A DNA stretch of 64,000 nucleotides, from the NCBI RefSeq assembly GCF_013280595.1, contig NZ_JAAATY010000002.1:310001-374000 (forward strand), read 5' to 3'. Origin of the DNA: Kibdelosporangium persicum. Its GTDB lineage: Bacteria > Actinomycetota > Actinomycetes > Mycobacteriales > Pseudonocardiaceae. Made by a program: the position numbers and the translations under genes. Of this stretch, positions 1 through 64,000 are shown one piece after another; position 1 is the first letter of the stretch; each line of letters begins with the position of its first letter. The notes beneath the pieces were generated by a model. The model saw only the letters and a list, made by a program, of their open reading frames with translations, made no database searches and was not told the origin of the DNA.

Positions 1-1
1 T

Positions 2-1789
2 CCGACCGGGCTCGGGCGACTGGACCGGATGTTGCGGCGCGGCCAGGAGCACGACATCTACCGCGTGCTCGCGCCGGTCATCCACGAACACGCGGCGCGG
101 GCGACCTACTACCCGGCGCTGGTCCTGGCCGGCTCACTCGGCCGCCGCGCCTGGGACATGCCGGACCTGCTCGAACCGCTCTGGTCGGCGATCAAGGACG
201 GCGACGACGCCGAAGCCAGGTCGGCGATCCGTTACCTGCTCGCCGATCCGCGCGCACGCGGTGAACGGGTCGAGCGAGTCCTGGCGATCGAGCCGAGTGC
301 GGTGTTCCTGCCGCAGGTGATGAACGTCGTGCAGTCGGCCCGTACCGACCTGCTCGACCTGGTGTTCGGCGACGAACCACCGCACGGCCGGTTCGCACCC
401 GGCGATGTCCGGCGGATTCCGTTGGGAATGCGGCAAACCCAGCGGTGGCTGCCGTCGCAGCGAGCCCGGTACGCCGAGTTGCTGGAGTCCTTGGCGGACT
501 CGGACCACTCGCGGGAAGTCCGCGCAGCGGCGGTCCGGACGCTGGGCACTGTTCGCGGCCACAACGCGATCCGTTATCTGTCCACGGAGGACGAACTGAT
601 CGCCCAGGCCGCGATCACCGTCCTGCCGTTGCTCCCGGACCCGGTCGAAGCGCTCCGGCTGCTGATGGACCGGGCGCTGTCGGACAACCGTGGCCAGGCC
701 GAACTCACCGCGATGTACACGATCCGCCGTTGCGCACGCCGAATCCCGCCGAGCGTGCTGGCCGAAACGCTTGCCGTGCAAGGTGGACGGGTCACGGTCC
801 GCAAGGAACTCGTCCGGCTGATCAGCGACTTCCGCCTGCCGGACACCGTGGGCATGCTGCATCGCGCGTGGCACGGGGAGAACCAGCACCGCGATGTCCG
901 GGCGGCGATCGCGTTCCAGGCACTGTCCTGGTTGGACGATCCTCGGGCCTGGGAACTGTTGCGTACGGCCGTGACCGGTCCACGCGAGGTCGCCATGCAG
1001 ACGCTCCGGGTGCAGCCGTACTCGGTTCCCGTTCAGCACAGGGCCTCGGTCGCCGCGCTGATCCACGAAGTCGCGACCGGCTCGGACGAACGCCTGCGCG
1101 GCGAAGCACTGTCCCAGCTCAGTGCCTGGTTGCCGTGGTATCCCGAGGCTTTGCCGGTCCTGCGTGACGTCATCACGAATCTCGACGAGCGGGCAACGTG
1201 GCGCGCGGCGGTCAACGGCCTGATCCGCCTCGTGTGGCAGCCTGAAATCCAGGCCGCGGTACTTGATGTCCTGCGGACGTTGGCCACGGCCACGGGCCAC
1301 GACGCGCAGAGCGACCGGGACCGCCCGGCATTGCAGCGGATGCGGGCGATCTTCGACGGGCTGTACCGCATGTCGAGCTGGCGTCAGCGCATGCACGACT
1401 TCGCCGGCGACTTGGTCGAGGCACTGTCCGGGGTCGAGGAGATCCGGCGGGAGCTGGTCCAGCTCAAGTTCGCGACGGTCCGGTTCTCCTCGCCGGACGA
1501 AAGCGAGCCCGTCGCGGATCTTCGTGCCGTCGACGCCCTGGTGGCAGGCCGTCCACTGCTCGCGAGCAACGCGATCTGGAACGTGCGGGCACGCCAGTGG
1601 AACGCCGACGCCATGCTCACCGCCGCCCGTAGCGTCACGAGCGGTCACCTGGCGTTACGGCTGCTCGCCATCGGCGGACCGCATTTCGGCTGGCCCGAGC
1701 GCTGGCGCGAGCTGCTGCGAGAGCTGCGCAGGCACCCGGACGCCGACGTGCGGGACGCCGCCATGCAGATCATGACGGCGTCCGAATGA
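2..1789 (+). CDS. HEAT-repeat protein, 5' end outside the window
   Basis: The reading frame is open to the first base of the window, so the start is missing; the first ATG inside is at 29 and gives 586 residues. The protein is made of repeating helical pairs rich in Arg, Ala and Leu (for example RSAIRYLLADP, VRAAAVRTLGTV, RAAIAFQALSWLDDPRA), the look of HEAT/PBS-lyase-like repeats. Such proteins are scaffolds for protein-protein contacts; no catalytic motif is visible, so no function is assigned. It ends one base before the stop codon of leuS, which is on the opposite strand. Confidence 0.7.
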   Translation, partial: PTGLGRLDRMLRRGQEHDIYRVLAPVIHEHAARATYYPALVLAGSLGRRAWDMPDLLEPLWSAIKDGDDAEARSAIRYLLADPRARGERVERVLAIEPSAVFLPQVMNVVQSARTDLLDLVFGDEPPHGRFAPGDVRRIPLGMRQTQRWLPSQRARYAELLESLADSDHSREVRAAAVRTLGTVRGHNAIRYLSTEDELIAQAAITVLPLLPDPVEALRLLMDRALSDNRGQAELTAMYTIRRCARRIPPSVLAETLAVQGGRVTVRKELVRLISDFRLPDTVGMLHRAWHGENQHRDVRAAIAFQALSWLDDPRAWELLRTAVTGPREVAMQTLRVQPYSVPVQHRASVAALIHEVATGSDERLRGEALSQLSAWLPWYPEALPVLRDVITNLDERATWRAAVNGLIRLVWQPEIQAAVLDVLRTLATATGHDAQSDRDRPALQRMRAIFDGLYRMSSWRQRMHDFAGDLVEALSGVEEIRRELVQLKFATVRFSSPDESEPVADLRAVDALVAGRPLLASNAIWNVRARQWNADAMLTAARSVTSGHLALRLLAIGGPHFGWPERWRELLRELRRHPDADVRDAAMQIMTASE

Positions 1790-1790
1790 C

Positions 1791-4616
1791 TCAGAGGACC
1801 ACGTTCACCAGACGGCCGGGCACCACGATCACCTTGCGGGGCTCGTTGCCTCCGGTCAGCGCGACGATCTTCTCGTCGGCCAGGGCGGCGGCCTTCACGT
1901 CGTCCTGACTCGCGTCCGCGGCGACGGTCACCCGTGACCGGACCTTGCCGTTGACCTGCACCGGGTACTCGATGGTGTCCTCGACCAGGTACCGCTCGTC
2001 CGCCACCGGGAACGGGCCGTGGATCAGCGACTGCTTGCCCAGCCGCGACCACAGCTCCTCCGCCACGTGCGGGGCCAGCGGAGCCAGCATCAGCACCAGC
2101 GGTTCGACCAGGGCACGCGGCGTGCCCGCGGTCGAGCTGTAGGTCTTGGTCAGGTGGTTGTTCAGCTCGATCAGCTTGGCGCCCGCGGTGTTGAACCGCA
2201 TCTCCCGGTAGTCCTCCCGGACCCCGGCGATGGCCTTGTTCAGCTGCCGCAGGTCGGTCTCGGTCGGCTCGTCGTCGGTGACCCGCAGCTCGCCGGTCAC
2301 CTCGTCGACGACGTTGCGCCACAGGCGCTGCAGGAACCTGTGCGCACCGACGACGTCCTTGGTCGCCCACGGACGCGAGACCTCCATGGGGCCCATGGAC
2401 ATCTCGTACAGCCGGAACGTGTCCGCGCCGTACGTCTCGCACATCTCGTCCGGGGTGACGACGTTGCGCTCGGTCTTGCCCATCTTGCCGTAGGTCTGGG
2501 TGACCTCCTGGCCTTCGTAGAAGAACTTGCCGTTCTCCTCGACGACCTCGGCCGCGGGCACGAACTGGCCACGGGAGTCGGTGTACGCGTACGCCTGGAT
2601 GTAGCCCTGGTTGAACAGCTTGCGGTACGGCTCGGGCGAGCTGACATGGCCCAGGTCGTACAGCACCTTCTGCCAGAACCGCGAGTACAGCAGGTGCAGC
2701 ACCGCGTGCTCGACGCCGCCGATGTACAGGTCGACGCCGCCCGGGTCGTTGCCCCCGAACTTCTCGGTGCGCGGGCCCAGCCAGTAGCGCTCGTTCTCCG
2801 GGTCGGAGAAGCGCTCGTCGTTGGTCGGGTCGACATAGCGCAGCTGGTACCAGCACGAACCCGCCCAGTTGGGCATCGTGTTGGTGTCCCGGCGATACGT
2901 CTTCTTGCCGTCGCCCAGGTCCAGCTCGACGTTCACCCAGTCGGTCGCGCGCGACAGCGGCGGCGACGGCTCGGTGTCCGCGTCCTCCGGGTCGTACGTG
3001 GTTGGGGAGTAGTCGTCGACCTCGGGCAGCTCGATCGGCAGCATGCTCGCCGGCACCGGGTGCGGCAGGCCGTCCTCGTCGTAGACGATCGGGAACGGCT
3101 CGCCCCAGTAACGCTGCCGGGAGAACAGCCAGTCGCGCAGCTTGTACTGGATGGTGCCGCGGCCGCGGCCGTGCTCCTCCAGCCACGCGATGATCGTTTT
3201 CTTGGCCTCGTCGATCCCCATCCCGTCCAGGAAGCCCGAGTTGATCGCCGGGCCCTCGCCGGTGTACGCCTCGCCGTCGAAGCCCTCGCTGGGCTCGACG
3301 GTCCGGATGATCGGCAGGCCGAACGCCGTGGCGAAGTCCCAGTCGCGCTGGTCCTGGCCGGGCACCGCCATGATCGCGCCGGTGCCGTAGCCCATCAGCA
3401 CGTAGTCGGCGATGAACACCGGGATCTTGGCACCGTTCACCGGGTTGGTGGCGTACGCACCGGTGAACACACCGGTCTTGTCCTTGTTCTCCTGACGGTC
3501 CAGTTCGGACTTCATCGACGCGGCACGCCGGTACGCCGCGATGGCCTGCGCCGGGGTGGCGGCGTCACCGGTCCACCGGCTGTCCACATCGGACGGCCAC
3601 GCGGCCGCCGCGATCCGGTCGACCAGCGGGTGCTCCGGAGCCAGCACCATGTACGTGGCGCCGAACAGGGTGTCCGGCCGGGTCGTGAACACCTCGATGT
3701 CGGTGTCCGACACCGCGAACTTGACCTGCGCGCCGTGCGAGCGGCCGATCCAGTTGCGCTGCATCGCCTTGATCTTGTCCGGCCAGTCCAGCCGGTCCAG
3801 GTCGTCGATCAGCCGGTCGGCGTACGCGGTGATCCGCATCATCCACTGCCGCAGGTTGCGGCGGAACACCGGGAAGTTGCCGCGCTCGGACCGGCCGTCC
3901 GCGGTGACCTCCTCGTTGGAGATGACCGTGCCCAGGCCCGGCACCCAGTTCACCGGCGCGTCGGACAGGTAGACCAGCCGGTGCGAGTTGATGATCTCCT
4001 GCTGCTCGACCACGGTCAGCTCGCACCAGTTGCGGCCGTCCGGCGTGCGCCGCTTGTCCTGCGCGTACTGCGTGACCAGCTCGTCGATCGGCCGCGCCTT
4101 GCCGGCCTTCTCGTCGTACCAGGAGTTGTAGATCTGCAGGAAGATCCACTGGGTCCACTTGTAGTAGCCCGGGTCGATGGTGGAGATCCGGCGCCGCTCG
4201 TCGTGGCCCAGGCCCAGCCTGCGGATCTGCCGCAGGTAGGTGTTGATGTTGTCCTCGGTGGTCTTGCGCGGGTGCTGGCCGGTCCGGATGGCGTACTGCT
4301 CGGCGGGCAGGCCGAACGCGTCGAAGCCCATCGTGTGCAGCACGTTGTGGCCCAGCATCCGGTGGTAGCGGGCGAAGACGTCGGTGCCGATGAACCCCAG
4401 CGGGTGACCGACGTGCAGCCCCGCTCCGGACGGGTACGGGAACATGTCCTGGACGAACATCTTGTCGTCCGGGACGTCCCCCGCGAGCGGGCCGACCGGG
4501 TTGGGCGCCTCGTAGGAGCCGTGCTCCTGCCAGTATTGCTGCCACTTCCGCTCGATCTCGCCGGCCAGCGCGGCCGTGTAGCGGTGCGCCGGTACAGCCT
4601 CAGCGCTTTCGCTCAT
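1791..4616 (-). CDS. leuS: Leucyl-tRNA synthetase
   Basis: Cytoplasmic class I aminoacyl-tRNA synthetase that charges tRNA-Leu. The 941 residues match full-length bacterial LeuRS. The HIGH-type signature is in [16 protein letters not shown] near residue 60. The CP1 editing domain carries [14 protein letters not shown] near residue 310, and the KMSKS loop appears as KMGKTERN near residue 700. The ATG at 4616 follows an AAGGA ribosome site. A hairpin lies about 45 bases upstream, between this gene and the phytase-like gene on the same strand, so leuS probably has its own promoter in the short gap. Confidence 0.97.
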
Positions 4617-4657
4617 CGCTTGTCCTTCCGCCAGGATTCTCGGCCCTGAACAACGCG

Positions 4658-4688
4658 AAACCCCTCAGCCCTTCTCGGGCATGAGGGG
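4658..4688 (-). terminator. Hairpin terminator or attenuator ahead of leuS
   Basis: Arms CCCCTCA-GCCC (4661-4671) and GGGC-A-TGAGGGG (4677-4688) pair around a 5-base loop with one bulge. On the minus strand the hairpin is followed by TTTC. It sits between the phytase-like gene and leuS, so it most simply ends the upstream transcript. An attenuator controlling leuS is possible, but no leader peptide is evident. Confidence 0.6.
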
Positions 4689-4754
4689 TCGCCGCGCCAA
4701 CCAGTTCCTGCAGGTCAGCGCGGCCGGCGAAGAAGTCGGCGGGCCGTGCCCATG

Positions 4755-5852
4755 TCACCGAGGATAGCGGACGGCCAAAGCGACTATCTGGGTGACCTGG
4801 GAAGCCGAGAAGTTGTCGTCGCTGACCAAGATCAACGTGCGCTCGCCGCCGGGCAGCCGCGGGCCCCACGTGATGCCCTCGATGTTGTCCAGCCTGCTCA
4901 GCCCGGTGTCGGCCAGGTCGGCGAGCAGCTTCTTGCGCATCGGCCTGGCCTTGCCGAGGTCCTTGTCGTGGACGTTGGACGCGCCGCGGGTCGACGCCTC
5001 GTAGATCCGCACCTTGTTGCCCACCCCGGTCACGAACGCCCGCTCGACCACCAGGAACCGGGTCGGGTCGACCGGGTCGGCGGCCACCATCGCGGAGATG
5101 CCGTTGTTCCCGGGCGCCGCGGTCGGCGGGTTGGGCGAGGCGAAGACCGGTTCGAGCGGATAGGCGTACTGGGCGACGACGTGACCCGTCCGCGTCTGCA
5201 CGGTGATCCGCGACAACGCCCCCTTGTCGACAGTGGGCGACGGGCCGTCCTGCTTCAACGGCCCCTCGACCGAGCTGACCACGAGGGTGCCCGCAGCGGC
5301 ATAGGTCAGGCCTTCGAGCACGTCGTTCGGCTTCGGCCCGGTGGTCTGCGTGACGCGCAGGTTCCGCGGCAACGGCAGTTCGTTGACGAACTTGCCGTCC
5401 CGCCCGGCGTTACGGATCGACGGGTCGAGCGAGAACGGAGCGGTGCCGCCTTCCTGCGACCACGTGTAACGGCCGGTCCACGGATCCACCCGGATCTCCT
5501 CGGGATCCACCGCACCGGCGGGGTAGGTGGTGCCGTCCGGCTGGAGGAACGGGCGCGTGCCGGTGAACTCGACCGCGCCGAGTCCCTTGGCGGTCACGTC
5601 GATCCGCGCGGTGTAGAACCGCGCCGGTTGCAGCGTGGACCGGTCGTCGCTGATCAGGACGTATTCGCCGGTCCGCGGATCACGGTCGATCCCGGACAGG
5701 CCACCGACTGTCGTGCCCTCGAAGAGGAACCTGGGCACCACCGTCTCGCCGAGCAGGCGCACGTCCTTCGACGGCGAGGCCGAGGCGGGCGCGGCCACCA
5801 GGCCGGTGGTGATGACGGCGGCGGCAGCGGCCGCGATGAAGCGTGCAGACAT
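4755..5852 (-). CDS. Secreted esterase-like/phytase-like protein
   Basis: The 365-residue product begins MSARFIAAAAAAV and has a signal peptide ending near APASASPSKD, so it is probably exported. The body is a beta-propeller-like repeat protein matching the phytase-like/esterase-like family (PF13449 type): GGLSGIDRDPRTGEYVLISDD near residue 45 and NIEGITWGPRLPGGERTLILVSDDN near the C-terminus. The substrate cannot be told from sequence. The open frame continues upstream to 6512, but that extension is low-complexity and crosses the neighbouring gene, so the ATG at 5852 is chosen. Confidence 0.85.
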   Translation of the reverse strand: MSARFIAAAAAAVITTGLVAAPASASPSKDVRLLGETVVPRFLFEGTTVGGLSGIDRDPRTGEYVLISDDRSTLQPARFYTARIDVTAKGLGAVEFTGTRPFLQPDGTTYPAGAVDPEEIRVDPWTGRYTWSQEGGTAPFSLDPSIRNAGRDGKFVNELPLPRNLRVTQTTGPKPNDVLEGLTYAAAGTLVVSSVEGPLKQDGPSPTVDKGALSRITVQTRTGHVVAQYAYPLEPVFASPNPPTAAPGNNGISAMVAADPVDPTRFLVVERAFVTGVGNKVRIYEASTRGASNVHDKDLGKARPMRKKLLADLADTGLSRLDNIEGITWGPRLPGGERTLILVSDDNFSASQVTQIVALAVRYPR

Positions 5853-5905
5853 GGCGTGAAGCACATCCGATGAGGGTGTCCGTTGGGTTGAATGCAGCTG
5901 ACACC

Positions 5906-5911
5906 TAACAT
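5906..5911 (+). promoter_or_regulatory. -10 box of a leaderless SdpI-family gene
   Basis: TAACAT is followed by seven bases and then GTG at 5919, the spacing of a leaderless actinobacterial promoter. This decides the start of the downstream gene in favour of 5919 over the ATG at 5892, which lies upstream of the box. Confidence 0.5.
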
Positions 5912-5918
5912 CGATCGT

Positions 5919-6335
5919 GTGATCGTCGCATCCCTGGTCGGAGCAATCGCACTCGTCGTAGGCGGCCTTGCCGTGACAGTGACGGGTCTGCTCGGTTTTC
6001 GTGAGCGGCTGCCGCTGAACAGGTACGCGGGGGTGCGCACCGCCGCGTCGATGCGTGACTCCGACACCTTCCGGGTCGCGAACAAGGTCGCCGGGCTGCC
6101 GTTCGCCGTCGCGGGCCTGATCGGCGTGCTCGGCGGCGTCCTGCTGCTGGTGATGCAGTCGGGCGGGCTGGTCGCGCTGATCATCAGCCTCGGCGGGATG
6201 GTCGTGATCGCCGCCGCGGGCGGGCTGCTCGGCCACAAGGCCGCACTCGCCGTGCCGGAGCCCGAGCCGGAACTGCCCGCCGGCTGCGCCGGATGCGCCT
6301 GCGGCAACTGCGGTGTCGCCAAGCTGAGGGCCTAG
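5919..6335 (+). CDS. SdpI-family membrane protein
   Basis: A 138-residue integral membrane protein. It has an N-terminal hydrophobic segment (VASLVGAIALVVGGLAVTV), then the family signature region RERLPLNRYAGVRTAASMRD, and two further hydrophobic helices near residues 65-120. SdpI-type proteins were first known as immunity or signal proteins against a membrane-active toxin in Bacillus, but most actinobacterial members are uncharacterised. The tail is Cys-rich (GCAGCACGNCG), which is unusual and could bind metal. Its TAG stop touches the left end of the MITE-like element. Confidence 0.75.
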   Translation: MIVASLVGAIALVVGGLAVTVTGLLGFRERLPLNRYAGVRTAASMRDSDTFRVANKVAGLPFAVAGLIGVLGGVLLLVMQSGGLVALIISLGGMVVIAAAGGLLGHKAALAVPEPEPELPAGCAGCACGNCGVAKLRA

Positions 6336-6520
6336 GCCGTGTTTCAAATGCCCGATCGCGATAGCCGGGCCGGATGCGGCCCCTGACGCCACCGCGGGAC
6401 CGCCCAAAGACAACCAGTATTCGCGGTGATCCCGCGGCGACGCCAGGAACCGCCCCATCGAGCCGATTCCGGCCTCCGGCCGGGGCAGACTCTCATCGAC
6501 CGGGACATTCAAAACACGAC
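6336..6520. mobile_element. Putative MITE-like element with imperfect terminal inverted repeats
   Basis: The left end GCCGTGTTTCAAATGCCC and the reverse complement of the right end, GTCGTGTTTTGAATGTCC, match at 14 of 18 positions. TAG flanks both sides: 6333-6335 on the left, and inside TTAG at 6521-6524 on the right. This resembles a short target duplication. The 185 bases hold no gene and fill exactly the space between two convergent stop codons. Length, ends and placement fit a non-autonomous element of IS5-like type. No transposase is present, and a second copy is not seen in the window. Confidence 0.45.
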
Positions 6521-7105
6521 TTAGTTCACCCGCACCTCACCCGGATGCGTGGCCAGCAGGGCGATCGGCATGCCCTGGCGGCGCAGCACACGGCCCCATA
6601 GGTCCTGGTCGGGCGAAGCCAGCACGTCGTCGGGCAGCGCCGGGACCACGATCCAGTCGCCGCGCTCGATCTCCCCGGCCAGCTGATCCACGTTCCAGCC
6701 GGCGTACCCGGCGAAGACACGAAGTCCCCGGACCTTCGGCGCGACCGTGTCCGGATCGGTGTCCAGGTCCACGAGCGCGACCGGGCCCCGGACGCTGATC
6801 ACTCCCTTGATGCCGGCCGCGTCCTGGCCGGTGCGCAACGCCGCCAGGCAGAGCGCGGTCTTCTGCTCGACCGGCCCGCCGACGAACAGCGACCGCGGCT
6901 CGCTGACGTGATCACCCCAGGCGGGTAAGACGTCGCGAACCGGCACTTCACTGGGACGGTTGAGGACGACGCCGAGGGTGCCCTCGCCACGGCGGTGATC
7001 TATCACATAGACCACCGTCCGGCGGAAGTTGTCGTCGAGCAGGGTGGGCGCCGCCACCAGCAGCGTTCCTGGCTCTACGTCAGCGTCGGGTCGCACAACG
7101 CACAT
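6521..7105 (-). CDS. YqgE/AlgH family protein
   Basis: With the ATG at 7105 the product is 194 residues, the usual family length; the frame could run on to 7183. Family marks are GTLLVAAPTLLDDNFRRTVV near the N-terminus, GTLGVVLNRPSEVPV near residue 50, LFVGGPVEQKTALCL near residue 85, and RVFAGYAGWNVDQLAGEIE near residue 130. The family (DUF179) is widespread but its biochemical role is unknown. The stop codon abuts the MITE-like element. Confidence 0.88.
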   Translation of the reverse strand: MCVVRPDADVEPGTLLVAAPTLLDDNFRRTVVYVIDHRRGEGTLGVVLNRPSEVPVRDVLPAWGDHVSEPRSLFVGGPVEQKTALCLAALRTGQDAAGIKGVISVRGPVALVDLDTDPDTVAPKVRGLRVFAGYAGWNVDQLAGEIERGDWIVVPALPDDVLASPDQDLWGRVLRRQGMPIALLATHPGEVRVN

Positions 7106-7400
7106 GATCCCATCAGCCCCGGCACGCCCCCGACAGCCCAAGCTTGTCGCGAAAAACGCTGGATGATCCTCGGGAACATCCACAGGACCCGGTAACGTTA
7201 GGAGCTAGGTCGGTACGCCAACGTGTCCCCCGGGCTCAACCACAAAAGCCTTCATGGAATACCGGTAGCGCAGGAGCCATGTCGCGCCATTCGCCGTGAG
7301 GCGACCGGGCGTACCGACCGTCCAGCCTTCGGGCGTTTCTTTCCTGTCCGGTTGCTCGATGGTGGCTGCCGGTTTCCCTTCTTGCGTAGGCTGGACGCTC

Positions 7401-8702
7401 GTGACGGCGGTGGTCGACGAGAAGCAGAAGGTGCCCGCGCGGCAGTTGCTGGCGCTGCGGGAGTTCCGTCGATTGCTTTACCTGCGGTTCTCCTCGCAGT
7501 GGGCGGACGGGCTGTTCCAGACCGGCCTGGCCGGGGCGGTGATCTTCAACCCCGAACGCGGCGCCGATCCGCTGACGATCGCCACCGGGTTCACCGCGCT
7601 GCTGCTGCCGTACTCCATCGTCGGTCCGTTCGCGGGTGCCTTGCTGGACCGCTGGGACCGCAGGCGCGTGCTCGTGGTGGCGAGCCTGCTTCGTGCCGGA
7701 CTGATCCTGGCCGCGACGGTCGGGCTGCTCGCCGGGGCGCCGAGTGGGTTGCTGTTCCTGATGTCCTTGATGGTCCTGGGCGTCACCAGGTTCATGGGCT
7801 CGGGTCTGTCCGCCGCGCTGCCGCACGTCGTGCCCGAACGAAATCTGGTGCAGGCCAACTCGATCGCCGTGACCCTCGGCTCGATCGTCGCGGTGATCGG
7901 CGGCGGCTGCGCCATCGTGCTGCGCAAGGTGTTCGGCGAGGACGACTACGGCTCCGGCATCACCACGTCGTTCGCGATCATCGGCACGGTGCTGGCCGTG
8001 TTGTTCGCGGTCCGGTTCCAGCGCGGCAAACTCGGGCCGGACGAAGTGGACGAGCCGGCCGGGACGGTCCTCGCGGTCGCGCGTGGTCTCGTCGACGGCG
8101 CCAAGGCGGCCTGGCGTGCGCCGCGGGTGATCGCCGGTTTTGTCGCGTTGTTCGCCCACCGGATCTCCCAGAGCATCGCGTTGCTGCTGGCCGTCCTGCT
8201 GATGCGCTACTACTTCACCGACTTCGGCTGGCTCAAGGCCGGCCTCACCGGTCTCGGCGAGATCGCCGCGTTCGCCGGGATCGGCATCTTCATCGCCGGG
8301 TTGGTCACGCCGAAGCTCGTCGACCGGTTCGGCAGGCACGCGGCGATCATCGGCTCGCTGCTGCTCGTCGCCGCCGCGATGGCCGGGCTCGGCCTGCCGA
8401 TGACGTTGCCGACCATGCTCGGCGCGGCGTTCCTGATGTTCGGCGCGGGTCAGGTGATCAAGCTCTGTGTGGACGCGGTGATCCAGAGCGACATCGGCGA
8501 CGAGTCCCGCGGCCGGGTGTTCTCGCTCTACGACACGCTGTTCAACGTCACCCAGGTGGTGTCGATCGCGGTGGCCGCGGCGGTTGTCCCCGCCAACGGC
8601 CACTCGCCCGGCCTAATCGTCGCGACGATCGTGTTCTACCTGCTCGGCGCGGTCGGCTACGTCTTCGCCAGCAGGCGGGACCACGCCCCGCACGTCATCT
8701 AG
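7401..8702 (+). CDS. Major facilitator superfamily transporter
   Basis: A 433-residue protein with about twelve hydrophobic segments and the MFS loop motif LLDRWDRRRVLVV near residue 80, so a secondary transporter of the cytoplasmic membrane. Substrate is unknown; the topology is that of drug-efflux-type members. The GTG at 7401 is chosen because the family similarity begins there (QLLALREFRRLLYLRFSSQW) and a TAGGCT -10-like box lies nine bases upstream; the longer frame from 7296 adds a non-conserved head. The last 90 bases overlap the CCA-adding enzyme gene on the other strand. Confidence 0.85.
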   Translation: MTAVVDEKQKVPARQLLALREFRRLLYLRFSSQWADGLFQTGLAGAVIFNPERGADPLTIATGFTALLLPYSIVGPFAGALLDRWDRRRVLVVASLLRAGLILAATVGLLAGAPSGLLFLMSLMVLGVTRFMGSGLSAALPHVVPERNLVQANSIAVTLGSIVAVIGGGCAIVLRKVFGEDDYGSGITTSFAIIGTVLAVLFAVRFQRGKLGPDEVDEPAGTVLAVARGLVDGAKAAWRAPRVIAGFVALFAHRISQSIALLLAVLLMRYYFTDFGWLKAGLTGLGEIAAFAGIGIFIAGLVTPKLVDRFGRHAAIIGSLLLVAAAMAGLGLPMTLPTMLGAAFLMFGAGQVIKLCVDAVIQSDIGDESRGRVFSLYDTLFNVTQVVSIAVAAAVVPANGHSPGLIVATIVFYLLGAVGYVFASRRDHAPHVI

Positions 8703-10121
8703 CCCCTGCTCGGCGGCCCAGCGCCGCAACTCGGCCACGGCCTCGTCGTGCTCGAGCGGGCCGCGGTCCAGGCGCAGGTCCTTGAGGAACTTCCACGCCT
8801 TGCCGACCATCGGGCCCGGCCGCAGCCCGAGCAGCCGCATGATCTCGTTGCCGTCGAGGTCCGGCCGGACCTTGGCCAGGTCCTCCTCGGCCGCGATCCG
8901 GGCGATCCGGGTCTCCAGGTCGTCGTACGAGCGCTGCAACGCCTGCGCCTTGCGACGGTTGCGGGTCGTGCAGTCGGCACGGACCAGCTTGTTCAGCCGG
9001 TCCAGCAGGTCACCGGCGTCGGTGACGTACCGGCGCACCGCCGAGTCGGTCCACTCGCCCTTGCCGTAGCCGTGGAACCGCAGGTGCAGGAACACGAGCT
9101 TGGCGACGCTCTCGATGATCTCCTTGGAGTAGCGCAGCGCACGCAAACGCTTGCGGACCATCTTGGCGCCGACCACCTCGTGGTGGTGGAAGCTCACGCC
9201 ACCGCCGGGGATGTGCCGCCGGGTGTCCGGCTTGCCGATGTCGTGCAGCAGCGCGGCCAGCCGCAGGATCAGATCCGGCTCGCTGCCCTCGTCCTCCAGG
9301 TCGATCGCCTGCTCCAGCACGACCAGCGAGTGCTGGTAGACGTCCTTGTGCTGGTGGTGCTCGTCGATCTCCAGCCGCATCGCGGGCACCTCGGGCAGCA
9401 CGTGCCCGGCCAGTCCCGAGTCGACCAGCAGCTCGATGCCCTGGCGCGGGTGCGTGCCGCAGAGCAGCTTGGACAGCTCGGCCTGGACGCGCTCCGCGGT
9501 GATCCGCTCGATCTGGCCGGCCATCCGCCCCATCGCGTCGATCACGCGCGGCGCGGGCGTGAACCCGAGCTGGCTGGTGAACCGCGCGGCCCGCATCATC
9601 CGCAGCGGGTCGTCGCCGAACGACTCCTCCGGCGGGGCGGGGGTGTCCAGCACCTTCGCCTCCAGCGCGGCCATCCCGTCGTACGGGTCGACGAACTGCT
9701 TGGTGGCCAGGTTCACGGCCATCGCGTTGACGGTGAAGTCACGACGCTTGAGGTCTCCCTCGATCGAGTCACCGAACTTGACCTCGGGGTTGCGCGACAC
9801 GCCGTCGTACTCGTCGGCCCGGAACGTGGTGATCTCGCAGGTGAGCCCGTTCTTGGTGGCCCCGACCGTGCCGAAGGCGATGCCGATGTCCCAGACCGCG
9901 TCCGCCCAGCCCGACACCAGCCGCATGACCTGTTCGGGCCGCGCGTCGGTGGTGAAGTCCAGGTCGGTGCCCAGCCGGCCCAGCAGCGCGTCCCGCACGC
10001 TCCCGCCGACCAGGAACAGACTGTGACCCGCCTTGGCGAACAAGGCGGACAGCTCTTCCGCTACCGGGGAGACGCGCATCAGTTCCACAACCGCATTCTG
10101 CTTGGCCAGCATCGTCGACAC
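8613..10121 (-). CDS. cca: CCA tRNA nucleotidyltransferase
   Basis: Adds or repairs the CCA end of tRNAs. The 502 residues show the nucleotidyltransferase head with FLVGGSVRDALLGR near residue 37 and the catalytic acidic pair in TDLDFTTDARPEQV. A tRNA-binding region follows (RRDFTVNAMAVN, RMMRAARFTSQLGF). A C-terminal HD domain carries LAALLHDIGKPDTR near residue 290. The order with the Nudix, exported-protein and murJ genes matches M. tuberculosis pcnA and neighbours. The C-terminus overlaps the MFS gene tail to tail by 90 bases. Confidence 0.95.
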   Translation of the reverse strand: MSTMLAKQNAVVELMRVSPVAEELSALFAKAGHSLFLVGGSVRDALLGRLGTDLDFTTDARPEQVMRLVSGWADAVWDIGIAFGTVGATKNGLTCEITTFRADEYDGVSRNPEVKFGDSIEGDLKRRDFTVNAMAVNLATKQFVDPYDGMAALEAKVLDTPAPPEESFGDDPLRMMRAARFTSQLGFTPAPRVIDAMGRMAGQIERITAERVQAELSKLLCGTHPRQGIELLVDSGLAGHVLPEVPAMRLEIDEHHQHKDVYQHSLVVLEQAIDLEDEGSEPDLILRLAALLHDIGKPDTRRHIPGGGVSFHHHEVVGAKMVRKRLRALRYSKEIIESVAKLVFLHLRFHGYGKGEWTDSAVRRYVTDAGDLLDRLNKLVRADCTTRNRRKAQALQRSYDDLETRIARIAAEEDLAKVRPDLDGNEIMRLLGLRPGPMVGKAWKFLKDLRLDRGPLEHDEAVAELRRWAAEQGLDDVRGVVPPAGEDVADRAEQVEHDRRDD

Positions 10122-10154
10122 GGCGAATCAGGCTAGTTGACGCCGGGACACGAT

Positions 10155-10160
10155 TACGAT
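10155..10160 (+). promoter_or_regulatory. -10 box of a leaderless Nudix gene
   Basis: TACGAT is followed by seven bases and then the ATG at 10168, typical of leaderless transcription. The gap to the divergent cca gene is only 46 bases, so the promoter must lie about here. Confidence 0.5.
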
Positions 10161-10167
10161 CGAGTTC

Positions 10168-10731
10168 ATGCCCTCGTCATCAGGCCGTTCTCCCGGCACC
10201 CGGTCCGGGCGCCGCGGCAGGCGCCGGGGCAGGCGGCTGACGACGGTCGACGAGACGTCCGCCGGGGGCCTGGTGATCGACGAGGACAGAGCCGCGGCGG
10301 TGGTCATCGGCCGGCTCGATCGCCGGGGGCGGCTGCTCTGGTCACTGCCCAAGGGGCACATCGAGGCGGGTGAGACGCCCGAGCAGACCGCGGTCCGCGA
10401 GGTCAAGGAGGAGACCGGGATCACCGGCGAGGTGGTCCGCTCGCTCGGGTCGATCGACTACTGGTTCGTCGCGGAGAACCGGCGGGTGCACAAGACGGTG
10501 CACCACTACCTGCTGACCGCGCTGTCCGGCGAACTGTCCGATGAGGACACCGAAGTGACCGAGGTGGCGTGGGTCGCCCTCGATGATCTTGACGGCCGGC
10601 TGGCGTATGCGGACGAGCGCCGGTTGGTGCGCAGGGCGATGCAACTACTCTCTGAGCCGGCAAACACACCGTATGAGGGTGATGTGTCGTTCTCGGACGG
10701 CCTTGACGCGCCGAAGGGTCGAAAACAATGA
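10168..10731 (+). CDS. Nudix hydrolase (MutT4-like)
   Basis: The 187-residue protein has a basic N-terminal tail (residues 1-24, Arg-rich) and a Nudix domain. The Nudix box [20 protein letters not shown] starts near residue 63 and has every catalytic Glu and Arg of the G-x5-E-x7-REUxEE pattern. It should hydrolyse a nucleoside diphosphate linked to some moiety; the exact substrate is not visible. Position next to the CCA enzyme corresponds to MutT4 of M. tuberculosis. Its TGA overlaps the next ATG by four bases, so the two are translationally coupled. Confidence 0.9.
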
Positions 10732-12914
10732 GTGGGCTGCGTTACGCAACCCGTCACAAGCTGGCCGCCGCGGTCGCGGCGGGTGTCCTGCTGGCCGGGT
10801 CGGCTCCGCTGACCGCCTTCGCCCAGCCACCCGGTCCGGAGCCGCTGATCGCGCCGATCGGGCTGGCCAGGACACAACCGGCCAACTCGCCACCCCGCCT
10901 TCAGCTGGACATCGACCAGCTGGACCCCCGGGTGGTCCGCTCGGACACCCCGACGGTCACCGTCAAAGGCCGGGTGACCAACGTCGGTGACCGGCGGATC
11001 GACCAGGTCGAGATCCGGCTGCAGCGGGGCGAGCCGCTGGCCGACGAGGGCAGCCTGCGGGCCGCGATGAGCCAGCCGCCGTCCGCGGAGATCGCCAAAC
11101 CGCAGTTCACCCCGGTCACCAGGACGCTGGACAAGGGCGCGAGCGCCACCTTCACCGCCACGTACTCGCTCGAGCAGCTCAGGCTGGACCAGCCGGGTGT
11201 CTACCCGGTCCTGATCAACGTCAACGGCAGGCCGGAGTACGGCGGCGTGGAACGGCTGGCCGGCCTGAACGTGCTGCTGCCGGTCCTGTCGCTGCCCGGC
11301 CGCACCGCGCCGCCGCCGCAGGCCCCGGCCAGGATCACGCTGCTGTGGCCGCTGGTCCACGACCGCCCGCGAGTGGTCCGGGAGGCCGACGACGACCAGC
11401 AGCTCGTGCTGGCCGACGACGATCTGGCGTCGTCGCTGCAGATCGGCGGCAGGCTCTACGGGATGCTCAACGCGGTCGAGGCCGCCACGAGGTCGAACAC
11501 CGAGCTGGCGTCGTCGATCTGCTTCGCGATCGACGGGGACCTGCTGGAGACCGTGCAGGCGATGGCCGGCGGCTACCAGGTGCAGCGGCCCAACGGGCCG
11601 ATCGTTCCCGGCAAGGGCAAGGACTTCGCGCAGCGCTGGCTGGTCACCCTGCGGGCGTTGACCAACGGGCAGTGCGTGATCGCGCTGCCGTACGCCGACG
11701 CGGACGTGTCCGCGCTGTCCCGGGCCGGGGCGGCGGAACTGGCGAAGAACGCCGTCAACGAGAGCGTCACCGCCGTGGGCACCATCCTCCAGCCGACCAA
11801 GCCGCAGGCCGGGGTGATCTGGCCGGTCGACGGCACGATCGACCAGCGCGCGCTGAGCGACATCGCGGGAGCGGCGCCGACGATCGTGGTCGCGAACCCG
11901 GACCGGCTCAAGGGCGTCAACGGCGCCGCGCCGCTGTCGGTCGGCAAGTCCGACCGGGTGATCCCGCTCGACCAGCTGACGTCGTCCTCGCTGGCGGGCA
12001 GCGCCGCCGCGGCGAGCGGTCCGGTGTCGGTGCAGAACGGGCTGGCCACGCTGTTGTTCCGGACCACGCAGTCCGGCCAGTCCGTGCTGGTGGCGCCGCC
12101 GCGCCGGTGGACGGCACCGGCCAGCGAACTGACCGTGTACCTGCAGTCGATCGGCCGGATGATCACCGACCGGCTGGCCACCGCCCGCCCGCTGGCCGAC
12201 CTGGTCGGCGCGCCGCCGGGTGGCTCGGCCACCGCGCTGGACTACCCGGAGCAGGACATCGCGGCCGAGGTCCCCGCCGCGGTGATCAGTCAGGTCGTCC
12301 AGAGCAACGACGTGCAACGGGATCTGTTCGGCGCGATGCTGCCGGACAACACCCGGCCGGTGAACCCGGAGACGCTGATCCACCCGCTGCGCAACGGCCT
12401 GCTGCGGGCCTCGTCCAGCGCCTGGCGCGGCGACCCCGAAGGCGGCAGGCAGGCCGCGGTCACCGTGGTCAGGCAGGTGGACGAACTGCGCAGCCAGGTG
12501 ACCGTCAACCCGCCGGGGCCGCCGATCACGCTCGCGTCGTCCAACAGCCCGATCCCGATCCGGATCGCCAACAACCTCCCGGTCACCGTGCGGGTCAAGC
12601 TGGTCATCGCGGAGAGCGCGGGCCTGCGGCCGGGCACGATCCAGGAGCGGCCGATCCCGGCGGGCAACACGTTCACCGAGATCGTGCCCGCCGAGCTGCT
12701 GCGCGCGGGCAAGTTCACCGCGGACGTGTGGGTGACCACACCTGATGGCACTCCGTTGGGTTCCGTCTCCAGAATTGAGATTTCGTCGGGGTCGTACGGC
12801 ACGATCACGGTCGCGGTCACCAGCATCGCCGGAGGCATGCTGGTACTGCTCGCCGCCCGGCGCGTCTACCGTCGGATCAAGCAGAAGAAGAACCAGGAGC
12901 CCACACCGGCTTGA
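10728..12914 (+). CDS. Exported membrane-anchored protein (Rv3909-like, DUF6049 type)
   Basis: The 728-residue product has an N-terminal signal segment ([19 protein letters not shown]), a long extracytoplasmic part with Ig-like N- and C-terminal regions, and one C-terminal membrane helix ([19 protein letters not shown]) followed by a basic [11 protein letters not shown] tail. Its place between the Nudix gene and murJ is conserved in actinobacteria. Overlaps with both neighbours make an operon with murJ and suggest a role at the cell envelope; the biochemical function is not known. Confidence 0.85.
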
Positions 12915-14587
12915 CCAGAGCGAGGACAACCGTGCCCCCCGCCGGCGGCGGCAGACCCCGACAACCCGAGAAGCCCGCGGCTGCCCAGCGCCGAGGGTCC
13001 TTCGGGCGTGCCGTCGGGTCGATGGCGATCGCCACCCTGGTCAGCCGGATCACCGGGTTCCTGTGGAAGGTCATGCTGGCCGCCGCGGCGGGCCTTGATC
13101 TGGTCAACGACTCCTTCACGATCGCCAACACGCTGCCCAACATCGTGTTCGAGCTGCTCATCGGCGGTGTGCTGGCCAGCGTCGTGGTCCCGCTGCTGGT
13201 CCGCGCACAGGACGACCCGGACGGCGGCATCGAGTACACCCGGCGCCTGCTCACCGTCGGGATGACGCTGGTCGGTATCGGCACGGTCGTCGCGGTCGCG
13301 CTGGCGCCGGTGATCACCCGGCTGTACGTGGACGACTCGACAGGCACGGCGAACATCGACCTGGTCAACGCGTTCGCCTACCTGCTGCTGCCGCAGATCT
13401 TCTTCTACGGCCTGTTCGCGCTGCTGACCGCGATCCTGAACGCCAAGCACGTCTTCGGCCCCACGGCATGGGCACCGGTGATCAACAACCTGGTGGTGAT
13501 GGTGACCATCGGGGCTTACGTGATCGTGCCCGGCGAGATCTCGCTGGACCCGGTCCGGATGGGCGACGTCAAGCTGCTCGTCCTGGGCATCGGCGTGACG
13601 CTGGGCATCGTGGTGCAGTCGCTGATGCTCGTCCCGGCGCTGCGCCGGATCGGCTTCACGTTCAAGTGGACCTGGGGTTTCGACGCGCGCCTCAAGGAGT
13701 TCGGCGGGCTGGCGCTGTGGATCCTCGGCTACGTCGCGGTCAGCCAGGTCGGCTGGGTGATCAGCACGCGCGTGCTGACCGCGGGCGCGCCCGGTGGCGC
13801 GGCCATCTACAGCTACTCATGGCTGCTGCTGCAATTGCCGTACGGCGTCATCGGCGTCTCGCTGCTGACCGCGATCATGCCCCGGCTCAGTCGTGCCGCC
13901 GCGGACGGCGACGACCGCAAGCTGATCGCGGACCTGTCGTACGCCAGCCGCCTTTCGTCCGTGATCCTCGTGCCGATCTCGGCCGTGCTGACGGTGACCG
14001 GCACGTCCATCGGCATCGTGCTGTTCTCCTACGGCGCCAGCGACACGACCCAGGCGACCCGGCTCGGTGAGTCGCTGGCGGTGTCGGCGTTCGGCCTGTT
14101 GCCGTACGCGCTGGTGATGTTGCAGCTGCGGGTCTTCTACGCGATGAAGGACGCCCGCACGCCGACGCTGATCATGATCGTGATGACCGTGGTCAAGATC
14201 CCGCTGCTGTACATGTGCCAGGCGGTGCTGGCGCCGGAGCACGTGATCATCGGTGTGATGATGATCAACTCGTTGAGTTACGTGGTCGGCGCGGTGCTCG
14301 GTCAGGTGTGGCTGTGGGTGCGGCTCGGGCACCTGAGGACCAAGCGGGTCGTCGGCGTGACGCTCTTCTCTGTTTTCGCCGGCGCGCTCGGCGTGGCCGC
14401 CGGGCTCGGCATGGCGAAGCTGCTGGGCGGTTTCCTGCCGGAAGCGGCCGCTGCCAGGGCGTTGATCTCCTTGATCATCGAGGGGATCGTCGCGGGCGTG
14501 GTCTCGTTCGGCGTGCTCGTGCTGCTCAAGGTCGACGAGCTCAAACCGGCCACCGCCAAAATCACCCGTCTGATTCGTCGGCGCTGA
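12911..14587 (+). CDS. murJ: Lipid II flippase MurJ
   Basis: Moves the peptidoglycan precursor lipid II across the membrane. The 558 residues contain about fourteen hydrophobic helices and the MviN/MurJ opening RAVGSMAIATLVSRITGFLW near residue 34, then the conserved NTLPNIVFELLIGGVLAS near residue 70. A TTG start overlaps the previous stop as TTGA; a GTG at about 12941 is a possible later start. The M. tuberculosis protein carries a C-terminal pseudokinase and sugar-binding-like domain, but here the protein ends after the last helix (KITRLIRRR) and those parts are encoded separately by the next gene. Confidence 0.93.
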   Translation: MTRARTTVPPAGGGRPRQPEKPAAAQRRGSFGRAVGSMAIATLVSRITGFLWKVMLAAAAGLDLVNDSFTIANTLPNIVFELLIGGVLASVVVPLLVRAQDDPDGGIEYTRRLLTVGMTLVGIGTVVAVALAPVITRLYVDDSTGTANIDLVNAFAYLLLPQIFFYGLFALLTAILNAKHVFGPTAWAPVINNLVVMVTIGAYVIVPGEISLDPVRMGDVKLLVLGIGVTLGIVVQSLMLVPALRRIGFTFKWTWGFDARLKEFGGLALWILGYVAVSQVGWVISTRVLTAGAPGGAAIYSYSWLLLQLPYGVIGVSLLTAIMPRLSRAAADGDDRKLIADLSYASRLSSVILVPISAVLTVTGTSIGIVLFSYGASDTTQATRLGESLAVSAFGLLPYALVMLQLRVFYAMKDARTPTLIMIVMTVVKIPLLYMCQAVLAPEHVIIGVMMINSLSYVVGAVLGQVWLWVRLGHLRTKRVVGVTLFSVFAGALGVAAGLGMAKLLGGFLPEAAAARALISLIIEGIVAGVVSFGVLVLLKVDELKPATAKITRLIRRR

Positions 14588-14681
14588 TCTGGGTGTCCGT
14601 CATGCTTTCCGGGTTTCCCGTACGCTCGCTACGAGGTATCCGTTGCGCGCGGACAGATGGCGCGTCAGACGGGAGAGTGCG

Positions 14682-16289
14682 GTGACACCCAGGAGGACCG
14701 ACCACACCAACGACGCGACCGTCCGGGGCGTTCGCGCGACGGCTGGCGACCTGCTTCCCGGCGGCGTGATCGGCGACGGTCGCTATCGGCTGCTGGCACC
14801 GTTCGGGGTGGATCTTCGTGGCAACGCACACATGTGGCGGGCCCGGGACGGCCAGCTGCGCCGCGACGTGGCGCTGACCGTCCTGGTCGGTGATCCCACC
14901 AACCGTGACGCGACGCTGGCGGCCCGCCGGACGTTGGAGCGCGCCGCGCACGCCGCCCGGTTCATGAACCCGACTGTCTCCCGGGTGCTGGACGTCCTCG
15001 GTGTGGGCGGTGGCATCGACCCGAGCGAAGGCGTGCTCGGCGTTGTCGTGGCGGACTGGGCGCAGGGCACGGACCTGATCGACCTGATCGCCGAACACCC
15101 GCTGCCGGCCGGGACCGCGGCACGCCTGCTCGAACCGTTGGCCATCGCCGTGGAAGAGGCCCACCACACCGGGCTGGTGCTGGGCGTGGACCACCCGCAG
15201 CGAGTGCGGATCGGCCCGGACGGCGCGTTGCGGCTGGCCTTCCCCGGACCGCTGCCGCAGGCCTCGTTGCAGGACGACGTCAAGGGCCTCGGCGCGATCC
15301 TGTACCTGCTGCTGACCGGTCGCTGGCCGTTGCCCGGCGGCCCGCCGACCATCCCGCAACCACCCCGCGAGCGCACCGGCGCTCCGGTCTCGCCCGCGCT
15401 GCTGCGCCAGGACGTGCCGGACGACCTGGCGGATCTGGCCGTGCGCAGCATCGTGGACACGTCCTTGGGCGGAATCCGCACCAGCTCGGCGTTCCTGACC
15501 GTGCTCGAAGGTGTCGCACAGCGGGCGGAACTGATCGAACAACAGACCCAGCTGATCGACCCGGTGGTGCCGGGCGAGGTCCAGCTGGCCGACCAGGACA
15601 CCATCTGGACCACCAACAAGCGTCCGCCGAGGGACGACGACCGGCGCCGCAAGCTGGCGATCGGCGTGACCGCGTTGACGGTCGCGACGGTCGGCGTGCT
15701 CGCCTGGGTGGGCATGCAGCTGATCAGCTTCTTCGGCAGCGACCCCGTTCCCGCCGCGGTCCAGCAGTCCGTGGTCGCCGCGCCGCCGTCGACCAGCAGC
15801 AACCCCGGCAACGAACCGCAGGCCAACCCGCCGCCCGCGCCCAAGCCGGCCGCCCCGGTCAAGCCGACGAAGGTCGCCGTCTATTCGGTCAAGGGCGACA
15901 AGGACAACGCCCGCAACGTCGCCCGAGTGACGGACGGCAAACCGAACACGTTCTGGGCCACGGGTCAGTACAAGCAGCCGTTCCCGGCGCTCAAGCCGGG
16001 CATCGGCGTCATGGCGACCTTCGAGCAGGCGACCAAGATGGCGTCGGTGTCGATCGACTCGCCCAGCGAGGGCACGGTCGTGGAGATCCGCTCGGCCTCG
16101 TCGGCGACCGCGAAGTTCGACGACACCAAGGTGATCGGCACCGCGACGCTGACCAACGGCAAGACCGACATCGCCCTGTCCAACGCCGAGCCGACCGAGT
16201 TCGTCCTGGTGTGGATCACCAAGCTCGGCGTCGACGGCAACCAGAACGTCAGCCAGATCAGGGAAATCGAGTTCCAATCGGCCCAGTAA
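14682..16289 (+). CDS. MviN-type membrane pseudokinase with extracellular discoidin-like domain
   Basis: With the GTG at 14682 (GGGAG a few bases upstream) the product is 535 residues. Residues 20-280 resemble a Ser/Thr kinase fold (GVIGDGRYRLLAPFGVD) but lack the HRD and DFG motifs, so it is a pseudokinase. One membrane helix follows (AIGVTALTVATVGVLAWVGM), then a Pro-rich stretch and a C-terminal domain (residues about 395-535) with ARVTDGKPNTFWATGQY, as in F5/8-type ligand-binding folds. In M. tuberculosis this whole module is fused to MurJ, where the phosphorylated pseudokinase binds FhaA. Here it is a separate gene 94 bases downstream. Confidence 0.85.
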   Translation: MTPRRTDHTNDATVRGVRATAGDLLPGGVIGDGRYRLLAPFGVDLRGNAHMWRARDGQLRRDVALTVLVGDPTNRDATLAARRTLERAAHAARFMNPTVSRVLDVLGVGGGIDPSEGVLGVVVADWAQGTDLIDLIAEHPLPAGTAARLLEPLAIAVEEAHHTGLVLGVDHPQRVRIGPDGALRLAFPGPLPQASLQDDVKGLGAILYLLLTGRWPLPGGPPTIPQPPRERTGAPVSPALLRQDVPDDLADLAVRSIVDTSLGGIRTSSAFLTVLEGVAQRAELIEQQTQLIDPVVPGEVQLADQDTIWTTNKRPPRDDDRRRKLAIGVTALTVATVGVLAWVGMQLISFFGSDPVPAAVQQSVVAAPPSTSSNPGNEPQANPPPAPKPAAPVKPTKVAVYSVKGDKDNARNVARVTDGKPNTFWATGQYKQPFPALKPGIGVMATFEQATKMASVSIDSPSEGTVVEIRSASSATAKFDDTKVIGTATLTNGKTDIALSNAEPTEFVLVWITKLGVDGNQNVSQIREIEFQSAQ

Positions 16290-16312
16290 ATGGCCGCCTG
16301 CCAGGACATGGA

Positions 16313-16318
16313 TAAGCT
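16313..16318 (+). promoter_or_regulatory. -10 box of leaderless sigM
   Basis: TAAGCT is followed by six bases and GTG at 16325. It suggests a housekeeping, leaderless start for sigM separate from the pseudokinase transcript. Confidence 0.45.
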
Positions 16319-16324
16319 GCGCGG

Positions 16325-16951
16325 GTGACCGCCGCAGCAAGCTCGGACGCAGCGCTGATCGCGTCCCATGCCGCCGGGGATCCACACGCGTTCGCCGAGA
16401 TCGTTCGCCGCCACCGGGACCGGATGTGGGCCGTGGCGTTGCGTACCCTGCGCGATCCGGAAGAGGCCGCCGACGCGTTGCAGGAGGCCTTCATTTCGGC
16501 TTTCCGCAACGCCGGGTCGTTCCGTGCCGAGTCACAGGTGACGACCTGGCTGCATCGGATCGTGGTGAACGCGTGCCTGGACCGAGTCCGGCGCCGACAA
16601 GCGCGCCCGACAGTTCCTCTGCCGGAGACCGGGCCTGGTGAGCCGGTCACTCCTGGTGACGCGATGTCGGAACGGGAGACAAGTCTGGTGGTGCGCAACG
16701 CGCTGGCCGAATTGTCCGAGGAACAACGCGTACCGATCGTCCTCGTCGACGTGGAGGGCTATTCGGTCGCCGAGACGGCCAAGATGCTCGGGATCGCCGA
16801 AGGCACCGTGAAAAGCCGTTGTGCCCGAGGGCGGGCCAAGCTGGCCAAAGTTCTCGGGCATCTGCGGAACCCGATTGCTGATGCGAACGTCCCAGGTGAC
16901 GCAAGCGAAAAGCGCGAGGGGCGTCCACGGCGTCAGTGGGAGGGGACATGA
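16325..16951 (+). CDS. sigM: ECF RNA polymerase sigma factor SigM
   Basis: A 208-residue ECF sigma factor. Region 2 covers about residues 20-90 with DPEEAADALQEAFISAFRNA and the -10-binding helix VTTWLHRIVVNACLDRVRR. Region 4 covers residues 125-185, with the -35-binding helix-turn-helix SVAETAKMLGIAEGTVKSRC. The position between the murJ/pseudokinase genes and trxB matches SigM of mycobacteria. The stop overlaps the ATG of the next gene, its probable anti-sigma factor, so both are made together. Confidence 0.92.
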   Translation: MTAAASSDAALIASHAAGDPHAFAEIVRRHRDRMWAVALRTLRDPEEAADALQEAFISAFRNAGSFRAESQVTTWLHRIVVNACLDRVRRRQARPTVPLPETGPGEPVTPGDAMSERETSLVVRNALAELSEEQRVPIVLVDVEGYSVAETAKMLGIAEGTVKSRCARGRAKLAKVLGHLRNPIADANVPGDASEKREGRPRRQWEGT

Positions 16952-17715
16952 CCGGCATCGGACGGGGGAGCGGCGGGCCGCCGTGGTCGGTCGACCTGCT
17001 CGCCGACCTCCAGGCGGGTGCGCTGGACCCTCAGCAGGCCGACCAGCTGTGGCCGCGGGTCAACGCCGATCCCGAGGCCCGCGAGATCCTGGCCGCCCTG
17101 GAGGCGACGCAAGCGGACCTGCGTGAGTTCGCGAACGTGCCGGCGCCGCCGATGCCCGCGGAGTTCGCCGCCCGGCTGGACGCCGCGATCGCCGCCGAGT
17201 CACAGGCCCGCGCCCAAGCCACCCAGACCCAGACCGCACCACCGCCGCCCCAGCCACAGCCCGCTGCTCCCGTTGTCAGCCTTGACGAGGCACGCAAACG
17301 GCGTAACCGCAGGCTGGGTGTCGGCGTCGGGATCTTCGCCGCGGCGGCGGCAGCGGTCGGCATCACCTTCGCCACGCTGCCCAGTGGCAGCGACAGCGGC
17401 CCGCCGGTCGCGGCACCGGGACCGCTGAACTTCAAGTCCGAGCAGATCGGCCCCGAGCAGTTGCAGGCCGCCAAGGGCGGCGGCGACTACGGCCCGTTCA
17501 GCGACAAGACCAAGCTGGCCGGGTGCTTCGAGGCCAACGACGTGGCCGCGAGCGCCGAACCGATCGGCGTCAAGCAGGTCACCGTCGACGGCAGGCAAGG
17601 CACCCTGTTCGTCCTCGCCTCGACGCCGCCGGGCACGTTCCGGCTGCTCGTGGTGGGTCCGGACTGCGGTCCCGGCAACGCGGACACGATCGTCAACAAG
17701 CCCGGTGTGAGGTAG
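16948..17715 (+). CDS. Probable anti-sigma-M factor, single-pass membrane protein
   Basis: The ATG at 16948 overlaps the sigM stop as ATGA and has an AGGGGA ribosome site; product 255 residues. The N-terminal 80 residues ([20 protein letters not shown]) resemble the cytoplasmic end of anti-sigma proteins. A Pro/Gln-rich linker and one membrane helix ([20 protein letters not shown], near residue 125) lead to an external C-terminal domain with two Cys. No HxxxCxxC zinc motif is present, so it is not a classical ZAS protein. The function is inferred from coupling to sigM and from the corresponding locus in M. tuberculosis. Confidence 0.75.
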
Positions 17716-17760
17716 TCGCCCCGGTTTTCCCGTCAGTGCTCCCGGTCACCCGGACGGTCT

Positions 17761-17786
17761 GGAACAACCAGCACCTACGATCGGTT
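17761..17786 (+). promoter_or_regulatory. SigR/SigH-type thiol-stress promoter of trxBA
   Basis: GGAAC (17761-17765), exactly 18 bases, then GTT (17784-17786) matches the GGAAT-N18-GTT promoter class read by SigR in Streptomyces and SigH in mycobacteria, which control thioredoxin genes in response to disulfide stress. The trxB ATG lies 38 bases further on, leaving room for the GGAGGG ribosome site. Confidence 0.7.
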
Positions 17787-17824
17787 GTCCTAGATGTCAC
17801 TGGCGGGAATTCCACGGAGGGCAG

Positions 17825-18823
17825 ATGACCGCGCAAGACGAGGTCCGCAACCTGATCATCGTCGGTTCGGGTCCGGCGGGATACACGGCCGCGGTGTACG
17901 CCGCGCGCGCGCAACTGTCTCCGCTGGTGTTCGAGGGCAGCCAGTTCGGTGGCGCGTTGATGACCACCACCGAGGTCGAGAACTACCCCGGCTTCCGGGA
18001 CGGCATCATGGGTCCCGAGCTGATGGCCCAGATGCGTGAGCAGGCCGAACGGTTCGGCGCCGAGCTGAGGACCGAGGACGTCGAGACGGTCGAGCTGGCC
18101 GGCGAGGTCAAGTACGTCACCGCGAACGGCGTCCGGTACGCGGCGAAGGCCGTCATCCTGGCGATGGGCGCGGCGCCACGGTATCTGCACGTCCCCGGTG
18201 AGCAGGAACTGCTCGGCCGCGGTGTGTCGGCGTGTGCCACGTGTGACGGCTTCTTCTTCCGTGGTCACGACATCATCGTGGTCGGTGGCGGCGACTCGGC
18301 GATGGAGGAGGCCATCTTCCTGACCAAGTTCGCCGACTCGGTGACCATCGTGCACCGCCGCGAGGAGTTCCGTGCCTCGCGGATCATGCTCGAGCGCGCC
18401 AGGGCCAACGAGAAGATCAAGTGGCGGCTGAACGCCGAGGTGGTCGAGGTGCTGGGCACCGACGGCAAAGTTTCCGGCGCACGGTTGCGTGACACCCGGT
18501 CGGGAGAGACCGAGGACATCGACGTGACCGGTGTGTTCATGGCGATCGGCCACGATCCGCGCAGCCAGCTCGTCGCCGGTCAGGTCGACGTCGACGCGGA
18601 CGGGTACGTGCAGGTGGAGGGCCAGAGCACCTACACCAACCTGGACGGCGTGTTCGCCGCGGGCGACCTCGTCGACCGCACCTACCGGCAGGCCATCACC
18701 GCCGCCGGCTCCGGATGTGCCGCGGCGATCGACGCGGAACGCTGGCTCGCCGAGCACGGCGAAAGCCATGCCCACCAGGCCCCTGAACTCGTCGGGGGCG
18801 GCTACGCCCCGACCAACAACTGA
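17825..18823 (+). CDS. trxB: Thioredoxin reductase
   Basis: NADPH-dependent flavoenzyme that keeps thioredoxin reduced. The 332 residues carry the FAD-binding start [20 protein letters not shown], the redox pair in [12 protein letters not shown] near residue 138, the NADPH site [15 protein letters not shown], and the C-terminal FAD motif [10 protein letters not shown]. The ATG follows CGGAGGGCAG. It lies 15 bases before trxA and is preceded by a thiol-stress-type promoter, so reductase and thioredoxin form a small operon. Confidence 0.97.
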
Positions 18824-18838
18824 CACGAGGGAGACACC

Positions 18839-19168
18839 GTGAGCGGCAAACCCGTCACCGTTACCGACAAGTCATTCACCGAGGACGTGCTGCAGAGCGA
18901 CAAGCCGGTGCTGGTCGACTTCTGGGCCACCTGGTGCGGGCCGTGCCGCATGGTCGCGCCGGTGCTCGAGGAGATCGCCTCCGAGCACGCGGAGAAGATC
19001 ACCGTGGCCAAGCTGGACATCGACGCCAACCCCGAGGTGGCGCGGGACTACCAGATCATGTCGGTGCCCACGATGATCGTTTTCCAGGGCGGCCGCCCGG
19101 TCAAGCAGATCGTCGGCGCCAAGCCGAAGGCGGCGCTGCTGAACGATCTCGCCGACTACGTGGCCTGA
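18839..19168 (+). CDS. trxA: Thioredoxin
   Basis: A 109-residue thioredoxin with the active site WCGPC near residue 32 (VDFWATWCGPCRMVAPVL) and the conserved cis-Pro in SVPTMIVFQGG. It reduces disulfides of cytoplasmic proteins and is recharged by the reductase encoded 15 bases upstream. A GTG start follows GAGGGAGACACC. A strong hairpin terminator stands 18 bases after the stop. Confidence 0.97.
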   Translation: MSGKPVTVTDKSFTEDVLQSDKPVLVDFWATWCGPCRMVAPVLEEIASEHAEKITVAKLDIDANPEVARDYQIMSVPTMIVFQGGRPVKQIVGAKPKAALLNDLADYVA

Positions 19169-19186
19169 TTCCTCCACGAGCAACCC

Positions 19187-19226
19187 CGGCCCGGGACTCT
19201 GACGCCTGTCGGCGAGTCCCGGGCCG
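19187..19226 (+). terminator. Terminator of trxBA
   Basis: A perfect 13-bp stem: CGGCCCGGGACTC at 19187-19199 pairs with 19214-19226 around a 14-base loop. There is no long T-tract, as is common in high-GC terminators. Confidence 0.75.
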
Positions 19227-19377
19227 TGTCATGTCTCACACTTGATCGAGTGGTGCCGTGTCGGCCTGGACGCGGGACGTGACCCTAAGCAGACCGGGAC
19301 GGCAGGCAGGGCACAATAGCCTGCGACACAACGTGAGATCGTCGGTTTCTGTATTTTCTGACCTGAGTGAGGGGTGC

Positions 19378-20520
19378 ATGCGGGAACTCCGCCCCGGCGA
19401 CGCCGGACCGGCTGTAGCCGAAGTGCGGGCCACGCTCGCCAGCCTGGGCCTGCTGCCCACGGTCAACGGCATGGGCGACCCGTCGGTGTACGACCTCGCC
19501 GTCGAGCACGCCGTGCGCGCGTTTCAGCAGCAGCGCGGCCTGATCACGGACGGGATCGTCGGGCAGGCGACCTATCAGGCCCTGCGCGACGCCACCTACC
19601 GGCTGGGCGGCCGCCCGCTCGCCTACCTGGTGTCCGCGCCGGTGAGCGGCGACGATGTCCTGGAGCTGCAGGAGCGCCTGCTGCAGCTGGGCTACAACGC
19701 CGGCCGCCCGAACGGCGTCTTCGGCCCGCAGACCGAGCGTGCGCTGCGTGAGTTCCAGCGTGACTACGGCCTGACGGTCGACGGCATGTGCGGCGCCGAG
19801 ACCGTCGGCGCGTTCGCTCGGCTGTCCCCGCGTGCCAGCGGTGGACGGCCGGTGCTGCTGCGGGAGCAGGAGAAGGTCCGCAACGCCGGTCCTCGCCTGC
19901 GTGGCAAGCGGATCGTGATCGACCCGGGCCACGGCGGTACCGACACCGGGGTGACCGTGGACGGCATCCGGGAAGCGGACCTGATGTGGGACCTGGCGCG
20001 CCGCCTGGAGGGCCGGATGGTGGCCACCGGGATGGAGGCCATGCTGTCCCGTGGGCCCGACCAGTGCCCCACCGAGGCCCAGCGCGCGCACTTCGCCAAC
20101 GAGGCGGGCAGTGACGTCTTCATCTCGCTGCACTGCGACCGCAACTCGTCCCCGCACGCGTCCGGCCTGGCGACCTTCTACTTCGGCACCGCCCGCCACA
20201 ACACGTCCACCCTGGGCGAGGCGCTCGCCGGGCTCATCCAGCGTGAGCTGACCGCCCGGACCGGCATGTTCAACTGCCGGACGCACGCCAAGACGTGGGA
20301 CTCGCTGCGGCTGACCCGCTGTCCCGCGGTCCGGCTGGAGCTGGGCTACCTGACCAACGCGGGCGACCGGGCCAGGCTCGCCGATCCGGCGTTCCGGGAC
20401 CTGGTGGCCGAAGGCATCCTGGTGTCGGTCAAGCGGCTCTACCTGCTGGGCGAGAACGACCAGCCGACCGGCACGTTCACCTTCGCCGACCTGATGCGGC
20501 ACGAGCTCACCAAGAGCTGA
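19378..20520 (+). CDS. cwlM: CwlM-like N-acetylmuramoyl-L-alanine amidase family protein
   Basis: The 380 residues start with two peptidoglycan-binding domains (about 5-65, AVEHAVRAFQQQRGL; and 85-145, ERALREFQRDYGLTVDGMCG). An Amidase_3 domain follows (180-370) with IDPGHGGTDTG, EADLMWDL, SLHCDRN and LELGYLTN. In M. tuberculosis CwlM is a cytoplasmic regulator that activates MurA after PknB phosphorylation. Here too no signal peptide is seen. The ATG at 19378 after GTGAGGGG is chosen; the frame extends to 19258 without homology. The residues expected to bind zinc in active amidases look present. Confidence 0.85.
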   Translation: MRELRPGDAGPAVAEVRATLASLGLLPTVNGMGDPSVYDLAVEHAVRAFQQQRGLITDGIVGQATYQALRDATYRLGGRPLAYLVSAPVSGDDVLELQERLLQLGYNAGRPNGVFGPQTERALREFQRDYGLTVDGMCGAETVGAFARLSPRASGGRPVLLREQEKVRNAGPRLRGKRIVIDPGHGGTDTGVTVDGIREADLMWDLARRLEGRMVATGMEAMLSRGPDQCPTEAQRAHFANEAGSDVFISLHCDRNSSPHASGLATFYFGTARHNTSTLGEALAGLIQRELTARTGMFNCRTHAKTWDSLRLTRCPAVRLELGYLTNAGDRARLADPAFRDLVAEGILVSVKRLYLLGENDQPTGTFTFADLMRHELTKS

Positions 20521-20541
20521 AACCCACGGGCTGAGGCACGG

Positions 20542-21177
20542 TCAGCGCTGGTACACCGGGCTCGCGGTGGTCACCGAGACCGTGCCCAGCAGGCGTTCCA
20601 GCGCTGCCTCGACGTCTTCCTTCCAGGTGATCGCGCTGCGCAGTTCCAGGCGCAGCCGCGGCCACCGGGCGTGTGGCCGGACGGTCTTGAAACCGACCGA
20701 GGCCAGGAACTCCGAGGGCACGACGCAGCAGTTGTCCTCGTCCGCGTCCTCGGGCTTGGCGTTGCCGAACGACTCGATGGCCTTCACACCGCGGCGGGTG
20801 AGGTCCTTGGCCACGGCCTGGACCAGCATCCGGCCGAGCCCCCCGCCACGGAACTCCGGCAGGACGTAGAACCCGGTCAGCATGACCGCGTCCGGGCTGA
20901 TCGGCGACGTCGGGAACGCCAGGGAACGCGGTACGGCGTTCGGCGGGGCGTAGAGGACAAACCCCACCGGCAGCTTGTCGGAGTAGACCAGACGGCCACA
21001 GGAGCCCCACTCCAGCAGCATGCTGGAGACCCAGGCCTCCTTCTCCAGTTCGGTCTCACCGAAGGCCTCGGCCTGTTCCTTCAGGTGCGGTGCGAGCTCC
21101 CAGAACACACAGCCCCGCGAGTGCTTCGGGAGGTGCTCCAGGTTGTCCAGCGTGATGCCGACGACGCGTCGCGACAC
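20542..21177 (-). CDS. GNAT-family N-acetyltransferase
   Basis: A 211-residue protein with the acetyl-CoA-binding motif YVLPEFRGGGLGRMLVQAVA near residue 103, so an acyltransferase of unknown substrate. It occupies the position of the conserved Rv3916c-type gene between cwlM and the par genes. The GTG start at 21177 follows GGGGAGG. It ends convergently 22 bases after cwlM and is divergent from the aminotransferase gene, with about 150 bases of shared upstream DNA. Confidence 0.83.
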   Translation of the reverse strand: MSRRVVGITLDNLEHLPKHSRGCVFWELAPHLKEQAEAFGETELEKEAWVSSMLLEWGSCGRLVYSDKLPVGFVLYAPPNAVPRSLAFPTSPISPDAVMLTGFYVLPEFRGGGLGRMLVQAVAKDLTRRGVKAIESFGNAKPEDADEDNCCVVPSEFLASVGFKTVRPHARWPRLRLELRSAITWKEDVEAALERLLGTVSVTTASPVYQR

Positions 21178-21297
21178 CCAACCTCCCCGGCTGCGGCGAA
21201 GGAACCTGACAAGGACGTGCGAGAACCACAGGTCCGGCGTCCAGAATAGGGGGATGTGACAAGTGCCGGAAGGACAACGACCTGATAGAGGCCAGAG

Positions 21298-21303
21298 TTA
21301 CAC
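21298..21303 (+). promoter_or_regulatory. Possible -10 box of the aminotransferase gene
   Basis: TACACT lies 27 bases before the ATG at 21331 in the divergent gap with the GNAT gene. No clear -35 match is seen, so the call is weak. Confidence 0.3.
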
Positions 21304-21330
21304 TCGCTTGACTGACGAACGAGGTGGCGC

Positions 21331-22659
21331 ATGCACTCGGAGGAACCGGAGGGCAATCAGGTGACGCCCTCCACCGGCCAGAATCTCGATCCGCACCTGA
21401 AGCGCTACGCGGCGCGGGCGGAGGGGATGACGGCGTCGGAGGTGCGTGCGCTGTTCGCGGTCGCGAACAGGCCGGAAGTGGTCTCGCTTGCCGGTGGCAT
21501 GCCGAATCTCGCGGCACTGCCCCTGGACTCCATCGCGGCCGAGGTCGCCAGCCTGATCGCCAAAGAGGGCCTGGTGGCCCTTCAGTACGGCTCGGCACAC
21601 GGCCTGCCCGCGCTGCGTGAACAGATCTGTGACGTGATGTCCCTTGAGGGGATCACCGGACATCCGGACGACATCGTGGTCACCGCGGGTTCCCAGATGG
21701 CGCTGGACCTGGTCACCCGGATCTTCATCGATCCCGGCGACGTGGTGATCGCGGAAGGTCCTTCGTACGTCGGCGCGCTCGGCACGTTCGCCTCGTACCA
21801 GGCGCAGGTCGTGCATGTGGAGATGGACGCCGCGGGCCTGGTCCCCGAGGCGCTGCGGCAGGCGCTCGCGGTCGCCCAGGCGCAGGGGCGCCGGGTCAAG
21901 TTCCTCTACACCATCCCGAATTTCCAGAACCCCGGCGGCGTCACGCTGGACGTGATCCGGCGCGCGGAGATCCTGGAGATCTGCCGCCAGGCGGGTGTGC
22001 TGGTGGTCGAGGACAACCCGTACGGACTGCTGGGCTTCGAGGGCCAGACGTATCCCGCGTTGCGCTCGATGGACCCGGACAACGTGATCTACCTGGGTTC
22101 GTTCTCCAAGACGTTCGCCTCCGGCCTGCGGGTCGGCTGGGCGCTCGCGCCGCACGCGGTGCGCGAAAAGCTTGTCCTGGCAGCGGAAGCGGCCGTGTTG
22201 TCGCCGCCGGTGCTGAGCCAGATGATTGTGTCGCGTTACCTGTCGACGCACGACTGGCAGGGCCAGATCAAGTCCTTCCAGCAGATGTACCGGGAGCGCA
22301 GGGACACGCTGCTGGCCGGCCTCGACCAGCACATGCCGGCCGACTGCACGTGGACCAAGCCGGACGGCGGGTTCTTCGTCTGGATGACGGTGCCGGAAGG
22401 CATCGACACCAAGGCGATGCAGCCGCGGGCGGTGACCGCACGGGTCGCGTACGTCCCGGGGATCGGCTTCTACGCGGACGGCTTCGGGTCCCGCCAGATG
22501 CGACTGTCGTTCTGCTTCCCGACGCTTGACCGGATCCGGGAAGGTGTCCGCAGGCTCGCCGTCGTGCTGGAGCAGGAGATGGAGCTGCTGCGCACGTTCG
22601 GGCCCGCGTCGAGGCGGATTTCGTCCGGTCCGCAGACGCCGAGTCCGGACACGGCATAA
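21331..22659 (+). CDS. PLP-dependent aminotransferase (class I/II, KAT/LysN-like)
   Basis: A 442-residue fold-type I aminotransferase without the GntR DNA-binding head of MocR regulators. It has the substrate region VVSLAGGMPNLAALP, the cofactor loop NPGGVTLDV, and the PLP-binding lysine in YLGSFSKTFASGLRVGW near residue 260. Similar proteins act on 2-aminoadipate, kynurenine or branched/aromatic amino acids; the substrate cannot be fixed here. The stop overlaps the promoter of the ligase gene that begins eight bases later. Confidence 0.85.
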   Translation: MHSEEPEGNQVTPSTGQNLDPHLKRYAARAEGMTASEVRALFAVANRPEVVSLAGGMPNLAALPLDSIAAEVASLIAKEGLVALQYGSAHGLPALREQICDVMSLEGITGHPDDIVVTAGSQMALDLVTRIFIDPGDVVIAEGPSYVGALGTFASYQAQVVHVEMDAAGLVPEALRQALAVAQAQGRRVKFLYTIPNFQNPGGVTLDVIRRAEILEICRQAGVLVVEDNPYGLLGFEGQTYPALRSMDPDNVIYLGSFSKTFASGLRVGWALAPHAVREKLVLAAEAAVLSPPVLSQMIVSRYLSTHDWQGQIKSFQQMYRERRDTLLAGLDQHMPADCTWTKPDGGFFVWMTVPEGIDTKAMQPRAVTARVAYVPGIGFYADGFGSRQMRLSFCFPTLDRIREGVRRLAVVLEQEMELLRTFGPASRRISSGPQTPSPDTA

Positions 22660-22660
22660 T
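22655..22660 (+). promoter_or_regulatory. -10 box of leaderless ligase gene
   Basis: CATAAT is followed by six bases and GTG at 22667. The box contains the TAA stop of the aminotransferase gene. Confidence 0.45.
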
Positions 22661-22666
22661 CCGGGC

Positions 22667-23614
22667 GTGTCAGATCGAACTGTTGCCGTCCTGTCCGGCG
22701 GGCTTTCGCACGAGCGTGATGTTTCCCTGCGGTCCGGGCGGCGGCTCTCGGCCGCCCTGCGCGCGGTCGGTCTGACCGTCGACGAATGGGACACCGACGG
22801 CTCGCTGCTGATGAAGCTCAGCACGCAGAAACCCGACGCTGTCGTGATCGCCCTGCACGGTGGTGAAGGCGAGAACGGATCAATCCAGACCGTGCTGGAG
22901 ATGCTCGGGCTGCCCTTCGTCGGCACGGACTCGCACGCCTGCCGCCGTGCCTGGGACAAGCCGACCGCCAAGGCCGACCTGGTCCGCTCCGGTCTGCTCA
23001 CCCCTGACTGGGTCGTGCTGCCGCACAGCACCTTCCGGGAACTCGGCGCCCAGGCGGTGCTCGACGCCATGGTCGAGCGACTTGGTCTGCCGCTGATGCT
23101 CAAGCCGGATCAGGGTGGCTCGGCGTTAGGTGCTCAGGTCGTCTGGGACGCGACCGAGTTGCCTGCCGCGATGGTCAACTGTCTGGCGTACGGCGAAACC
23201 GTTCTGGCCGAGCAGTTCATCTCCGGGACCGAGGTCGCGGTGACCGTCGTCGACAGCGACGAAGGACCGGTCGCGCTGCCGGCCGTGGAGATCACTCCGG
23301 AGAGCGGGGTGTACGACTACACGTCTCGGTACACCGCGGGCTTGACCAACTTCCACACCCCGGCCCGGCTCTCGGCCAAGGCGGCGAGTGAGGTCGCCGA
23401 CTTGGCGGTGGCCGCGCACAGACTGTTGGGTCTGCGCGATGTATCCCGGACCGACGCGGTGGTCGCCGAGGACGGTTCGATCTACTTCCTCGAAGTGAAC
23501 GTGTCGCCCGGACTGACCGAGACATCGCTGCTGCCGATGGCGACCGAAGCGGCCGGTCGCTCACTCGGCCAGATCTACGCCGACTTGGTCGACCGGGCCA
23601 TCGCTCGCGGATGA
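22667..23614 (+). CDS. D-alanine--D-alanine ligase family protein
   Basis: A 315-residue ATP-grasp ligase with LSGGLSHERDVSLRSG at the N-terminus, ALHGGEGENGSIQTVLEML near residue 62, and the metal/ATP end region YFLEVNVSPGLTETSLLP near residue 275. This is the pattern of Ddl enzymes, which join two D-alanines for peptidoglycan. In the first motif the usual EH is ER, and the gene is not near murein genes, so another D-Ala-D-X specificity or a second ligase is possible. The GTG start fits a leaderless promoter. The TGA stop is the first three bases of a parS site. Confidence 0.8.
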   Translation: MSDRTVAVLSGGLSHERDVSLRSGRRLSAALRAVGLTVDEWDTDGSLLMKLSTQKPDAVVIALHGGEGENGSIQTVLEMLGLPFVGTDSHACRRAWDKPTAKADLVRSGLLTPDWVVLPHSTFRELGAQAVLDAMVERLGLPLMLKPDQGGSALGAQVVWDATELPAAMVNCLAYGETVLAEQFISGTEVAVTVVDSDEGPVALPAVEITPESGVYDYTSRYTAGLTNFHTPARLSAKAASEVADLAVAAHRLLGLRDVSRTDAVVAEDGSIYFLEVNVSPGLTETSLLPMATEAAGRSLGQIYADLVDRAIARG

Positions 23615-23627
23615 TTCACGTGAAACA
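23612..23627. promoter_or_regulatory. parS site 1
   Basis: TGATTCACGTGAAACA matches the ParB-binding consensus TGTTTCACGTGAAACA at 15 of 16 positions. It starts at the ligase stop codon, between that gene and parB. Confidence 0.85.
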
Positions 23628-23634
23628 AGCAAAG

Positions 23635-23656
23635 AGCCCCGGCACTCGCCGGGGCT
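23635..23656. terminator. Terminator between ligase gene and parB
   Basis: A perfect 9-bp stem AGCCCCGGC / GCCGGGGCT with a 4-base loop, followed by TTCT on the plus strand. It serves the ligase gene and possibly the convergent parAB transcript. Confidence 0.8.
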
Positions 23657-23753
23657 TTCTGATGAGCTGAGCGACCGAGCGCGACGCCTCCTTAAATCGG
23701 GCAAATCGAGATCGTCACCGTGACGTAATGGCCTGGGGTGGTTGTACGTCGCC

Positions 23754-24734
23754 TCACGATGTCCCTTTTGCCCCATTTTGGTTGATGATGTCAACGATCC
23801 GTTCAAGATCGTCCACCGAGCCGAACTCGACGACAATCCGGCCCTTCCGCTGCCCGAGTTCGACCTTCACGCGGGTGTCGAACTTGTCCGAGAGTCGCTC
23901 GGCGAGGTCCTGCAGACCGGGGGCGTGGATCGGCTTGCGCGGCGCCGCCTTCTGCTTGGCCGGCTGGTCGTGCTTGGCGAGGGTCACCGCCTCTTCGGTC
24001 GCACGGACCGACATGCCCTCTTTGACGATCTGCGCGGCGAGCGCTTCCTGACGCTCCGGATCCTCCAAGCCGAGCAACGCGCGAGCGTGGCCCGCCGACA
24101 AGATGCCCGCCGCGACCCGGCGCTGCACTGGCAGGGGGAGCTTCAACAAGCGGATCGTGTTCGTGATGACCGGACGGCTGCGCCCGATGCGCGACGCCAG
24201 TTCCTCGTGGGTCACCTCGAACTCGTCGAGCAGCTGCTGGTACGCCGCCGCTTCTTCGAGCGGGTTGAGCTGGACCCGGTGGATGTTCTCCAGCAGGGCA
24301 TCGCGGAGCATCGCGTCGTCCGCGGTCTGCCGGACGATGGCCGGGATCTTCTCCAGCTCGGCCTGCTGCGAGGCCCGCAGCCGCCGTTCACCCATCACCA
24401 GCTCGTACGAGCCGCTGCCGAGATCGCGCACCACGATCGGCTGCATCAACCCGAACTCGCGGATCGAGTGTTCGAGCTCCGCCAGCGCCTCCTCGTCGAA
24501 GACCTGGCGTGGCTGCTTCGGGTTCGGCTTGATCGCGGAGGTGGGGATCTCGCGGTAGACCGCGCCGGCCACCTCACCGCCCGGCTCGGGCGCGGGCACG
24601 CCCCGAGCCGGGACCGGGCGCCGGGGGACGGCCGGTGCGGCCGCGTCGGCTTCGGGACCACTGGGGATCAGGGCGGCCAGGCCTCGGCCAAGGCCGCCCT
24701 TGCGTGCCGGAGGGGCCGCTTCCGGCTTGCTCAT
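23754..24734 (-). CDS. parB: Chromosome-partitioning protein ParB
   Basis: Binds parS and spreads to build the origin-proximal partition complex. The 326 residues show the N-terminal [13 protein letters not shown] box, the CTP-binding ParB/Srx region ([20 protein letters not shown] near 75, and [15 protein letters not shown] near 115), the helix-turn-helix [20 protein letters not shown] near 185, and a C-terminal dimerisation domain. The start overlaps the end of parA by four bases. Four parS-like sites flank this operon. Confidence 0.97.
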
Positions 24735-25606
24735 TCCGCCGCACCTCGTTCTGCGAGTTCACGGGACGCGTCCAGGTAGCTCATCGCTCCCCGGGAACCC
24801 GGGTCGTACGCGAGCACGGTCTGGCCGAAGCTCGGCGCCTCGGAGACCTTCACGTTCCGCGGGATGACCGTCTGCAGGACGACGTCACCGAAGTGCTGCC
24901 GTACCTCCGCGCTCACCTGGTCGGCCAGCTTGGTCCGGCCGTCGTACATGGTGAGCAGGATCGTGGACAGGTCCAGATCCGGGTTGAGGTGCTTCTGCAC
25001 CAGATCGATGTTCTTCAGCAGCTGACTCAGACCTTCCAGCGCGTAGTACTCGCACTGGATCGGGATCAGCACTTCCTGCGCGGCCACCATCGCGTTCACC
25101 GTGAGCAGGCCGAGCGACGGCGGGCAGTCGATGAAAACGTAGTCCGGGCCGAGCTCGTCGAACGCCTCGTCGGTCAGTGCCGCCTTGAGCCGCGACTCCC
25201 GGCCGTGCATCTCGACCAGTTCGATCTCCGCACCGGCGAGGTCTATGGTCGCCGGCACGCAGAACAGGTTCGGCGACTGGTCGCTGACCTGAGCCGCTTC
25301 CTTCAGCGACACCTCACCGAGCAGCACCTCGTAGATCGACGGGGTGCCGGAGCGACGGTCCACGCCAAGCGCCGTGCTGGCGTTGCCCTGGGGGTCGAGG
25401 TCGATGACGAGCACGCGCAGTCCGTGCATCGCCAATCCAGCGGCGAGGTTCACCGCGCTGGTCGTCTTGCCGACGCCACCCTTCTGGTTGGCGATGGTGA
25501 AGACACGGCGATGAGCCGGCTTGGGGAACTGCTTCTCGGGGTGCAGGAGCTTGGCGGCCCGTTCGGCCTCTTCGGCGATCGGCGTCCAGTTCACAGGTGG
25601 CTGCAC
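24731..25606 (-). CDS. parA: Chromosome-partitioning ATPase ParA
   Basis: A Walker-type ATPase that moves the ParB-parS complex. The 291 residues contain the deviant Walker A motif [16 protein letters not shown] near residue 42, [13 protein letters not shown] near 70, and [14 protein letters not shown] near 160. The GTG at 25606 overlaps the Shine-Dalgarno-like GGAGG, so a second GTG four codons later (25594) may be the true start. It is the first gene of parA-parB and lies about 60 bases after rsmG on the same strand. Confidence 0.96.
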
Positions 25607-25633
25607 CTCCTCGGCGCCGACGGCACCGTCTCA

Positions 25634-25649
25634 AGTTTCACGTGGAACA
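25634..25649. promoter_or_regulatory. parS site 2
   Basis: AGTTTCACGTGGAACA matches the parS consensus at 14 of 16 positions. It lies between rsmG and parA, just upstream of the parA start. Confidence 0.75.
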
Positions 25650-25668
25650 TGCTCGGTCCGATCCTTCC

Positions 25669-26328
25669 TTATCGCCGCTTGCGGGTACGCCCGGCAGGCG
25701 GTTCAGCGCGCCGCACGACCACAACGGTCGTGGGTTCGGCGAGGAACCCACCACCACACGTCCGTACCTCCGGGTCGACGCCGCCCGCGCGAGCGATCTC
25801 GGCCCGATCTCGTTCTATCTCCTCGGCGGCACTCGATCCCTTGAGCGCGACCAGCCGACCACCGGCCCGAAGCAGGGGGAGGCACCAGCCGGCCAGCTTG
25901 CCCATCGGCGCCACCGCTCGCGCGGTGACCACATCCCGGTTGGCGAGCGTGCGCCGGATCTCCTTCTCCTCAGCCCGGCCACGGACCACCGTCACGTCCA
26001 CCTCGAGCTTGGCCGCGACCTCTTCCAGCCACGCCACGCGTCGGGCCATCGGCTCCAGCAGAACGACAGACAGATCGGGCCGCGCGATCGCCAGGGGGAT
26101 ACCAGGGAAGCCGGCGCCCGATCCGACGTCGACCACGGTCGCACCCTCGGGCACGCACTCCGCGATCGCCACCGAGTTCAACAGGTGCCGGTCCCAGAGC
26201 CGATCGACTTCACGTGGACCGATCAGACCGCGCTCGACACCGTGTTCCACGAGCAGTTCGGCGAACTGCGCTGCCCGGTCTGCGCCGGCGCCGAACGCCT
26301 GCGACACCACGTCGGTCATGAGCTCCAT
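25669..26328 (-). CDS. rsmG: 16S rRNA 7-methylguanosine methyltransferase
   Basis: Methylates 16S rRNA at the G527 region; loss of this enzyme gives low-level streptomycin resistance in many bacteria. The 219 residues show the SAM-binding motif VVDVGSGAGFPGIPLAIARP near residue 65 and LLEPMARRVAWLEEV after it. The start is set at the ATG at 26328, because the 23 extra residues of the longer frame (to 26397) run through a parS site. It lies 62 bases upstream of parA. Confidence 0.93.
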   Translation of the reverse strand: MELMTDVVSQAFGAGADRAAQFAELLVEHGVERGLIGPREVDRLWDRHLLNSVAIAECVPEGATVVDVGSGAGFPGIPLAIARPDLSVVLLEPMARRVAWLEEVAAKLEVDVTVVRGRAEEKEIRRTLANRDVVTARAVAPMGKLAGWCLPLLRAGGRLVALKGSSAAEEIERDRAEIARAGGVDPEVRTCGGGFLAEPTTVVVVRRAEPPAGRTRKRR

Positions 26329-26332
26329 CCGA

Positions 26333-26348
26333 TGTTCCACGTGAAACC
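26333..26348. promoter_or_regulatory. parS site 3
   Basis: TGTTCCACGTGAAACC matches the parS consensus at 14 of 16 positions, five bases upstream of the chosen rsmG start. Confidence 0.7.
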
Positions 26349-26411
26349 GCGCCGTCTCGATTGTCGCCGATCGGCAACTCTCGCCCCACCGACTCACCGC
26401 ATCCGAAGGGC

Positions 26412-26427
26412 AGTTTCACGTGAAACA
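26412..26427. promoter_or_regulatory. parS site 4
   Basis: AGTTTCACGTGAAACA matches the consensus at 15 of 16 positions, in the gap between khpB and rsmG. Confidence 0.85.
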
Positions 26428-26471
26428 CGCGTCGCGTGGGGACCCGGATCAGGATCTCACATCACGCGCAC

Positions 26472-26510
26472 AAAAAAGGAACGCGGCCCGCCGTGTTCGG
26501 CGGACCGCGT
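26472..26510 (-). terminator. Rho-independent terminator after khpB
   Basis: The stem ACGCGG-C-CCGCCG / CGGCGG-A-CCGCGT (26481-26510, loop TGTT) has one internal mismatch. On the minus strand it is followed after two bases by a TTTTTT tract (26473-26478). It ends the rpmH-to-khpB transcript and separates it from rsmG-parAB. Confidence 0.88.
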
Positions 26511-26529
26511 CCAAACTCACTCAATAGAG

Positions 26530-27087
26530 TCAGGGCTTCGGGAAAATCACCACACGGCGGCGGGGATCTTCTCCTTCGCTCTCACTGTGCACGCCTTCGA
26601 TCTCGGCGACCGCGTCGTGCACGACCTTGCGCTCGAACGGAGTCATCGGCTGCAGCCGGACCTTCTCGCCGGTGCTGAGCACCTTCTCCGCGCTGGCCTT
26701 GCCGAGATCGCGCAGTTCCTCGCGACGCTCCGCCCGCCAGCCGGCGATGTCCAGCATCAGCCGGCTGCGCACGCCGGTCTCCTGCTGCACCGCGAGCCGG
26801 GTCAACTCCTGCAGCGCCTCGAGGGCATTGCCGCGCGGGCCGACGAGCTTCTCCAGATCGTCACCGCCGTCAATGCTGACGATGGCTCTGCCGGCCTCGA
26901 CGTCGAGATCAATGTCACCGTCGAAGTCGAGCAGGTCCAGCAGGCGCTCCAGGTAGTCCCCGGCGATGTCGCCTTCCTGAACAAGCAAGTCCTCACCGGT
27001 CGGACCGGACCGCCCTGGCTTCTCCTCGGCGGCGTCTTTGTCGACCTGCCCGCCCTCGGCCCCGAGGTCGGTGTCGGCTGCCGTCAC
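26530..27087 (-). CDS. khpB: Jag/KhpB RNA-binding protein (KH and R3H domains)
   Basis: A small cytoplasmic RNA-binding protein, 185 residues from the GTG at 27087, which follows GGAGAGGAGAG; a longer frame to 27120 lacks such a site. It has a KH-like region (IVSIDGGDDLEKLVGPRGNA, near residue 75) and a C-terminal R3H domain (VRLQPMTPFERKVVHDAV, near residue 140). In firmicutes KhpB works with KhpA in control of cell elongation. It is the last gene of the rpmH-rnpA-yidD-yidC string and is followed by a clear terminator. Confidence 0.92.
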   Translation of the reverse strand: MTAADTDLGAEGGQVDKDAAEEKPGRSGPTGEDLLVQEGDIAGDYLERLLDLLDFDGDIDLDVEAGRAIVSIDGGDDLEKLVGPRGNALEALQELTRLAVQQETGVRSRLMLDIAGWRAERREELRDLGKASAEKVLSTGEKVRLQPMTPFERKVVHDAVAEIEGVHSESEGEDPRRRVVIFPKP

Positions 27088-27116
27088 GGTCTCTCCTCTC
27101 CAGGCCTCGGATCGCG

Positions 27117-28211
27117 TCACGGACGCTTCCGGCCTGACTTCTTGCTACGGGATCGGTCTGGCGTCAGACCGGGAACCTTGGTGCCGCCGGTGTGGTTGGT
27201 GTTGCCGCCCGCGGCGGGCTTCTTGGTCGTTTCGTTCGCGGGCTTCACCGACGGCTGCTTGGCCGGCCACTTCTTGGCCGGCTTGCCCTTGTTCTGTGCC
27301 GAGTTCGTCGTCTCGTCGGCGGAGGTCTCGTCCGTGGCGGGCCGCGCGGGGGTGGGGCGCTTCTTCGGCTGGGTCGGCTTCTGCCCGACCCGCGGGCCGA
27401 GGTTGTTGCGCTTCTCCTGAACCTGCGCCTTCTGCTCTTCTTCTTCGCGGTCGATCTTCTTGTAGATCAGGAACTGCTGGCCGAGGGTCCAGATGTTGTT
27501 GCTCAACCAGTAGACGAGCAGACCGATCGGGAAGAAGGCACCGAACACGAGCACACCGAGCGGGAACACCCAGAGGGTGATCTTGTTCATGATGCCGGTC
27601 TGCGCGGTGGCGGTCGCCGGGTTCTGCCGGGCCACGTTGTGCTTGGCGGTGAAGTGGGTCGCGACGCTGGCGATCACCATCAACGGCGCCGACACGAAGA
27701 TGACCGACGTGAGGTTCGAGCCGATGTTCGTGATCTCGTGGCTCGCCTGCGCGATGTAGTTCGACAGCCGGGCGCCGAACAGGTTGGCGTTCAGGTACGA
27801 GCTGACCTCGTCCGCGCCGAAGTAGTAGTTTCCGGTGGCGCCCGGCTTGAACCCCTGCAACACGTTGTTCAGGCCGAAGAACACCGGGATCTGCAACAGC
27901 ATCGGCAGACAGCCGCCCAGCGGGTTCACCCCGTGCTGCGACTGCAGCTTCTGCATCTCCTGGGCGAGCTTCTGCCGGTCGTTCTTGTACTTGGTCTGCA
28001 GCTTCTTGATCTCGGGCGCGAACTCCTGCATCTTGCGCATCGAGCGAACCTGCTTGATGAACGGCTTGATCAGAATCGCGCGGACGGTGAACGTCAGGAA
28101 GACGATCCCGAGTACCCAGGCGATGCCGGTGGCCGGGCCGAACACGGCACCGAAGACCTTGTGCCAACACCAAAGGATGAAGGACACCGGGTAGTTGATG
28201 AAATCGAGCAC
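27117..28211 (-). CDS. yidC: Membrane protein insertase YidC
   Basis: Inserts and folds membrane proteins, alone or with Sec. The 364 residues have about five membrane helices: one at the N-terminus, GIVFLTFTVRAILIKPFIKQ near 36, GGCLPMLLQIPVFFGLNNVL near 100, and two or three between 165 and 255. The long hydrophilic C-terminal tail (about 265-364) is rich in Lys, Pro and Thr; such basic tails may bind ribosomes. A GTG start follows GAGGAG. The gene starts 4 bases after yidD. Confidence 0.95.
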   Translation of the reverse strand: MLDFINYPVSFILWCWHKVFGAVFGPATGIAWVLGIVFLTFTVRAILIKPFIKQVRSMRKMQEFAPEIKKLQTKYKNDRQKLAQEMQKLQSQHGVNPLGGCLPMLLQIPVFFGLNNVLQGFKPGATGNYYFGADEVSSYLNANLFGARLSNYIAQASHEITNIGSNLTSVIFVSAPLMVIASVATHFTAKHNVARQNPATATAQTGIMNKITLWVFPLGVLVFGAFFPIGLLVYWLSNNIWTLGQQFLIYKKIDREEEEQKAQVQEKRNNLGPRVGQKPTQPKKRPTPARPATDETSADETTNSAQNKGKPAKKWPAKQPSVKPANETTKKPAAGGNTNHTGGTKVPGLTPDRSRSKKSGRKRP

Positions 28212-28215
28212 GGAG

Positions 28216-28560
28216 CTACTCCTCGGCGGAACTGTGGTGAGCCGGGGTCAACGTCCCGGTCGGCATGCGCCGGGTACGACGGGGTGGCACGGGGTCGATA
28301 CCCCCGGGGTGCCAAGGGCCGCAACGCAGCAACCGGCGTACGGTGAGCCACGTTCCCTTGAAGGCACCGTGGACCTGCAGGGCCTCCACGGCGTACGCGC
28401 TGCAGCTGGGGTAGAAGCGGCAGGTGGGCGGCAGCGCGGGCGAGATCCACTTGCGGTACGCGTGGATCGGCAGCAGCAGAACCCATGCCACAGGACCGGG
28501 CCGGCGCCGCGCACCGTCCGGGCTCTCATCATGATCGTGATGATCGTGCGAGTCAGTCAC
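28216..28560 (-). CDS. yidD: Membrane protein insertion efficiency factor YidD
   Basis: A 114-residue member of the YidD family (UPF0161), which assists YidC. The family core is [20 protein letters not shown], then [12 protein letters not shown] and [15 protein letters not shown], with three conserved Cys. A His/Asp-rich head (HDHHDHDES) is unusual. The start overlaps the rnpA stop by four bases. Confidence 0.93.
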
Positions 28561-28943
28561 TGTTCCACCGCCAGCTTGAGCCGCCGGACGGCCGCGTCGA
28601 AATCATGGGCGAGTTCAGCGCTCGACGCTTGGGCAGCCGGCGGGAGCGCCCGGACGACCAACGAGCTACCGGGAGCCAGAGTTCCGAGCCGGTCGGCCAC
28701 GACATGGCGCAGCCTGCGGCTGACCCGGTGACGGACCACCGAGTTGCCCACGGCCTTGCTCACAACGAAGCCAACCCGGACGGGCGAGCCCGTCCGGGTC
28801 AGCGAGGTCTCAGTTGTCGGTTCCGTCATCGCCGCCGCCTGCACCGCGTGCACGACGAGCCGGGGTCGCCCAGCGCGTCGGCCGTGCCGGGTCACATGGG
28901 CGAAGTCGCCGCTACGCGTGAGCCGGGCGGTTGCGGGCAGCAC
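28557..28943 (-). CDS. rnpA: Ribonuclease P protein component
   Basis: The basic protein subunit of RNase P, which matures tRNA 5' ends. Using the GTG at 28943 the product is 128 residues, normal for the family; the frame to 29060 would run into rpmH. It carries [20 protein letters not shown] near residue 55, the RNR-type RNA-binding signature, and ends [13 protein letters not shown]. It lies 16 bases after rpmH and is coupled to yidD. Confidence 0.92.
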
Positions 28944-28959
28944 GGCGCCGTGCCGCCTG

Positions 28960-29103
28960 TCAGGCCGACAGTTCGGCGCGGCCCTTGCGGCGACGAGCCG
29001 ACAGGATCGCCCGCCCCGCACGGGTACGCATGCGCAGCCGGAACCCGTGGGTCTTGGCACGACGGCGGTTGTTCGGCTGGAAGGTGCGCTTGCCCTTGCT
29101 CAC
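28960..29103 (-). CDS. rpmH: 50S ribosomal protein L34
   Basis: A 47-residue ribosomal protein from the GTG at 29103: [20 protein letters not shown], then [20 protein letters not shown]. This is the L34 pattern. GGGAGAAC provides the ribosome site. It is first in the rpmH-rnpA-yidD-yidC-khpB string and divergent from dnaA, as in most bacteria. Confidence 0.97.
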
Positions 29104-29582
29104 GGCTTCGTTCTCCCGATCTTGTCTTGAGGTCGCGTGTCCCCAGCTGGAGGTTGGCCCTCGGTGGACCGGCATGCGTCGTGGTGGTTCGAACGGCGTG
29201 AGTGGGCACGCAGAACACACCCGAAGCTAGCGGGAGACCTTTCGAGGGTACGCACCCGGCCGTCACCGGCCAAATCCGGGTCGCCTTTGTGACCGGCCAC
29301 CGCGACACGCCGCCGCTGGGCGCGCTGTCCACGACCACGTCTTGTGGGCGGGGGCGGCGCTTGTTAGCGTGCGGCTTCCGGTTTGGTCACACGGGGAGTG
29401 GGAGCCCCGCCGTGTCACGTCCCGCCACTCGGTACGTTGAACCGAATAGGGGCTTCGCTGCGGTTCGCCGTATCTTCGTGCACAGTTGTGGACAACCCTG
29501 TGGATGCCCTCGGTTCGGGTGACCTCGGGCAGCGGCTGGCCCGCTATTCACAAGAAAGTACGAGGGGAGGGGAGCCCGCCAG
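29104..29582. promoter_or_regulatory. Divergent rpmH/dnaA promoter region
   Basis: A 479-base non-coding gap. For dnaA, TTGTGG (29342-29347) and TAGCGT (29365-29370) are spaced by 17 bases, a reasonable housekeeping promoter with a leader of about 200 bases. For rpmH, TAGCTT on the minus strand (about 29223-29228) is a possible -10. A DnaA box at 29487-29495 suggests autoregulation of dnaA. Confidence 0.55.
29487..29495 (-). promoter_or_regulatory. DnaA box upstream of dnaA
   Basis: TGTGGACAA, the reverse of TTGTCCACA, lies 88 bases before the dnaA start; a weaker TGTGGAT follows at 29499. The position fits feedback control of dnaA by its product. Confidence 0.7.
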
Positions 29583-31121
29583 GTGTCCGAGCACCAGATC
29601 AACTTCGGTCTCGTATGGGAACAGGTCGTACGGGAACTGTCTGCCGGGATCCTGTCACGCCAGCAACAGGCGTGGATGCGGGTGACACGACCGATCGGTC
29701 TGCTCGACGGAACCGCGTTGCTGGCCGCACCGAGTGACTTCGCCAAGGAAGCGATCGAGCGCGCACTGCGGGAACCGATCACCGACGCGCTCTCGCGCAG
29801 GCTGGGCCGGACCATCTCCCTCGCTGTGAAAGTCGACACGGTCGGCTCGCCGACCCCGGCCGTCGCGCCCCCCGCCCCGGCGATCGAACCGGTCGGCGTG
29901 AGCGCGCCGCTGGCCACCGCCGTCCCGGAGATCGACATGCCGTCGGTCACCGAGACCGACGGCGACGAGGTCGACGAGGAAGGCGAGGCGCTCGCCGCGG
30001 CCCGTGAGGTCTGGCCGACGTTCAACGGCAAGCAGCCCGCCGCGGTCGGCCAGCCGTTCACCGCGCCCGCGCAGCCGCAGACGTCCAAGACCCGGCTGAA
30101 CGAGAAGTACACGTTCGACACGTTCGTGATCGGCGCGTCCAACCGCTTCGCCCACGCCGCCGCGGTCGCCGTCGCCGAAGCGCCGGCGCGCGCGTACAAC
30201 CCGCTCTTCATCTGGGGAGAGTCAGGGCTGGGCAAGACGCACCTGTTGCACGCGGTCGGGCACTACGCCCAACGGTTGTTCCCCGGCATGCGTGTGCGGT
30301 ACGTGTCGACCGAGGAGTTCACCAACGACTTCATCAACTCGCTGCGTGACGACCGGAAAGTCGCCTTCCAGCGCAGGTACCGCGACATCGACATCCTGCT
30401 GGTCGACGACATCCAGTTCCTGGAGGGCAAGGAAGGGACCCAGGAGGAGTTCTTCCACACCTTCAACACGCTGCACAACGCGAACAAGCAGATCGTGGTG
30501 TCCTCCGACCGGCCGCCCAAGCGGCTGGAGACGCTGGAGGACCGGCTGCGGACCCGGTTCGAGTGGGGCCTGATCACCGACATCCAGCCGCCCGAGCTGG
30601 AGACCCGGATCGCGATTCTGCGCAAGAAGGCCGCGCAGGACCGGTTGAACGCGCCCGCCGAGGTGCTGGAGTTCATCGCCGCCCGGATCGAGCACAACAT
30701 CCGTGAACTGGAGGGCGCGCTGATCCGCGTCACCGCGTTCGCGTCGTTGAACCGCCAGCCGGTCGATCTCGGCCTGGCCGAGATCGTGCTGCGCGACCTG
30801 ATCCCGGACTCCCAGGTCCCGGAGATCAGCGCGTCCACGATCATGGCGGTGACCGCGGAGTTCTTCGGCGTGACGATCGAGGACCTCTGCGGCCCGGGCA
30901 AGACGAAGGCGCTGGCGCAGTCCCGTCAGATCTCGATGTACCTGTGCCGTGAGCTGACCGATCTCTCGCTGCCGAAGATCGGCCAGACCTTCGGCGGCCG
31001 CGACCACACCACTGTGATGCACGCGGAGAAGAAGATCCGTAAGGAGATGGCCGAGCGCCGCCGGACCTACGACCAGGTCCAGGAGCTCACCTCCCGGATC
31101 AAGCAGCGCGCCCGCGGTTAG
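29583..31121 (+). CDS. dnaA: Chromosomal replication initiator DnaA
   Basis: Binds DnaA boxes at oriC and melts the origin. The 512 residues have domain I (1-90), a long acidic/Pro-rich domain II (about 95-170), an AAA+ domain with Walker [16 protein letters not shown] near 215 and Walker [14 protein letters not shown] near 275, and the DNA-binding domain IV with [16 protein letters not shown] near 475. A GTG start follows GGGGAGGGGAG. It is followed by a strong tetraloop terminator. Confidence 0.98.
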
Positions 31122-31134
31122 TCGTCGTCGTCGC

Positions 31135-31162
31135 AACGGGCAGGCGTTCGCGCCTGCCCGTT
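31135..31162 (+). terminator. dnaA terminator with TTCG tetraloop
   Basis: A perfect 12-bp stem AACGGGCAGGCG / CGCCTGCCCGTT closes a TTCG loop, 13 bases after the dnaA stop. Confidence 0.9.
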
Positions 31163-31857
31163 TCGCGTACCCACCCCGGCACGAAGGTGATCGGTAGGAC
31201 ACGTATCGCCGCGCGCGGAGTTTTCTGGCACCACCCCTGAGCCCAACCACCCACCCAGAAAACTCTCGCTTGCCCGTCGCGCCCGGTACTCCTCACCCCG
31301 GAACACCGCTCCGGAACGCCACCGGCTGACCAACGGCCCTCAGCCCATCCACCTCTGGAGAAAAGTTCCGCGGCGGCCGTCTGCTGATCCTCGCGCTCGC
31401 CCGCCGGTCCAGGGGTAACCAGCCGACCCTGCTTACGTCTTCTGCCAGACCCCCTCGGTCCAAGCCACCGATGTCCGGAGAAACCTTCAGCCCGCGCGGA
31501 CGGGCGCCACATCGTCGGTCCGATCTTTCTGGTGAGCCGCCCGGCCCGGGCCGACCCCTTCCCGAGAAACCTCGGCGGCTACCTCACCTGTTCAGCCGCC
31601 ACGTCCTCGATCAACCACCGCCGCGAGCCCGTCTGGTCCGGCACCGCACCTTTCTGCGACCACACCGGGCCTCGACCCACCGGCTCGCCAGAAAGATCGG
31701 CCGCCCGCCACCCGTCCCTGAAGGCCCGGCGGCGCACTTCACCCCGTCAGCGGCCATTCACAGGGTTGTCCACAGCCCCACACCAGCCAAAACCCGCCTG
31801 GACCAGCCCCAACGCCGCGACGATCCACACCATCCACCAAGATCATCACCAGCACTT

Positions 31858-31990
31858 CAGAAAAAGAACAGCCCCCGCCCATCCCTAGGGGGTGGGGGCT
31901 CCCCGGCTTCGAGTGTAGTCGTCGAAATGGGGCTTGAGCAGGGAAAACGTCAGCGGGCCGGTGCGAACGGACCGTTCGTACGAAGTTCAC
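31858..31990 (-). other. Operator-promoter-hairpin unit, copy A (inside oriC)
   Basis: Reading on the minus strand: a 21-base near-perfect palindrome at 31961-31981 (core CGAACGG-T-CCGTTCG), TGCTCA (31935-31940), 17 bases, TACACT (31912-31917). Then an 11-bp GC hairpin at 31870-31900 (one G-T pair) and the tract TTCTTTTT (31861-31868). Together these make an operator, a sigma-70-like promoter and a terminator, with room for a transcript of only about 45 bases. Similar units occur at 49.6 and 53.8 kb. Confidence 0.6.
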
Positions 31991-32113
31991 TCCGCTGCGC
32001 CACCGGTCGGGTGATCGTCCGCGGCGCCCGCGTGTCGACGGGGCTGTGACCGGCGGAAAGCCGATCATCTGGGGCGGCCGGCGATGCGGACCGGGCGGAT
32101 CGGATCCGAGACT

Positions 32114-32151
32114 TTTCTGGGGCTGTGGAGAGTTGTCCACAGCCCCAGAAA
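32114..32151. repeat. Perfect 16-bp inverted repeat containing DnaA boxes
   Basis: TTTCTGGGGCTGTGGA (32114-32129) and its exact reverse complement (32136-32151) are separated by GAGTTG. The right arm and spacer form an exact TTGTCCACA box at 32133-32141; the left arm forms a weaker CTCTCCACA box on the minus strand. Confidence 0.85.
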
Positions 32152-32615
32152 CATGCCGGAGGGCCGCCGGGCATCACCCAAGGGGGCGATTCGCGTCACT
32201 TCTCGGCATGCACAGCCCCTGGGCATGAATCGACCCACATCTGGGGATGAGGCTGTGGACAACTGGCGCTTCATGTGGACGGATGAGGGCCGGTCGAGAG
32301 TTGTACACCGCCGATCGGGTCTATCCACCGATCACATCCCGTGGTCTTCCACAGTCCGACGCGGCGCCCGACCAGCGCGGACGCCGGGCATCCACACAAC
32401 CCACAGCCCCTATCTCTGTCACTGCTTTAGCTCTTTGAAGGAATCAACAGAACAAAAACAGGCGCCGTGGATGGTTGAGGACAACCGGCTCGCGACAAAA
32501 GCCGTCGGGCGACGCCCCGGATGACGGGACCGCCCGGCACGCTCTACGGTTGGAGCCTCTGCACCTCGAGGTGAGTCACTCCGGGGATCAACAGGTCGAG
32601 TCTGAAAGGACCTCC

Positions 32616-33752
32616 ATGAAGATCCGCGTCGAGCGCGACGGTCTCGCCGACGCCGTCGCCTGGGTCGCGCGCAGCCTCCCGTCCAGGCCACCCGTCCCCG
32701 TTCTGGGCGGAGTCCTGTTGGACGCCGGTTCGCCGGACTCCGAAGGCGAAGCACTGACCATCTCCGGTTTCGACTACGAGGTGTCGGCCACGGTCGGTGT
32801 CCCGGCGACGATCGCCGACGGCGGCCGCACCCTTGTCTCCGGCCGGTTGCTCGCCGACATCACGAAGGCGTTGCCGAACCAGCCCGTCGAGATCGCCGTC
32901 GACGGCGCCCGTGTCTCGATCACGTGTGGCAGTGCGCGCTTCTCCCTGCCGACCATGCCGGTCGAGGACTACCCCCAGTTGCCGCCGATGCCACCGCACG
33001 CCGGTGAGCTCACCGGTGAGGTGTTCGGTCAGGCCGTCGCCCAGGTCGCCATCGCGGCCGGCCGCGACGACACGCTGCCGATGCTGACGGGTGTCCGTGT
33101 CGAGATCAGCGGTGAGACCTTGACGCTCGTCGCGACCGACCGTTTCCGGTTGGCGATGCGCGAGTTCACGTGGAAGCCGTCCGGTGACGTGGAGGACGCG
33201 GCGGTGCTCGTGCCCGCGCGGACGCTCGCCGACGCGGCCAAGTCCCTCGGCACTGCGGGCAAGACGGTCGAGCTGGCGCTGTCGTCGAGTGACGGTCTGC
33301 TCGGTCTGTCCGGTACCGGCCGTCGGACGACCACCCGGTTGCTCGACGCGGAATTCCCGCGCTACCGCCAGCTGCTGCCGACCGAGCAGACGTCGAACGC
33401 GATCATCGAGGTGTCGCCGCTCGTCGAGGCGATCAAGCGCGTTTCTCTCGTCGCCGAGCGGGGAACCCAGGTCCGGCTCGAGTTCACCGGCGGCGGGCTC
33501 AAGCTGTCGGCCGGTGGTGACGACGAAGGCAGCGCCGAGGAGGAGCTGCCCGTGCAGTTCGACGGCGAACCGGTCACCATCGCCTTCAACCCGGGCTACC
33601 TGCAGGACGGCCTTGGCGCGTTGCACACCGACCGCGCCGAGTTGTCCTTCACCACGCCGAACCGGCCCGCCTTGATCAAGCCGGTCGATGAGAACGGCGA
33701 GGTCGTCGCCGGATACTTGTACCTGCTTATGCCCGTGCGCCTGCCGGGCTGA
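32616..33752 (+). CDS. dnaN: DNA polymerase III beta subunit (sliding clamp)
   Basis: The ring-shaped clamp that gives the replicative polymerase its processivity. With the ATG at 32616, after TGAAAGGA, the product is 378 residues, as expected. It opens [20 protein letters not shown] and contains [20 protein letters not shown] near 155 and [19 protein letters not shown] near 310. It ends in [13 protein letters not shown], the conserved clamp C-terminus. The frame extends to 32475, but the extra 47 codons are not clamp-like. Confidence 0.97.
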
Positions 33753-33771
33753 TCACCAAGGGGAGAACACC

Positions 33772-34686
33772 GTGCAGCTCGGGCTCGTCGGCCTCGGCCG
33801 AATGGGTTTCAACATGCGCGAACGTTTGCGCAAGGGTGGCCACGAAGTGGTCGGCTACGACCGCAACCCGGACGTCAGCGACGCCGAGTCGCTCGCCGAC
33901 CTGGTGGGCAAACTCGACGCGCCGCGTGCGGTCTGGGTCATGGTGCCCGCGGGGGACCCGACGAGGCAGACCGTCGAGGAGCTCGGGTCACTGCTGTCCG
34001 AGGGCGATCTGGTGATCGACGGAGGCAACTCGAAGTTCACCGAGGACCAGCGCAACGCGGCCAAGCTCGCTGAGCGCGGCATCCACTACCTGGACGTCGG
34101 CGTGTCCGGCGGCGTGTGGGGTCTGGAGAACGGCTACGGCCTGATGGTCGGCGGGGCCGAAGAGGACGTCGAGCGGATGCTGCCGATCTTCGACACGCTG
34201 CGGCCGGAGGGCCCGCGCGAGGAAGGCTTCGCGCATGCCGGCCCGATCGGCGCCGGGCACTACGCCAAGATGGTGCACAACGGCATCGAGTACGGGTTGA
34301 TGCAGGCGTACGCCGAAGGCTTCGAACTGCTCGACACCGCCAAGATCGTCGAGAACGTGCCCGCGGTGATCAAGGCGTGGCAACGCGGAACCGTGGTGCG
34401 GTCGTGGTTGCTCGACCTGCTCGTCCGCGCCCTGGACTCCGACCCCGAGTTGGACGACCTGCGCGGATACGTCGAGGACTCCGGTGAAGGCCGGTGGACC
34501 GTGGCCGAAGCGATCGACAAGGCGGTGCCCGCACCGGTCATCTCCGCCGCGTTGTTCGCACGATTCGCTTCCCGGCAAACGGATTCGCCCGCGATGCGGG
34601 CGGTCGCCTCACTGCGCGCGCAGTTCGGCGGGCACGCCGTGCAGAAGGCCGGCCCGAGTTCGGGATCCGGCAGCACGCAGGCGTAG
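33772..34686 (+). CDS. gnd: 6-phosphogluconate dehydrogenase, decarboxylating (short form)
   Basis: Converts 6-phosphogluconate to ribulose-5-phosphate and CO2 in the pentose phosphate pathway. The 304 residues begin QLGLVGLGRMGFNMRERL, the nucleotide-binding fingerprint, and include VIDGGNSKFTED near 80, LDVGVSGGVWGLENGYGLMV near 108 and YAKMVHNGIEYGLMQAYAEG near 165. The length is that of the short Gnd/YqeC type, not the 470-residue form. A GTG start follows GGGGAGAACACC. Placement between dnaN and recF is common in actinomycetes. Confidence 0.93.
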   Translation: MQLGLVGLGRMGFNMRERLRKGGHEVVGYDRNPDVSDAESLADLVGKLDAPRAVWVMVPAGDPTRQTVEELGSLLSEGDLVIDGGNSKFTEDQRNAAKLAERGIHYLDVGVSGGVWGLENGYGLMVGGAEEDVERMLPIFDTLRPEGPREEGFAHAGPIGAGHYAKMVHNGIEYGLMQAYAEGFELLDTAKIVENVPAVIKAWQRGTVVRSWLLDLLVRALDSDPELDDLRGYVEDSGEGRWTVAEAIDKAVPAPVISAALFARFASRQTDSPAMRAVASLRAQFGGHAVQKAGPSSGSGSTQA

Positions 34687-35847
34687 GTGTACGTCCGGCA
34701 GTTGCAGGTGGTCGACTTCCGGTCGTGGAAGCAGGCCGACCTGACCTTCGAACCTGGGCCGTGCGTGCTCGTGGGCGCGAACGGCCAAGGCAAGACCAAC
34801 CTGGTCGAGGCGATCGGGTACGCCGCGACACTCGGCTCGCACCGGGTGGCGACCGACGCGCCGATGATCCGGCACGGTGCCCAGCGGGCGATCGTGCGCA
34901 CGGCGGTCGTCAACGAAGGCCGTGAGCTCACGATCGAACTGGAGATCACGTCGGGCAGGGCGAACCGGGCCCGGGTCAACCGCGGTCCGGTGCCCCGGCC
35001 TCGGGACGTCCTCGGAATTCTGCGCACCGTGTTGTTCGCGCCGGAGGATCTGGCGTTGGTACGCGGCGATCCCGGTGAGCGCCGTCGTTTCCTCGACGAC
35101 CTCCTGGTGCTGCGCGCGCCACGGTACGCCGGTGTCCGCTCGGACTACGAAAGAGTGCTGCGGCAGAGAAACGCGTTGCTGAAGTCGTCCGGTGCCGCGC
35201 GGCGCGCCGGTTCGAAAGGCGACATCGCGACTCTCGACGTGTGGGACGGGCACCTCGCGACACACGGCGGACAACTTCTCGCCGCACGGCTCGATCTCGT
35301 TGCGGATCTCGCGCCGCACGTGATAGCCGCATACGCGGGGGTTGCGGGCAGTGACACGACCCGGTCGGCGGCCGTCGCGTACAAGTCGTCGATCGCCGAC
35401 AACCTCGAACCGGGGTACGGCGTGCCGGGCGGGGACCGTGCCGATCCGGAGGTCGTCGCGGACGCGCTGCTCGCGGCGATGGCGGCAAGCCGGTCACAGG
35501 AGTTGGAGCGCGGGGTCAGCCTGGTCGGACCGCACCGGGACGAGCTCGAACTGATCTTGGGCGAGGCGCCGGCCAAGGGATACGCGAGTCACGGCGAGTC
35601 ATGGTCGTTCGCGTTGGCGCTGCGGCTCGCGGCGTACGAGCTGCTGCGGGGCGAGGGAGCCGAGCCGGTCCTGGTGCTGGACGATGTCTTCGCCGAACTG
35701 GACCAGCGCCGCCGGACGCGACTCGCCGAAGTGGCCGCGGGCGCCGAACAGGTCCTGATCACGGCCGCGGTGGCGGAGGATGTGCCCAGCGAGTTGGCGG
35801 GCACACGGTTCGCCGTCGCGGACGGGGAGGTGCGTCGTGCGGGATGA
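34687..35847 (+). CDS. recF: DNA replication and repair protein RecF
   Basis: An SMC-like ATPase that loads RecA at gaps with RecO and RecR. The 386 residues have Walker [18 protein letters not shown] near 34, the ABC signature region [14 protein letters not shown] near 278, and Walker [18 protein letters not shown] near 325. The GTG start directly follows the gnd stop. The end overlaps dciA by 11 bases. Confidence 0.96.
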
Positions 35848-36523
35848 CGAGCAGCTACCGGACATCACCCCGAGTGGTGTGACCCGTCGCACAACTGGGG
35901 ACAACTCTGTGGATAGTGTGGATAACACGGTGACCCCGAGCGGTACGCAGGGCGCTAACCCGGACATTTCGCCCAGTGAAGGCGCTCGATCGGGGGATGC
36001 CGCGACCGAAGGTGACGGGAGTCTGCGCGGTTCGGACCTCGCCCGCGCCGCGTTGCGGGCGGCGAAGGAAGCGGCCGGAACCAAGCGCAAGCTCCAAGGC
36101 AAGAAGACTCAGGCGCCGCACACCGGCTCCCGGAAGCGTCGGCGCTGGTCAGGAGCGGGTGCCGACAGCCGCGATCCGCAGCGGTTCGGCGCGCTTCTGG
36201 GTAAACTCGCAGCTGAGCGAGGGTGGGCCGACCAGCTGGCGAACGGTGAGGTGTTCGGCCGGTGGACGGCGATCGTGGGCGCCGAGATCGCCGAACACGC
36301 CAAGCCGCTGTCGTTGCGTGACGGTGAGCTGACCGTGCAGGCGTCTTCAACCGCATGGGCGACACAGTTGCGGTTGCTGCAGCGCCAACTGCTGGTGAAG
36401 ATCGCCAAGGGCGTGGGCGATGGCGTGGTCAAACGGCTCAAGGTGCACGGTCCGGCGGCACCGAGCTGGCGGTACGGGCCCAGGCACGTGGCCGGGCGCG
36501 GGCCGCGTGACACGTACGGCTAA
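35837..36523 (+). CDS. dciA: DciA-like helicase-loading protein (DUF721)
   Basis: The DUF721 family includes DciA, which loads the replicative helicase in bacteria without DnaC. With the GTG at 35837 (GGGGAGG six bases upstream) the product is 228 residues. It has a long disordered, Ser/Thr/Arg-rich N-terminal half and a DUF721 domain from about 125: [60 protein letters not shown]. The position between recF and gyrB is the conserved one (Rv0004). Two abutting DnaA boxes lie inside its first 90 bases. Confidence 0.9.
35908..35925 (-). promoter_or_regulatory. Tandem DnaA boxes within dciA
   Basis: TGTGGATAG (35908-35916) is followed without a gap by TGTGGATAA (35917-35925). On the minus strand these read TTATCCACA (perfect) and CTATCCACA (8 of 9). 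A weaker TGGGGACAA lies at 35896-35904. Confidence 0.65.
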
Positions 36524-36634
36524 CCTCAGCGTCTGAACCTGTCTTTCGGCCGGTGCCACCCGGCGAAGTTCACGGTATGACGTCTGTGAGCAATCTAGAG
36601 GTGTCCTAAGGCCGGTTCTGGCGAGCTAGACCAG

Positions 36635-38789
<2,155 letters not shown>

Positions 38790-38820
38790 CGTCCGACCCG
38801 CTTGAAAGGAACAACTAGTC

Positions 38821-42642
<3,822 letters not shown>

Positions 42643-42687
42643 ATCTAGCTCGCGGGACACCGCCGACGAGGAGACGAGGATCAGCTC

Positions 42688-43626
42688 GTGACACCCCCCG
42701 AGACCCAGGACGGTCGAGGAACGGACAAGACGCAGGAGGCGGACGTCGACCAGACGTCCACCGTGTCCACGGCGAACCGTTCTGAGCCGGCCACACCGCC
42801 GGAGTCGCAGTCCAACGGGCAGGGTGAGAAGACCGAGGCCACCATCAAGCCGGTGGTGGCCGAGGAGGACGCGAACGGCGCGCCGCCGCCATGGCAGCGC
42901 GTCACCAGTGACGCCCAGTACGCGGACCCGGAACCCGCGCCTGCGGCCGAGCCGGAGCCCGCCGCGGCACCGGAGGCCTCGGCGGCGGCACCGTCCGAGG
43001 ACGCCACCCGCCCCAGGCTGGCCGACGAGCAGACCGTGAACATGGCCCGTCCGGTGCTCACGGGCACGGCCGCGCCCCGGGCACTTGGCGAGTATCCGCC
43101 GGTCGGCCTGCATCAGACCGGCCCGCAGCCGCCCCTCGGCGCACCGGCCAGGACAACTGTGAATCTCGGCACAGGGAGCGGCTCCGTGCCGGGCGGCATG
43201 GCGGGTGCGGCCCAACGTGCGGGTACGGCTCCGCCGAGCGCCCTGCGTCGTCCAGGCCGGGGCCCACGGCGAGCGAACCTGCAGATCAAGCGCTTCGATC
43301 CCTGGTCGGTGCTCAAGCTGTCGCTGGTCCTGGGCGTGGCGCTGTTCTTCGTCTGGCTGGTGGCGGTGGGCGTGCTCTACGCCGTTCTGGACGGCATGGG
43401 CGTCTGGGACAAGGTCAACGGCACGGCCAACGAGCTGTTCTCCGCCAACGCCAACGCCGCGGCGGAACCGTTGATCAGCGCGGGCCGGGTGTTCGGCGTC
43501 GCGGCCATCATCGGCGCGGTGAACATCGTCCTGTTCAGCGCGTTGGCCACGGTCGCCGCCTTCGTCTACAACGTGTCCGCCGACCTCGCGGGGGGTCTGG
43601 AGGTCACTCTGGCGGAGCGCGAGTGA
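42688..43626 (+). CDS. DUF3566 membrane protein downstream of gyrA
   Basis: A 312-residue protein. The first 190 residues are disordered, rich in Pro, Ala, Glu and Thr. The C-terminal DUF3566 domain has two membrane helices (LKLSLVLGVALFFVWLVAVG and GVAAIIGAVNIVLFSALATV) after RRANLQIKRFDPWSV. The gene always follows gyrA in actinobacteria (Rv0007). Its function is unknown; the long cytoplasmic tail suggests protein contacts. A GTG start 45 bases after gyrA. Confidence 0.88.
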   Translation: MTPPETQDGRGTDKTQEADVDQTSTVSTANRSEPATPPESQSNGQGEKTEATIKPVVAEEDANGAPPPWQRVTSDAQYADPEPAPAAEPEPAAAPEASAAAPSEDATRPRLADEQTVNMARPVLTGTAAPRALGEYPPVGLHQTGPQPPLGAPARTTVNLGTGSGSVPGGMAGAAQRAGTAPPSALRRPGRGPRRANLQIKRFDPWSVLKLSLVLGVALFFVWLVAVGVLYAVLDGMGVWDKVNGTANELFSANANAAAEPLISAGRVFGVAAIIGAVNIVLFSALATVAAFVYNVSADLAGGLEVTLAERE

Positions 43627-43644
43627 CAAAAGGGGATACCGGTT

Positions 43645-43673
43645 TTGGGACCCGGGAAGGCATGCGGTAATCT
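43645..43673 (+). promoter_or_regulatory. Promoter of tRNA-Ile
   Basis: TTGGGA (43645-43650), 17 bases, TAATCT (43668-43673), 15 bases before the tRNA. A good housekeeping promoter match. Confidence 0.65.
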
Positions 43674-43688
43674 TCTCGACGTTCCCAA

Positions 43689-43762
43689 GGGCCCATAGCT
43701 CAGGCGGTTAGAGCGCTTCGCTGATAACGAAGAGGTCGGAGGTTCAAGTCCTCCTGGGCCCA
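43689..43762 (+). tRNA. ileT: tRNA-Ile (GAT)
   Basis: A 74-base cloverleaf: acceptor GGGCCCA / TGGGCCC, D-loop AGCTCAGGCGGTTAGAGC, anticodon loop CTGATAA with GAT at 43723-43725, T-loop GGTTCAAGTC. No CCA is encoded. The position after the gyrA region is conserved in actinobacteria. Confidence 0.97.
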
Positions 43763-43816
43763 CGATCGATTGGGTGACGTGTGTCGGCCTGTCGGCCGAC
43801 CTTCATCGATCGTCAT

Positions 43817-43850
43817 AATTTTGGGGGGCCCAGCCCCCCATGCCCCCCAG
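43817..43850. repeat. Post-tRNA GC hairpin repeat, copy 1
   Basis: AATTTTGGGGGGCC-C-AGCCCCCC followed by ATGCCCCCCAG. GGGGGGC and GCCCCCC can pair. It starts 54 bases after the tRNA-Ile 3' end. An almost identical copy follows tRNA-Ala at the same distance. Likely a transcription end signal or processing hairpin. Confidence 0.6.
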
Positions 43851-43945
43851 GAAAAGCAGGCGCTCCGCGCCCCCGCTCACAGCGTGGGGCGCGTAGTGTG
43901 GGGGAATCTGGGGAAAGCAGAGCATGTGCCTGAAGGAGGCCTGAA

Positions 43946-44083
43946 GTGAAGAAGCTTCTCGGACTGGTGGCTGTTGCCGGTGCCATCTTCCTGGTGGTTC
44001 GCCGTAGCCGTTCCGCGAAGGCCGAGGCCGACCTGTGGCGCGAGGCCACCGCCCCCGCGGGCAACAACGGCGCCGCCAAGTAA
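43946..44083 (+). CDS. DLW-39 family small membrane protein
   Basis: A 45-residue protein: MKKLLGLVAVAGAIFLVVRR, then SRSAKAEADLWREATAPAGN and a short tail. It has one membrane helix and the conserved Asp-Leu-Trp motif that gives the actinobacterial DLW-39 family its name. GAAGGAGG eight bases before the GTG is a strong ribosome site. It lies between tRNA-Ile and tRNA-Ala, its usual place. Function unknown. Confidence 0.85.
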   Translation: MKKLLGLVAVAGAIFLVVRRSRSAKAEADLWREATAPAGNNGAAK

Positions 44084-44135
44084 GACCGACCAACGCCGGT
44101 GGCCACCCCAGGCCACCGGCGACGGTTCCCCACCC

Positions 44136-44208
44136 GGGGACGTAGCTCAATTGGCAGAGCACTGCCTTTGCAAGGCAGGGGTTAGGGGTTCGATTCCCCT
44201 CGTCTCCA
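44136..44208 (+). tRNA. alaT: tRNA-Ala (TGC)
   Basis: A 73-base cloverleaf: acceptor GGGGACG / CGTCTCC with one G-T pair, D-loop AGCTCAATTGGCAGAGC, anticodon TGC at 44169-44171, T-loop GGTTCGATTCC. CCA is not encoded. Confidence 0.97.
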
Positions 44209-44261
44209 CGGCCTCAGGCTTGCCCTGCTCGTTGCTCGCAACTTCGCCGGGTCGGCCGTCC

Positions 44262-44295
44262 AATTTTGGGGGGCCGAGCCCCCCAAGCCCCCCAC
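44262..44295. repeat. Post-tRNA GC hairpin repeat, copy 2
   Basis: AATTTTGGGGGGCC-G-AGCCCCCC followed by AAGCCCCCCAC, 53 bases after tRNA-Ala. It differs from copy 1 by few bases. Confidence 0.6.
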
Positions 44296-44444
44296 GGTGC
44301 GTGCTCCGCACCTTCCAGCGCTGGGGCTTTGCGCGTTGACCAGCGTACCTTCACAGACTTCTGCCCGGGCTTCGCCCGGGCTTTGCTTTTTCTGAGCTTG
44401 GCTTCGGGATCTGATGGGGGATGATCACGTCCTCGCTTGGCACG

Positions 44445-44450
44445 TAGAGT
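44445..44450 (+). promoter_or_regulatory. -10 box of leaderless plsC
   Basis: TAGAGT, then six bases, then the GTG at 44457. Confidence 0.5.
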
Positions 44451-44456
44451 GCGGGT

Positions 44457-45119
44457 GTGCGGGAGCGTGGCGGGTTCTGGGTGGGGCTTTTCGCTTCGGT
44501 GTTCTATCCGTTCACCTGGGCGTTGACGCGCCGGACTGTGCGTGGGATGCAGCACATGCCCGTGCGGGGTGGTGCGCTGTTGGTGCTGAACCACCCGTCG
44601 TACATCGATCCGATCGTCGACGCGGTCTTCGTGCACGAACACGGGCGGGTGCCGAGGTTCTTCACGAAGCACACCCTGTGGAACATCCCGTTGCTCAACC
44701 GGGTGCTGGACGGCGCCGGGCAGATTCCGGTGTTCCGGGGGACGGCCCAAGCCGGTGACAGCCTGCGCGGCGCGCACGATGCGCTGAAGGCAGGCAAGGT
44801 CGTGGTGATCTACCCGGAAGGCACGCTGACGAAGGACTCTGACGGGTGGCCGGTCGACAACCGGACCGGGGTGGCCAGGCTGGCGCTGGCCAATGATGTT
44901 CCGGTGATCCCGGCCGCGCGGTGGGGAACGCGGGAGATCTTCGACAGCAGGCGCAGGCGGTTCCGGCCGTTTCCGCGTAAACCGGTGAACATGGTCGTCG
45001 GCGAGCCGCTGGACCTGAGTGCGTACCGCGGCCGGGAAGTCGACGGCGAGCTGCTGCGTGAAGTCACCGAGGTCATCATGGACCGCGTGCGGGAGCTGTT
45101 GAAGGAACTGCGCGCGTGA
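44457..45119 (+). CDS. plsC: 1-acyl-sn-glycerol-3-phosphate acyltransferase family protein
   Basis: Adds an acyl chain to lysophosphatidate in phospholipid synthesis, at the inner face of the membrane. The 220 residues carry the catalytic LVLNHPSYIDPIVDAVF (NHx4D) near 40, the acceptor motif FRGTAQAGDSLRGAHDAL near 95, and VVIYPEGTLTKDSDGWP near 118. The start fits a leaderless promoter. It overlaps kptA as GTGA. It opens the accessory block after tRNA-Ala, and may be a paralog of a housekeeping enzyme elsewhere. Confidence 0.9.
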   Translation: MRERGGFWVGLFASVFYPFTWALTRRTVRGMQHMPVRGGALLVLNHPSYIDPIVDAVFVHEHGRVPRFFTKHTLWNIPLLNRVLDGAGQIPVFRGTAQAGDSLRGAHDALKAGKVVVIYPEGTLTKDSDGWPVDNRTGVARLALANDVPVIPAARWGTREIFDSRRRRFRPFPRKPVNMVVGEPLDLSAYRGREVDGELLREVTEVIMDRVRELLKELRA

Positions 45120-45640
45120 ACGTCGTGCGGGTGTCGAAGTTCCTGTCCCGGCACCTGCGGCATCGGCCGGCGGACATCGGGCTCACGTTGGACGAGGGCG
45201 GCTGGGTCGACGTCGACGAGCTCCTGGCGGCGTGCGCGCGGCATGGTGTCGTGATCACGCGGGATGAGTTGGAGCTCGTCGTGGCGAGCAATGACAAGCA
45301 ACGTTTCGCCATCCAGGGCACCAAGATTCGGGCGAGTCAGGGTCACTCGGTCGCGGTCGACCTCGGGCTGGTGGCGACTTCACCGCCCGAGTTGCTGTAT
45401 CACGGCACGGTGGCGGCGAACTTGGCGAACATCCGGGCTGAAGGGCTCAAACCCATGGCACGCCGGGATGTTCATCTCTCATCCGATGTGGACACCGCTG
45501 AACGGGTCGGCGCCAGAAGGGGAAAGCCGGTCGTGCTCACCGTGCGGGCGGCGGCTATGCACGAGGAAGGTTATGAGTTCCGGCTTTCCGAGAACGGCGT
45601 GTGGCTCGTGGCCGAGGTTCCGCCGCGATTCCTGCTGTGA
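45116..45640 (+). CDS. kptA: RNA 2'-phosphotransferase (Tpt1/KptA)
   Basis: Moves a 2'-phosphate from RNA to NAD+. In eukaryotes this is the last step of tRNA splicing; bacteria lack that pathway, so the natural substrate is unclear. The 174 residues have SKFLSRHLRHRPADIGL, the core KQRFAIQGTKIRASQGHS near 60, ELLYHGTVAANLANI near 92 and RRDVHLSSD near 117. These contain the Arg-His-Arg-Arg set expected for activity. Coupled to plsC by overlap. The end overlaps the HAD-like gene tail to tail. Confidence 0.92.
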   Translation: MNVVRVSKFLSRHLRHRPADIGLTLDEGGWVDVDELLAACARHGVVITRDELELVVASNDKQRFAIQGTKIRASQGHSVAVDLGLVATSPPELLYHGTVAANLANIRAEGLKPMARRDVHLSSDVDTAERVGARRGKPVVLTVRAAAMHEEGYEFRLSENGVWLVAEVPPRFLL

Positions 45641-46121
45641 CAGCGGTTTCCACGTCCAGCCAGGTCAGGGTCGGCACGACCCAGTCCGGCGGATCAGCTT
45701 TCTGCGGGCCGAACAGGTAGAGGTGCTCGACGGTGTCCCGCAGGTGCCGCAGGACGTCCTGACGGTCGTCGATGAAATGTGTGATGCCAAGCCGCTTGCA
45801 GTGCACGGCTTTCTCCGGTCGTTTGCGGCAGAACCGCGTGTTGGCACGAGAAACACCGGTCGCTGACCAGAAACCATTGTGGTCCAACCACTCCATTGTG
45901 CGCTGCTGGATTCGTTCGCCCGCCTTGGACACGATCCAGACCTTCCCGTCGAACGCTTCGGTCAACCTGGCCAGGGTTTCGAACGCGCCGGGCATGGCGG
46001 GGGTTCGCATGGCCTCGTCGAAGCCACCGGTGAGGAACACCGTGTCGTCACCGCCCGGGTGTGAGGCGCCGTCGTTGATCACTCGGCCGAAGTCCACGCC
46101 GAGTCGTAACTCCTTTCGCAT
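45555..46121 (-). CDS. HAD-like hydrolase, non-canonical
   Basis: With the ATG at 46121 the product is 188 residues; a GTG at 46142 would add seven. It resembles a HAD fold: motif I region LRLGVDFGRVINDG, motif II WIVSKAGERIQQRT near 70, and motif III THFIDDRQDVLRHL near 115. Motif I is DFGRV rather than DxDxT, so the usual acid/base Asp is missing, and activity may differ or be lost. It overlaps kptA by 86 bases at the 3' end. It shares an A/T-rich divergent promoter with the LysR gene. Substrate unknown. Confidence 0.72.
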   Translation of the reverse strand: MRKELRLGVDFGRVINDGASHPGGDDTVFLTGGFDEAMRTPAMPGAFETLARLTEAFDGKVWIVSKAGERIQQRTMEWLDHNGFWSATGVSRANTRFCRKRPEKAVHCKRLGITHFIDDRQDVLRHLRDTVEHLYLFGPQKADPPDWVVPTLTWLDVETAVTAGIAAEPRPRATRRSRKAGTHNLPRA

Positions 46122-46148
46122 GCGCCCAGCGTGCAGCACCACAAACTC

Positions 46149-46189
46149 AATCTGAACTAGCTAAACTCGCGTAGCTATAGTTTCAGATT
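46149..46189. promoter_or_regulatory. Nested inverted repeats, probable LysR operator
   Basis: Outer arms AATCTGAA (46149-46156) and TTCAGATT (46182-46189); inner TAGCTA (46158-46163) and TAGCTA (46172-46177), eight bases apart. A TATAGT -10-like box (46176-46181) lies within, eight bases before the LysR ATG. The layout suits autoregulation by the LysR protein and control of the divergent HAD-like gene. Confidence 0.6.
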
Positions 46190-47035
46190 ATGTTTCCGGC
46201 AGAGTCGCTCCCGGCGTTCCTCGTGTTCGCGGAGCGCCTCAACTTCACCGCGGCCGCGCGGGAGCTGCATATCTCGCAACCCGCGCTGCACGTCAAGGTG
46301 CGGAAGCTGGCCGAGGCGGTCGGCCGTCCGTTGTACGTGCGCCACGGTAAACGGCTTGTGCTGACCGCCGAAGGCGAGGCGTTGGCGCGGTTCGCGCGGG
46401 AACGGGCGGACCAGCTCGACCAGTTCCTCGCCGAGTTGGGCGGTGAGCAGCGCAGAGTCGCGCTCGCGGCTGGCCAGGGCGCGTACCTCTATCTCCTCGG
46501 CGACGTGATCGCGCGCGAGTCCGAACGACTGCGGCTTTTCACCGCGTCACGAGCGCAGACGTTGACGTTGGTGCGTGACGGACGTGCACAGCTCGGCGTC
46601 TCGGTGCTCGACGAACTGCCTGACGACTTGGACACCGTCAAACTCGCGACGTACGACCAAGTGCTGGTCGTACCGCATGACCACCCCCTGGCGAGCCGCG
46701 ACCAGATCCGTCTGCCGGACCTCACGGGGATGCGCATGGTGCTGCCGCATCCCGCGCAGCCGTTGCGGGTGTCGCTCGAACGTCTGCGGTCGGTCGCCGA
46801 CTTCGAATGGGAGGTCGCCGTCGAAGCGGGTGGGTGGCCGCTGATGCTGCACTTCGTCGAACTCGGTGTCGGCGCCGCGGTCGTCAACGGATGTGTGCGC
46901 ACCGACCTGGCGAAGGTGCCGATCGTGGACCTCCCGCCAGTGCCGTACTACGCGATCCACCGGCCGGGTGCGCGGGCCGACCGGCGAGTGGCGCAGTTGC
47001 TGGACCAGATCTGTCACTCGCTTGGTTCAACGTGA
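46190..47035 (+). CDS. LysR-family transcriptional regulator
   Basis: A 281-residue regulator: N-terminal helix-turn-helix LPAFLVFAERLNFTAAAREL and HISQPALHVKVRKLAEAVGR, then a substrate-binding domain (about 85-275) with a typical VVPHDHPLASRDQI segment. The effector is unknown. The ATG lies at the edge of a strong nested inverted repeat in a divergent promoter. Ten bases separate it from the IspD-like gene, so the LysR, IspD-like and FadR genes may be co-transcribed. Confidence 0.88.
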   Translation: MFPAESLPAFLVFAERLNFTAAARELHISQPALHVKVRKLAEAVGRPLYVRHGKRLVLTAEGEALARFARERADQLDQFLAELGGEQRRVALAAGQGAYLYLLGDVIARESERLRLFTASRAQTLTLVRDGRAQLGVSVLDELPDDLDTVKLATYDQVLVVPHDHPLASRDQIRLPDLTGMRMVLPHPAQPLRVSLERLRSVADFEWEVAVEAGGWPLMLHFVELGVGAAVVNGCVRTDLAKVPIVDLPPVPYYAIHRPGARADRRVAQLLDQICHSLGST

Positions 47036-47045
47036 AACAACCGGG

Positions 47046-47738
47046 ATGATCGTGGGTGTGACTCAAGCGGCCGGAGTGGTCTTGGCGGGGGGTTCGGGCA
47101 CACGTGTCGGACGGGAAATCAACAAGGTCTACCTGCCGATAGCCGGACGACCGGTGCTGGCGTGGTCGCTGGAGGCGTTCGCCAGTCACCCCGGCATCGG
47201 GCCGGTCGTACTGGTGACGCGACCGCAGGACGTCGAGCACGTCCAGGAAGTCACCGAAGGCCTGGACGTCGAAGTGGTGTCCGGCGGCAGCACGCGGCAG
47301 GGCTCCGAACTCGCCGCCCTCCGGCAGCTCGCCGGACGCATCAACGCCGGCGAGGTCGACACCGTGCTCATCCATGACGGCGCACGTCCGTTGGTCAGCC
47401 GAGAACTTGTTGCGGCGGTACTGCGGGCTGCGAGACAGTATGGCGGCGCGATCCCCGGGATGGTGAGCGAGGATCTGGCACTGGCGACCGACGAGCACGT
47501 CATCCCGATCTCCGAGGAACTCGTCGCGGTCCAGACACCACAGGGTTTTCTGGCGGCGCCCCTGCTCGCTGCCTACGAGCGGGCGGCTGAGGAGGGGTTC
47601 GTGGGCACGGACACGGCGTCCTGCATCGAGCGGTTCACCGACATCGAGGTGCACTGGGTACCCGGGGAACAACGCAACATCAAGATCACGTTCGGGCACG
47701 ATCTCGTTGTCGCCGAACGGATCCTGGAGTCACGGTGA
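47046..47738 (+). CDS. IspD/TarI-like cytidylyltransferase
   Basis: A 230-residue nucleotidyltransferase of the IspD family, which makes CDP-methylerythritol in isoprenoid synthesis or, in TarI members, CDP-ribitol. It has GVVLAGGSGTRVGREINKVY at the N-terminus and VDTVLIHDGARPLVSRELVA near 103. The first motif has INKVY where IspD usually has PKxF. No ispF partner is present, and the gene is joined to a FadR regulator by a GTGA overlap. A paralog with a different sugar or polyol phosphate is as likely as true IspD. Confidence 0.78.
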   Translation: MIVGVTQAAGVVLAGGSGTRVGREINKVYLPIAGRPVLAWSLEAFASHPGIGPVVLVTRPQDVEHVQEVTEGLDVEVVSGGSTRQGSELAALRQLAGRINAGEVDTVLIHDGARPLVSRELVAAVLRAARQYGGAIPGMVSEDLALATDEHVIPISEELVAVQTPQGFLAAPLLAAYERAAEEGFVGTDTASCIERFTDIEVHWVPGEQRNIKITFGHDLVVAERILESR

Positions 47739-48424
47739 CCCTGCACGCCCATTTGCTCGACTCGCTCGGCCTCGCGCTGACCTCAGGGAGATACCCACCC
47801 GGCACGATTCTGCGGCTGGACGAGCTGACCACTCAGTACGGCGTGTCGAGAACCGTTGGCCGGGAAGCGGTCCGGGTCCTGGAAGCGCTGCGGATGGTGC
47901 GCAGCCGGCCCAAGATCGGGCTGATCGTGCTGCCGACCTCCGAGTGGAACCTCTTCGACCCACAGCTGATCCGGTGGCGTCTCGCGGGTTCCGACCGCCG
48001 GGAACTGCTCAGGCAGATGTCCCAGTTGAGGGCGGCCGTCGAACCGGTCGCCGCGGGATTGGCGGCCGCCAACGCGTCCGACGAACAACGCGGCGAACTG
48101 CTGCGGCTGGCGGACGAGATGCGCAAGCACGCCGTCGCCGGGGATCCGTTGCCCTTCATCGAGGCCGACATCGCGTTCCACCGGCTGATCTTCGTCGCGT
48201 CCGGCAACGACTTGTTCGTGCAGGTCGGCGAAGTGACCGCGGAGGTGTTGCACGGCCGGGCCGAGTTGCAGCTGTTCCCGCCGGACCTGCAGAACACGGC
48301 GTTGGACTGGCACTTGCTGGAGGCGGAGGCCGTCTCGCGGGCGGATACCGCTGAGGCCGAACGGGTTTCGCGGTGCATCGTGCTCGACTCGGCGGCCGAG
48401 GTGGATCGGCTGCTGGACTCCTGA
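47735..48424 (+). CDS. FadR/GntR-family transcriptional regulator
   Basis: A 229-residue regulator. The winged helix (residues 1-70) has LTTQYGVSRTVGREAVRVLE. The C-terminal FCD ligand domain (about 85-220) has PFIEADIAFHRLIFVASGND with the Asp and His that often bind a metal ion. FCD regulators commonly sense small organic acids. Translation is coupled to the IspD-like gene. Confidence 0.88.
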   Translation: MTLHAHLLDSLGLALTSGRYPPGTILRLDELTTQYGVSRTVGREAVRVLEALRMVRSRPKIGLIVLPTSEWNLFDPQLIRWRLAGSDRRELLRQMSQLRAAVEPVAAGLAAANASDEQRGELLRLADEMRKHAVAGDPLPFIEADIAFHRLIFVASGNDLFVQVGEVTAEVLHGRAELQLFPPDLQNTALDWHLLEAEAVSRADTAEAERVSRCIVLDSAAEVDRLLDS

Positions 48425-48458
48425 GCCCTGGCCGCGCTGCCAGGACCCAGGACGCCGC

Positions 48459-48872
48459 TCAGCCGACCGCGGTCGACGCGGTCTGCTTGTTCCTGTTCCA
48501 CAGCCGGGACAACGTCCACGTGCCTGGCCCGAAGAAGGCGATCAGCAGGAACGTCCAGCAGTAGACCGCGGCGAGTTCCCCGCCGTTCTCCAGCGGCCAC
48601 AACGCTTTCGACTGATGGCTGACGAAGTACGCGTAGGCCATCTCACCCGAGCAGATCAGTGCCGCGACCCGGGTGCCGACCCCGAGCATGACGGCGCCGC
48701 CGGCGACGAGTTCGATCAGGCCCGCGTAGAACGACGGCCAGGCCCCGAACTGGACTGTGCGTCCACCCAGCACGCCGAACAACTTGGCGGCGCCGTGGCT
48801 GACGAACAACAACCCGATCACGATCCGGAACAGTGAGAGCAGGTCTTCTCTGCGCCTGAGGATGTTCTCCAT
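48459..48872 (-). CDS. DoxX family membrane protein
   Basis: A 137-residue protein with four membrane helices: LFRIVIGLLFVSHGAAKLFG, FYAGLIELVAGGAVMLGVGT, RVAALICSGEMAYAYFV, and AAVYCWTFLLIAFFGPGTW. The family is linked to redox stress and quinone-associated membrane functions, but this member is uncharacterised. The ATG at 48872 follows AAGGGG seven bases upstream. It is convergent with the FadR gene (35 bases apart) and divergent from the lipoprotein gene. Confidence 0.87.
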   Translation of the reverse strand: MENILRRREDLLSLFRIVIGLLFVSHGAAKLFGVLGGRTVQFGAWPSFYAGLIELVAGGAVMLGVGTRVAALICSGEMAYAYFVSHQSKALWPLENGGELAAVYCWTFLLIAFFGPGTWTLSRLWNRNKQTASTAVG

Positions 48873-48996
48873 CCGATACCCCTTACGTATGCAGGCTTGG
48901 CAAGGTGGTGCGGAGGGGACTACGCCGGGCGGTTGGAGAAGGTTCACCAGATGCCGCGACAGGCCGTTCACAGGACTCTGGTTGACTGGCGCACCT

Positions 48997-49536
48997 ATGA
49001 AGCGACTGACTTCAGCCCTGCTGCTCGCGTGCTGCCTGGCCGGTTGCTCGACCGGCCCTGACGCCGAGCCCGGGCCGCAGCCGACGGAGCGCCCGCGGGT
49101 CACGCCGACGACCACGCAGCCGGAAGGCCCGCCACCGGCGCCGGAACCTGTGGCCGACGGCCCGTGCCCGTACCTGGAAAGCGCCTTCGTCGCCGAAGCC
49201 AACGGCCAGCGCGCCACCAAGGTCCGTATCTCCGCGGACAAGCCGCATCCGGCCTGCTTCTTCTACCGTGCCGACGGCAAGGTCCAGCTGACCGTCCGCG
49301 TGTACGTCGGCACCGCGAAGAACGCGAAGGCACTGGTCGACGAGGCCGCCCCGATCGACAGCTCGAACCCGGCCAACGCGCCGTCAGGCTGGAAGGGCGG
49401 CTCGATCGGCGCCGACAAGGGATCGGTCTACGCGGTCGCCAAGCAAGAAACGGCGGTCATCGTGACGACCAACCAGGCGCAGTCGATCAAAGCCCGCCAA
49501 GTCGCCGAGAAGGCGATCGCCACCCTCGGCCTGTAG
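48997..49536 (+). CDS. Secreted lipoprotein (DUF2020-like)
   Basis: A 179-residue lipoprotein. The signal MKRLTSALLLACCLAGCSTG ends in the lipobox LAGC, so Cys17 should be lipidated and the protein held on the outer face of the membrane. A Pro/Thr-rich linker follows (residues 20-50), then a compact domain with CPYLESAFVAEANGQR and a second conserved Cys in HPACFFYRADGK. Function unknown. A hairpin terminator follows. Confidence 0.85.
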   Translation: MKRLTSALLLACCLAGCSTGPDAEPGPQPTERPRVTPTTTQPEGPPPAPEPVADGPCPYLESAFVAEANGQRATKVRISADKPHPACFFYRADGKVQLTVRVYVGTAKNAKALVDEAAPIDSSNPANAPSGWKGGSIGADKGSVYAVAKQETAVIVTTNQAQSIKARQVAEKAIATLGL

Positions 49537-49559
49537 GCGACTGACCGTCACCACAAATC

Positions 49560-49588
49560 GGGACGCCACCCACCACGTGGCGTCCCGG
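49560..49588 (+). terminator. Terminator of the lipoprotein gene
   Basis: A perfect 11-bp stem CGGGACGCCAC / GTGGCGTCCCG with a 7-base loop, 23 bases after the stop. Confidence 0.8.
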
Positions 49589-49590
49589 AG

Positions 49591-49757
49591 TGAACTTCGT
49601 GCGAACGGTCCGTTCGCACCGGCTCGTGGAGCCAGAACCCCTGTTCACCCCGTTCCCACCGACTAGAATTGATGCCGGGGAGCCCCCACCCCCTTGGGAT
49701 GGGCGGGGGACTGTCCTGGGCGCGGCGAGAAGTTCGTGGGTGGGCGAACAGGGGTTC
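49591..49757 (+). other. Operator-promoter-hairpin unit, copy B
   Basis: A perfect 21-base palindrome at 49600-49620 (10-bp arms around one T), TGTTCA (49642-49647), 16 bases, TAGAAT (49664-49669), then a GC hairpin at about 49682-49709. From GGAGTGAACTTC through the palindrome to CACCGG it is nearly identical to copy A in oriC. The unit also holds GAACCCCTGTTC (49635-49646) and its exact reverse complement (49746-49757). The region lies between two convergent genes. Confidence 0.6.
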
Positions 49758-49763
49758 GGGGCG

Positions 49764-50186
49764 TTACTTCTTCGGCTGGCTGCTGGTCGACTCCGCCGGT
49801 TGCGGCCTGCCGTTGTCCTGCTGCTTCGGTGTCTCGGACGGCTTCTCGTCCTCGGTGCGCGGCTCCGGCGGGACGGCCTCTTCCTGCTGCTGCGCCGCCA
49901 TCGAGCGGACCGCGATGACCGTGCCCGCGGCGGCCACGAGCAAAGCGATCATCCACGGCCAGCGGCGGCGGCGCCGAGGTTGCGCGCCTGCCAGGTGCTG
50001 CGCGGTCACCTTGGCCTTCTTCGCGTTCTTCATCAGGTCCTTGCGGGTGGCCTTGGCCTTGCGTGCCAGCTTGCGGCGGGTTCGGCGGGTCTTGGTCGCG
50101 ACCTCCCCAGCGCTTTCGACCAGCTTGTGCTCCGCCCGGCGGACCGCGTCGACGGCCTTGTCCACCGCCTCTGGGGCCCGAGTCAT
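49764..50186 (-). CDS. Small single-pass membrane protein with basic coiled head
   Basis: A 140-residue protein. Residues 1-70 are strongly basic and helical (KTRRTRRKLARKAKATRKDL), one membrane helix follows (WPWMIALLVAAAGTVIAVRS), and a disordered Pro/Glu/Gln tail ends it. The ATG at 50186 follows GAGGTGAAGG. No family is recognised. The basic cytoplasmic part could bind nucleic acid or acidic lipid, which is a guess. It is divergent from ppiA. Confidence 0.72.
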   Translation of the reverse strand: MTRAPEAVDKAVDAVRRAEHKLVESAGEVATKTRRTRRKLARKAKATRKDLMKNAKKAKVTAQHLAGAQPRRRRRWPWMIALLVAAAGTVIAVRSMAAQQQEEAVPPEPRTEDEKPSETPKQQDNGRPQPAESTSSQPKK

Positions 50187-50291
50187 GTGCCTTCACCTCG
50201 CCAAGTGGGTTCGGGGGTGGTTCGTTGATAGACAGGTTCCCCATCCTGCCCCTTCCGAACCGTGCCCGCTCTGGATGGCACGATTGGAGGC

Positions 50292-50843
50292 GTGGCAGAC
50301 AGCAACGAATCACTCGTCGGGATCAAGGTGACGGCCACCCTGCAGACTACGCTCGGTGACATCCGGATCGCCCTTTTCCCTGATTACGCCCCGAAAACCG
50401 TGAAGAGCTTCGTCGGGCTCGCCGAGGGCACGAAGGAGTATTCGCCGCAGAACGCACAGGGCGGTACATCCGGCCCCTACTACGACGGTTCGATCTTCCA
50501 CCGGGTCATCGACGGTTTCATGATCCAAACCGGTGACCCGACGGGCACCGGGCGCGGCGGGCCCGGTTTCACCGTGCCGGACGAGTTCACCGCGGAGCTC
50601 CAGTTCAACAAGCCGTACCTGCTGGCCATGGCCAACATCAGCCGGCCGAACACGAACGGCTCGCAGTTCTTCATCACGGTCAAACCGACGCCACACCTCA
50701 ACTTCAAGCACACGATCTTCGGCGAGGTCACCGACCAGGAGTCGCGCAACGTCGTGGACGCCATCTCCCGGGTGAGGACCGCGGACGAGGACCGGCCGGT
50801 CGAGGACGTCGTGATCAACCGAGTGGTCATCGAGCGTGGCTGA
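50292..50843 (+). CDS. ppiA: Peptidyl-prolyl cis-trans isomerase, cyclophilin type
   Basis: A cytoplasmic cyclophilin that speeds proline isomerisation. The 183 residues contain YYDGSIFHRVIDGFMIQTGD near 61 with the catalytic Arg, GTGRGGPGFTVPDEF, MANISRPNTNGSQFFITVKP near 113, and TPHLNFKHTIFGEVTD near 134. The conserved PpiA of actinobacterial origins (Rv0009) stands at this place. The GTG at 50292 is very close to its GGAGG, so the exact start is uncertain. Confidence 0.94.
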   Translation: MADSNESLVGIKVTATLQTTLGDIRIALFPDYAPKTVKSFVGLAEGTKEYSPQNAQGGTSGPYYDGSIFHRVIDGFMIQTGDPTGTGRGGPGFTVPDEFTAELQFNKPYLLAMANISRPNTNGSQFFITVKPTPHLNFKHTIFGEVTDQESRNVVDAISRVRTADEDRPVEDVVINRVVIERG

Positions 50844-51762
50844 CCAGGCCTGCGTGCGGCACCCGGACCGGCCGACGGGGTTGCGCTGTGTCCGGTGTGA
50901 ACGGCCTGCCTGTCCCGAGTGCCTGCGGGAGGCCTCGGTCGGGTACCAGTGCGTCGACTGCGTGAACGAGGGCATGCGGACGCAGCGGCGCGCGGTGACG
51001 GTGGCCGGCGCGGAGTTGCACACCAAGCCGCTGGTCGTGCCGATCCTGGTCGCGCTGAACCTGGCGGTGTTCGCGCTGAACGCCTTTCAGGCGCAGAGCG
51101 TCAACAACAACGACCTGTCGTTCTCGTTCGACATCGGCGTGCTCTGGCCGCCCGCGGTGGCGGGCGGTGAGTGGTGGCGGCTGATCACCAACGGCTTCCA
51201 GCACTTCGGGGTGATCCACCTCGTGGTGAACATGGTGTCGCTCTACATCGTCGGCCGTGATCTGGAGATGTTGTTCGGCCGGATCCGGTTCCTCGCGCTC
51301 TACCTGGTGTCGTTGCTCGGCGGCAGCACCGCGGTCTTCCTGTTCGACGCCCAGGAGGTGCTCCGGACCAGCACCGGTCTGGTGCAGGACTACGGGAACA
51401 CGGCCGGTGCGTCGGGCGCGATCTTCGGCCTGATGGGCGCGCTCGCGGTCGCGGTGTTCCGGCTGAAGATGCCGATCGCGCCCGCGCTGGGCATCATCGC
51501 GCTGAACCTGGTGATCACGTTCACGATCCCGAACATCTCGTGGCTCGGGCACATCGGGGGCCTGGTCACCGGTGCCGCCGTGGCGCTCGGGTTCCTCTAC
51601 CCGCCGGCGAAGATCCGGACGAAGGTGCAGATCGCGACCGTGGTCGTGGCACTGGTCGTGCTGGTCGGGCTGGTGTTCGTCCGGGACAGCCAGTTCGTCG
51701 GACCAGCGGTGTGTACCTACGAGAACTCGCAGGTCAGCTGTTTCCGACTGTCAAGTGCGTAG
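50836..51762 (+). CDS. Rhomboid-family intramembrane serine protease
   Basis: Cleaves membrane proteins within the bilayer. The 308 residues begin with a zinc-binding-like head (CVRHPDRPTGLRCVRCERPA, then CPEC and CVDC). About seven membrane helices follow. The catalytic Ser is in NTAGASGAIFGLMGALAV near 197 and the His in SWLGHIGGLVTGAAVALGF near 240. WWRLITNGFQHFGVIHLVVN is the conserved L1 region. It overlaps ppiA by eight bases and the PH-domain gene by 12 bases, tail to tail. Confidence 0.92.
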   Translation: MADQACVRHPDRPTGLRCVRCERPACPECLREASVGYQCVDCVNEGMRTQRRAVTVAGAELHTKPLVVPILVALNLAVFALNAFQAQSVNNNDLSFSFDIGVLWPPAVAGGEWWRLITNGFQHFGVIHLVVNMVSLYIVGRDLEMLFGRIRFLALYLVSLLGGSTAVFLFDAQEVLRTSTGLVQDYGNTAGASGAIFGLMGALAVAVFRLKMPIAPALGIIALNLVITFTIPNISWLGHIGGLVTGAAVALGFLYPPAKIRTKVQIATVVVALVVLVGLVFVRDSQFVGPAVCTYENSQVSCFRLSSA

Positions 51763-52158
51763 TTCGCGCAGCGCGTCGGCGACGTCTTCGGGCGGGACGC
51801 CGAGGTCGAGCCAGCCGAGGACGACCAGGTCGTCCTCGGCGTCGAGCTCGAGCGTGCTCACCTGACGGCCGAGCCTGCGGGTCCGGACCAGCCGGACGTT
51901 GACCTCGGCCCAGGCCCACTGCCGCCTGCTGGCGAACCGGCGCAGGATCAGCCCGTTGCTGTCGGCGGTGAGGCGCGGCCGCGCCAGCGTGCCGTGCAGC
52001 GCCAGCAGGGCCGCGATCAGCGTGGCCAGACCGACGAGCACGCGACCCGGCGTGTCCTCGGTGAGGATGGCCCAGGCCGCGCCACCTGCCGCGGCCACCC
52101 AGCCGACGGCGACCAACACCGGTGGCGTTGACCAGACAAGACGGGCTTTCGGTGACGT
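51751..52158 (-). CDS. PH-domain membrane protein (Rv0010c-like)
   Basis: A 135-residue protein with two membrane helices (VLVAVGWVAAAGGAAWAIL and VLVGLATLIAALLALHGTL), then a PH-like domain with NGLILRRFASRRQWAWAEV and TLELDAEDDLVVLGWLDLG. The GTG at 52158 is preferred: a TTG at 52188 would place the start inside a DnaA box and add ten unconserved residues. The position before crgA matches M. tuberculosis. Function unknown. Confidence 0.78.
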   Translation of the reverse strand, partial: TSPKARLVWSTPPVLVAVGWVAAAGGAAWAILTEDTPGRVLVGLATLIAALLALHGTLARPRLTADSNGLILRRFASRRQWAWAEVNVRLVRTRRLGRQVSTLELDAEDDLVVLGWLDLGVPPEDVADALRELRT

Positions 52159-52178
52159 CACGTGACGCTGCGTCCTAC

Positions 52179-52200
52179 TTATCCACAAGAGTTGTCCACA
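52179..52200 (+). promoter_or_regulatory. Pair of DnaA boxes outside oriC
   Basis: TTATCCACA (52179-52187) and TTGTCCACA (52192-52200), both perfect and in the same direction, four bases apart, in the gap between the PH-domain gene and crgA. Confidence 0.75.
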
Positions 52201-52300
52201 CTGGGGATGAGTTACATCCTTGTGGTTCAGTGACGCTGGGCTGAACGGGTGTAGACCAGCATCCCACGACCGGGTGAACAGCGGGTATCGTGTACCGGGG

Positions 52301-52570
52301 TCAGCGCCACCGCATGGTCATCAGCAGACCACCGATCATCAGGGCGAACCCGATCGCGAAGTTCCAGTTGCCGAGATCGGCCATGAACGGGATGTCCTGC
52401 CCGGCGATGTAGTTGACCACCAGCCAAGCAAGGCCGATCACCATCACACCGAGCATCACCGCGATGTACAGCGGATGCGAAGGGCCGCCCCCACGCACCT
52501 TCACCGGGGTACGGCGATCGCTGGCGGGCGCCGTGTAGACGCTCTTCTTGCGAACCTTGGACTTGGGCAT
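52301..52570 (-). CDS. crgA: Cell division protein CrgA
   Basis: A small actinobacterial divisome protein that contacts FtsZ and other division proteins. The 89 residues start [20 protein letters not shown] and have two membrane helices ([20 protein letters not shown] and [18 protein letters not shown]). The ATG at 52570 follows GCGAGGACACG; the longer frame to 52699 is not conserved. It is divergent from the sortase gene. Confidence 0.95.
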
Positions 52571-52687
52571 CGTGTCCTCGCCTGGCGTTATGCGTGCGTA
52601 TACGGCGGCAAGCGGAGGTCCGCAACTGCCGCCGTGGGAACACGTTAACGTAGTCGAAAAGGCTCGCGAACCACCAGGGGAGTACGA

Positions 52688-53563
52688 GTGGGAACTCATG
52701 AGGGTGACTACGACTCTGGACGCTTGTACGGCGACCTACAGGACGGGCCGCCACAAGCCGGGGATCGGGCGCGCAACGTGGTGCGCAACCTCGGTGAACT
52801 GCTCATCACCGCCGGCATGATCGTGCTGCTCTTCGTGGTCTACGAGCTGTACATCACCGACCTGTTCTCCGCGGGCAAGCAGCGTGAGGCCACCGCGGCG
52901 CTGGATGACGAGTGGCAGCACCAGCCCGGTGCGGACGTCGTGGAAGGCGGCGAACGGACCAACAAGATCGAGCTGGAGGACGGCAAGGGCTTCGCCAAGC
53001 TCTACATCCCCAAGTTCGGCGCGGATTTTCACTTCACAGTGCTCGAGGGCACCAGCGACAAGACGCTGGAGAGCGGACCGGGCCACTACAAGGGCACGGC
53101 GCTGCCAGGCGAGCACGGCAACTTCGCCATCGCGGGCCACCGGGTCGGCAAGGGTGCCCCGTTCAACGACCTCGACCTGCTCAAGTCCTGCGACGCGGTC
53201 GTGATCGAGACCTCGACCAGCTGGTTCACCTACCGGATGCTCCCCGTGGAGTCCGAGGCCAGGAGGTGGGAATCGGTGAAGACCAAGAGCCCGCGCTGCG
53301 AGCGCGTCAACAAGCTCGGCGCCGAGTACAACAAGGTCTACGGACGTGACATCGTCGCCCCGTCGCAGGGCGGTGTCATCTCGCCGGTGCCGTACGCCAC
53401 CCCCGGCACGAAGCCCGGCGTGGCCCTGCTGACCCTGACCACGTGCCACCCGAAGTTCTCCGACGAGCAGCGGCTGATCGTGCACCTCGTGCTGACCGAC
53501 CAGGAGGCCAAGAACCCGGCCGCGCCGAACCAGTTGCCCGCCGCGCTCTCGGAGAACGACTGA
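52688..53563 (+). CDS. srtE: Class E sortase
   Basis: A membrane transpeptidase that attaches surface proteins to the cell wall. The 291 residues have one N-terminal anchor helix ([20 protein letters not shown] near 36) and a C-terminal sortase fold with the catalytic His in [15 protein letters not shown] near 150, Cys in [20 protein letters not shown] near 252, and Arg 8 residues after the Cys. Class E sortases recognise LAxTG-type signals. A GTG start follows AGGGGAG. Coupled to the next small gene by a TGATG overlap. Confidence 0.93.
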
Positions 53564-53721
53564 TGTACGGGTGGATCTGGCGCAAGCTCCCCGGGCCGCT
53601 GGGCGTCCGGATCACCCTGGCCACGGTGCTGGCTCTCGGCGTGATCGCGCTCCTGCTGTTCGTCGTCTTCCCGTGGCTAGAACCGAAGCTGTGGTTCAAC
53701 AACGTGACGACTGAGCAGTGA
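53563..53721 (+). CDS. Small single-pass membrane protein downstream of sortase
   Basis: A 52-residue protein with one membrane helix (ITLATVLALGVIALLLFVVF) after [16 protein letters not shown], and a short outer tail ending WFNNVTTEQ. The ATG overlaps the sortase stop. Its conserved-looking, coupled position suggests a partner of the sortase, but no function is known. Confidence 0.75.
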   Translation: MYGWIWRKLPGPLGVRITLATVLALGVIALLLFVVFPWLEPKLWFNNVTTEQ

Positions 53722-53750
53722 CGGTCGGCGCTCCAGCCAAGCCCTGGACC

Positions 53751-53862
53751 GTACGAACGGTCCGTTCGCAAATCTGGTTGTCCACAACCGCTTAGTAACC
53801 CTCTTCACCAGCCCTTATCGCCGGTAGGCTGGGTGCGGGGTCGCCCCCCGGGAGTGGTGGGG
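53751..53862 (+). other. Operator-promoter-hairpin unit, copy C
   Basis: A palindrome at 53751-53771 with the same CGAACGG-T-CCGTTCG core, then a perfect DnaA box TTGTCCACA at 53778-53786. TCTTCA (53802-53807), 17 bases, and TAGGCT (53825-53830) make a promoter. A GC hairpin region with TCGCCCCCC and TGGGGGCTG follows. The surroundings differ from copies A and B, but the layout is the same. It lies between convergent genes and points into the 3' end of the HAD gene in antisense. Confidence 0.5.
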
Positions 53863-53957
53863 GCTGCGCTGAGGGCGGTTGTGGGTTCGACGGGGTTGGT
53901 GTGCCTTCCTGGGGAGCGGTGCCTCCGAGGTGTCTCGATTCCCTGCGGGTGGGCGAG

Positions 53958-54671
53958 TCAGAAGTGCTTCAGCAGGTCGGTGAACCGCTCCAGGTGCAGG
54001 ACGCCCTCGTCCGACGGGTCGAGTTCCTCCTCTTCGAGCACCCAGGTGTGCACGTTCGGGATGAACACCGCCCGCATCCCGGCCGCCCGGGCGGACAGGA
54101 TGTCCGACTTCGGTGAGTTTCCGATCATCCAGGTCGTGGCCACGTCGAGGGACAGCTCGGCGGCGAGCTTGCGGTAGGTGGCCGGGTCCTTCTCCGGCAC
54201 GATGTGGATGCTCCGGAAGTGGTGGGCGAGGCCGGACGCGTCGATCTTGCGTTGCTGCTCCTCGCGGTCGCCCTTGGTGAGCATCAGCATCGTGTGGCGG
54301 GTGCTCAGCTCGGCGAGGGTCTCCGGGACGCCCTCGATCAGTTCCACCCGGTGGTCGATCAGGGTGACGGCCAGTTCCTCGATCTCTTTGCTCTCCGCCG
54401 CTGTCACCTTGCGCTCGTAGAGGTGCTCGAACGTGTCGTGGAGGTTGCGCAGCAGTGCTTTGCTGCCGTAGCCGACAGTCACTATGTTGGCGCGCTCGAT
54501 GTCGTCGAGGATGGGGCGCAGCTCGGCCTTGGCCAGGGAGGGGTGCGCCAGCCACTCCAGGAAGTCGTCGATCACCCGCTCGAACAGGATGTTGTTCTCC
54601 CACAGGGTGTCGTCCGCGTCGAAGATCAGCACACCGGAAGGGTAACCGGGAAAGTGGTACGGGCGCACCAC
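53958..54671 (-). CDS. HAD-family hydrolase
   Basis: A 237-residue phosphatase-like protein with HAD motif I VLIFDADDTLWENN near 15, motif II LMLTKGDREEQQRKI near 130, and motif III MIGNSPKSDILSARAAG near 185. All catalytic Asp, Thr and Lys residues are present, unlike the HAD-like gene at 45.6 kb. It resembles YjjG-type nucleotidases in cap layout; substrate unknown. Divergent from pabA/trpG with a 64-base gap. Confidence 0.86.
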   Translation of the reverse strand: MVRPYHFPGYPSGVLIFDADDTLWENNILFERVIDDFLEWLAHPSLAKAELRPILDDIERANIVTVGYGSKALLRNLHDTFEHLYERKVTAAESKEIEELAVTLIDHRVELIEGVPETLAELSTRHTMLMLTKGDREEQQRKIDASGLAHHFRSIHIVPEKDPATYRKLAAELSLDVATTWMIGNSPKSDILSARAAGMRAVFIPNVHTWVLEEEELDPSDEGVLHLERFTDLLKHF

Positions 54672-54723
54672 TTTTTACCGGCGATACGAGAAAACACCAG
54701 AGCGCGTGGCGACTGGAGCCGCA

Positions 54724-54729
54724 TAGCAT
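54724..54729 (+). promoter_or_regulatory. -10 box of leaderless pabA/trpG
   Basis: TAGCAT, six bases, then the ATG at 54736. Confidence 0.5.
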
Positions 54730-54735
54730 GTCGGC

Positions 54736-55377
54736 ATGCGCGTGCTGGTGGTCGACAACTACGACAGCTTCGTCTACAACCTGGTCCAGTATTTGGCCCA
54801 GCTCGGTGCGGAGTGCGTCGTGCGGCGCAACGACTCGCCCGATCTCGAGCTCGACGGGTTCGACGGGGTGCTGGTCAGTCCTGGACCGGGCACGCCGGAG
54901 CGGGCTGGCCGGAGCATCGAGTTGATCAAGCAGGCCGCGACGAGCCGGGTTCCGGTGCTGGGCGTCTGCCTGGGGCACCAGGCGATCGGCGTGGCGTGGG
55001 GCGCGACCGTCGACCGCGCGCCCGAGTTGCTGCACGGCAAGACCAGCCAGGTGCACCACTCCGGTGCGGGCGTGCTCGCCGGCCTGCCGGACCCGTTCAC
55101 CGCGACCCGTTACCACTCGCTGACCGTGCTGCCCGAGACGATCCCGGCCGAGTTCGAGGTCACCGGGCAGACCGAGACCGGCATCGTGATGGGCATGCGC
55201 CACCGTGACCTGCCGATCGAGGGCGTGCAGTTCCACCCCGAATCCGTGCTCACCGAGGGCGGCCACCGCATGCTGGCGAACTGGCTGGCCAAGTGCGGCC
55301 ACCCCGTCGCTGAGGACAAGGTGGCCGAGCTCGAGCGCGGGATGCGCACGCTGACCGAAGCCGCTGTGCTCCGTTAG
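54736..55377 (+). CDS. pabA: Glutamine amidotransferase of aminodeoxychorismate/anthranilate synthase
   Basis: Releases ammonia from glutamine for the synthase large subunit in folate or tryptophan synthesis. The 213 residues show VVDNYDSFVYNLVQYL at the N-terminus, VSPGPGTPERAG near 48, the catalytic Cys in GVCLGHQAIGVAWGA near 80, and the His-Glu pair in GVQFHPESVLTEGG near 170. The locus name in M. tuberculosis is trpG (Rv0013). With no trp or pab partner nearby it may serve both pathways. It ends one base before the stop of the PP2C gene on the other strand. Confidence 0.93.
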   Translation: MRVLVVDNYDSFVYNLVQYLAQLGAECVVRRNDSPDLELDGFDGVLVSPGPGTPERAGRSIELIKQAATSRVPVLGVCLGHQAIGVAWGATVDRAPELLHGKTSQVHHSGAGVLAGLPDPFTATRYHSLTVLPETIPAEFEVTGQTETGIVMGMRHRDLPIEGVQFHPESVLTEGGHRMLANWLAKCGHPVAEDKVAELERGMRTLTEAAVLR

Positions 55378-55378
55378 G

Positions 55379-56770
55379 TCAGCAGTTCGGCGGCGTTGTG
55401 GTCTCGCCGGGGAACGACGGCACGTCCGTCGGCGCCGACGAGGGTGGTGTCGTCACCGTGCCGCCTGCGGGCGTGCTGGCCGGCGTGGTGGGAACCGACG
55501 ACGTCGGCGGCGGGCAGTCGGTCGGCTCCTGGGGCTGCTGTTGGTCCTCCCGGCGCCACGTGTTGATGGTCTGGCGGGCCGCCTCCAGGTCGCCGACGGG
55601 GAAGCCCTCGTTCGCCTTCGTCTTGTTCGACGCGCCGAGGTCGTCGATCCGCAGCGGCTGACACGTCGGACCGTCGATGGGTGCACACGAGCCCTCGACC
55701 TTGCGGTGCAGCTCCACGCCGAGCACGGTCCCGCGAACGCCCTGGAACACCGCGATCTCGCCGCCGTCGCTGACGCCGACGTAGTAGTTGGTGTACGCCA
55801 GGTACCGGATCCCGGCCGCCGCCAGCGCGAGCAGGATCACGGCCGCCGCGACGATGATCGCGATCTTGCGGCCGCGCTTCTTCTTCTGCGGTGGCGGCGG
55901 TGGCTGCTGCTGCTGCTGCATCGTCGGCTGTTGCTGATGCGGCGGCTGCTGCTGCGGGGGCATGGGAACCGGCTGGCGCGGCGGTGACGTGGTCGGGCCG
56001 ACCGGCTGCATGTGGTTGTTCGACGAGTCGAACGACTGCGTGACCTGAGGTTCCTCGTCCACCACGTCGGCGACGATCACGGTCACGTTGTCCGGGCCAC
56101 CGCCCTGCAGGGCGAGCTCGATCATCTTGTCCGCGCACATCTGCCGGTCCGGGATCTGCATGGTCTCGGCCAGCTTCTCGAACCCGACGACGTCCGACAG
56201 CCCGTCGGAGCACAGCAGGTACCGATCGCCCACCCGGGCCTCGCGTACCTGCAGGGTCGGCTCGATCACCTCGTGGCCGACCAGTGCGCGCAGCACGAGC
56301 GAACGCTGCGGGTGTGTGAGCGCTTCCTCGGGCGTGATGCGTCCTTCGTCCAGCAGCGACTGGACAAAGCTGTCGTCCCGGGTGATCTGGTTGAACTGCC
56401 CGTCGCGCAACAGGTACGTCCGCGAGTCCCCGATGTTCACCAGGCCGAGCCGGCCGCCGCCGAACAGGATGGCGGTCAGCGTCGTGCCCATGCCTTCGAG
56501 ATCAGGGTCCTGCTCGACCAGTTCGGCGATCGTGTGGTTGCCCGAGATGACCGCCTCGTGCAGCTTTCCGAGCAGGTCGTCACCAGGGACGTCCTCGTCG
56601 AGAGGCGCAAGCGCGGCGATGACCACCTTGCTGGCCACCTCTCCCGCGGCGTGCCCGCCCATCCCGTCCGCGATGGCGAGCAGGTGCGGCCCGGCGTACA
56701 CCGAGTCCTCGTTGTTGGACCGGTGTAACCCGCGGTCGCTACGTGCCGCGTACTTCAGCGCAAGCGTCAT
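55379..56770 (-). CDS. PP2C-type Ser/Thr phosphatase, PstP paralog
   Basis: The 463 residues have a PP2C catalytic domain (1-235) with metal-binding motifs ARSDRGLHRSNNEDSVYA, LLAIADGMGGHAAGEVA, LVNIGDSRTYLLRDG and DRYLLCSDGLSDVV. A Pro/Gln-rich linker follows, then one membrane helix (IAIIVAAAVILLALAAAGIR) and an outer domain starting YYVGVSDGGEIAVFQGVRGT, ending in a Pro/Thr tail. It removes phosphate from proteins modified by PknA/PknB. It is the last gene of the cluster; a second PstP with a related outer domain opens the cluster at 63.4 kb. Confidence 0.92.
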   Translation of the reverse strand: MTLALKYAARSDRGLHRSNNEDSVYAGPHLLAIADGMGGHAAGEVASKVVIAALAPLDEDVPGDDLLGKLHEAVISGNHTIAELVEQDPDLEGMGTTLTAILFGGGRLGLVNIGDSRTYLLRDGQFNQITRDDSFVQSLLDEGRITPEEALTHPQRSLVLRALVGHEVIEPTLQVREARVGDRYLLCSDGLSDVVGFEKLAETMQIPDRQMCADKMIELALQGGGPDNVTVIVADVVDEEPQVTQSFDSSNNHMQPVGPTTSPPRQPVPMPPQQQPPHQQQPTMQQQQQPPPPPQKKKRGRKIAIIVAAAVILLALAAAGIRYLAYTNYYVGVSDGGEIAVFQGVRGTVLGVELHRKVEGSCAPIDGPTCQPLRIDDLGASNKTKANEGFPVGDLEAARQTINTWRREDQQQPQEPTDCPPPTSSVPTTPASTPAGGTVTTPPSSAPTDVPSFPGETTTPPNC

Positions 56771-56928
56771 GGCCGGCTGAGACTCTCACCGGAGCCGACT
56801 ACCGCTGCGGGAAGTCGCCCAACCATTGCATTCCGCCTTTCTCAAGACGCTGCGGCGCGTCCGGGTACCGCCAGGCCAGGATCTCGGGGCAACAACATAC
56901 AAAACCATGGATCACACACCGCAAGCCG

Positions 56929-58911
56929 TCAGGGTGTGCCGCCCGGTTTGAAGGTTCTGAACACTCTGACGTTGATGGTCTGGTTCTTGGCGATCTTCGT
57001 GCCGGGCTGGACGTCCTGCTCGGCGACCTCGTTGAGCTTGGTCACGTCGTTGGTCTCGTCCGCGTCGATCCGCATGTCGCCGTCCCAGCCGAGCACGCGC
57101 AACTCCTGGCGTGCGGCGGCCTCGCTCTTCCCGACCAGGTTGGGCATCGTGATCTGGTTCGGGTCCTGCTGCGGCTGACCCTTGGAGACCTGCAGGGTGA
57201 TCGTCGAACCCGGCCGGGCCTTCTTCGGGTTCATCGCGACCACGATGTCCTTGGGCTGGTCGGACTCGATGTCGGTCCTGGTGACCTTGAAGCCCTCGTT
57301 CTCCAGGTTGGTCTTGGCCGAGTTGAAGTCCTGGCCGACCACGTTCGGCACGTCGACCTGCGCGGGCTGCTTGCCGACCACCAGCTTGACCGTGGTGCCC
57401 TTCGGGACCTCGACGCCGATACCCGGGTTGGTGTTGGTCACCTTGCCGACCAGCCTCGTGTCGGTGGTCTCCTCGGTGACCTCGTCCGGTGAGACCGTCA
57501 GGCCCGCCTCACCGAGGGTCTTCGCGGCGTCCTCCTTGGACTTGCCCTTGACGTCGGGGATCTTGACCGCGCTGGCGCTGCGCCCGATCTGCAGCGTGAC
57601 CGAGCTGCCCTGGCCGAGCTTGCCGGGCGGCGGATTCTGCTGGATCACGGTGCCGACGTCCTCCGCCTTGCACGGCGCCTCCTGGCCGGGGCCAGGAGGC
57701 TCACAGGGGACGTTCTCGATGGTGACCTGGAAGCCCAGGGCTTCGAGCTGGTTGCGGGCCGCGGTCTCCTGGGCCCCCTTCACCGAGGGCAGGTCGACGA
57801 ACTGGGTACCGCTGTCGTCGCCGGCCAGCAGTTTTGTGGTCAGCCAGATGCCGAGCACGATCACGGCGACGACGAGCAACGTGATCACCGCTGTCATCCA
57901 CGCCTTACGGCGCTTGCGTTTGCGCTCTTCCTCACCGGCGTCGTAGTCGTCGTAGTCGTCGGCGAGCGCGTCCGGGCGGTGTCTGCCGCGCGGGTTGTCG
58001 TTGATCCGCGTCTGCTGGCCCAGCATCGCGGTGCGGTCGTCCTCGGTCATCACCATCGGCGCGGCCGGGCGCTGCCCGGACAGCACACGCACGATGTCCA
58101 TCCGCATCTCCGCGGCCGACTGGTAGCGGTTCGCGGCGCCCTTGGCCATCGCCTTGAGCACGATCGCGTCGAGCTGCGGGCTGACGCGGGAGTTGAGCTG
58201 CGACGGCTTGCGTGGGTCCTCGCGGACGTGCTGGTAGGCGACAGCGACAGGGGAGTCACCGGTGAACGGCGGCTCCCCTGTCAACAGCTCGAACAGCACG
58301 CAACCTGTTGCGTAAACGTCACTTCGCGCGTCGACCGTTTCGCCGCGTGCCTGCTCCGGCGACAGGTACTGCGCGGTTCCTATCACCGCGGCGGTCTGTG
58401 TCACGGCCGCTTGGCCGTCATGCACCGCGCGGGCGATACCGAAGTCCATCACCTTGACGGCGCCGGTCTTGGTGATCATCACGTTGGCGGGTTTGACGTC
58501 GCGGTGCACGATGCCGTGCCGGTGGGAGAAGTCCAGTGCCGCGCAGACGTCCGCCATGATCTCCATGGCGCGCTGGCCGGGCAGTGGTCCTTCGGTCTTG
58601 ACGATGTCGCGCAGGGTCCGTCCGTCGACGTACTCCATCACGATGTACGGCAGCGGGCCGTACTCGGTGCGCGTCTCGCCGGTGTCGTAGACCGCGACGA
58701 TCGCGGGGTGGTTGAGCGCGGCCGCGTTCTGGGCCTCGCGCCGGAACCGTTCCTGGAACTGCGGGTCCCTCGCCAGGTCGGCACGCAGCACCTTCACCGC
58801 GACGTCACGACCGAGCCGAACGTCACGGCCCTTGTGAACCTCGGACATGCCGCCATAGCCGAGCGTCTCGCCCAGCTCATAGCGATTGGAGAGCAGTCGC
58901 GGTGTCGTCAT
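56929..58911 (-). CDS. pknB: Ser/Thr protein kinase PknB with four PASTA domains
   Basis: A membrane kinase that senses peptidoglycan fragments and controls cell-wall growth and division. The 660 residues have a kinase domain (10-275) with GYGGMSEVHKGRD, VAVKVLRADLARD, IVHRDVKPANVMI, VMDFGIARAV and the activation loop QTAAVIGTAQYLSPEQ. One membrane helix follows near 340 (VITLLVVAVIVLGIWLTTKL). Then come four PASTA domains: FVDLPSVKGAQ near 370, VKIPDVKGKSKED near 450, VDVPNVVGQDFNS near 520, ITMPNLVGKSEAA near 585. The first PASTA has an inserted Cys-containing loop (CEPPGPGQEAPC). Confidence 0.97.
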   Translation of the reverse strand: MTTPRLLSNRYELGETLGYGGMSEVHKGRDVRLGRDVAVKVLRADLARDPQFQERFRREAQNAAALNHPAIVAVYDTGETRTEYGPLPYIVMEYVDGRTLRDIVKTEGPLPGQRAMEIMADVCAALDFSHRHGIVHRDVKPANVMITKTGAVKVMDFGIARAVHDGQAAVTQTAAVIGTAQYLSPEQARGETVDARSDVYATGCVLFELLTGEPPFTGDSPVAVAYQHVREDPRKPSQLNSRVSPQLDAIVLKAMAKGAANRYQSAAEMRMDIVRVLSGQRPAAPMVMTEDDRTAMLGQQTRINDNPRGRHRPDALADDYDDYDAGEEERKRKRRKAWMTAVITLLVVAVIVLGIWLTTKLLAGDDSGTQFVDLPSVKGAQETAARNQLEALGFQVTIENVPCEPPGPGQEAPCKAEDVGTVIQQNPPPGKLGQGSSVTLQIGRSASAVKIPDVKGKSKEDAAKTLGEAGLTVSPDEVTEETTDTRLVGKVTNTNPGIGVEVPKGTTVKLVVGKQPAQVDVPNVVGQDFNSAKTNLENEGFKVTRTDIESDQPKDIVVAMNPKKARPGSTITLQVSKGQPQQDPNQITMPNLVGKSEAAARQELRVLGWDGDMRIDADETNDVTKLNEVAEQDVQPGTKIAKNQTINVRVFRTFKPGGTP

Positions 58912-58984
58912 CGCTGCGTAGTCCCGCTCCTAGTCAACTTCTCGGTCCCATCATGCCCGCTCTTGCCGGTCCGCCAGGCCGTTT

Positions 58985-60418
58985 TCAACCAGGTGGCTGT
59001 CTGTCCGGGTCGCATTCAACAGTCACCTTCGACCCCTGGTCCACCTGTCCGATCGGTTGCACGCTTGTCACGTAGCACGTCCGCAGGTCCTGCGACGGTT
59101 CGCCCGACAACGGTAGCGACCGAACTTCCGGTTGAAGACCAGCCTCTCGCAACCGCTCGACTACTTCCGAAGCGGGGTGGCCGAGCAGTTCCCCGGCCTT
59201 CACCTGGGCCACGGCCGGCCGCCCTTGTCCGTTCGGCTCACCATATGCCGGTCCGTCCGGCGGGAAACTGACCCCGGGGTTCTGGGTGGCGCTGCCGGAG
59301 ACCGGGTTGGGCGTGCCGGGTGAGCGGGACGTGGACCCGGTCAGCCGCGGAATCGCCCAGATCGCCAGCACGACCAGCGCCACCAGCAGTAACGCCAGCA
59401 AAGTCCACAGCCAGGCCCGGCTGCCGCGGCGCGGCCGGCGGGGTGGCAACGGGAACGAGCCGGTGCCGTGCACCATCGGCGGGGGCATGCCCGCCGGGAC
59501 GACACCCGGATGAGTCCCGGGATGTGTCACGGGGTGTGCGGCCGCCAACGCCATTCCCGACGGTGTGGGCAGCGGACGACCGGCACGGACCGCGGCGACC
59601 GCCGCGGCGAACTCGCCGCCGTTGCTGTAGCGCTGGCGCGGGTCCTTCACGAGGGTGGCCTCGATGACGGCCCGTGCACCAGGCGGCACGTCCGGCGGCA
59701 ACGGCGGCGGGATGTCCCTGATGTGCATCATCGCCACCGTGACAGCGTTTTCCGACAGGAACGGCCGATGCCCCATGAGGCACTCGTACCCGACCACTGC
59801 CAGTGAGTACACATCGCTGGCCGGCTCGGCGTCGTGACCGAGGGCCTGTTCCGGCGCGATGTAGTGGGCCGTGCCCATGACCATGCCCGACCGGGTCACC
59901 GGAGCCGCGTCGGCGGCCTTGGCGATGCCGAAGTCGGTCAGCTTCACCACACCCGCGGGCGTGATCATGATGTTGCCCGGTTTGACGTCCCGGTGGACGT
60001 ACCCGCCCGCGTGCGCGGCCTGCAGCGCGTTGCCCGCCTGCTCGAGGATGTCCAGCGTCCGCTCGGCGTTGATCCGGCCCTCCCTGGCCAGGATGGACGC
60101 CAGCGGTTCGCCCTCGACCAGCTCCATCACCAGGTACGCGGTGTCCTGCGGCCCGTCCGCCGTGGCGGCCGTCTCGCCGTAGTCGTGCACCGAGGCGATG
60201 CCAGGGTGGTTAAGCGAGGACATGGTCCGTGCCTCGGTCCGGAACCGGTGCAGGAACTCGGCGTCGCCGCACAGCTCGGGTTTGAGCACCTTCACCGCGA
60301 CGGCACGGTCCAGCCGCGTGTCGGCGGCCTCCCACACCTCACCCATGCCGCCGACGGCGATGCGCCGCACCAACCGATACCGGTCGGCGAGCAGCTGCCC
60401 CGTCGTCAGCATGCTCAC
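58985..60418 (-). CDS. pknA: Ser/Thr protein kinase PknA
   Basis: The partner kinase of PknB in control of cell shape. The 477 residues have a kinase domain (12-275) with [50 protein letters not shown] and [13 protein letters not shown]. One membrane helix follows near 340 ([20 protein letters not shown]). The C-terminal tail ends in a single PASTA-like domain ([20 protein letters not shown], then [11 protein letters not shown]); mycobacterial PknA has none. A GTG start overlaps the pbpA stop, with GGAGGT upstream. Confidence 0.95.
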
Positions 60419-61896
60419 CTACCTCCGATGCCCGGCATGGCGTTGATCGTGGCCCGGCCGACCGACGCGGCCACCGAGCCACCGGTCGCGGCGAGCCCGC
60501 GGTTGCCGCCGCTCTCCACAATGACGGCTACGGCGATCTGCGGGTTGTCCGCGGGCGCGAAAGCGACGTACCACGCGTGGGGCGGAGTGTTCTTCGGGTC
60601 GGTGCCGTGCTCGGCGGTACCGGTCTTCGACGCGATGGTCAGACCGTTGACCTTGCCGTTGCCCCTGGTGTTCTCCTCGGACTTCTTCATCATGTCGCGC
60701 AGCACGCCCGCGTTGGACGTGGACATCGCGCGGCCCAGTTCGTCCGCGTCGAACTTCGACATCTCCGACAGGTCCGGGGCCAGCACCTTCTGCACCAGCT
60801 GCGGGCGCATCAGCACGCCGCCGTTGGCGATCGCCGAGACGATCATCGCGTCCTGCAGCGGCGTCAGCCGGACGTCGCGCTGGCCGATGCCGGTCTGGTA
60901 GATCGAGGCGGCGTCGGGCAGCGGGCCGATGCTGGACTCCTCGACCCCCATCGGGATCTGCAGGTCGGTCTGGCCGATGCCGAACTTGGCGGCCTGGTCC
61001 CGCAGCTTGTCCGCACCGAGCTGGTCGGCCAGCGTGGCGAACGCGGTGTTGCACGACAGCGCCAGCGCGGTCTCCAGCGACGCGGTGGCCTGGTCGTTGG
61101 GACCGCAGTGGCCGCCGTTGAAGTTCTCCAGATCGGTCCGGGTGCCCGGCAGCTGGACGCTGTTGGCCGCGGTCAACTGGGCGTCCTTGGTGACGCCGTC
61201 CTCCAGCGCGGCGGCGGTGACCACGAGCTTGAACGTCGAGCCGGGCGGGTACGTCTCCTGGATCGCCCGGTTGAGCATCGGCTTGAGCTTGTCGTCGGCG
61301 TACGCCCGGTAGGCCTTCTCCTGCTCGTCGCCGTCGTGTGACGACAGCGGGTTCGGGTCGTAGGACGGCGTGGACACCATCGCCAGGATCTCGCCGGTCT
61401 GCGGCCGGATCGCGACCACCGAGCCGGTGTAGTTGGCGGCTGTCATCGCGTCGTACGCGGTCTGCTGGATCCGTGAGTCGATGGTGGTCTGGATGTTGCC
61501 GCCGCGCGGGTCGCGGCCGGTGATCAGGTCCGAGAGCCTGCGCACGAACAGCCGGTCGTCCGACCCGTCCAGGATTTCCTTCTCCGACCGCTCCAGCGCC
61601 CGCGAGCCGTAGCGCACCGAGTAGTACCCGGTGACCGGCGCGAACGCCGCGCCGAGCGGGTACTGGCGCAGGTAGCGCAGCCGGTCGTTGGTCGGCGTGA
61701 CGGTCGCGATCAGCTTGCCGTCACTGGAGATGATCTTGCCGCGTTCCCGGGAGTACTCGTCGAACAGCACCCGCTGGTTGCGCGGGTCCGCCCGGTAGTC
61801 GTCGGCGTTGACCATCTGGATGTAGGTGATGTTGGCCAGCAGCAACACCACCATGAGAAGCATGGCGAGGCCGACCCGGCGAAGAGGTGTGTTCAT
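60415..61896 (-). CDS. pbpA: Penicillin-binding protein PbpA (transpeptidase)
   Basis: A class B PBP that cross-links peptidoglycan during division or elongation. The 493 residues have an N-terminal anchor ([20 protein letters not shown]), a dimerisation domain to about 150, and a transpeptidase domain with the active Ser in [19 protein letters not shown] near 220, SxN in [16 protein letters not shown] near 282, and KTG in [16 protein letters not shown] near 425. Four-base overlaps on both sides couple it with rodA and pknA. Confidence 0.96.
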
Positions 61897-63380
61897 GACG
61901 GCCGCTCCACCATCACCGTGCTCGCCTCCGCGATTGGTGCCTGCTGGACCGGCCGCGGGCGCGACCCGGTCTGTGGCCGCCGCGCGGCGTCGGATATCCG
62001 CAACAGCAGGGCTATCAGGATGTAGTTCGCCAGCAGTGAGGAACCGCCGTACGAGAGGAAGGGCGCGGTGATACCGGTCATCGGGATCAGCGCGGTCACG
62101 CCGCCGACCACGACGAACAACTGCATGATGATGGCGAACGACAGGCCGCCGCCCAGCAGTTTGCCGAAGCTGTCGCGCACGGCGACCGCACTGCGCAGGC
62201 CCCGCATCGCCAGGATCATGTACACCATCAGCAGTGCGGTCAGGCCGATGAAGCCGAGCTCCTCACCGATCGCCGCGGTGATGAAGTCGGTGCTGGCCTC
62301 CGGCACGATGTCCGGCCGTCCCGCGCCGAGTCCCGTGCCCGCCATCCCGCCGGTGCCCAGGCCGAACAGGCCCTGGGCGATCTGGAAGCTGCCGCCGAGC
62401 TTCTCGAACAGGTCCTTGTCCATCGGGGTCAGCCAGTTCGCCACCCGCTGCTGCACGTGCGTGAACAGCGAGAACGCCACCAGACAGCCACCGATGAACA
62501 GCGACAGGCCGATGACCACCCATGCGGCGCGTTCGGTCGCCACGTAGAGCATCGCGAGCACGATGCCGAAGATCAGCAGCGACGTGCCGAGGTCCTTCTC
62601 GAAGACCAGGACGCCGAGCGCGACACCCCACGCGACCAGGATCGGCCCGAGGTCCCGTGCCCTGGGCAGTTCCATGCCGAGGAACCGGCGGCCTGCGACC
62701 ATGAACAGGTCGCGTTTGGACACCAGGAACGACGCGAAGAACACCATCAGCAGGATCTTGGCGAACTCACCCGGCTGGATGTTGAAGAACCCGAGCTTCA
62801 GCCACACCTTGGCGCCGTTGGCCTCCGAGATGCTGGCGGGCAGCATCGCGGGCAGGGCCAGCGCGAACAGGCCGACCAGGCCGGCGGTGTAGCCGTACTT
62901 CGCCAGCACCCGGTGGTTGCGCACGACGAACAGCACGACCAGGAAGAACACCAGCGCGATGGCCGTCCACAGCACCTGTTTCGGTGCGGATGGGGCGTAC
63001 TCCCGTGCCCTGGCAAGCGCTTGCTCAGCCTTGGCCAGGTCGATCCGGTAGATCATCACCAGGCCGAACCCGTGCAGCAGCGCCACACACGGCAGGATCA
63101 GCGGGTCCGCGTACGGCGCCCACTTGCGCACCGCCAGGTGCGCGATGGTGAACACGGCGAAGAACGCCAGGCCGTACCAGAGGATCTGGATCGTCAGCTC
63201 TTGCTTCTGGTTGATCGAGACCAGCGTTAACGCGCTGGTGACCAGCGCGGCGGCGAAGGCGAGCATCCACAGCTCCGTGCCGCGCCTGGTCGGCGCGACC
63301 GGCTGCATACCGGGACTGCTGTTGTTGCCCTGCCCGGTCGCCGTCGCCGGACCCGCCCCGACGGGGACCGGTTGCGCCAT
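61893..63380 (-). CDS. rodA: SEDS glycosyltransferase RodA/FtsW family
   Basis: Polymerises lipid II into glycan strands together with PbpA. The 495 residues form about twelve membrane helices (for example AFAAALVTSALTLVSINQK and LAMLYVATERAAWVVIGLSL). The SEDS signatures include QPGEFAKILLMVFFASFLVS near 205, GGMAGTGLGAGRPDIVPEAS near 350, and FLSYGGSSLLANYILIALLL near 440. Overlap with both neighbours places it in the pstP-rodA-pbpA-pknA-pknB operon. Confidence 0.96.
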   Translation of the reverse strand: MAQPVPVGAGPATATGQGNNSSPGMQPVAPTRRGTELWMLAFAAALVTSALTLVSINQKQELTIQILWYGLAFFAVFTIAHLAVRKWAPYADPLILPCVALLHGFGLVMIYRIDLAKAEQALARAREYAPSAPKQVLWTAIALVFFLVVLFVVRNHRVLAKYGYTAGLVGLFALALPAMLPASISEANGAKVWLKLGFFNIQPGEFAKILLMVFFASFLVSKRDLFMVAGRRFLGMELPRARDLGPILVAWGVALGVLVFEKDLGTSLLIFGIVLAMLYVATERAAWVVIGLSLFIGGCLVAFSLFTHVQQRVANWLTPMDKDLFEKLGGSFQIAQGLFGLGTGGMAGTGLGAGRPDIVPEASTDFITAAIGEELGFIGLTALLMVYMILAMRGLRSAVAVRDSFGKLLGGGLSFAIIMQLFVVVGGVTALIPMTGITAPFLSYGGSSLLANYILIALLLRISDAARRPQTGSRPRPVQQAPIAEASTVMVERPS

Positions 63381-64000
63381 CAGCCGCCGCCACCCTCGTT
63401 GTGCTCGGGCCGGCAGTCCACACCCGGACGCGGCGACGACGACGGCATGGTGCTCGCCATCTCAGGGTTCGCCGGGTCCGTCGGCGGCGTGGACGTCGCC
63501 GACTGGTTCTGCTGTTGCTGCTGTGCGATCACGTCCGGGCACGGGTCGAGCACGTTCTCGGTCCGCAACCGGTTGATGAACTCACGTGCCTCGTTCAGGC
63601 TGCCATAAGTGTTGCTGCCGCCGAGCACAGTCGCCTTACCGGTTTCGTCGAGTTGGTCCACGTAACGCTTGTTGCACTTGGCCAGCGCCGGATCGCACGA
63701 CCCCTGCACCTCACGCTGCAAAGGAATACCCAGCACGCTGCCCGGAACACCCTGGAAGATCGCGATCTCGCCCTTGAACTGAGCGGTTCCTTCGCCCACG
63801 TAGTAATTTCGCAGCACGAAGTACCGGATGGTGAACACCCCGCCGACGACCAGGACCAGCACCGCCAGCACCAGCGCGGCGATCTTCAACCGCTTGCGGC
63901 CCTTGGCTTTCGGGTCTTCCGGCTCGGGCTGGTCCAGCTTGCGCGGTTCGGGACGCGGCTGCGCGGCGGCGGTCATCGCCGCGGCACGCGACGCGGAGGA
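63380..64000 (-). CDS. pstP: PstP Ser/Thr phosphatase, C-terminal part
   Basis: The frame is open to the last base of the window, so the N-terminal PP2C domain is outside. Visible are a basic linker (KAKGRKRLKIA), one membrane helix (ALVLAVLVLVVGGVFTIRYF), an outer domain with NYYVGEGTAQFKGEIAIFQG and LGIPLQREVQGSCDPALAKC, and a Ser/Pro-rich tail. The stop and the rodA start share one base (TGATG). The place before rodA is that of PstP in M. tuberculosis. The outer domain is clearly related to that of the phosphatase at 55.4 kb. Confidence 0.88.
   Translation of the reverse strand, partial: SSASRAAAMTAAAQPRPEPRKLDQPEPEDPKAKGRKRLKIAALVLAVLVLVVGGVFTIRYFVLRNYYVGEGTAQFKGEIAIFQGVPGSVLGIPLQREVQGSCDPALAKCNKRYVDQLDETGKATVLGGSNTYGSLNEAREFINRLRTENVLDPCPDVIAQQQQQNQSATSTPPTDPANPEMASTMPSSSPRPGVDCRPEHNEGGGG

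Follow-up and report, generated by a model that had tools for sequence, protein, structure and literature searches.

Multi-copy intergenic hairpin units with promoters at fixed distances from DnaA boxes or a palindrome may be an undescribed small-RNA set in one bacterial family

The window, the whole 64,000-nucleotide stretch of DNA analysed here, raises the question of what a non-coding arrangement that it carries three times, a palindrome followed by a -10 box and a GC-rich hairpin, is for. The three-copy observation, made in a first-pass annotation, is confirmed (Table 1). CGAACGG-N-CCGTTCG is present in all three copies, the 21-base spans given earlier enclosing the exact 15-base sites, and the GC-rich segments follow the promoters as first described. 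The distances in Table 1, counted downstream from the start of the palindrome to the start of the -10 box, agree with the earlier values of about 42 and about 51 bases, for which a different anchor was used. Two details required amendment: the stretch shared by copies A and B with one mismatch is 38 bases long, not 37, and of the -35/-10 pair that had been described the -10 boxes stand but the -35 at a spacing of 16–17 bases does not, no clear -35 hexamer being visible in a logo of 135 non-redundant units. The palindrome stands without a DnaA box in copies A and B and together with one in copy C. Judged from the open reading frames, copy A occupies the dnaA–dnaN gap of the oriC region, and a copy is found in the same place in two other genomes. 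In another intergenic gap of the window, TTATCCACA and TTGTCCACA lie 13 bases apart (52179–52200), with no hairpin unit there.

Table 1. Features of the three copies, in window coordinates
Feature	Position	Strand	Remarks
Copy A palindrome	31964..31978	-	Exact match; 61 bases before -10; TetR-type operator candidate
Copy A -10 box TACACT	31912..31917	-	Read on minus strand
Copy A GC hairpin, class 2, then T-rich run	31868..31911	-	Model match C2:341868-341911 minus, E 0.0013
Copy B palindrome	49602..49616	+	Exact match; 62 bases before -10
Copy B -10 box TAGAAT	49664..49669	+	
Copy B GC hairpin, class 2	49670..49713	+	Model match C2:359670-359713, E 0.002
Copy C palindrome	53754..53768	+	Exact match; 71 bases before -10
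Copy C DnaA box TTGTCCACA	53778..53786	+	Starts 47 bases before -10
Copy C -10 box TAGGCT	53825..53830	+	
Copy C GC hairpin, class 1	53831..53867	+	Model match C2:363831-363867, E 3.9e-7

A 37-position hairpin model covering what follows the -10 box, built from 23 palindrome-bearing units, identifies 47 copies in the 10.35-Mb genome of the window (E up to 0.124; the two weakest of 49 matches at E ≤ 10, with E of about 7–8, were dropped). The exact palindrome occurs 27 times genome-wide, against a chance expectation of ~0.14 under a simple 70% GC model and a count of zero for a reversed-pattern control. When this genome and its relatives were searched at E ≤ 0.01, copies were found in 21 of 60 genomes, the window's own included: all eight genomes of the genus and 13 of the 28 from the rest of the family, with no copy in the other 15 and none in 24 genomes from other families of the order. 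Matching genomes hold from one to at least 110 copies, and the high counts are possibly low estimates because at most 113 candidates were scored per genome. In a class-wide draw of 197 genomes, searched at E ≤ 0.001 with stricter filters, the sole match was the window's genome; 176 of the non-matching genomes in that draw were not itemised. The concern that no further copies might exist is answered by these counts. The unit is real, conserved and non-coding, is present in dozens of copies and is restricted to one bacterial family.

An exact-pattern scan of named genomes returned at least 117 matching stretches. Titles among those listed are Amycolatopsis, Kutzneria, Goodfellowiella, Prauserella, Actinokineospora, Kibdelosporangium, Actinocrispum and Umezawaea, together with one 'Melainabacteria' and two 'Rhodococcus rhodnii'. 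The last two titles are probably mislabelled, because dnaA of the 'Rhodococcus rhodnii' record is 97% identical to that of the window and dnaA of the 'Melainabacteria' record 72% identical over 220 residues. The stretches L149 and L215 (JOAA010000xx), titled Rhodococcus rhodnii NRRL B-16535, are part of a 12.4-Mb genome, probably that of a mislabelled or mixed-up strain. Genome G001 carries ~19 units with one common model score, many of them lying no more than ~0.5 Mb from dnaA; the expansion is specific to that lineage. In the 7.1-Mb genome of another family member, G008, the copies number at least 110 and have GGGGCTCGCCCCCC hairpins; at two of its loci (L083 and L102) a TTATCCACA box lies ~48 bases before TAGGCT.

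Although the model starts after the -10 box, TANNNT precedes the hairpin in 47 of 47 own units, a count that combines the 23 training units, which were chosen with a -10, and 24 of 24 units outside the training set. The same is true of 61 of 62 model-found loci in other genomes. The box is of the extended -10 kind, with a G two bases upstream at 91% in the logo, for which TANNNTNG and the G, C and G runs were already part of the search pattern. Further upstream, the control site most often seen is a 9-mer DnaA box, TTGTCCACA or TTATCCACA, in fixed register: TTRTCCACA with at most one mismatch starts 46–48 bases before the -10 in 37 of 47 own units (30 of these boxes are perfect), in 23 of the 24 own units outside the training set and in 51 of the 62 loci elsewhere, while 10 of the 47 have no box within one mismatch. 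A second box near -66 is seen in five own units and 13 loci of other genomes. Among 184 pattern-gathered units the forward orientation dominates, with 196 boxes versus 32 reverse, and the forward boxes are most frequent at -46 to -48 and at -66/-67. The palindrome, initially regarded as the defining operator, is found within one mismatch in just 23 of 47 own units, all 23 being training units, and is an accessory site of the units. It lies at -70/-71 beside a DnaA box in 14 units and at -60 to -62 without one in nine, two positions ~10 bp, or about one helical turn, apart. As far as the sequence tells, the predicted promoter keeps a fixed register with either the DnaA boxes or the TetR-type palindrome.

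PMC4285127 gives TTGTCCACA as the DnaA box bound with high affinity in M. tuberculosis and S. coelicolor, and TTATCCACA as that in E. coli, and DnaA is therefore the natural candidate for the protein at the TTRTCCACA boxes. A survey of 854 kb (8% of the genome, picked partly for known units) contains 36 perfect boxes, 28 of them intergenic; nine of the 28 are in model-found units, two in one diverged unit and the others in oriC, dnaA or other gaps. The extended -10 GNTANNNT occurs downstream within 90 bases of a perfect box in nine cases, at 46–48 bases (eight cases) or 66 bases (one case), and every such box belongs to a hairpin unit, the units concerned being eight in number. The units account for a large share of the non-oriC DnaA boxes in the family.

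This abundance of boxes invites a reading of the units as sites of DnaA titration or exchange, comparable to datA or DARS, with promoter and hairpin incidental. There are 197 perfect boxes genome-wide compared with 51 for the reversed pattern, and the units are the largest survey class outside other gene promoters and oriC. In three genomes they also look strongly clustered near dnaA, falling in the origin-proximal part of the chromosome, where tRNA loci fall as well. For the tRNA comparison 150 of 186 matches were used, which collapse to 38, 35 and 32 loci. The median relative distances of units and tRNA loci are 0.061 and 0.229 in G001 (p 0.002), 0.239 and 0.152 in G006 (p 0.86) and 0.106 and 0.147 in G060 (p 0.18). 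Origin clustering was rejected as a special trait, and no origin-specific role is claimed, because tRNA loci are origin-proximal too and the units are closer in G001 only. The figures for G006 and G060 thus speak against titration, which would also leave the fixed register to the -10 and the hairpin unexplained, and we consider this reading very improbable.

For the palindrome, a TetR-type regulator had been proposed, and the proposal gains support from a TetR gene (C11:171776-172351; TetR_N 6e-22) that bears the same palindrome, exact, 38 bases before its start. The gene is divergent from a RecQ-like helicase gene and upstream of a P450 gene. Its orthologues are 66–82% identical in G001–G005 and G007, the G005 copy reading through one TAG; G006 has no close orthologue (38%), yet it has nine exact palindromes. 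The exact palindrome precedes the TetR gene in G000, G003, G004, G005 and G007, whose genomes hold 27, 25, 24, 5 and 8 exact palindromes, respectively. In G001 and G002, where the gene is present and there are no exact palindromes, the site before it has two mismatches and reads CCAATGGACCGTTCG, and those G001 units that were examined carry other imperfect repeats instead. Like TetR-family operators, the palindrome has an odd centre and is located before a TetR gene; unlike them, within the units it lies 60–71 bases before the -10 and not over the promoter. The link of the palindrome to a TetR protein is suggestive. The LexA (SOS) box is CGAAC-N4-GTTCG, and the palindrome was rejected as such a box since the spacing in exact sites is 5, not 4. 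At L011, L016 and L021 (palindrome at 1501 or 3186) the sites have no hairpin unit and widen to perfect or near-perfect palindromes of ~30–35 bases with differing outer arms, hairpin- or terminator-like in appearance.

The first-pass annotation allowed that each palindrome might be conserved only as part of a neighboring gene's promoter. Of 46 own units, 31 have the downstream gene on the opposite strand, as do 22 of 28 loci in relatives (genes were called for these context counts by the author's own codon-usage caller), which answers that concern. Convergent gaps hold 19 of the 46 and 16 of the 28, compared to 34 of 245 gaps of at least 120 bp in the 854-kb survey (enrichment p 5e-6 for own units, 1e-7 for relatives). 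This over-representation lends weight to the main rival of an RNA-gene function, namely that the units act in cis as insulators or terminators where convergent genes end, with the hairpin blocking read-through from the neighbors and the short transcript having no role of its own; a hairpin with a T-rich run, such as CTGTCTTTTTTT, in which the oriC copy of G006 ends, points the same way. However, 27 of the 46 own units lie outside convergent gaps, and a terminator would require neither a promoter nor a DnaA box at fixed spacing, nor would its hairpin sequence have to be common to unrelated sites and genera. We regard the insulator reading as unlikely.

Six predicted stem pairs are nearly invariant across the units. 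None of the six has changed on both sides, so that covariation had to be given up as proof of the hairpin, whose structure rests on sequence complementarity because there is no compensatory change. Of seven single folds, just one clearly exceeds its shuffles in stability (best z -2.02). The T content is 0.32 after the hairpin versus 0.19 further on, a modest rise followed by a further G run. Hairpin and T rise fit an intrinsic terminator, which would lie a few tens of bases past the start. Since the C run of the stem might also pair with the 5' GGGG, two competing folds are suggested by the sequence. The earlier idea that the units form a small-RNA-like family, each having a promoter and a hairpin of its own, finds backing at this level, from the -10 box in 47 of 47 own units and from the hairpin model. 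No Rfam family scored over its gathering cut-off, one search giving three matches below it, and membership of a known Rfam family was rejected.

For the oriC copy and for eight loci besides, units sit at matching places in other species, the range of one group extending to Goodfellowiella. Over 13 orthologous pairs, identity is 0.80 in the box, 0.81 in the -10, 0.81 in the hairpin, 0.59 in the spacer and 0.51 and 0.41 in the flanks, these being the best of five offsets, which favors short windows, with the -10 and hairpin required by the search pattern. The 13 come from 24 flank-matched pairs and retain L068–L139, a one-side match; the 11 omitted involve the near-identical record L215 or matches over the unit alone, on one side or at shifted offsets. 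Such conservation bears on whether the units are a non-autonomous dispersed repeat, REP- or MITE-like, whose promoter and boxes would be there by chance. That would suit a copy number both high and uneven (0 to at least 110 per genome) and the many near-identical copies in G001, and the conserved GTAG before the GC hairpin may be likened to the feet of REP elements. Orthologous copies beside the same genes, and functional positions conserved while spacers diverge, argue the other way. Moreover, phage and plasmid records gave no match to the 130 bases of copy C, and the unit pattern occurs zero times in viral_contigs. We think a dispersed repeat decidedly unlikely, and the mobile unit envisaged at first likewise has little support. 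REP/BIME elements (PMC2817692) resemble the units in being many intergenic GC hairpins; the units differ in their fixed upstream DnaA box and -10 and in keeping orthologous positions.

A set of small hairpin-RNA genes is the most likely function. More specifically, we are about evenly persuaded that the units are stand-alone, self-terminating micro-transcription units that would make a hairpin RNA under the control of DnaA boxes or a TetR-type protein. Beyond the layout, spacing, copy number and conservation observed above, we infer where transcription would start and end, which proteins would bind, in which direction they would act and what the RNA would do. The extended -10 promoter would start transcription at or next to the GGGG run, and the RNA, ~35–60 nt long, would fold at once into a C5-6/G5 hairpin that is also its terminator. 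DnaA at the TTRTCCACA boxes would govern initiation, the box centre lying ~55 bases before the start and the second box ~19 further up; in part of the genus a TetR-type protein at CGAACGGNCCGTTCG would replace the second box or stand alone. The recurrence of one hairpin sequence at unrelated sites points to a shared RNA, which would act in trans or be bound by protein. Pairing with the dnaA leader was tried as a trans target and rejected (rank 380 of 750 leaders). It is possible, and offered tentatively, that DnaA switches on dozens of micro-genes for one hairpin RNA whose dose would track DnaA activity and gene copy during replication, with the TetR-type regulator and a DNA-damage-type promoter in a sister class adding further signals.

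Known systems share parts of this layout. DnaA-regulated promoters, with DnaA boxes upstream of genes in, for example, E. coli and B. subtilis, likewise have DnaA-box 9-mers at fixed places upstream of the -10, but the units have no gene after them, a hairpin at the presumed start and dozens of copies. The Qrr RNAs of Vibrio are a multi-copy small-RNA gene family of a handful of copies. Families of this type also combine a stand-alone promoter and terminator hairpin with a near-identical RNA core, whereas the units number 47, are shorter, have DnaA boxes and matched no Rfam family. The actinobacterial 6C RNA, a C-rich hairpin RNA, has a run of six C in a short RNA as the units do; in the units, however, the C run is in the stem rather than the loop, and there is no Rfam match at cut-off. 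No such unit is described in the open PMC literature searched, including the accessible portions of PMC3411110 and PMC3827479. The units may thus be an undescribed small-RNA set tied to the replication machinery. If transcribed, they would rank with the most highly repeated families of small-RNA genes known from any bacterium and, as far as the literature searched shows, be the first under DnaA boxes; they would also tie the replication initiator to RNA regulation in a testable way, in a family that makes many antibiotics.

In the sister class a TGTCRG-like element lies 8 bases before the -10, and the hairpin that follows is of a second kind, GGGGGCCGNAGGCCGCC or similar. This arrangement is present in 5 of 13 G006 box pairs without a model match and at three places in the 854-kb survey. 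The element resembles the RecA-NDp motif of PafBC. That motif is named in PMC6789036. Other box pairs precede genes, one of which encodes an SSB-domain protein. In G000:C2, a sister-class unit (-10 near 156286, plus strand) stands back to back with a class 1 unit (156130-156166, minus strand), ~110 bases apart, and the boxes between them could serve both. A conserved cluster of DnaA-like boxes with another layout and a third CTATCCACAG is found at G000:C2:161559-161588 and at G006 L274.
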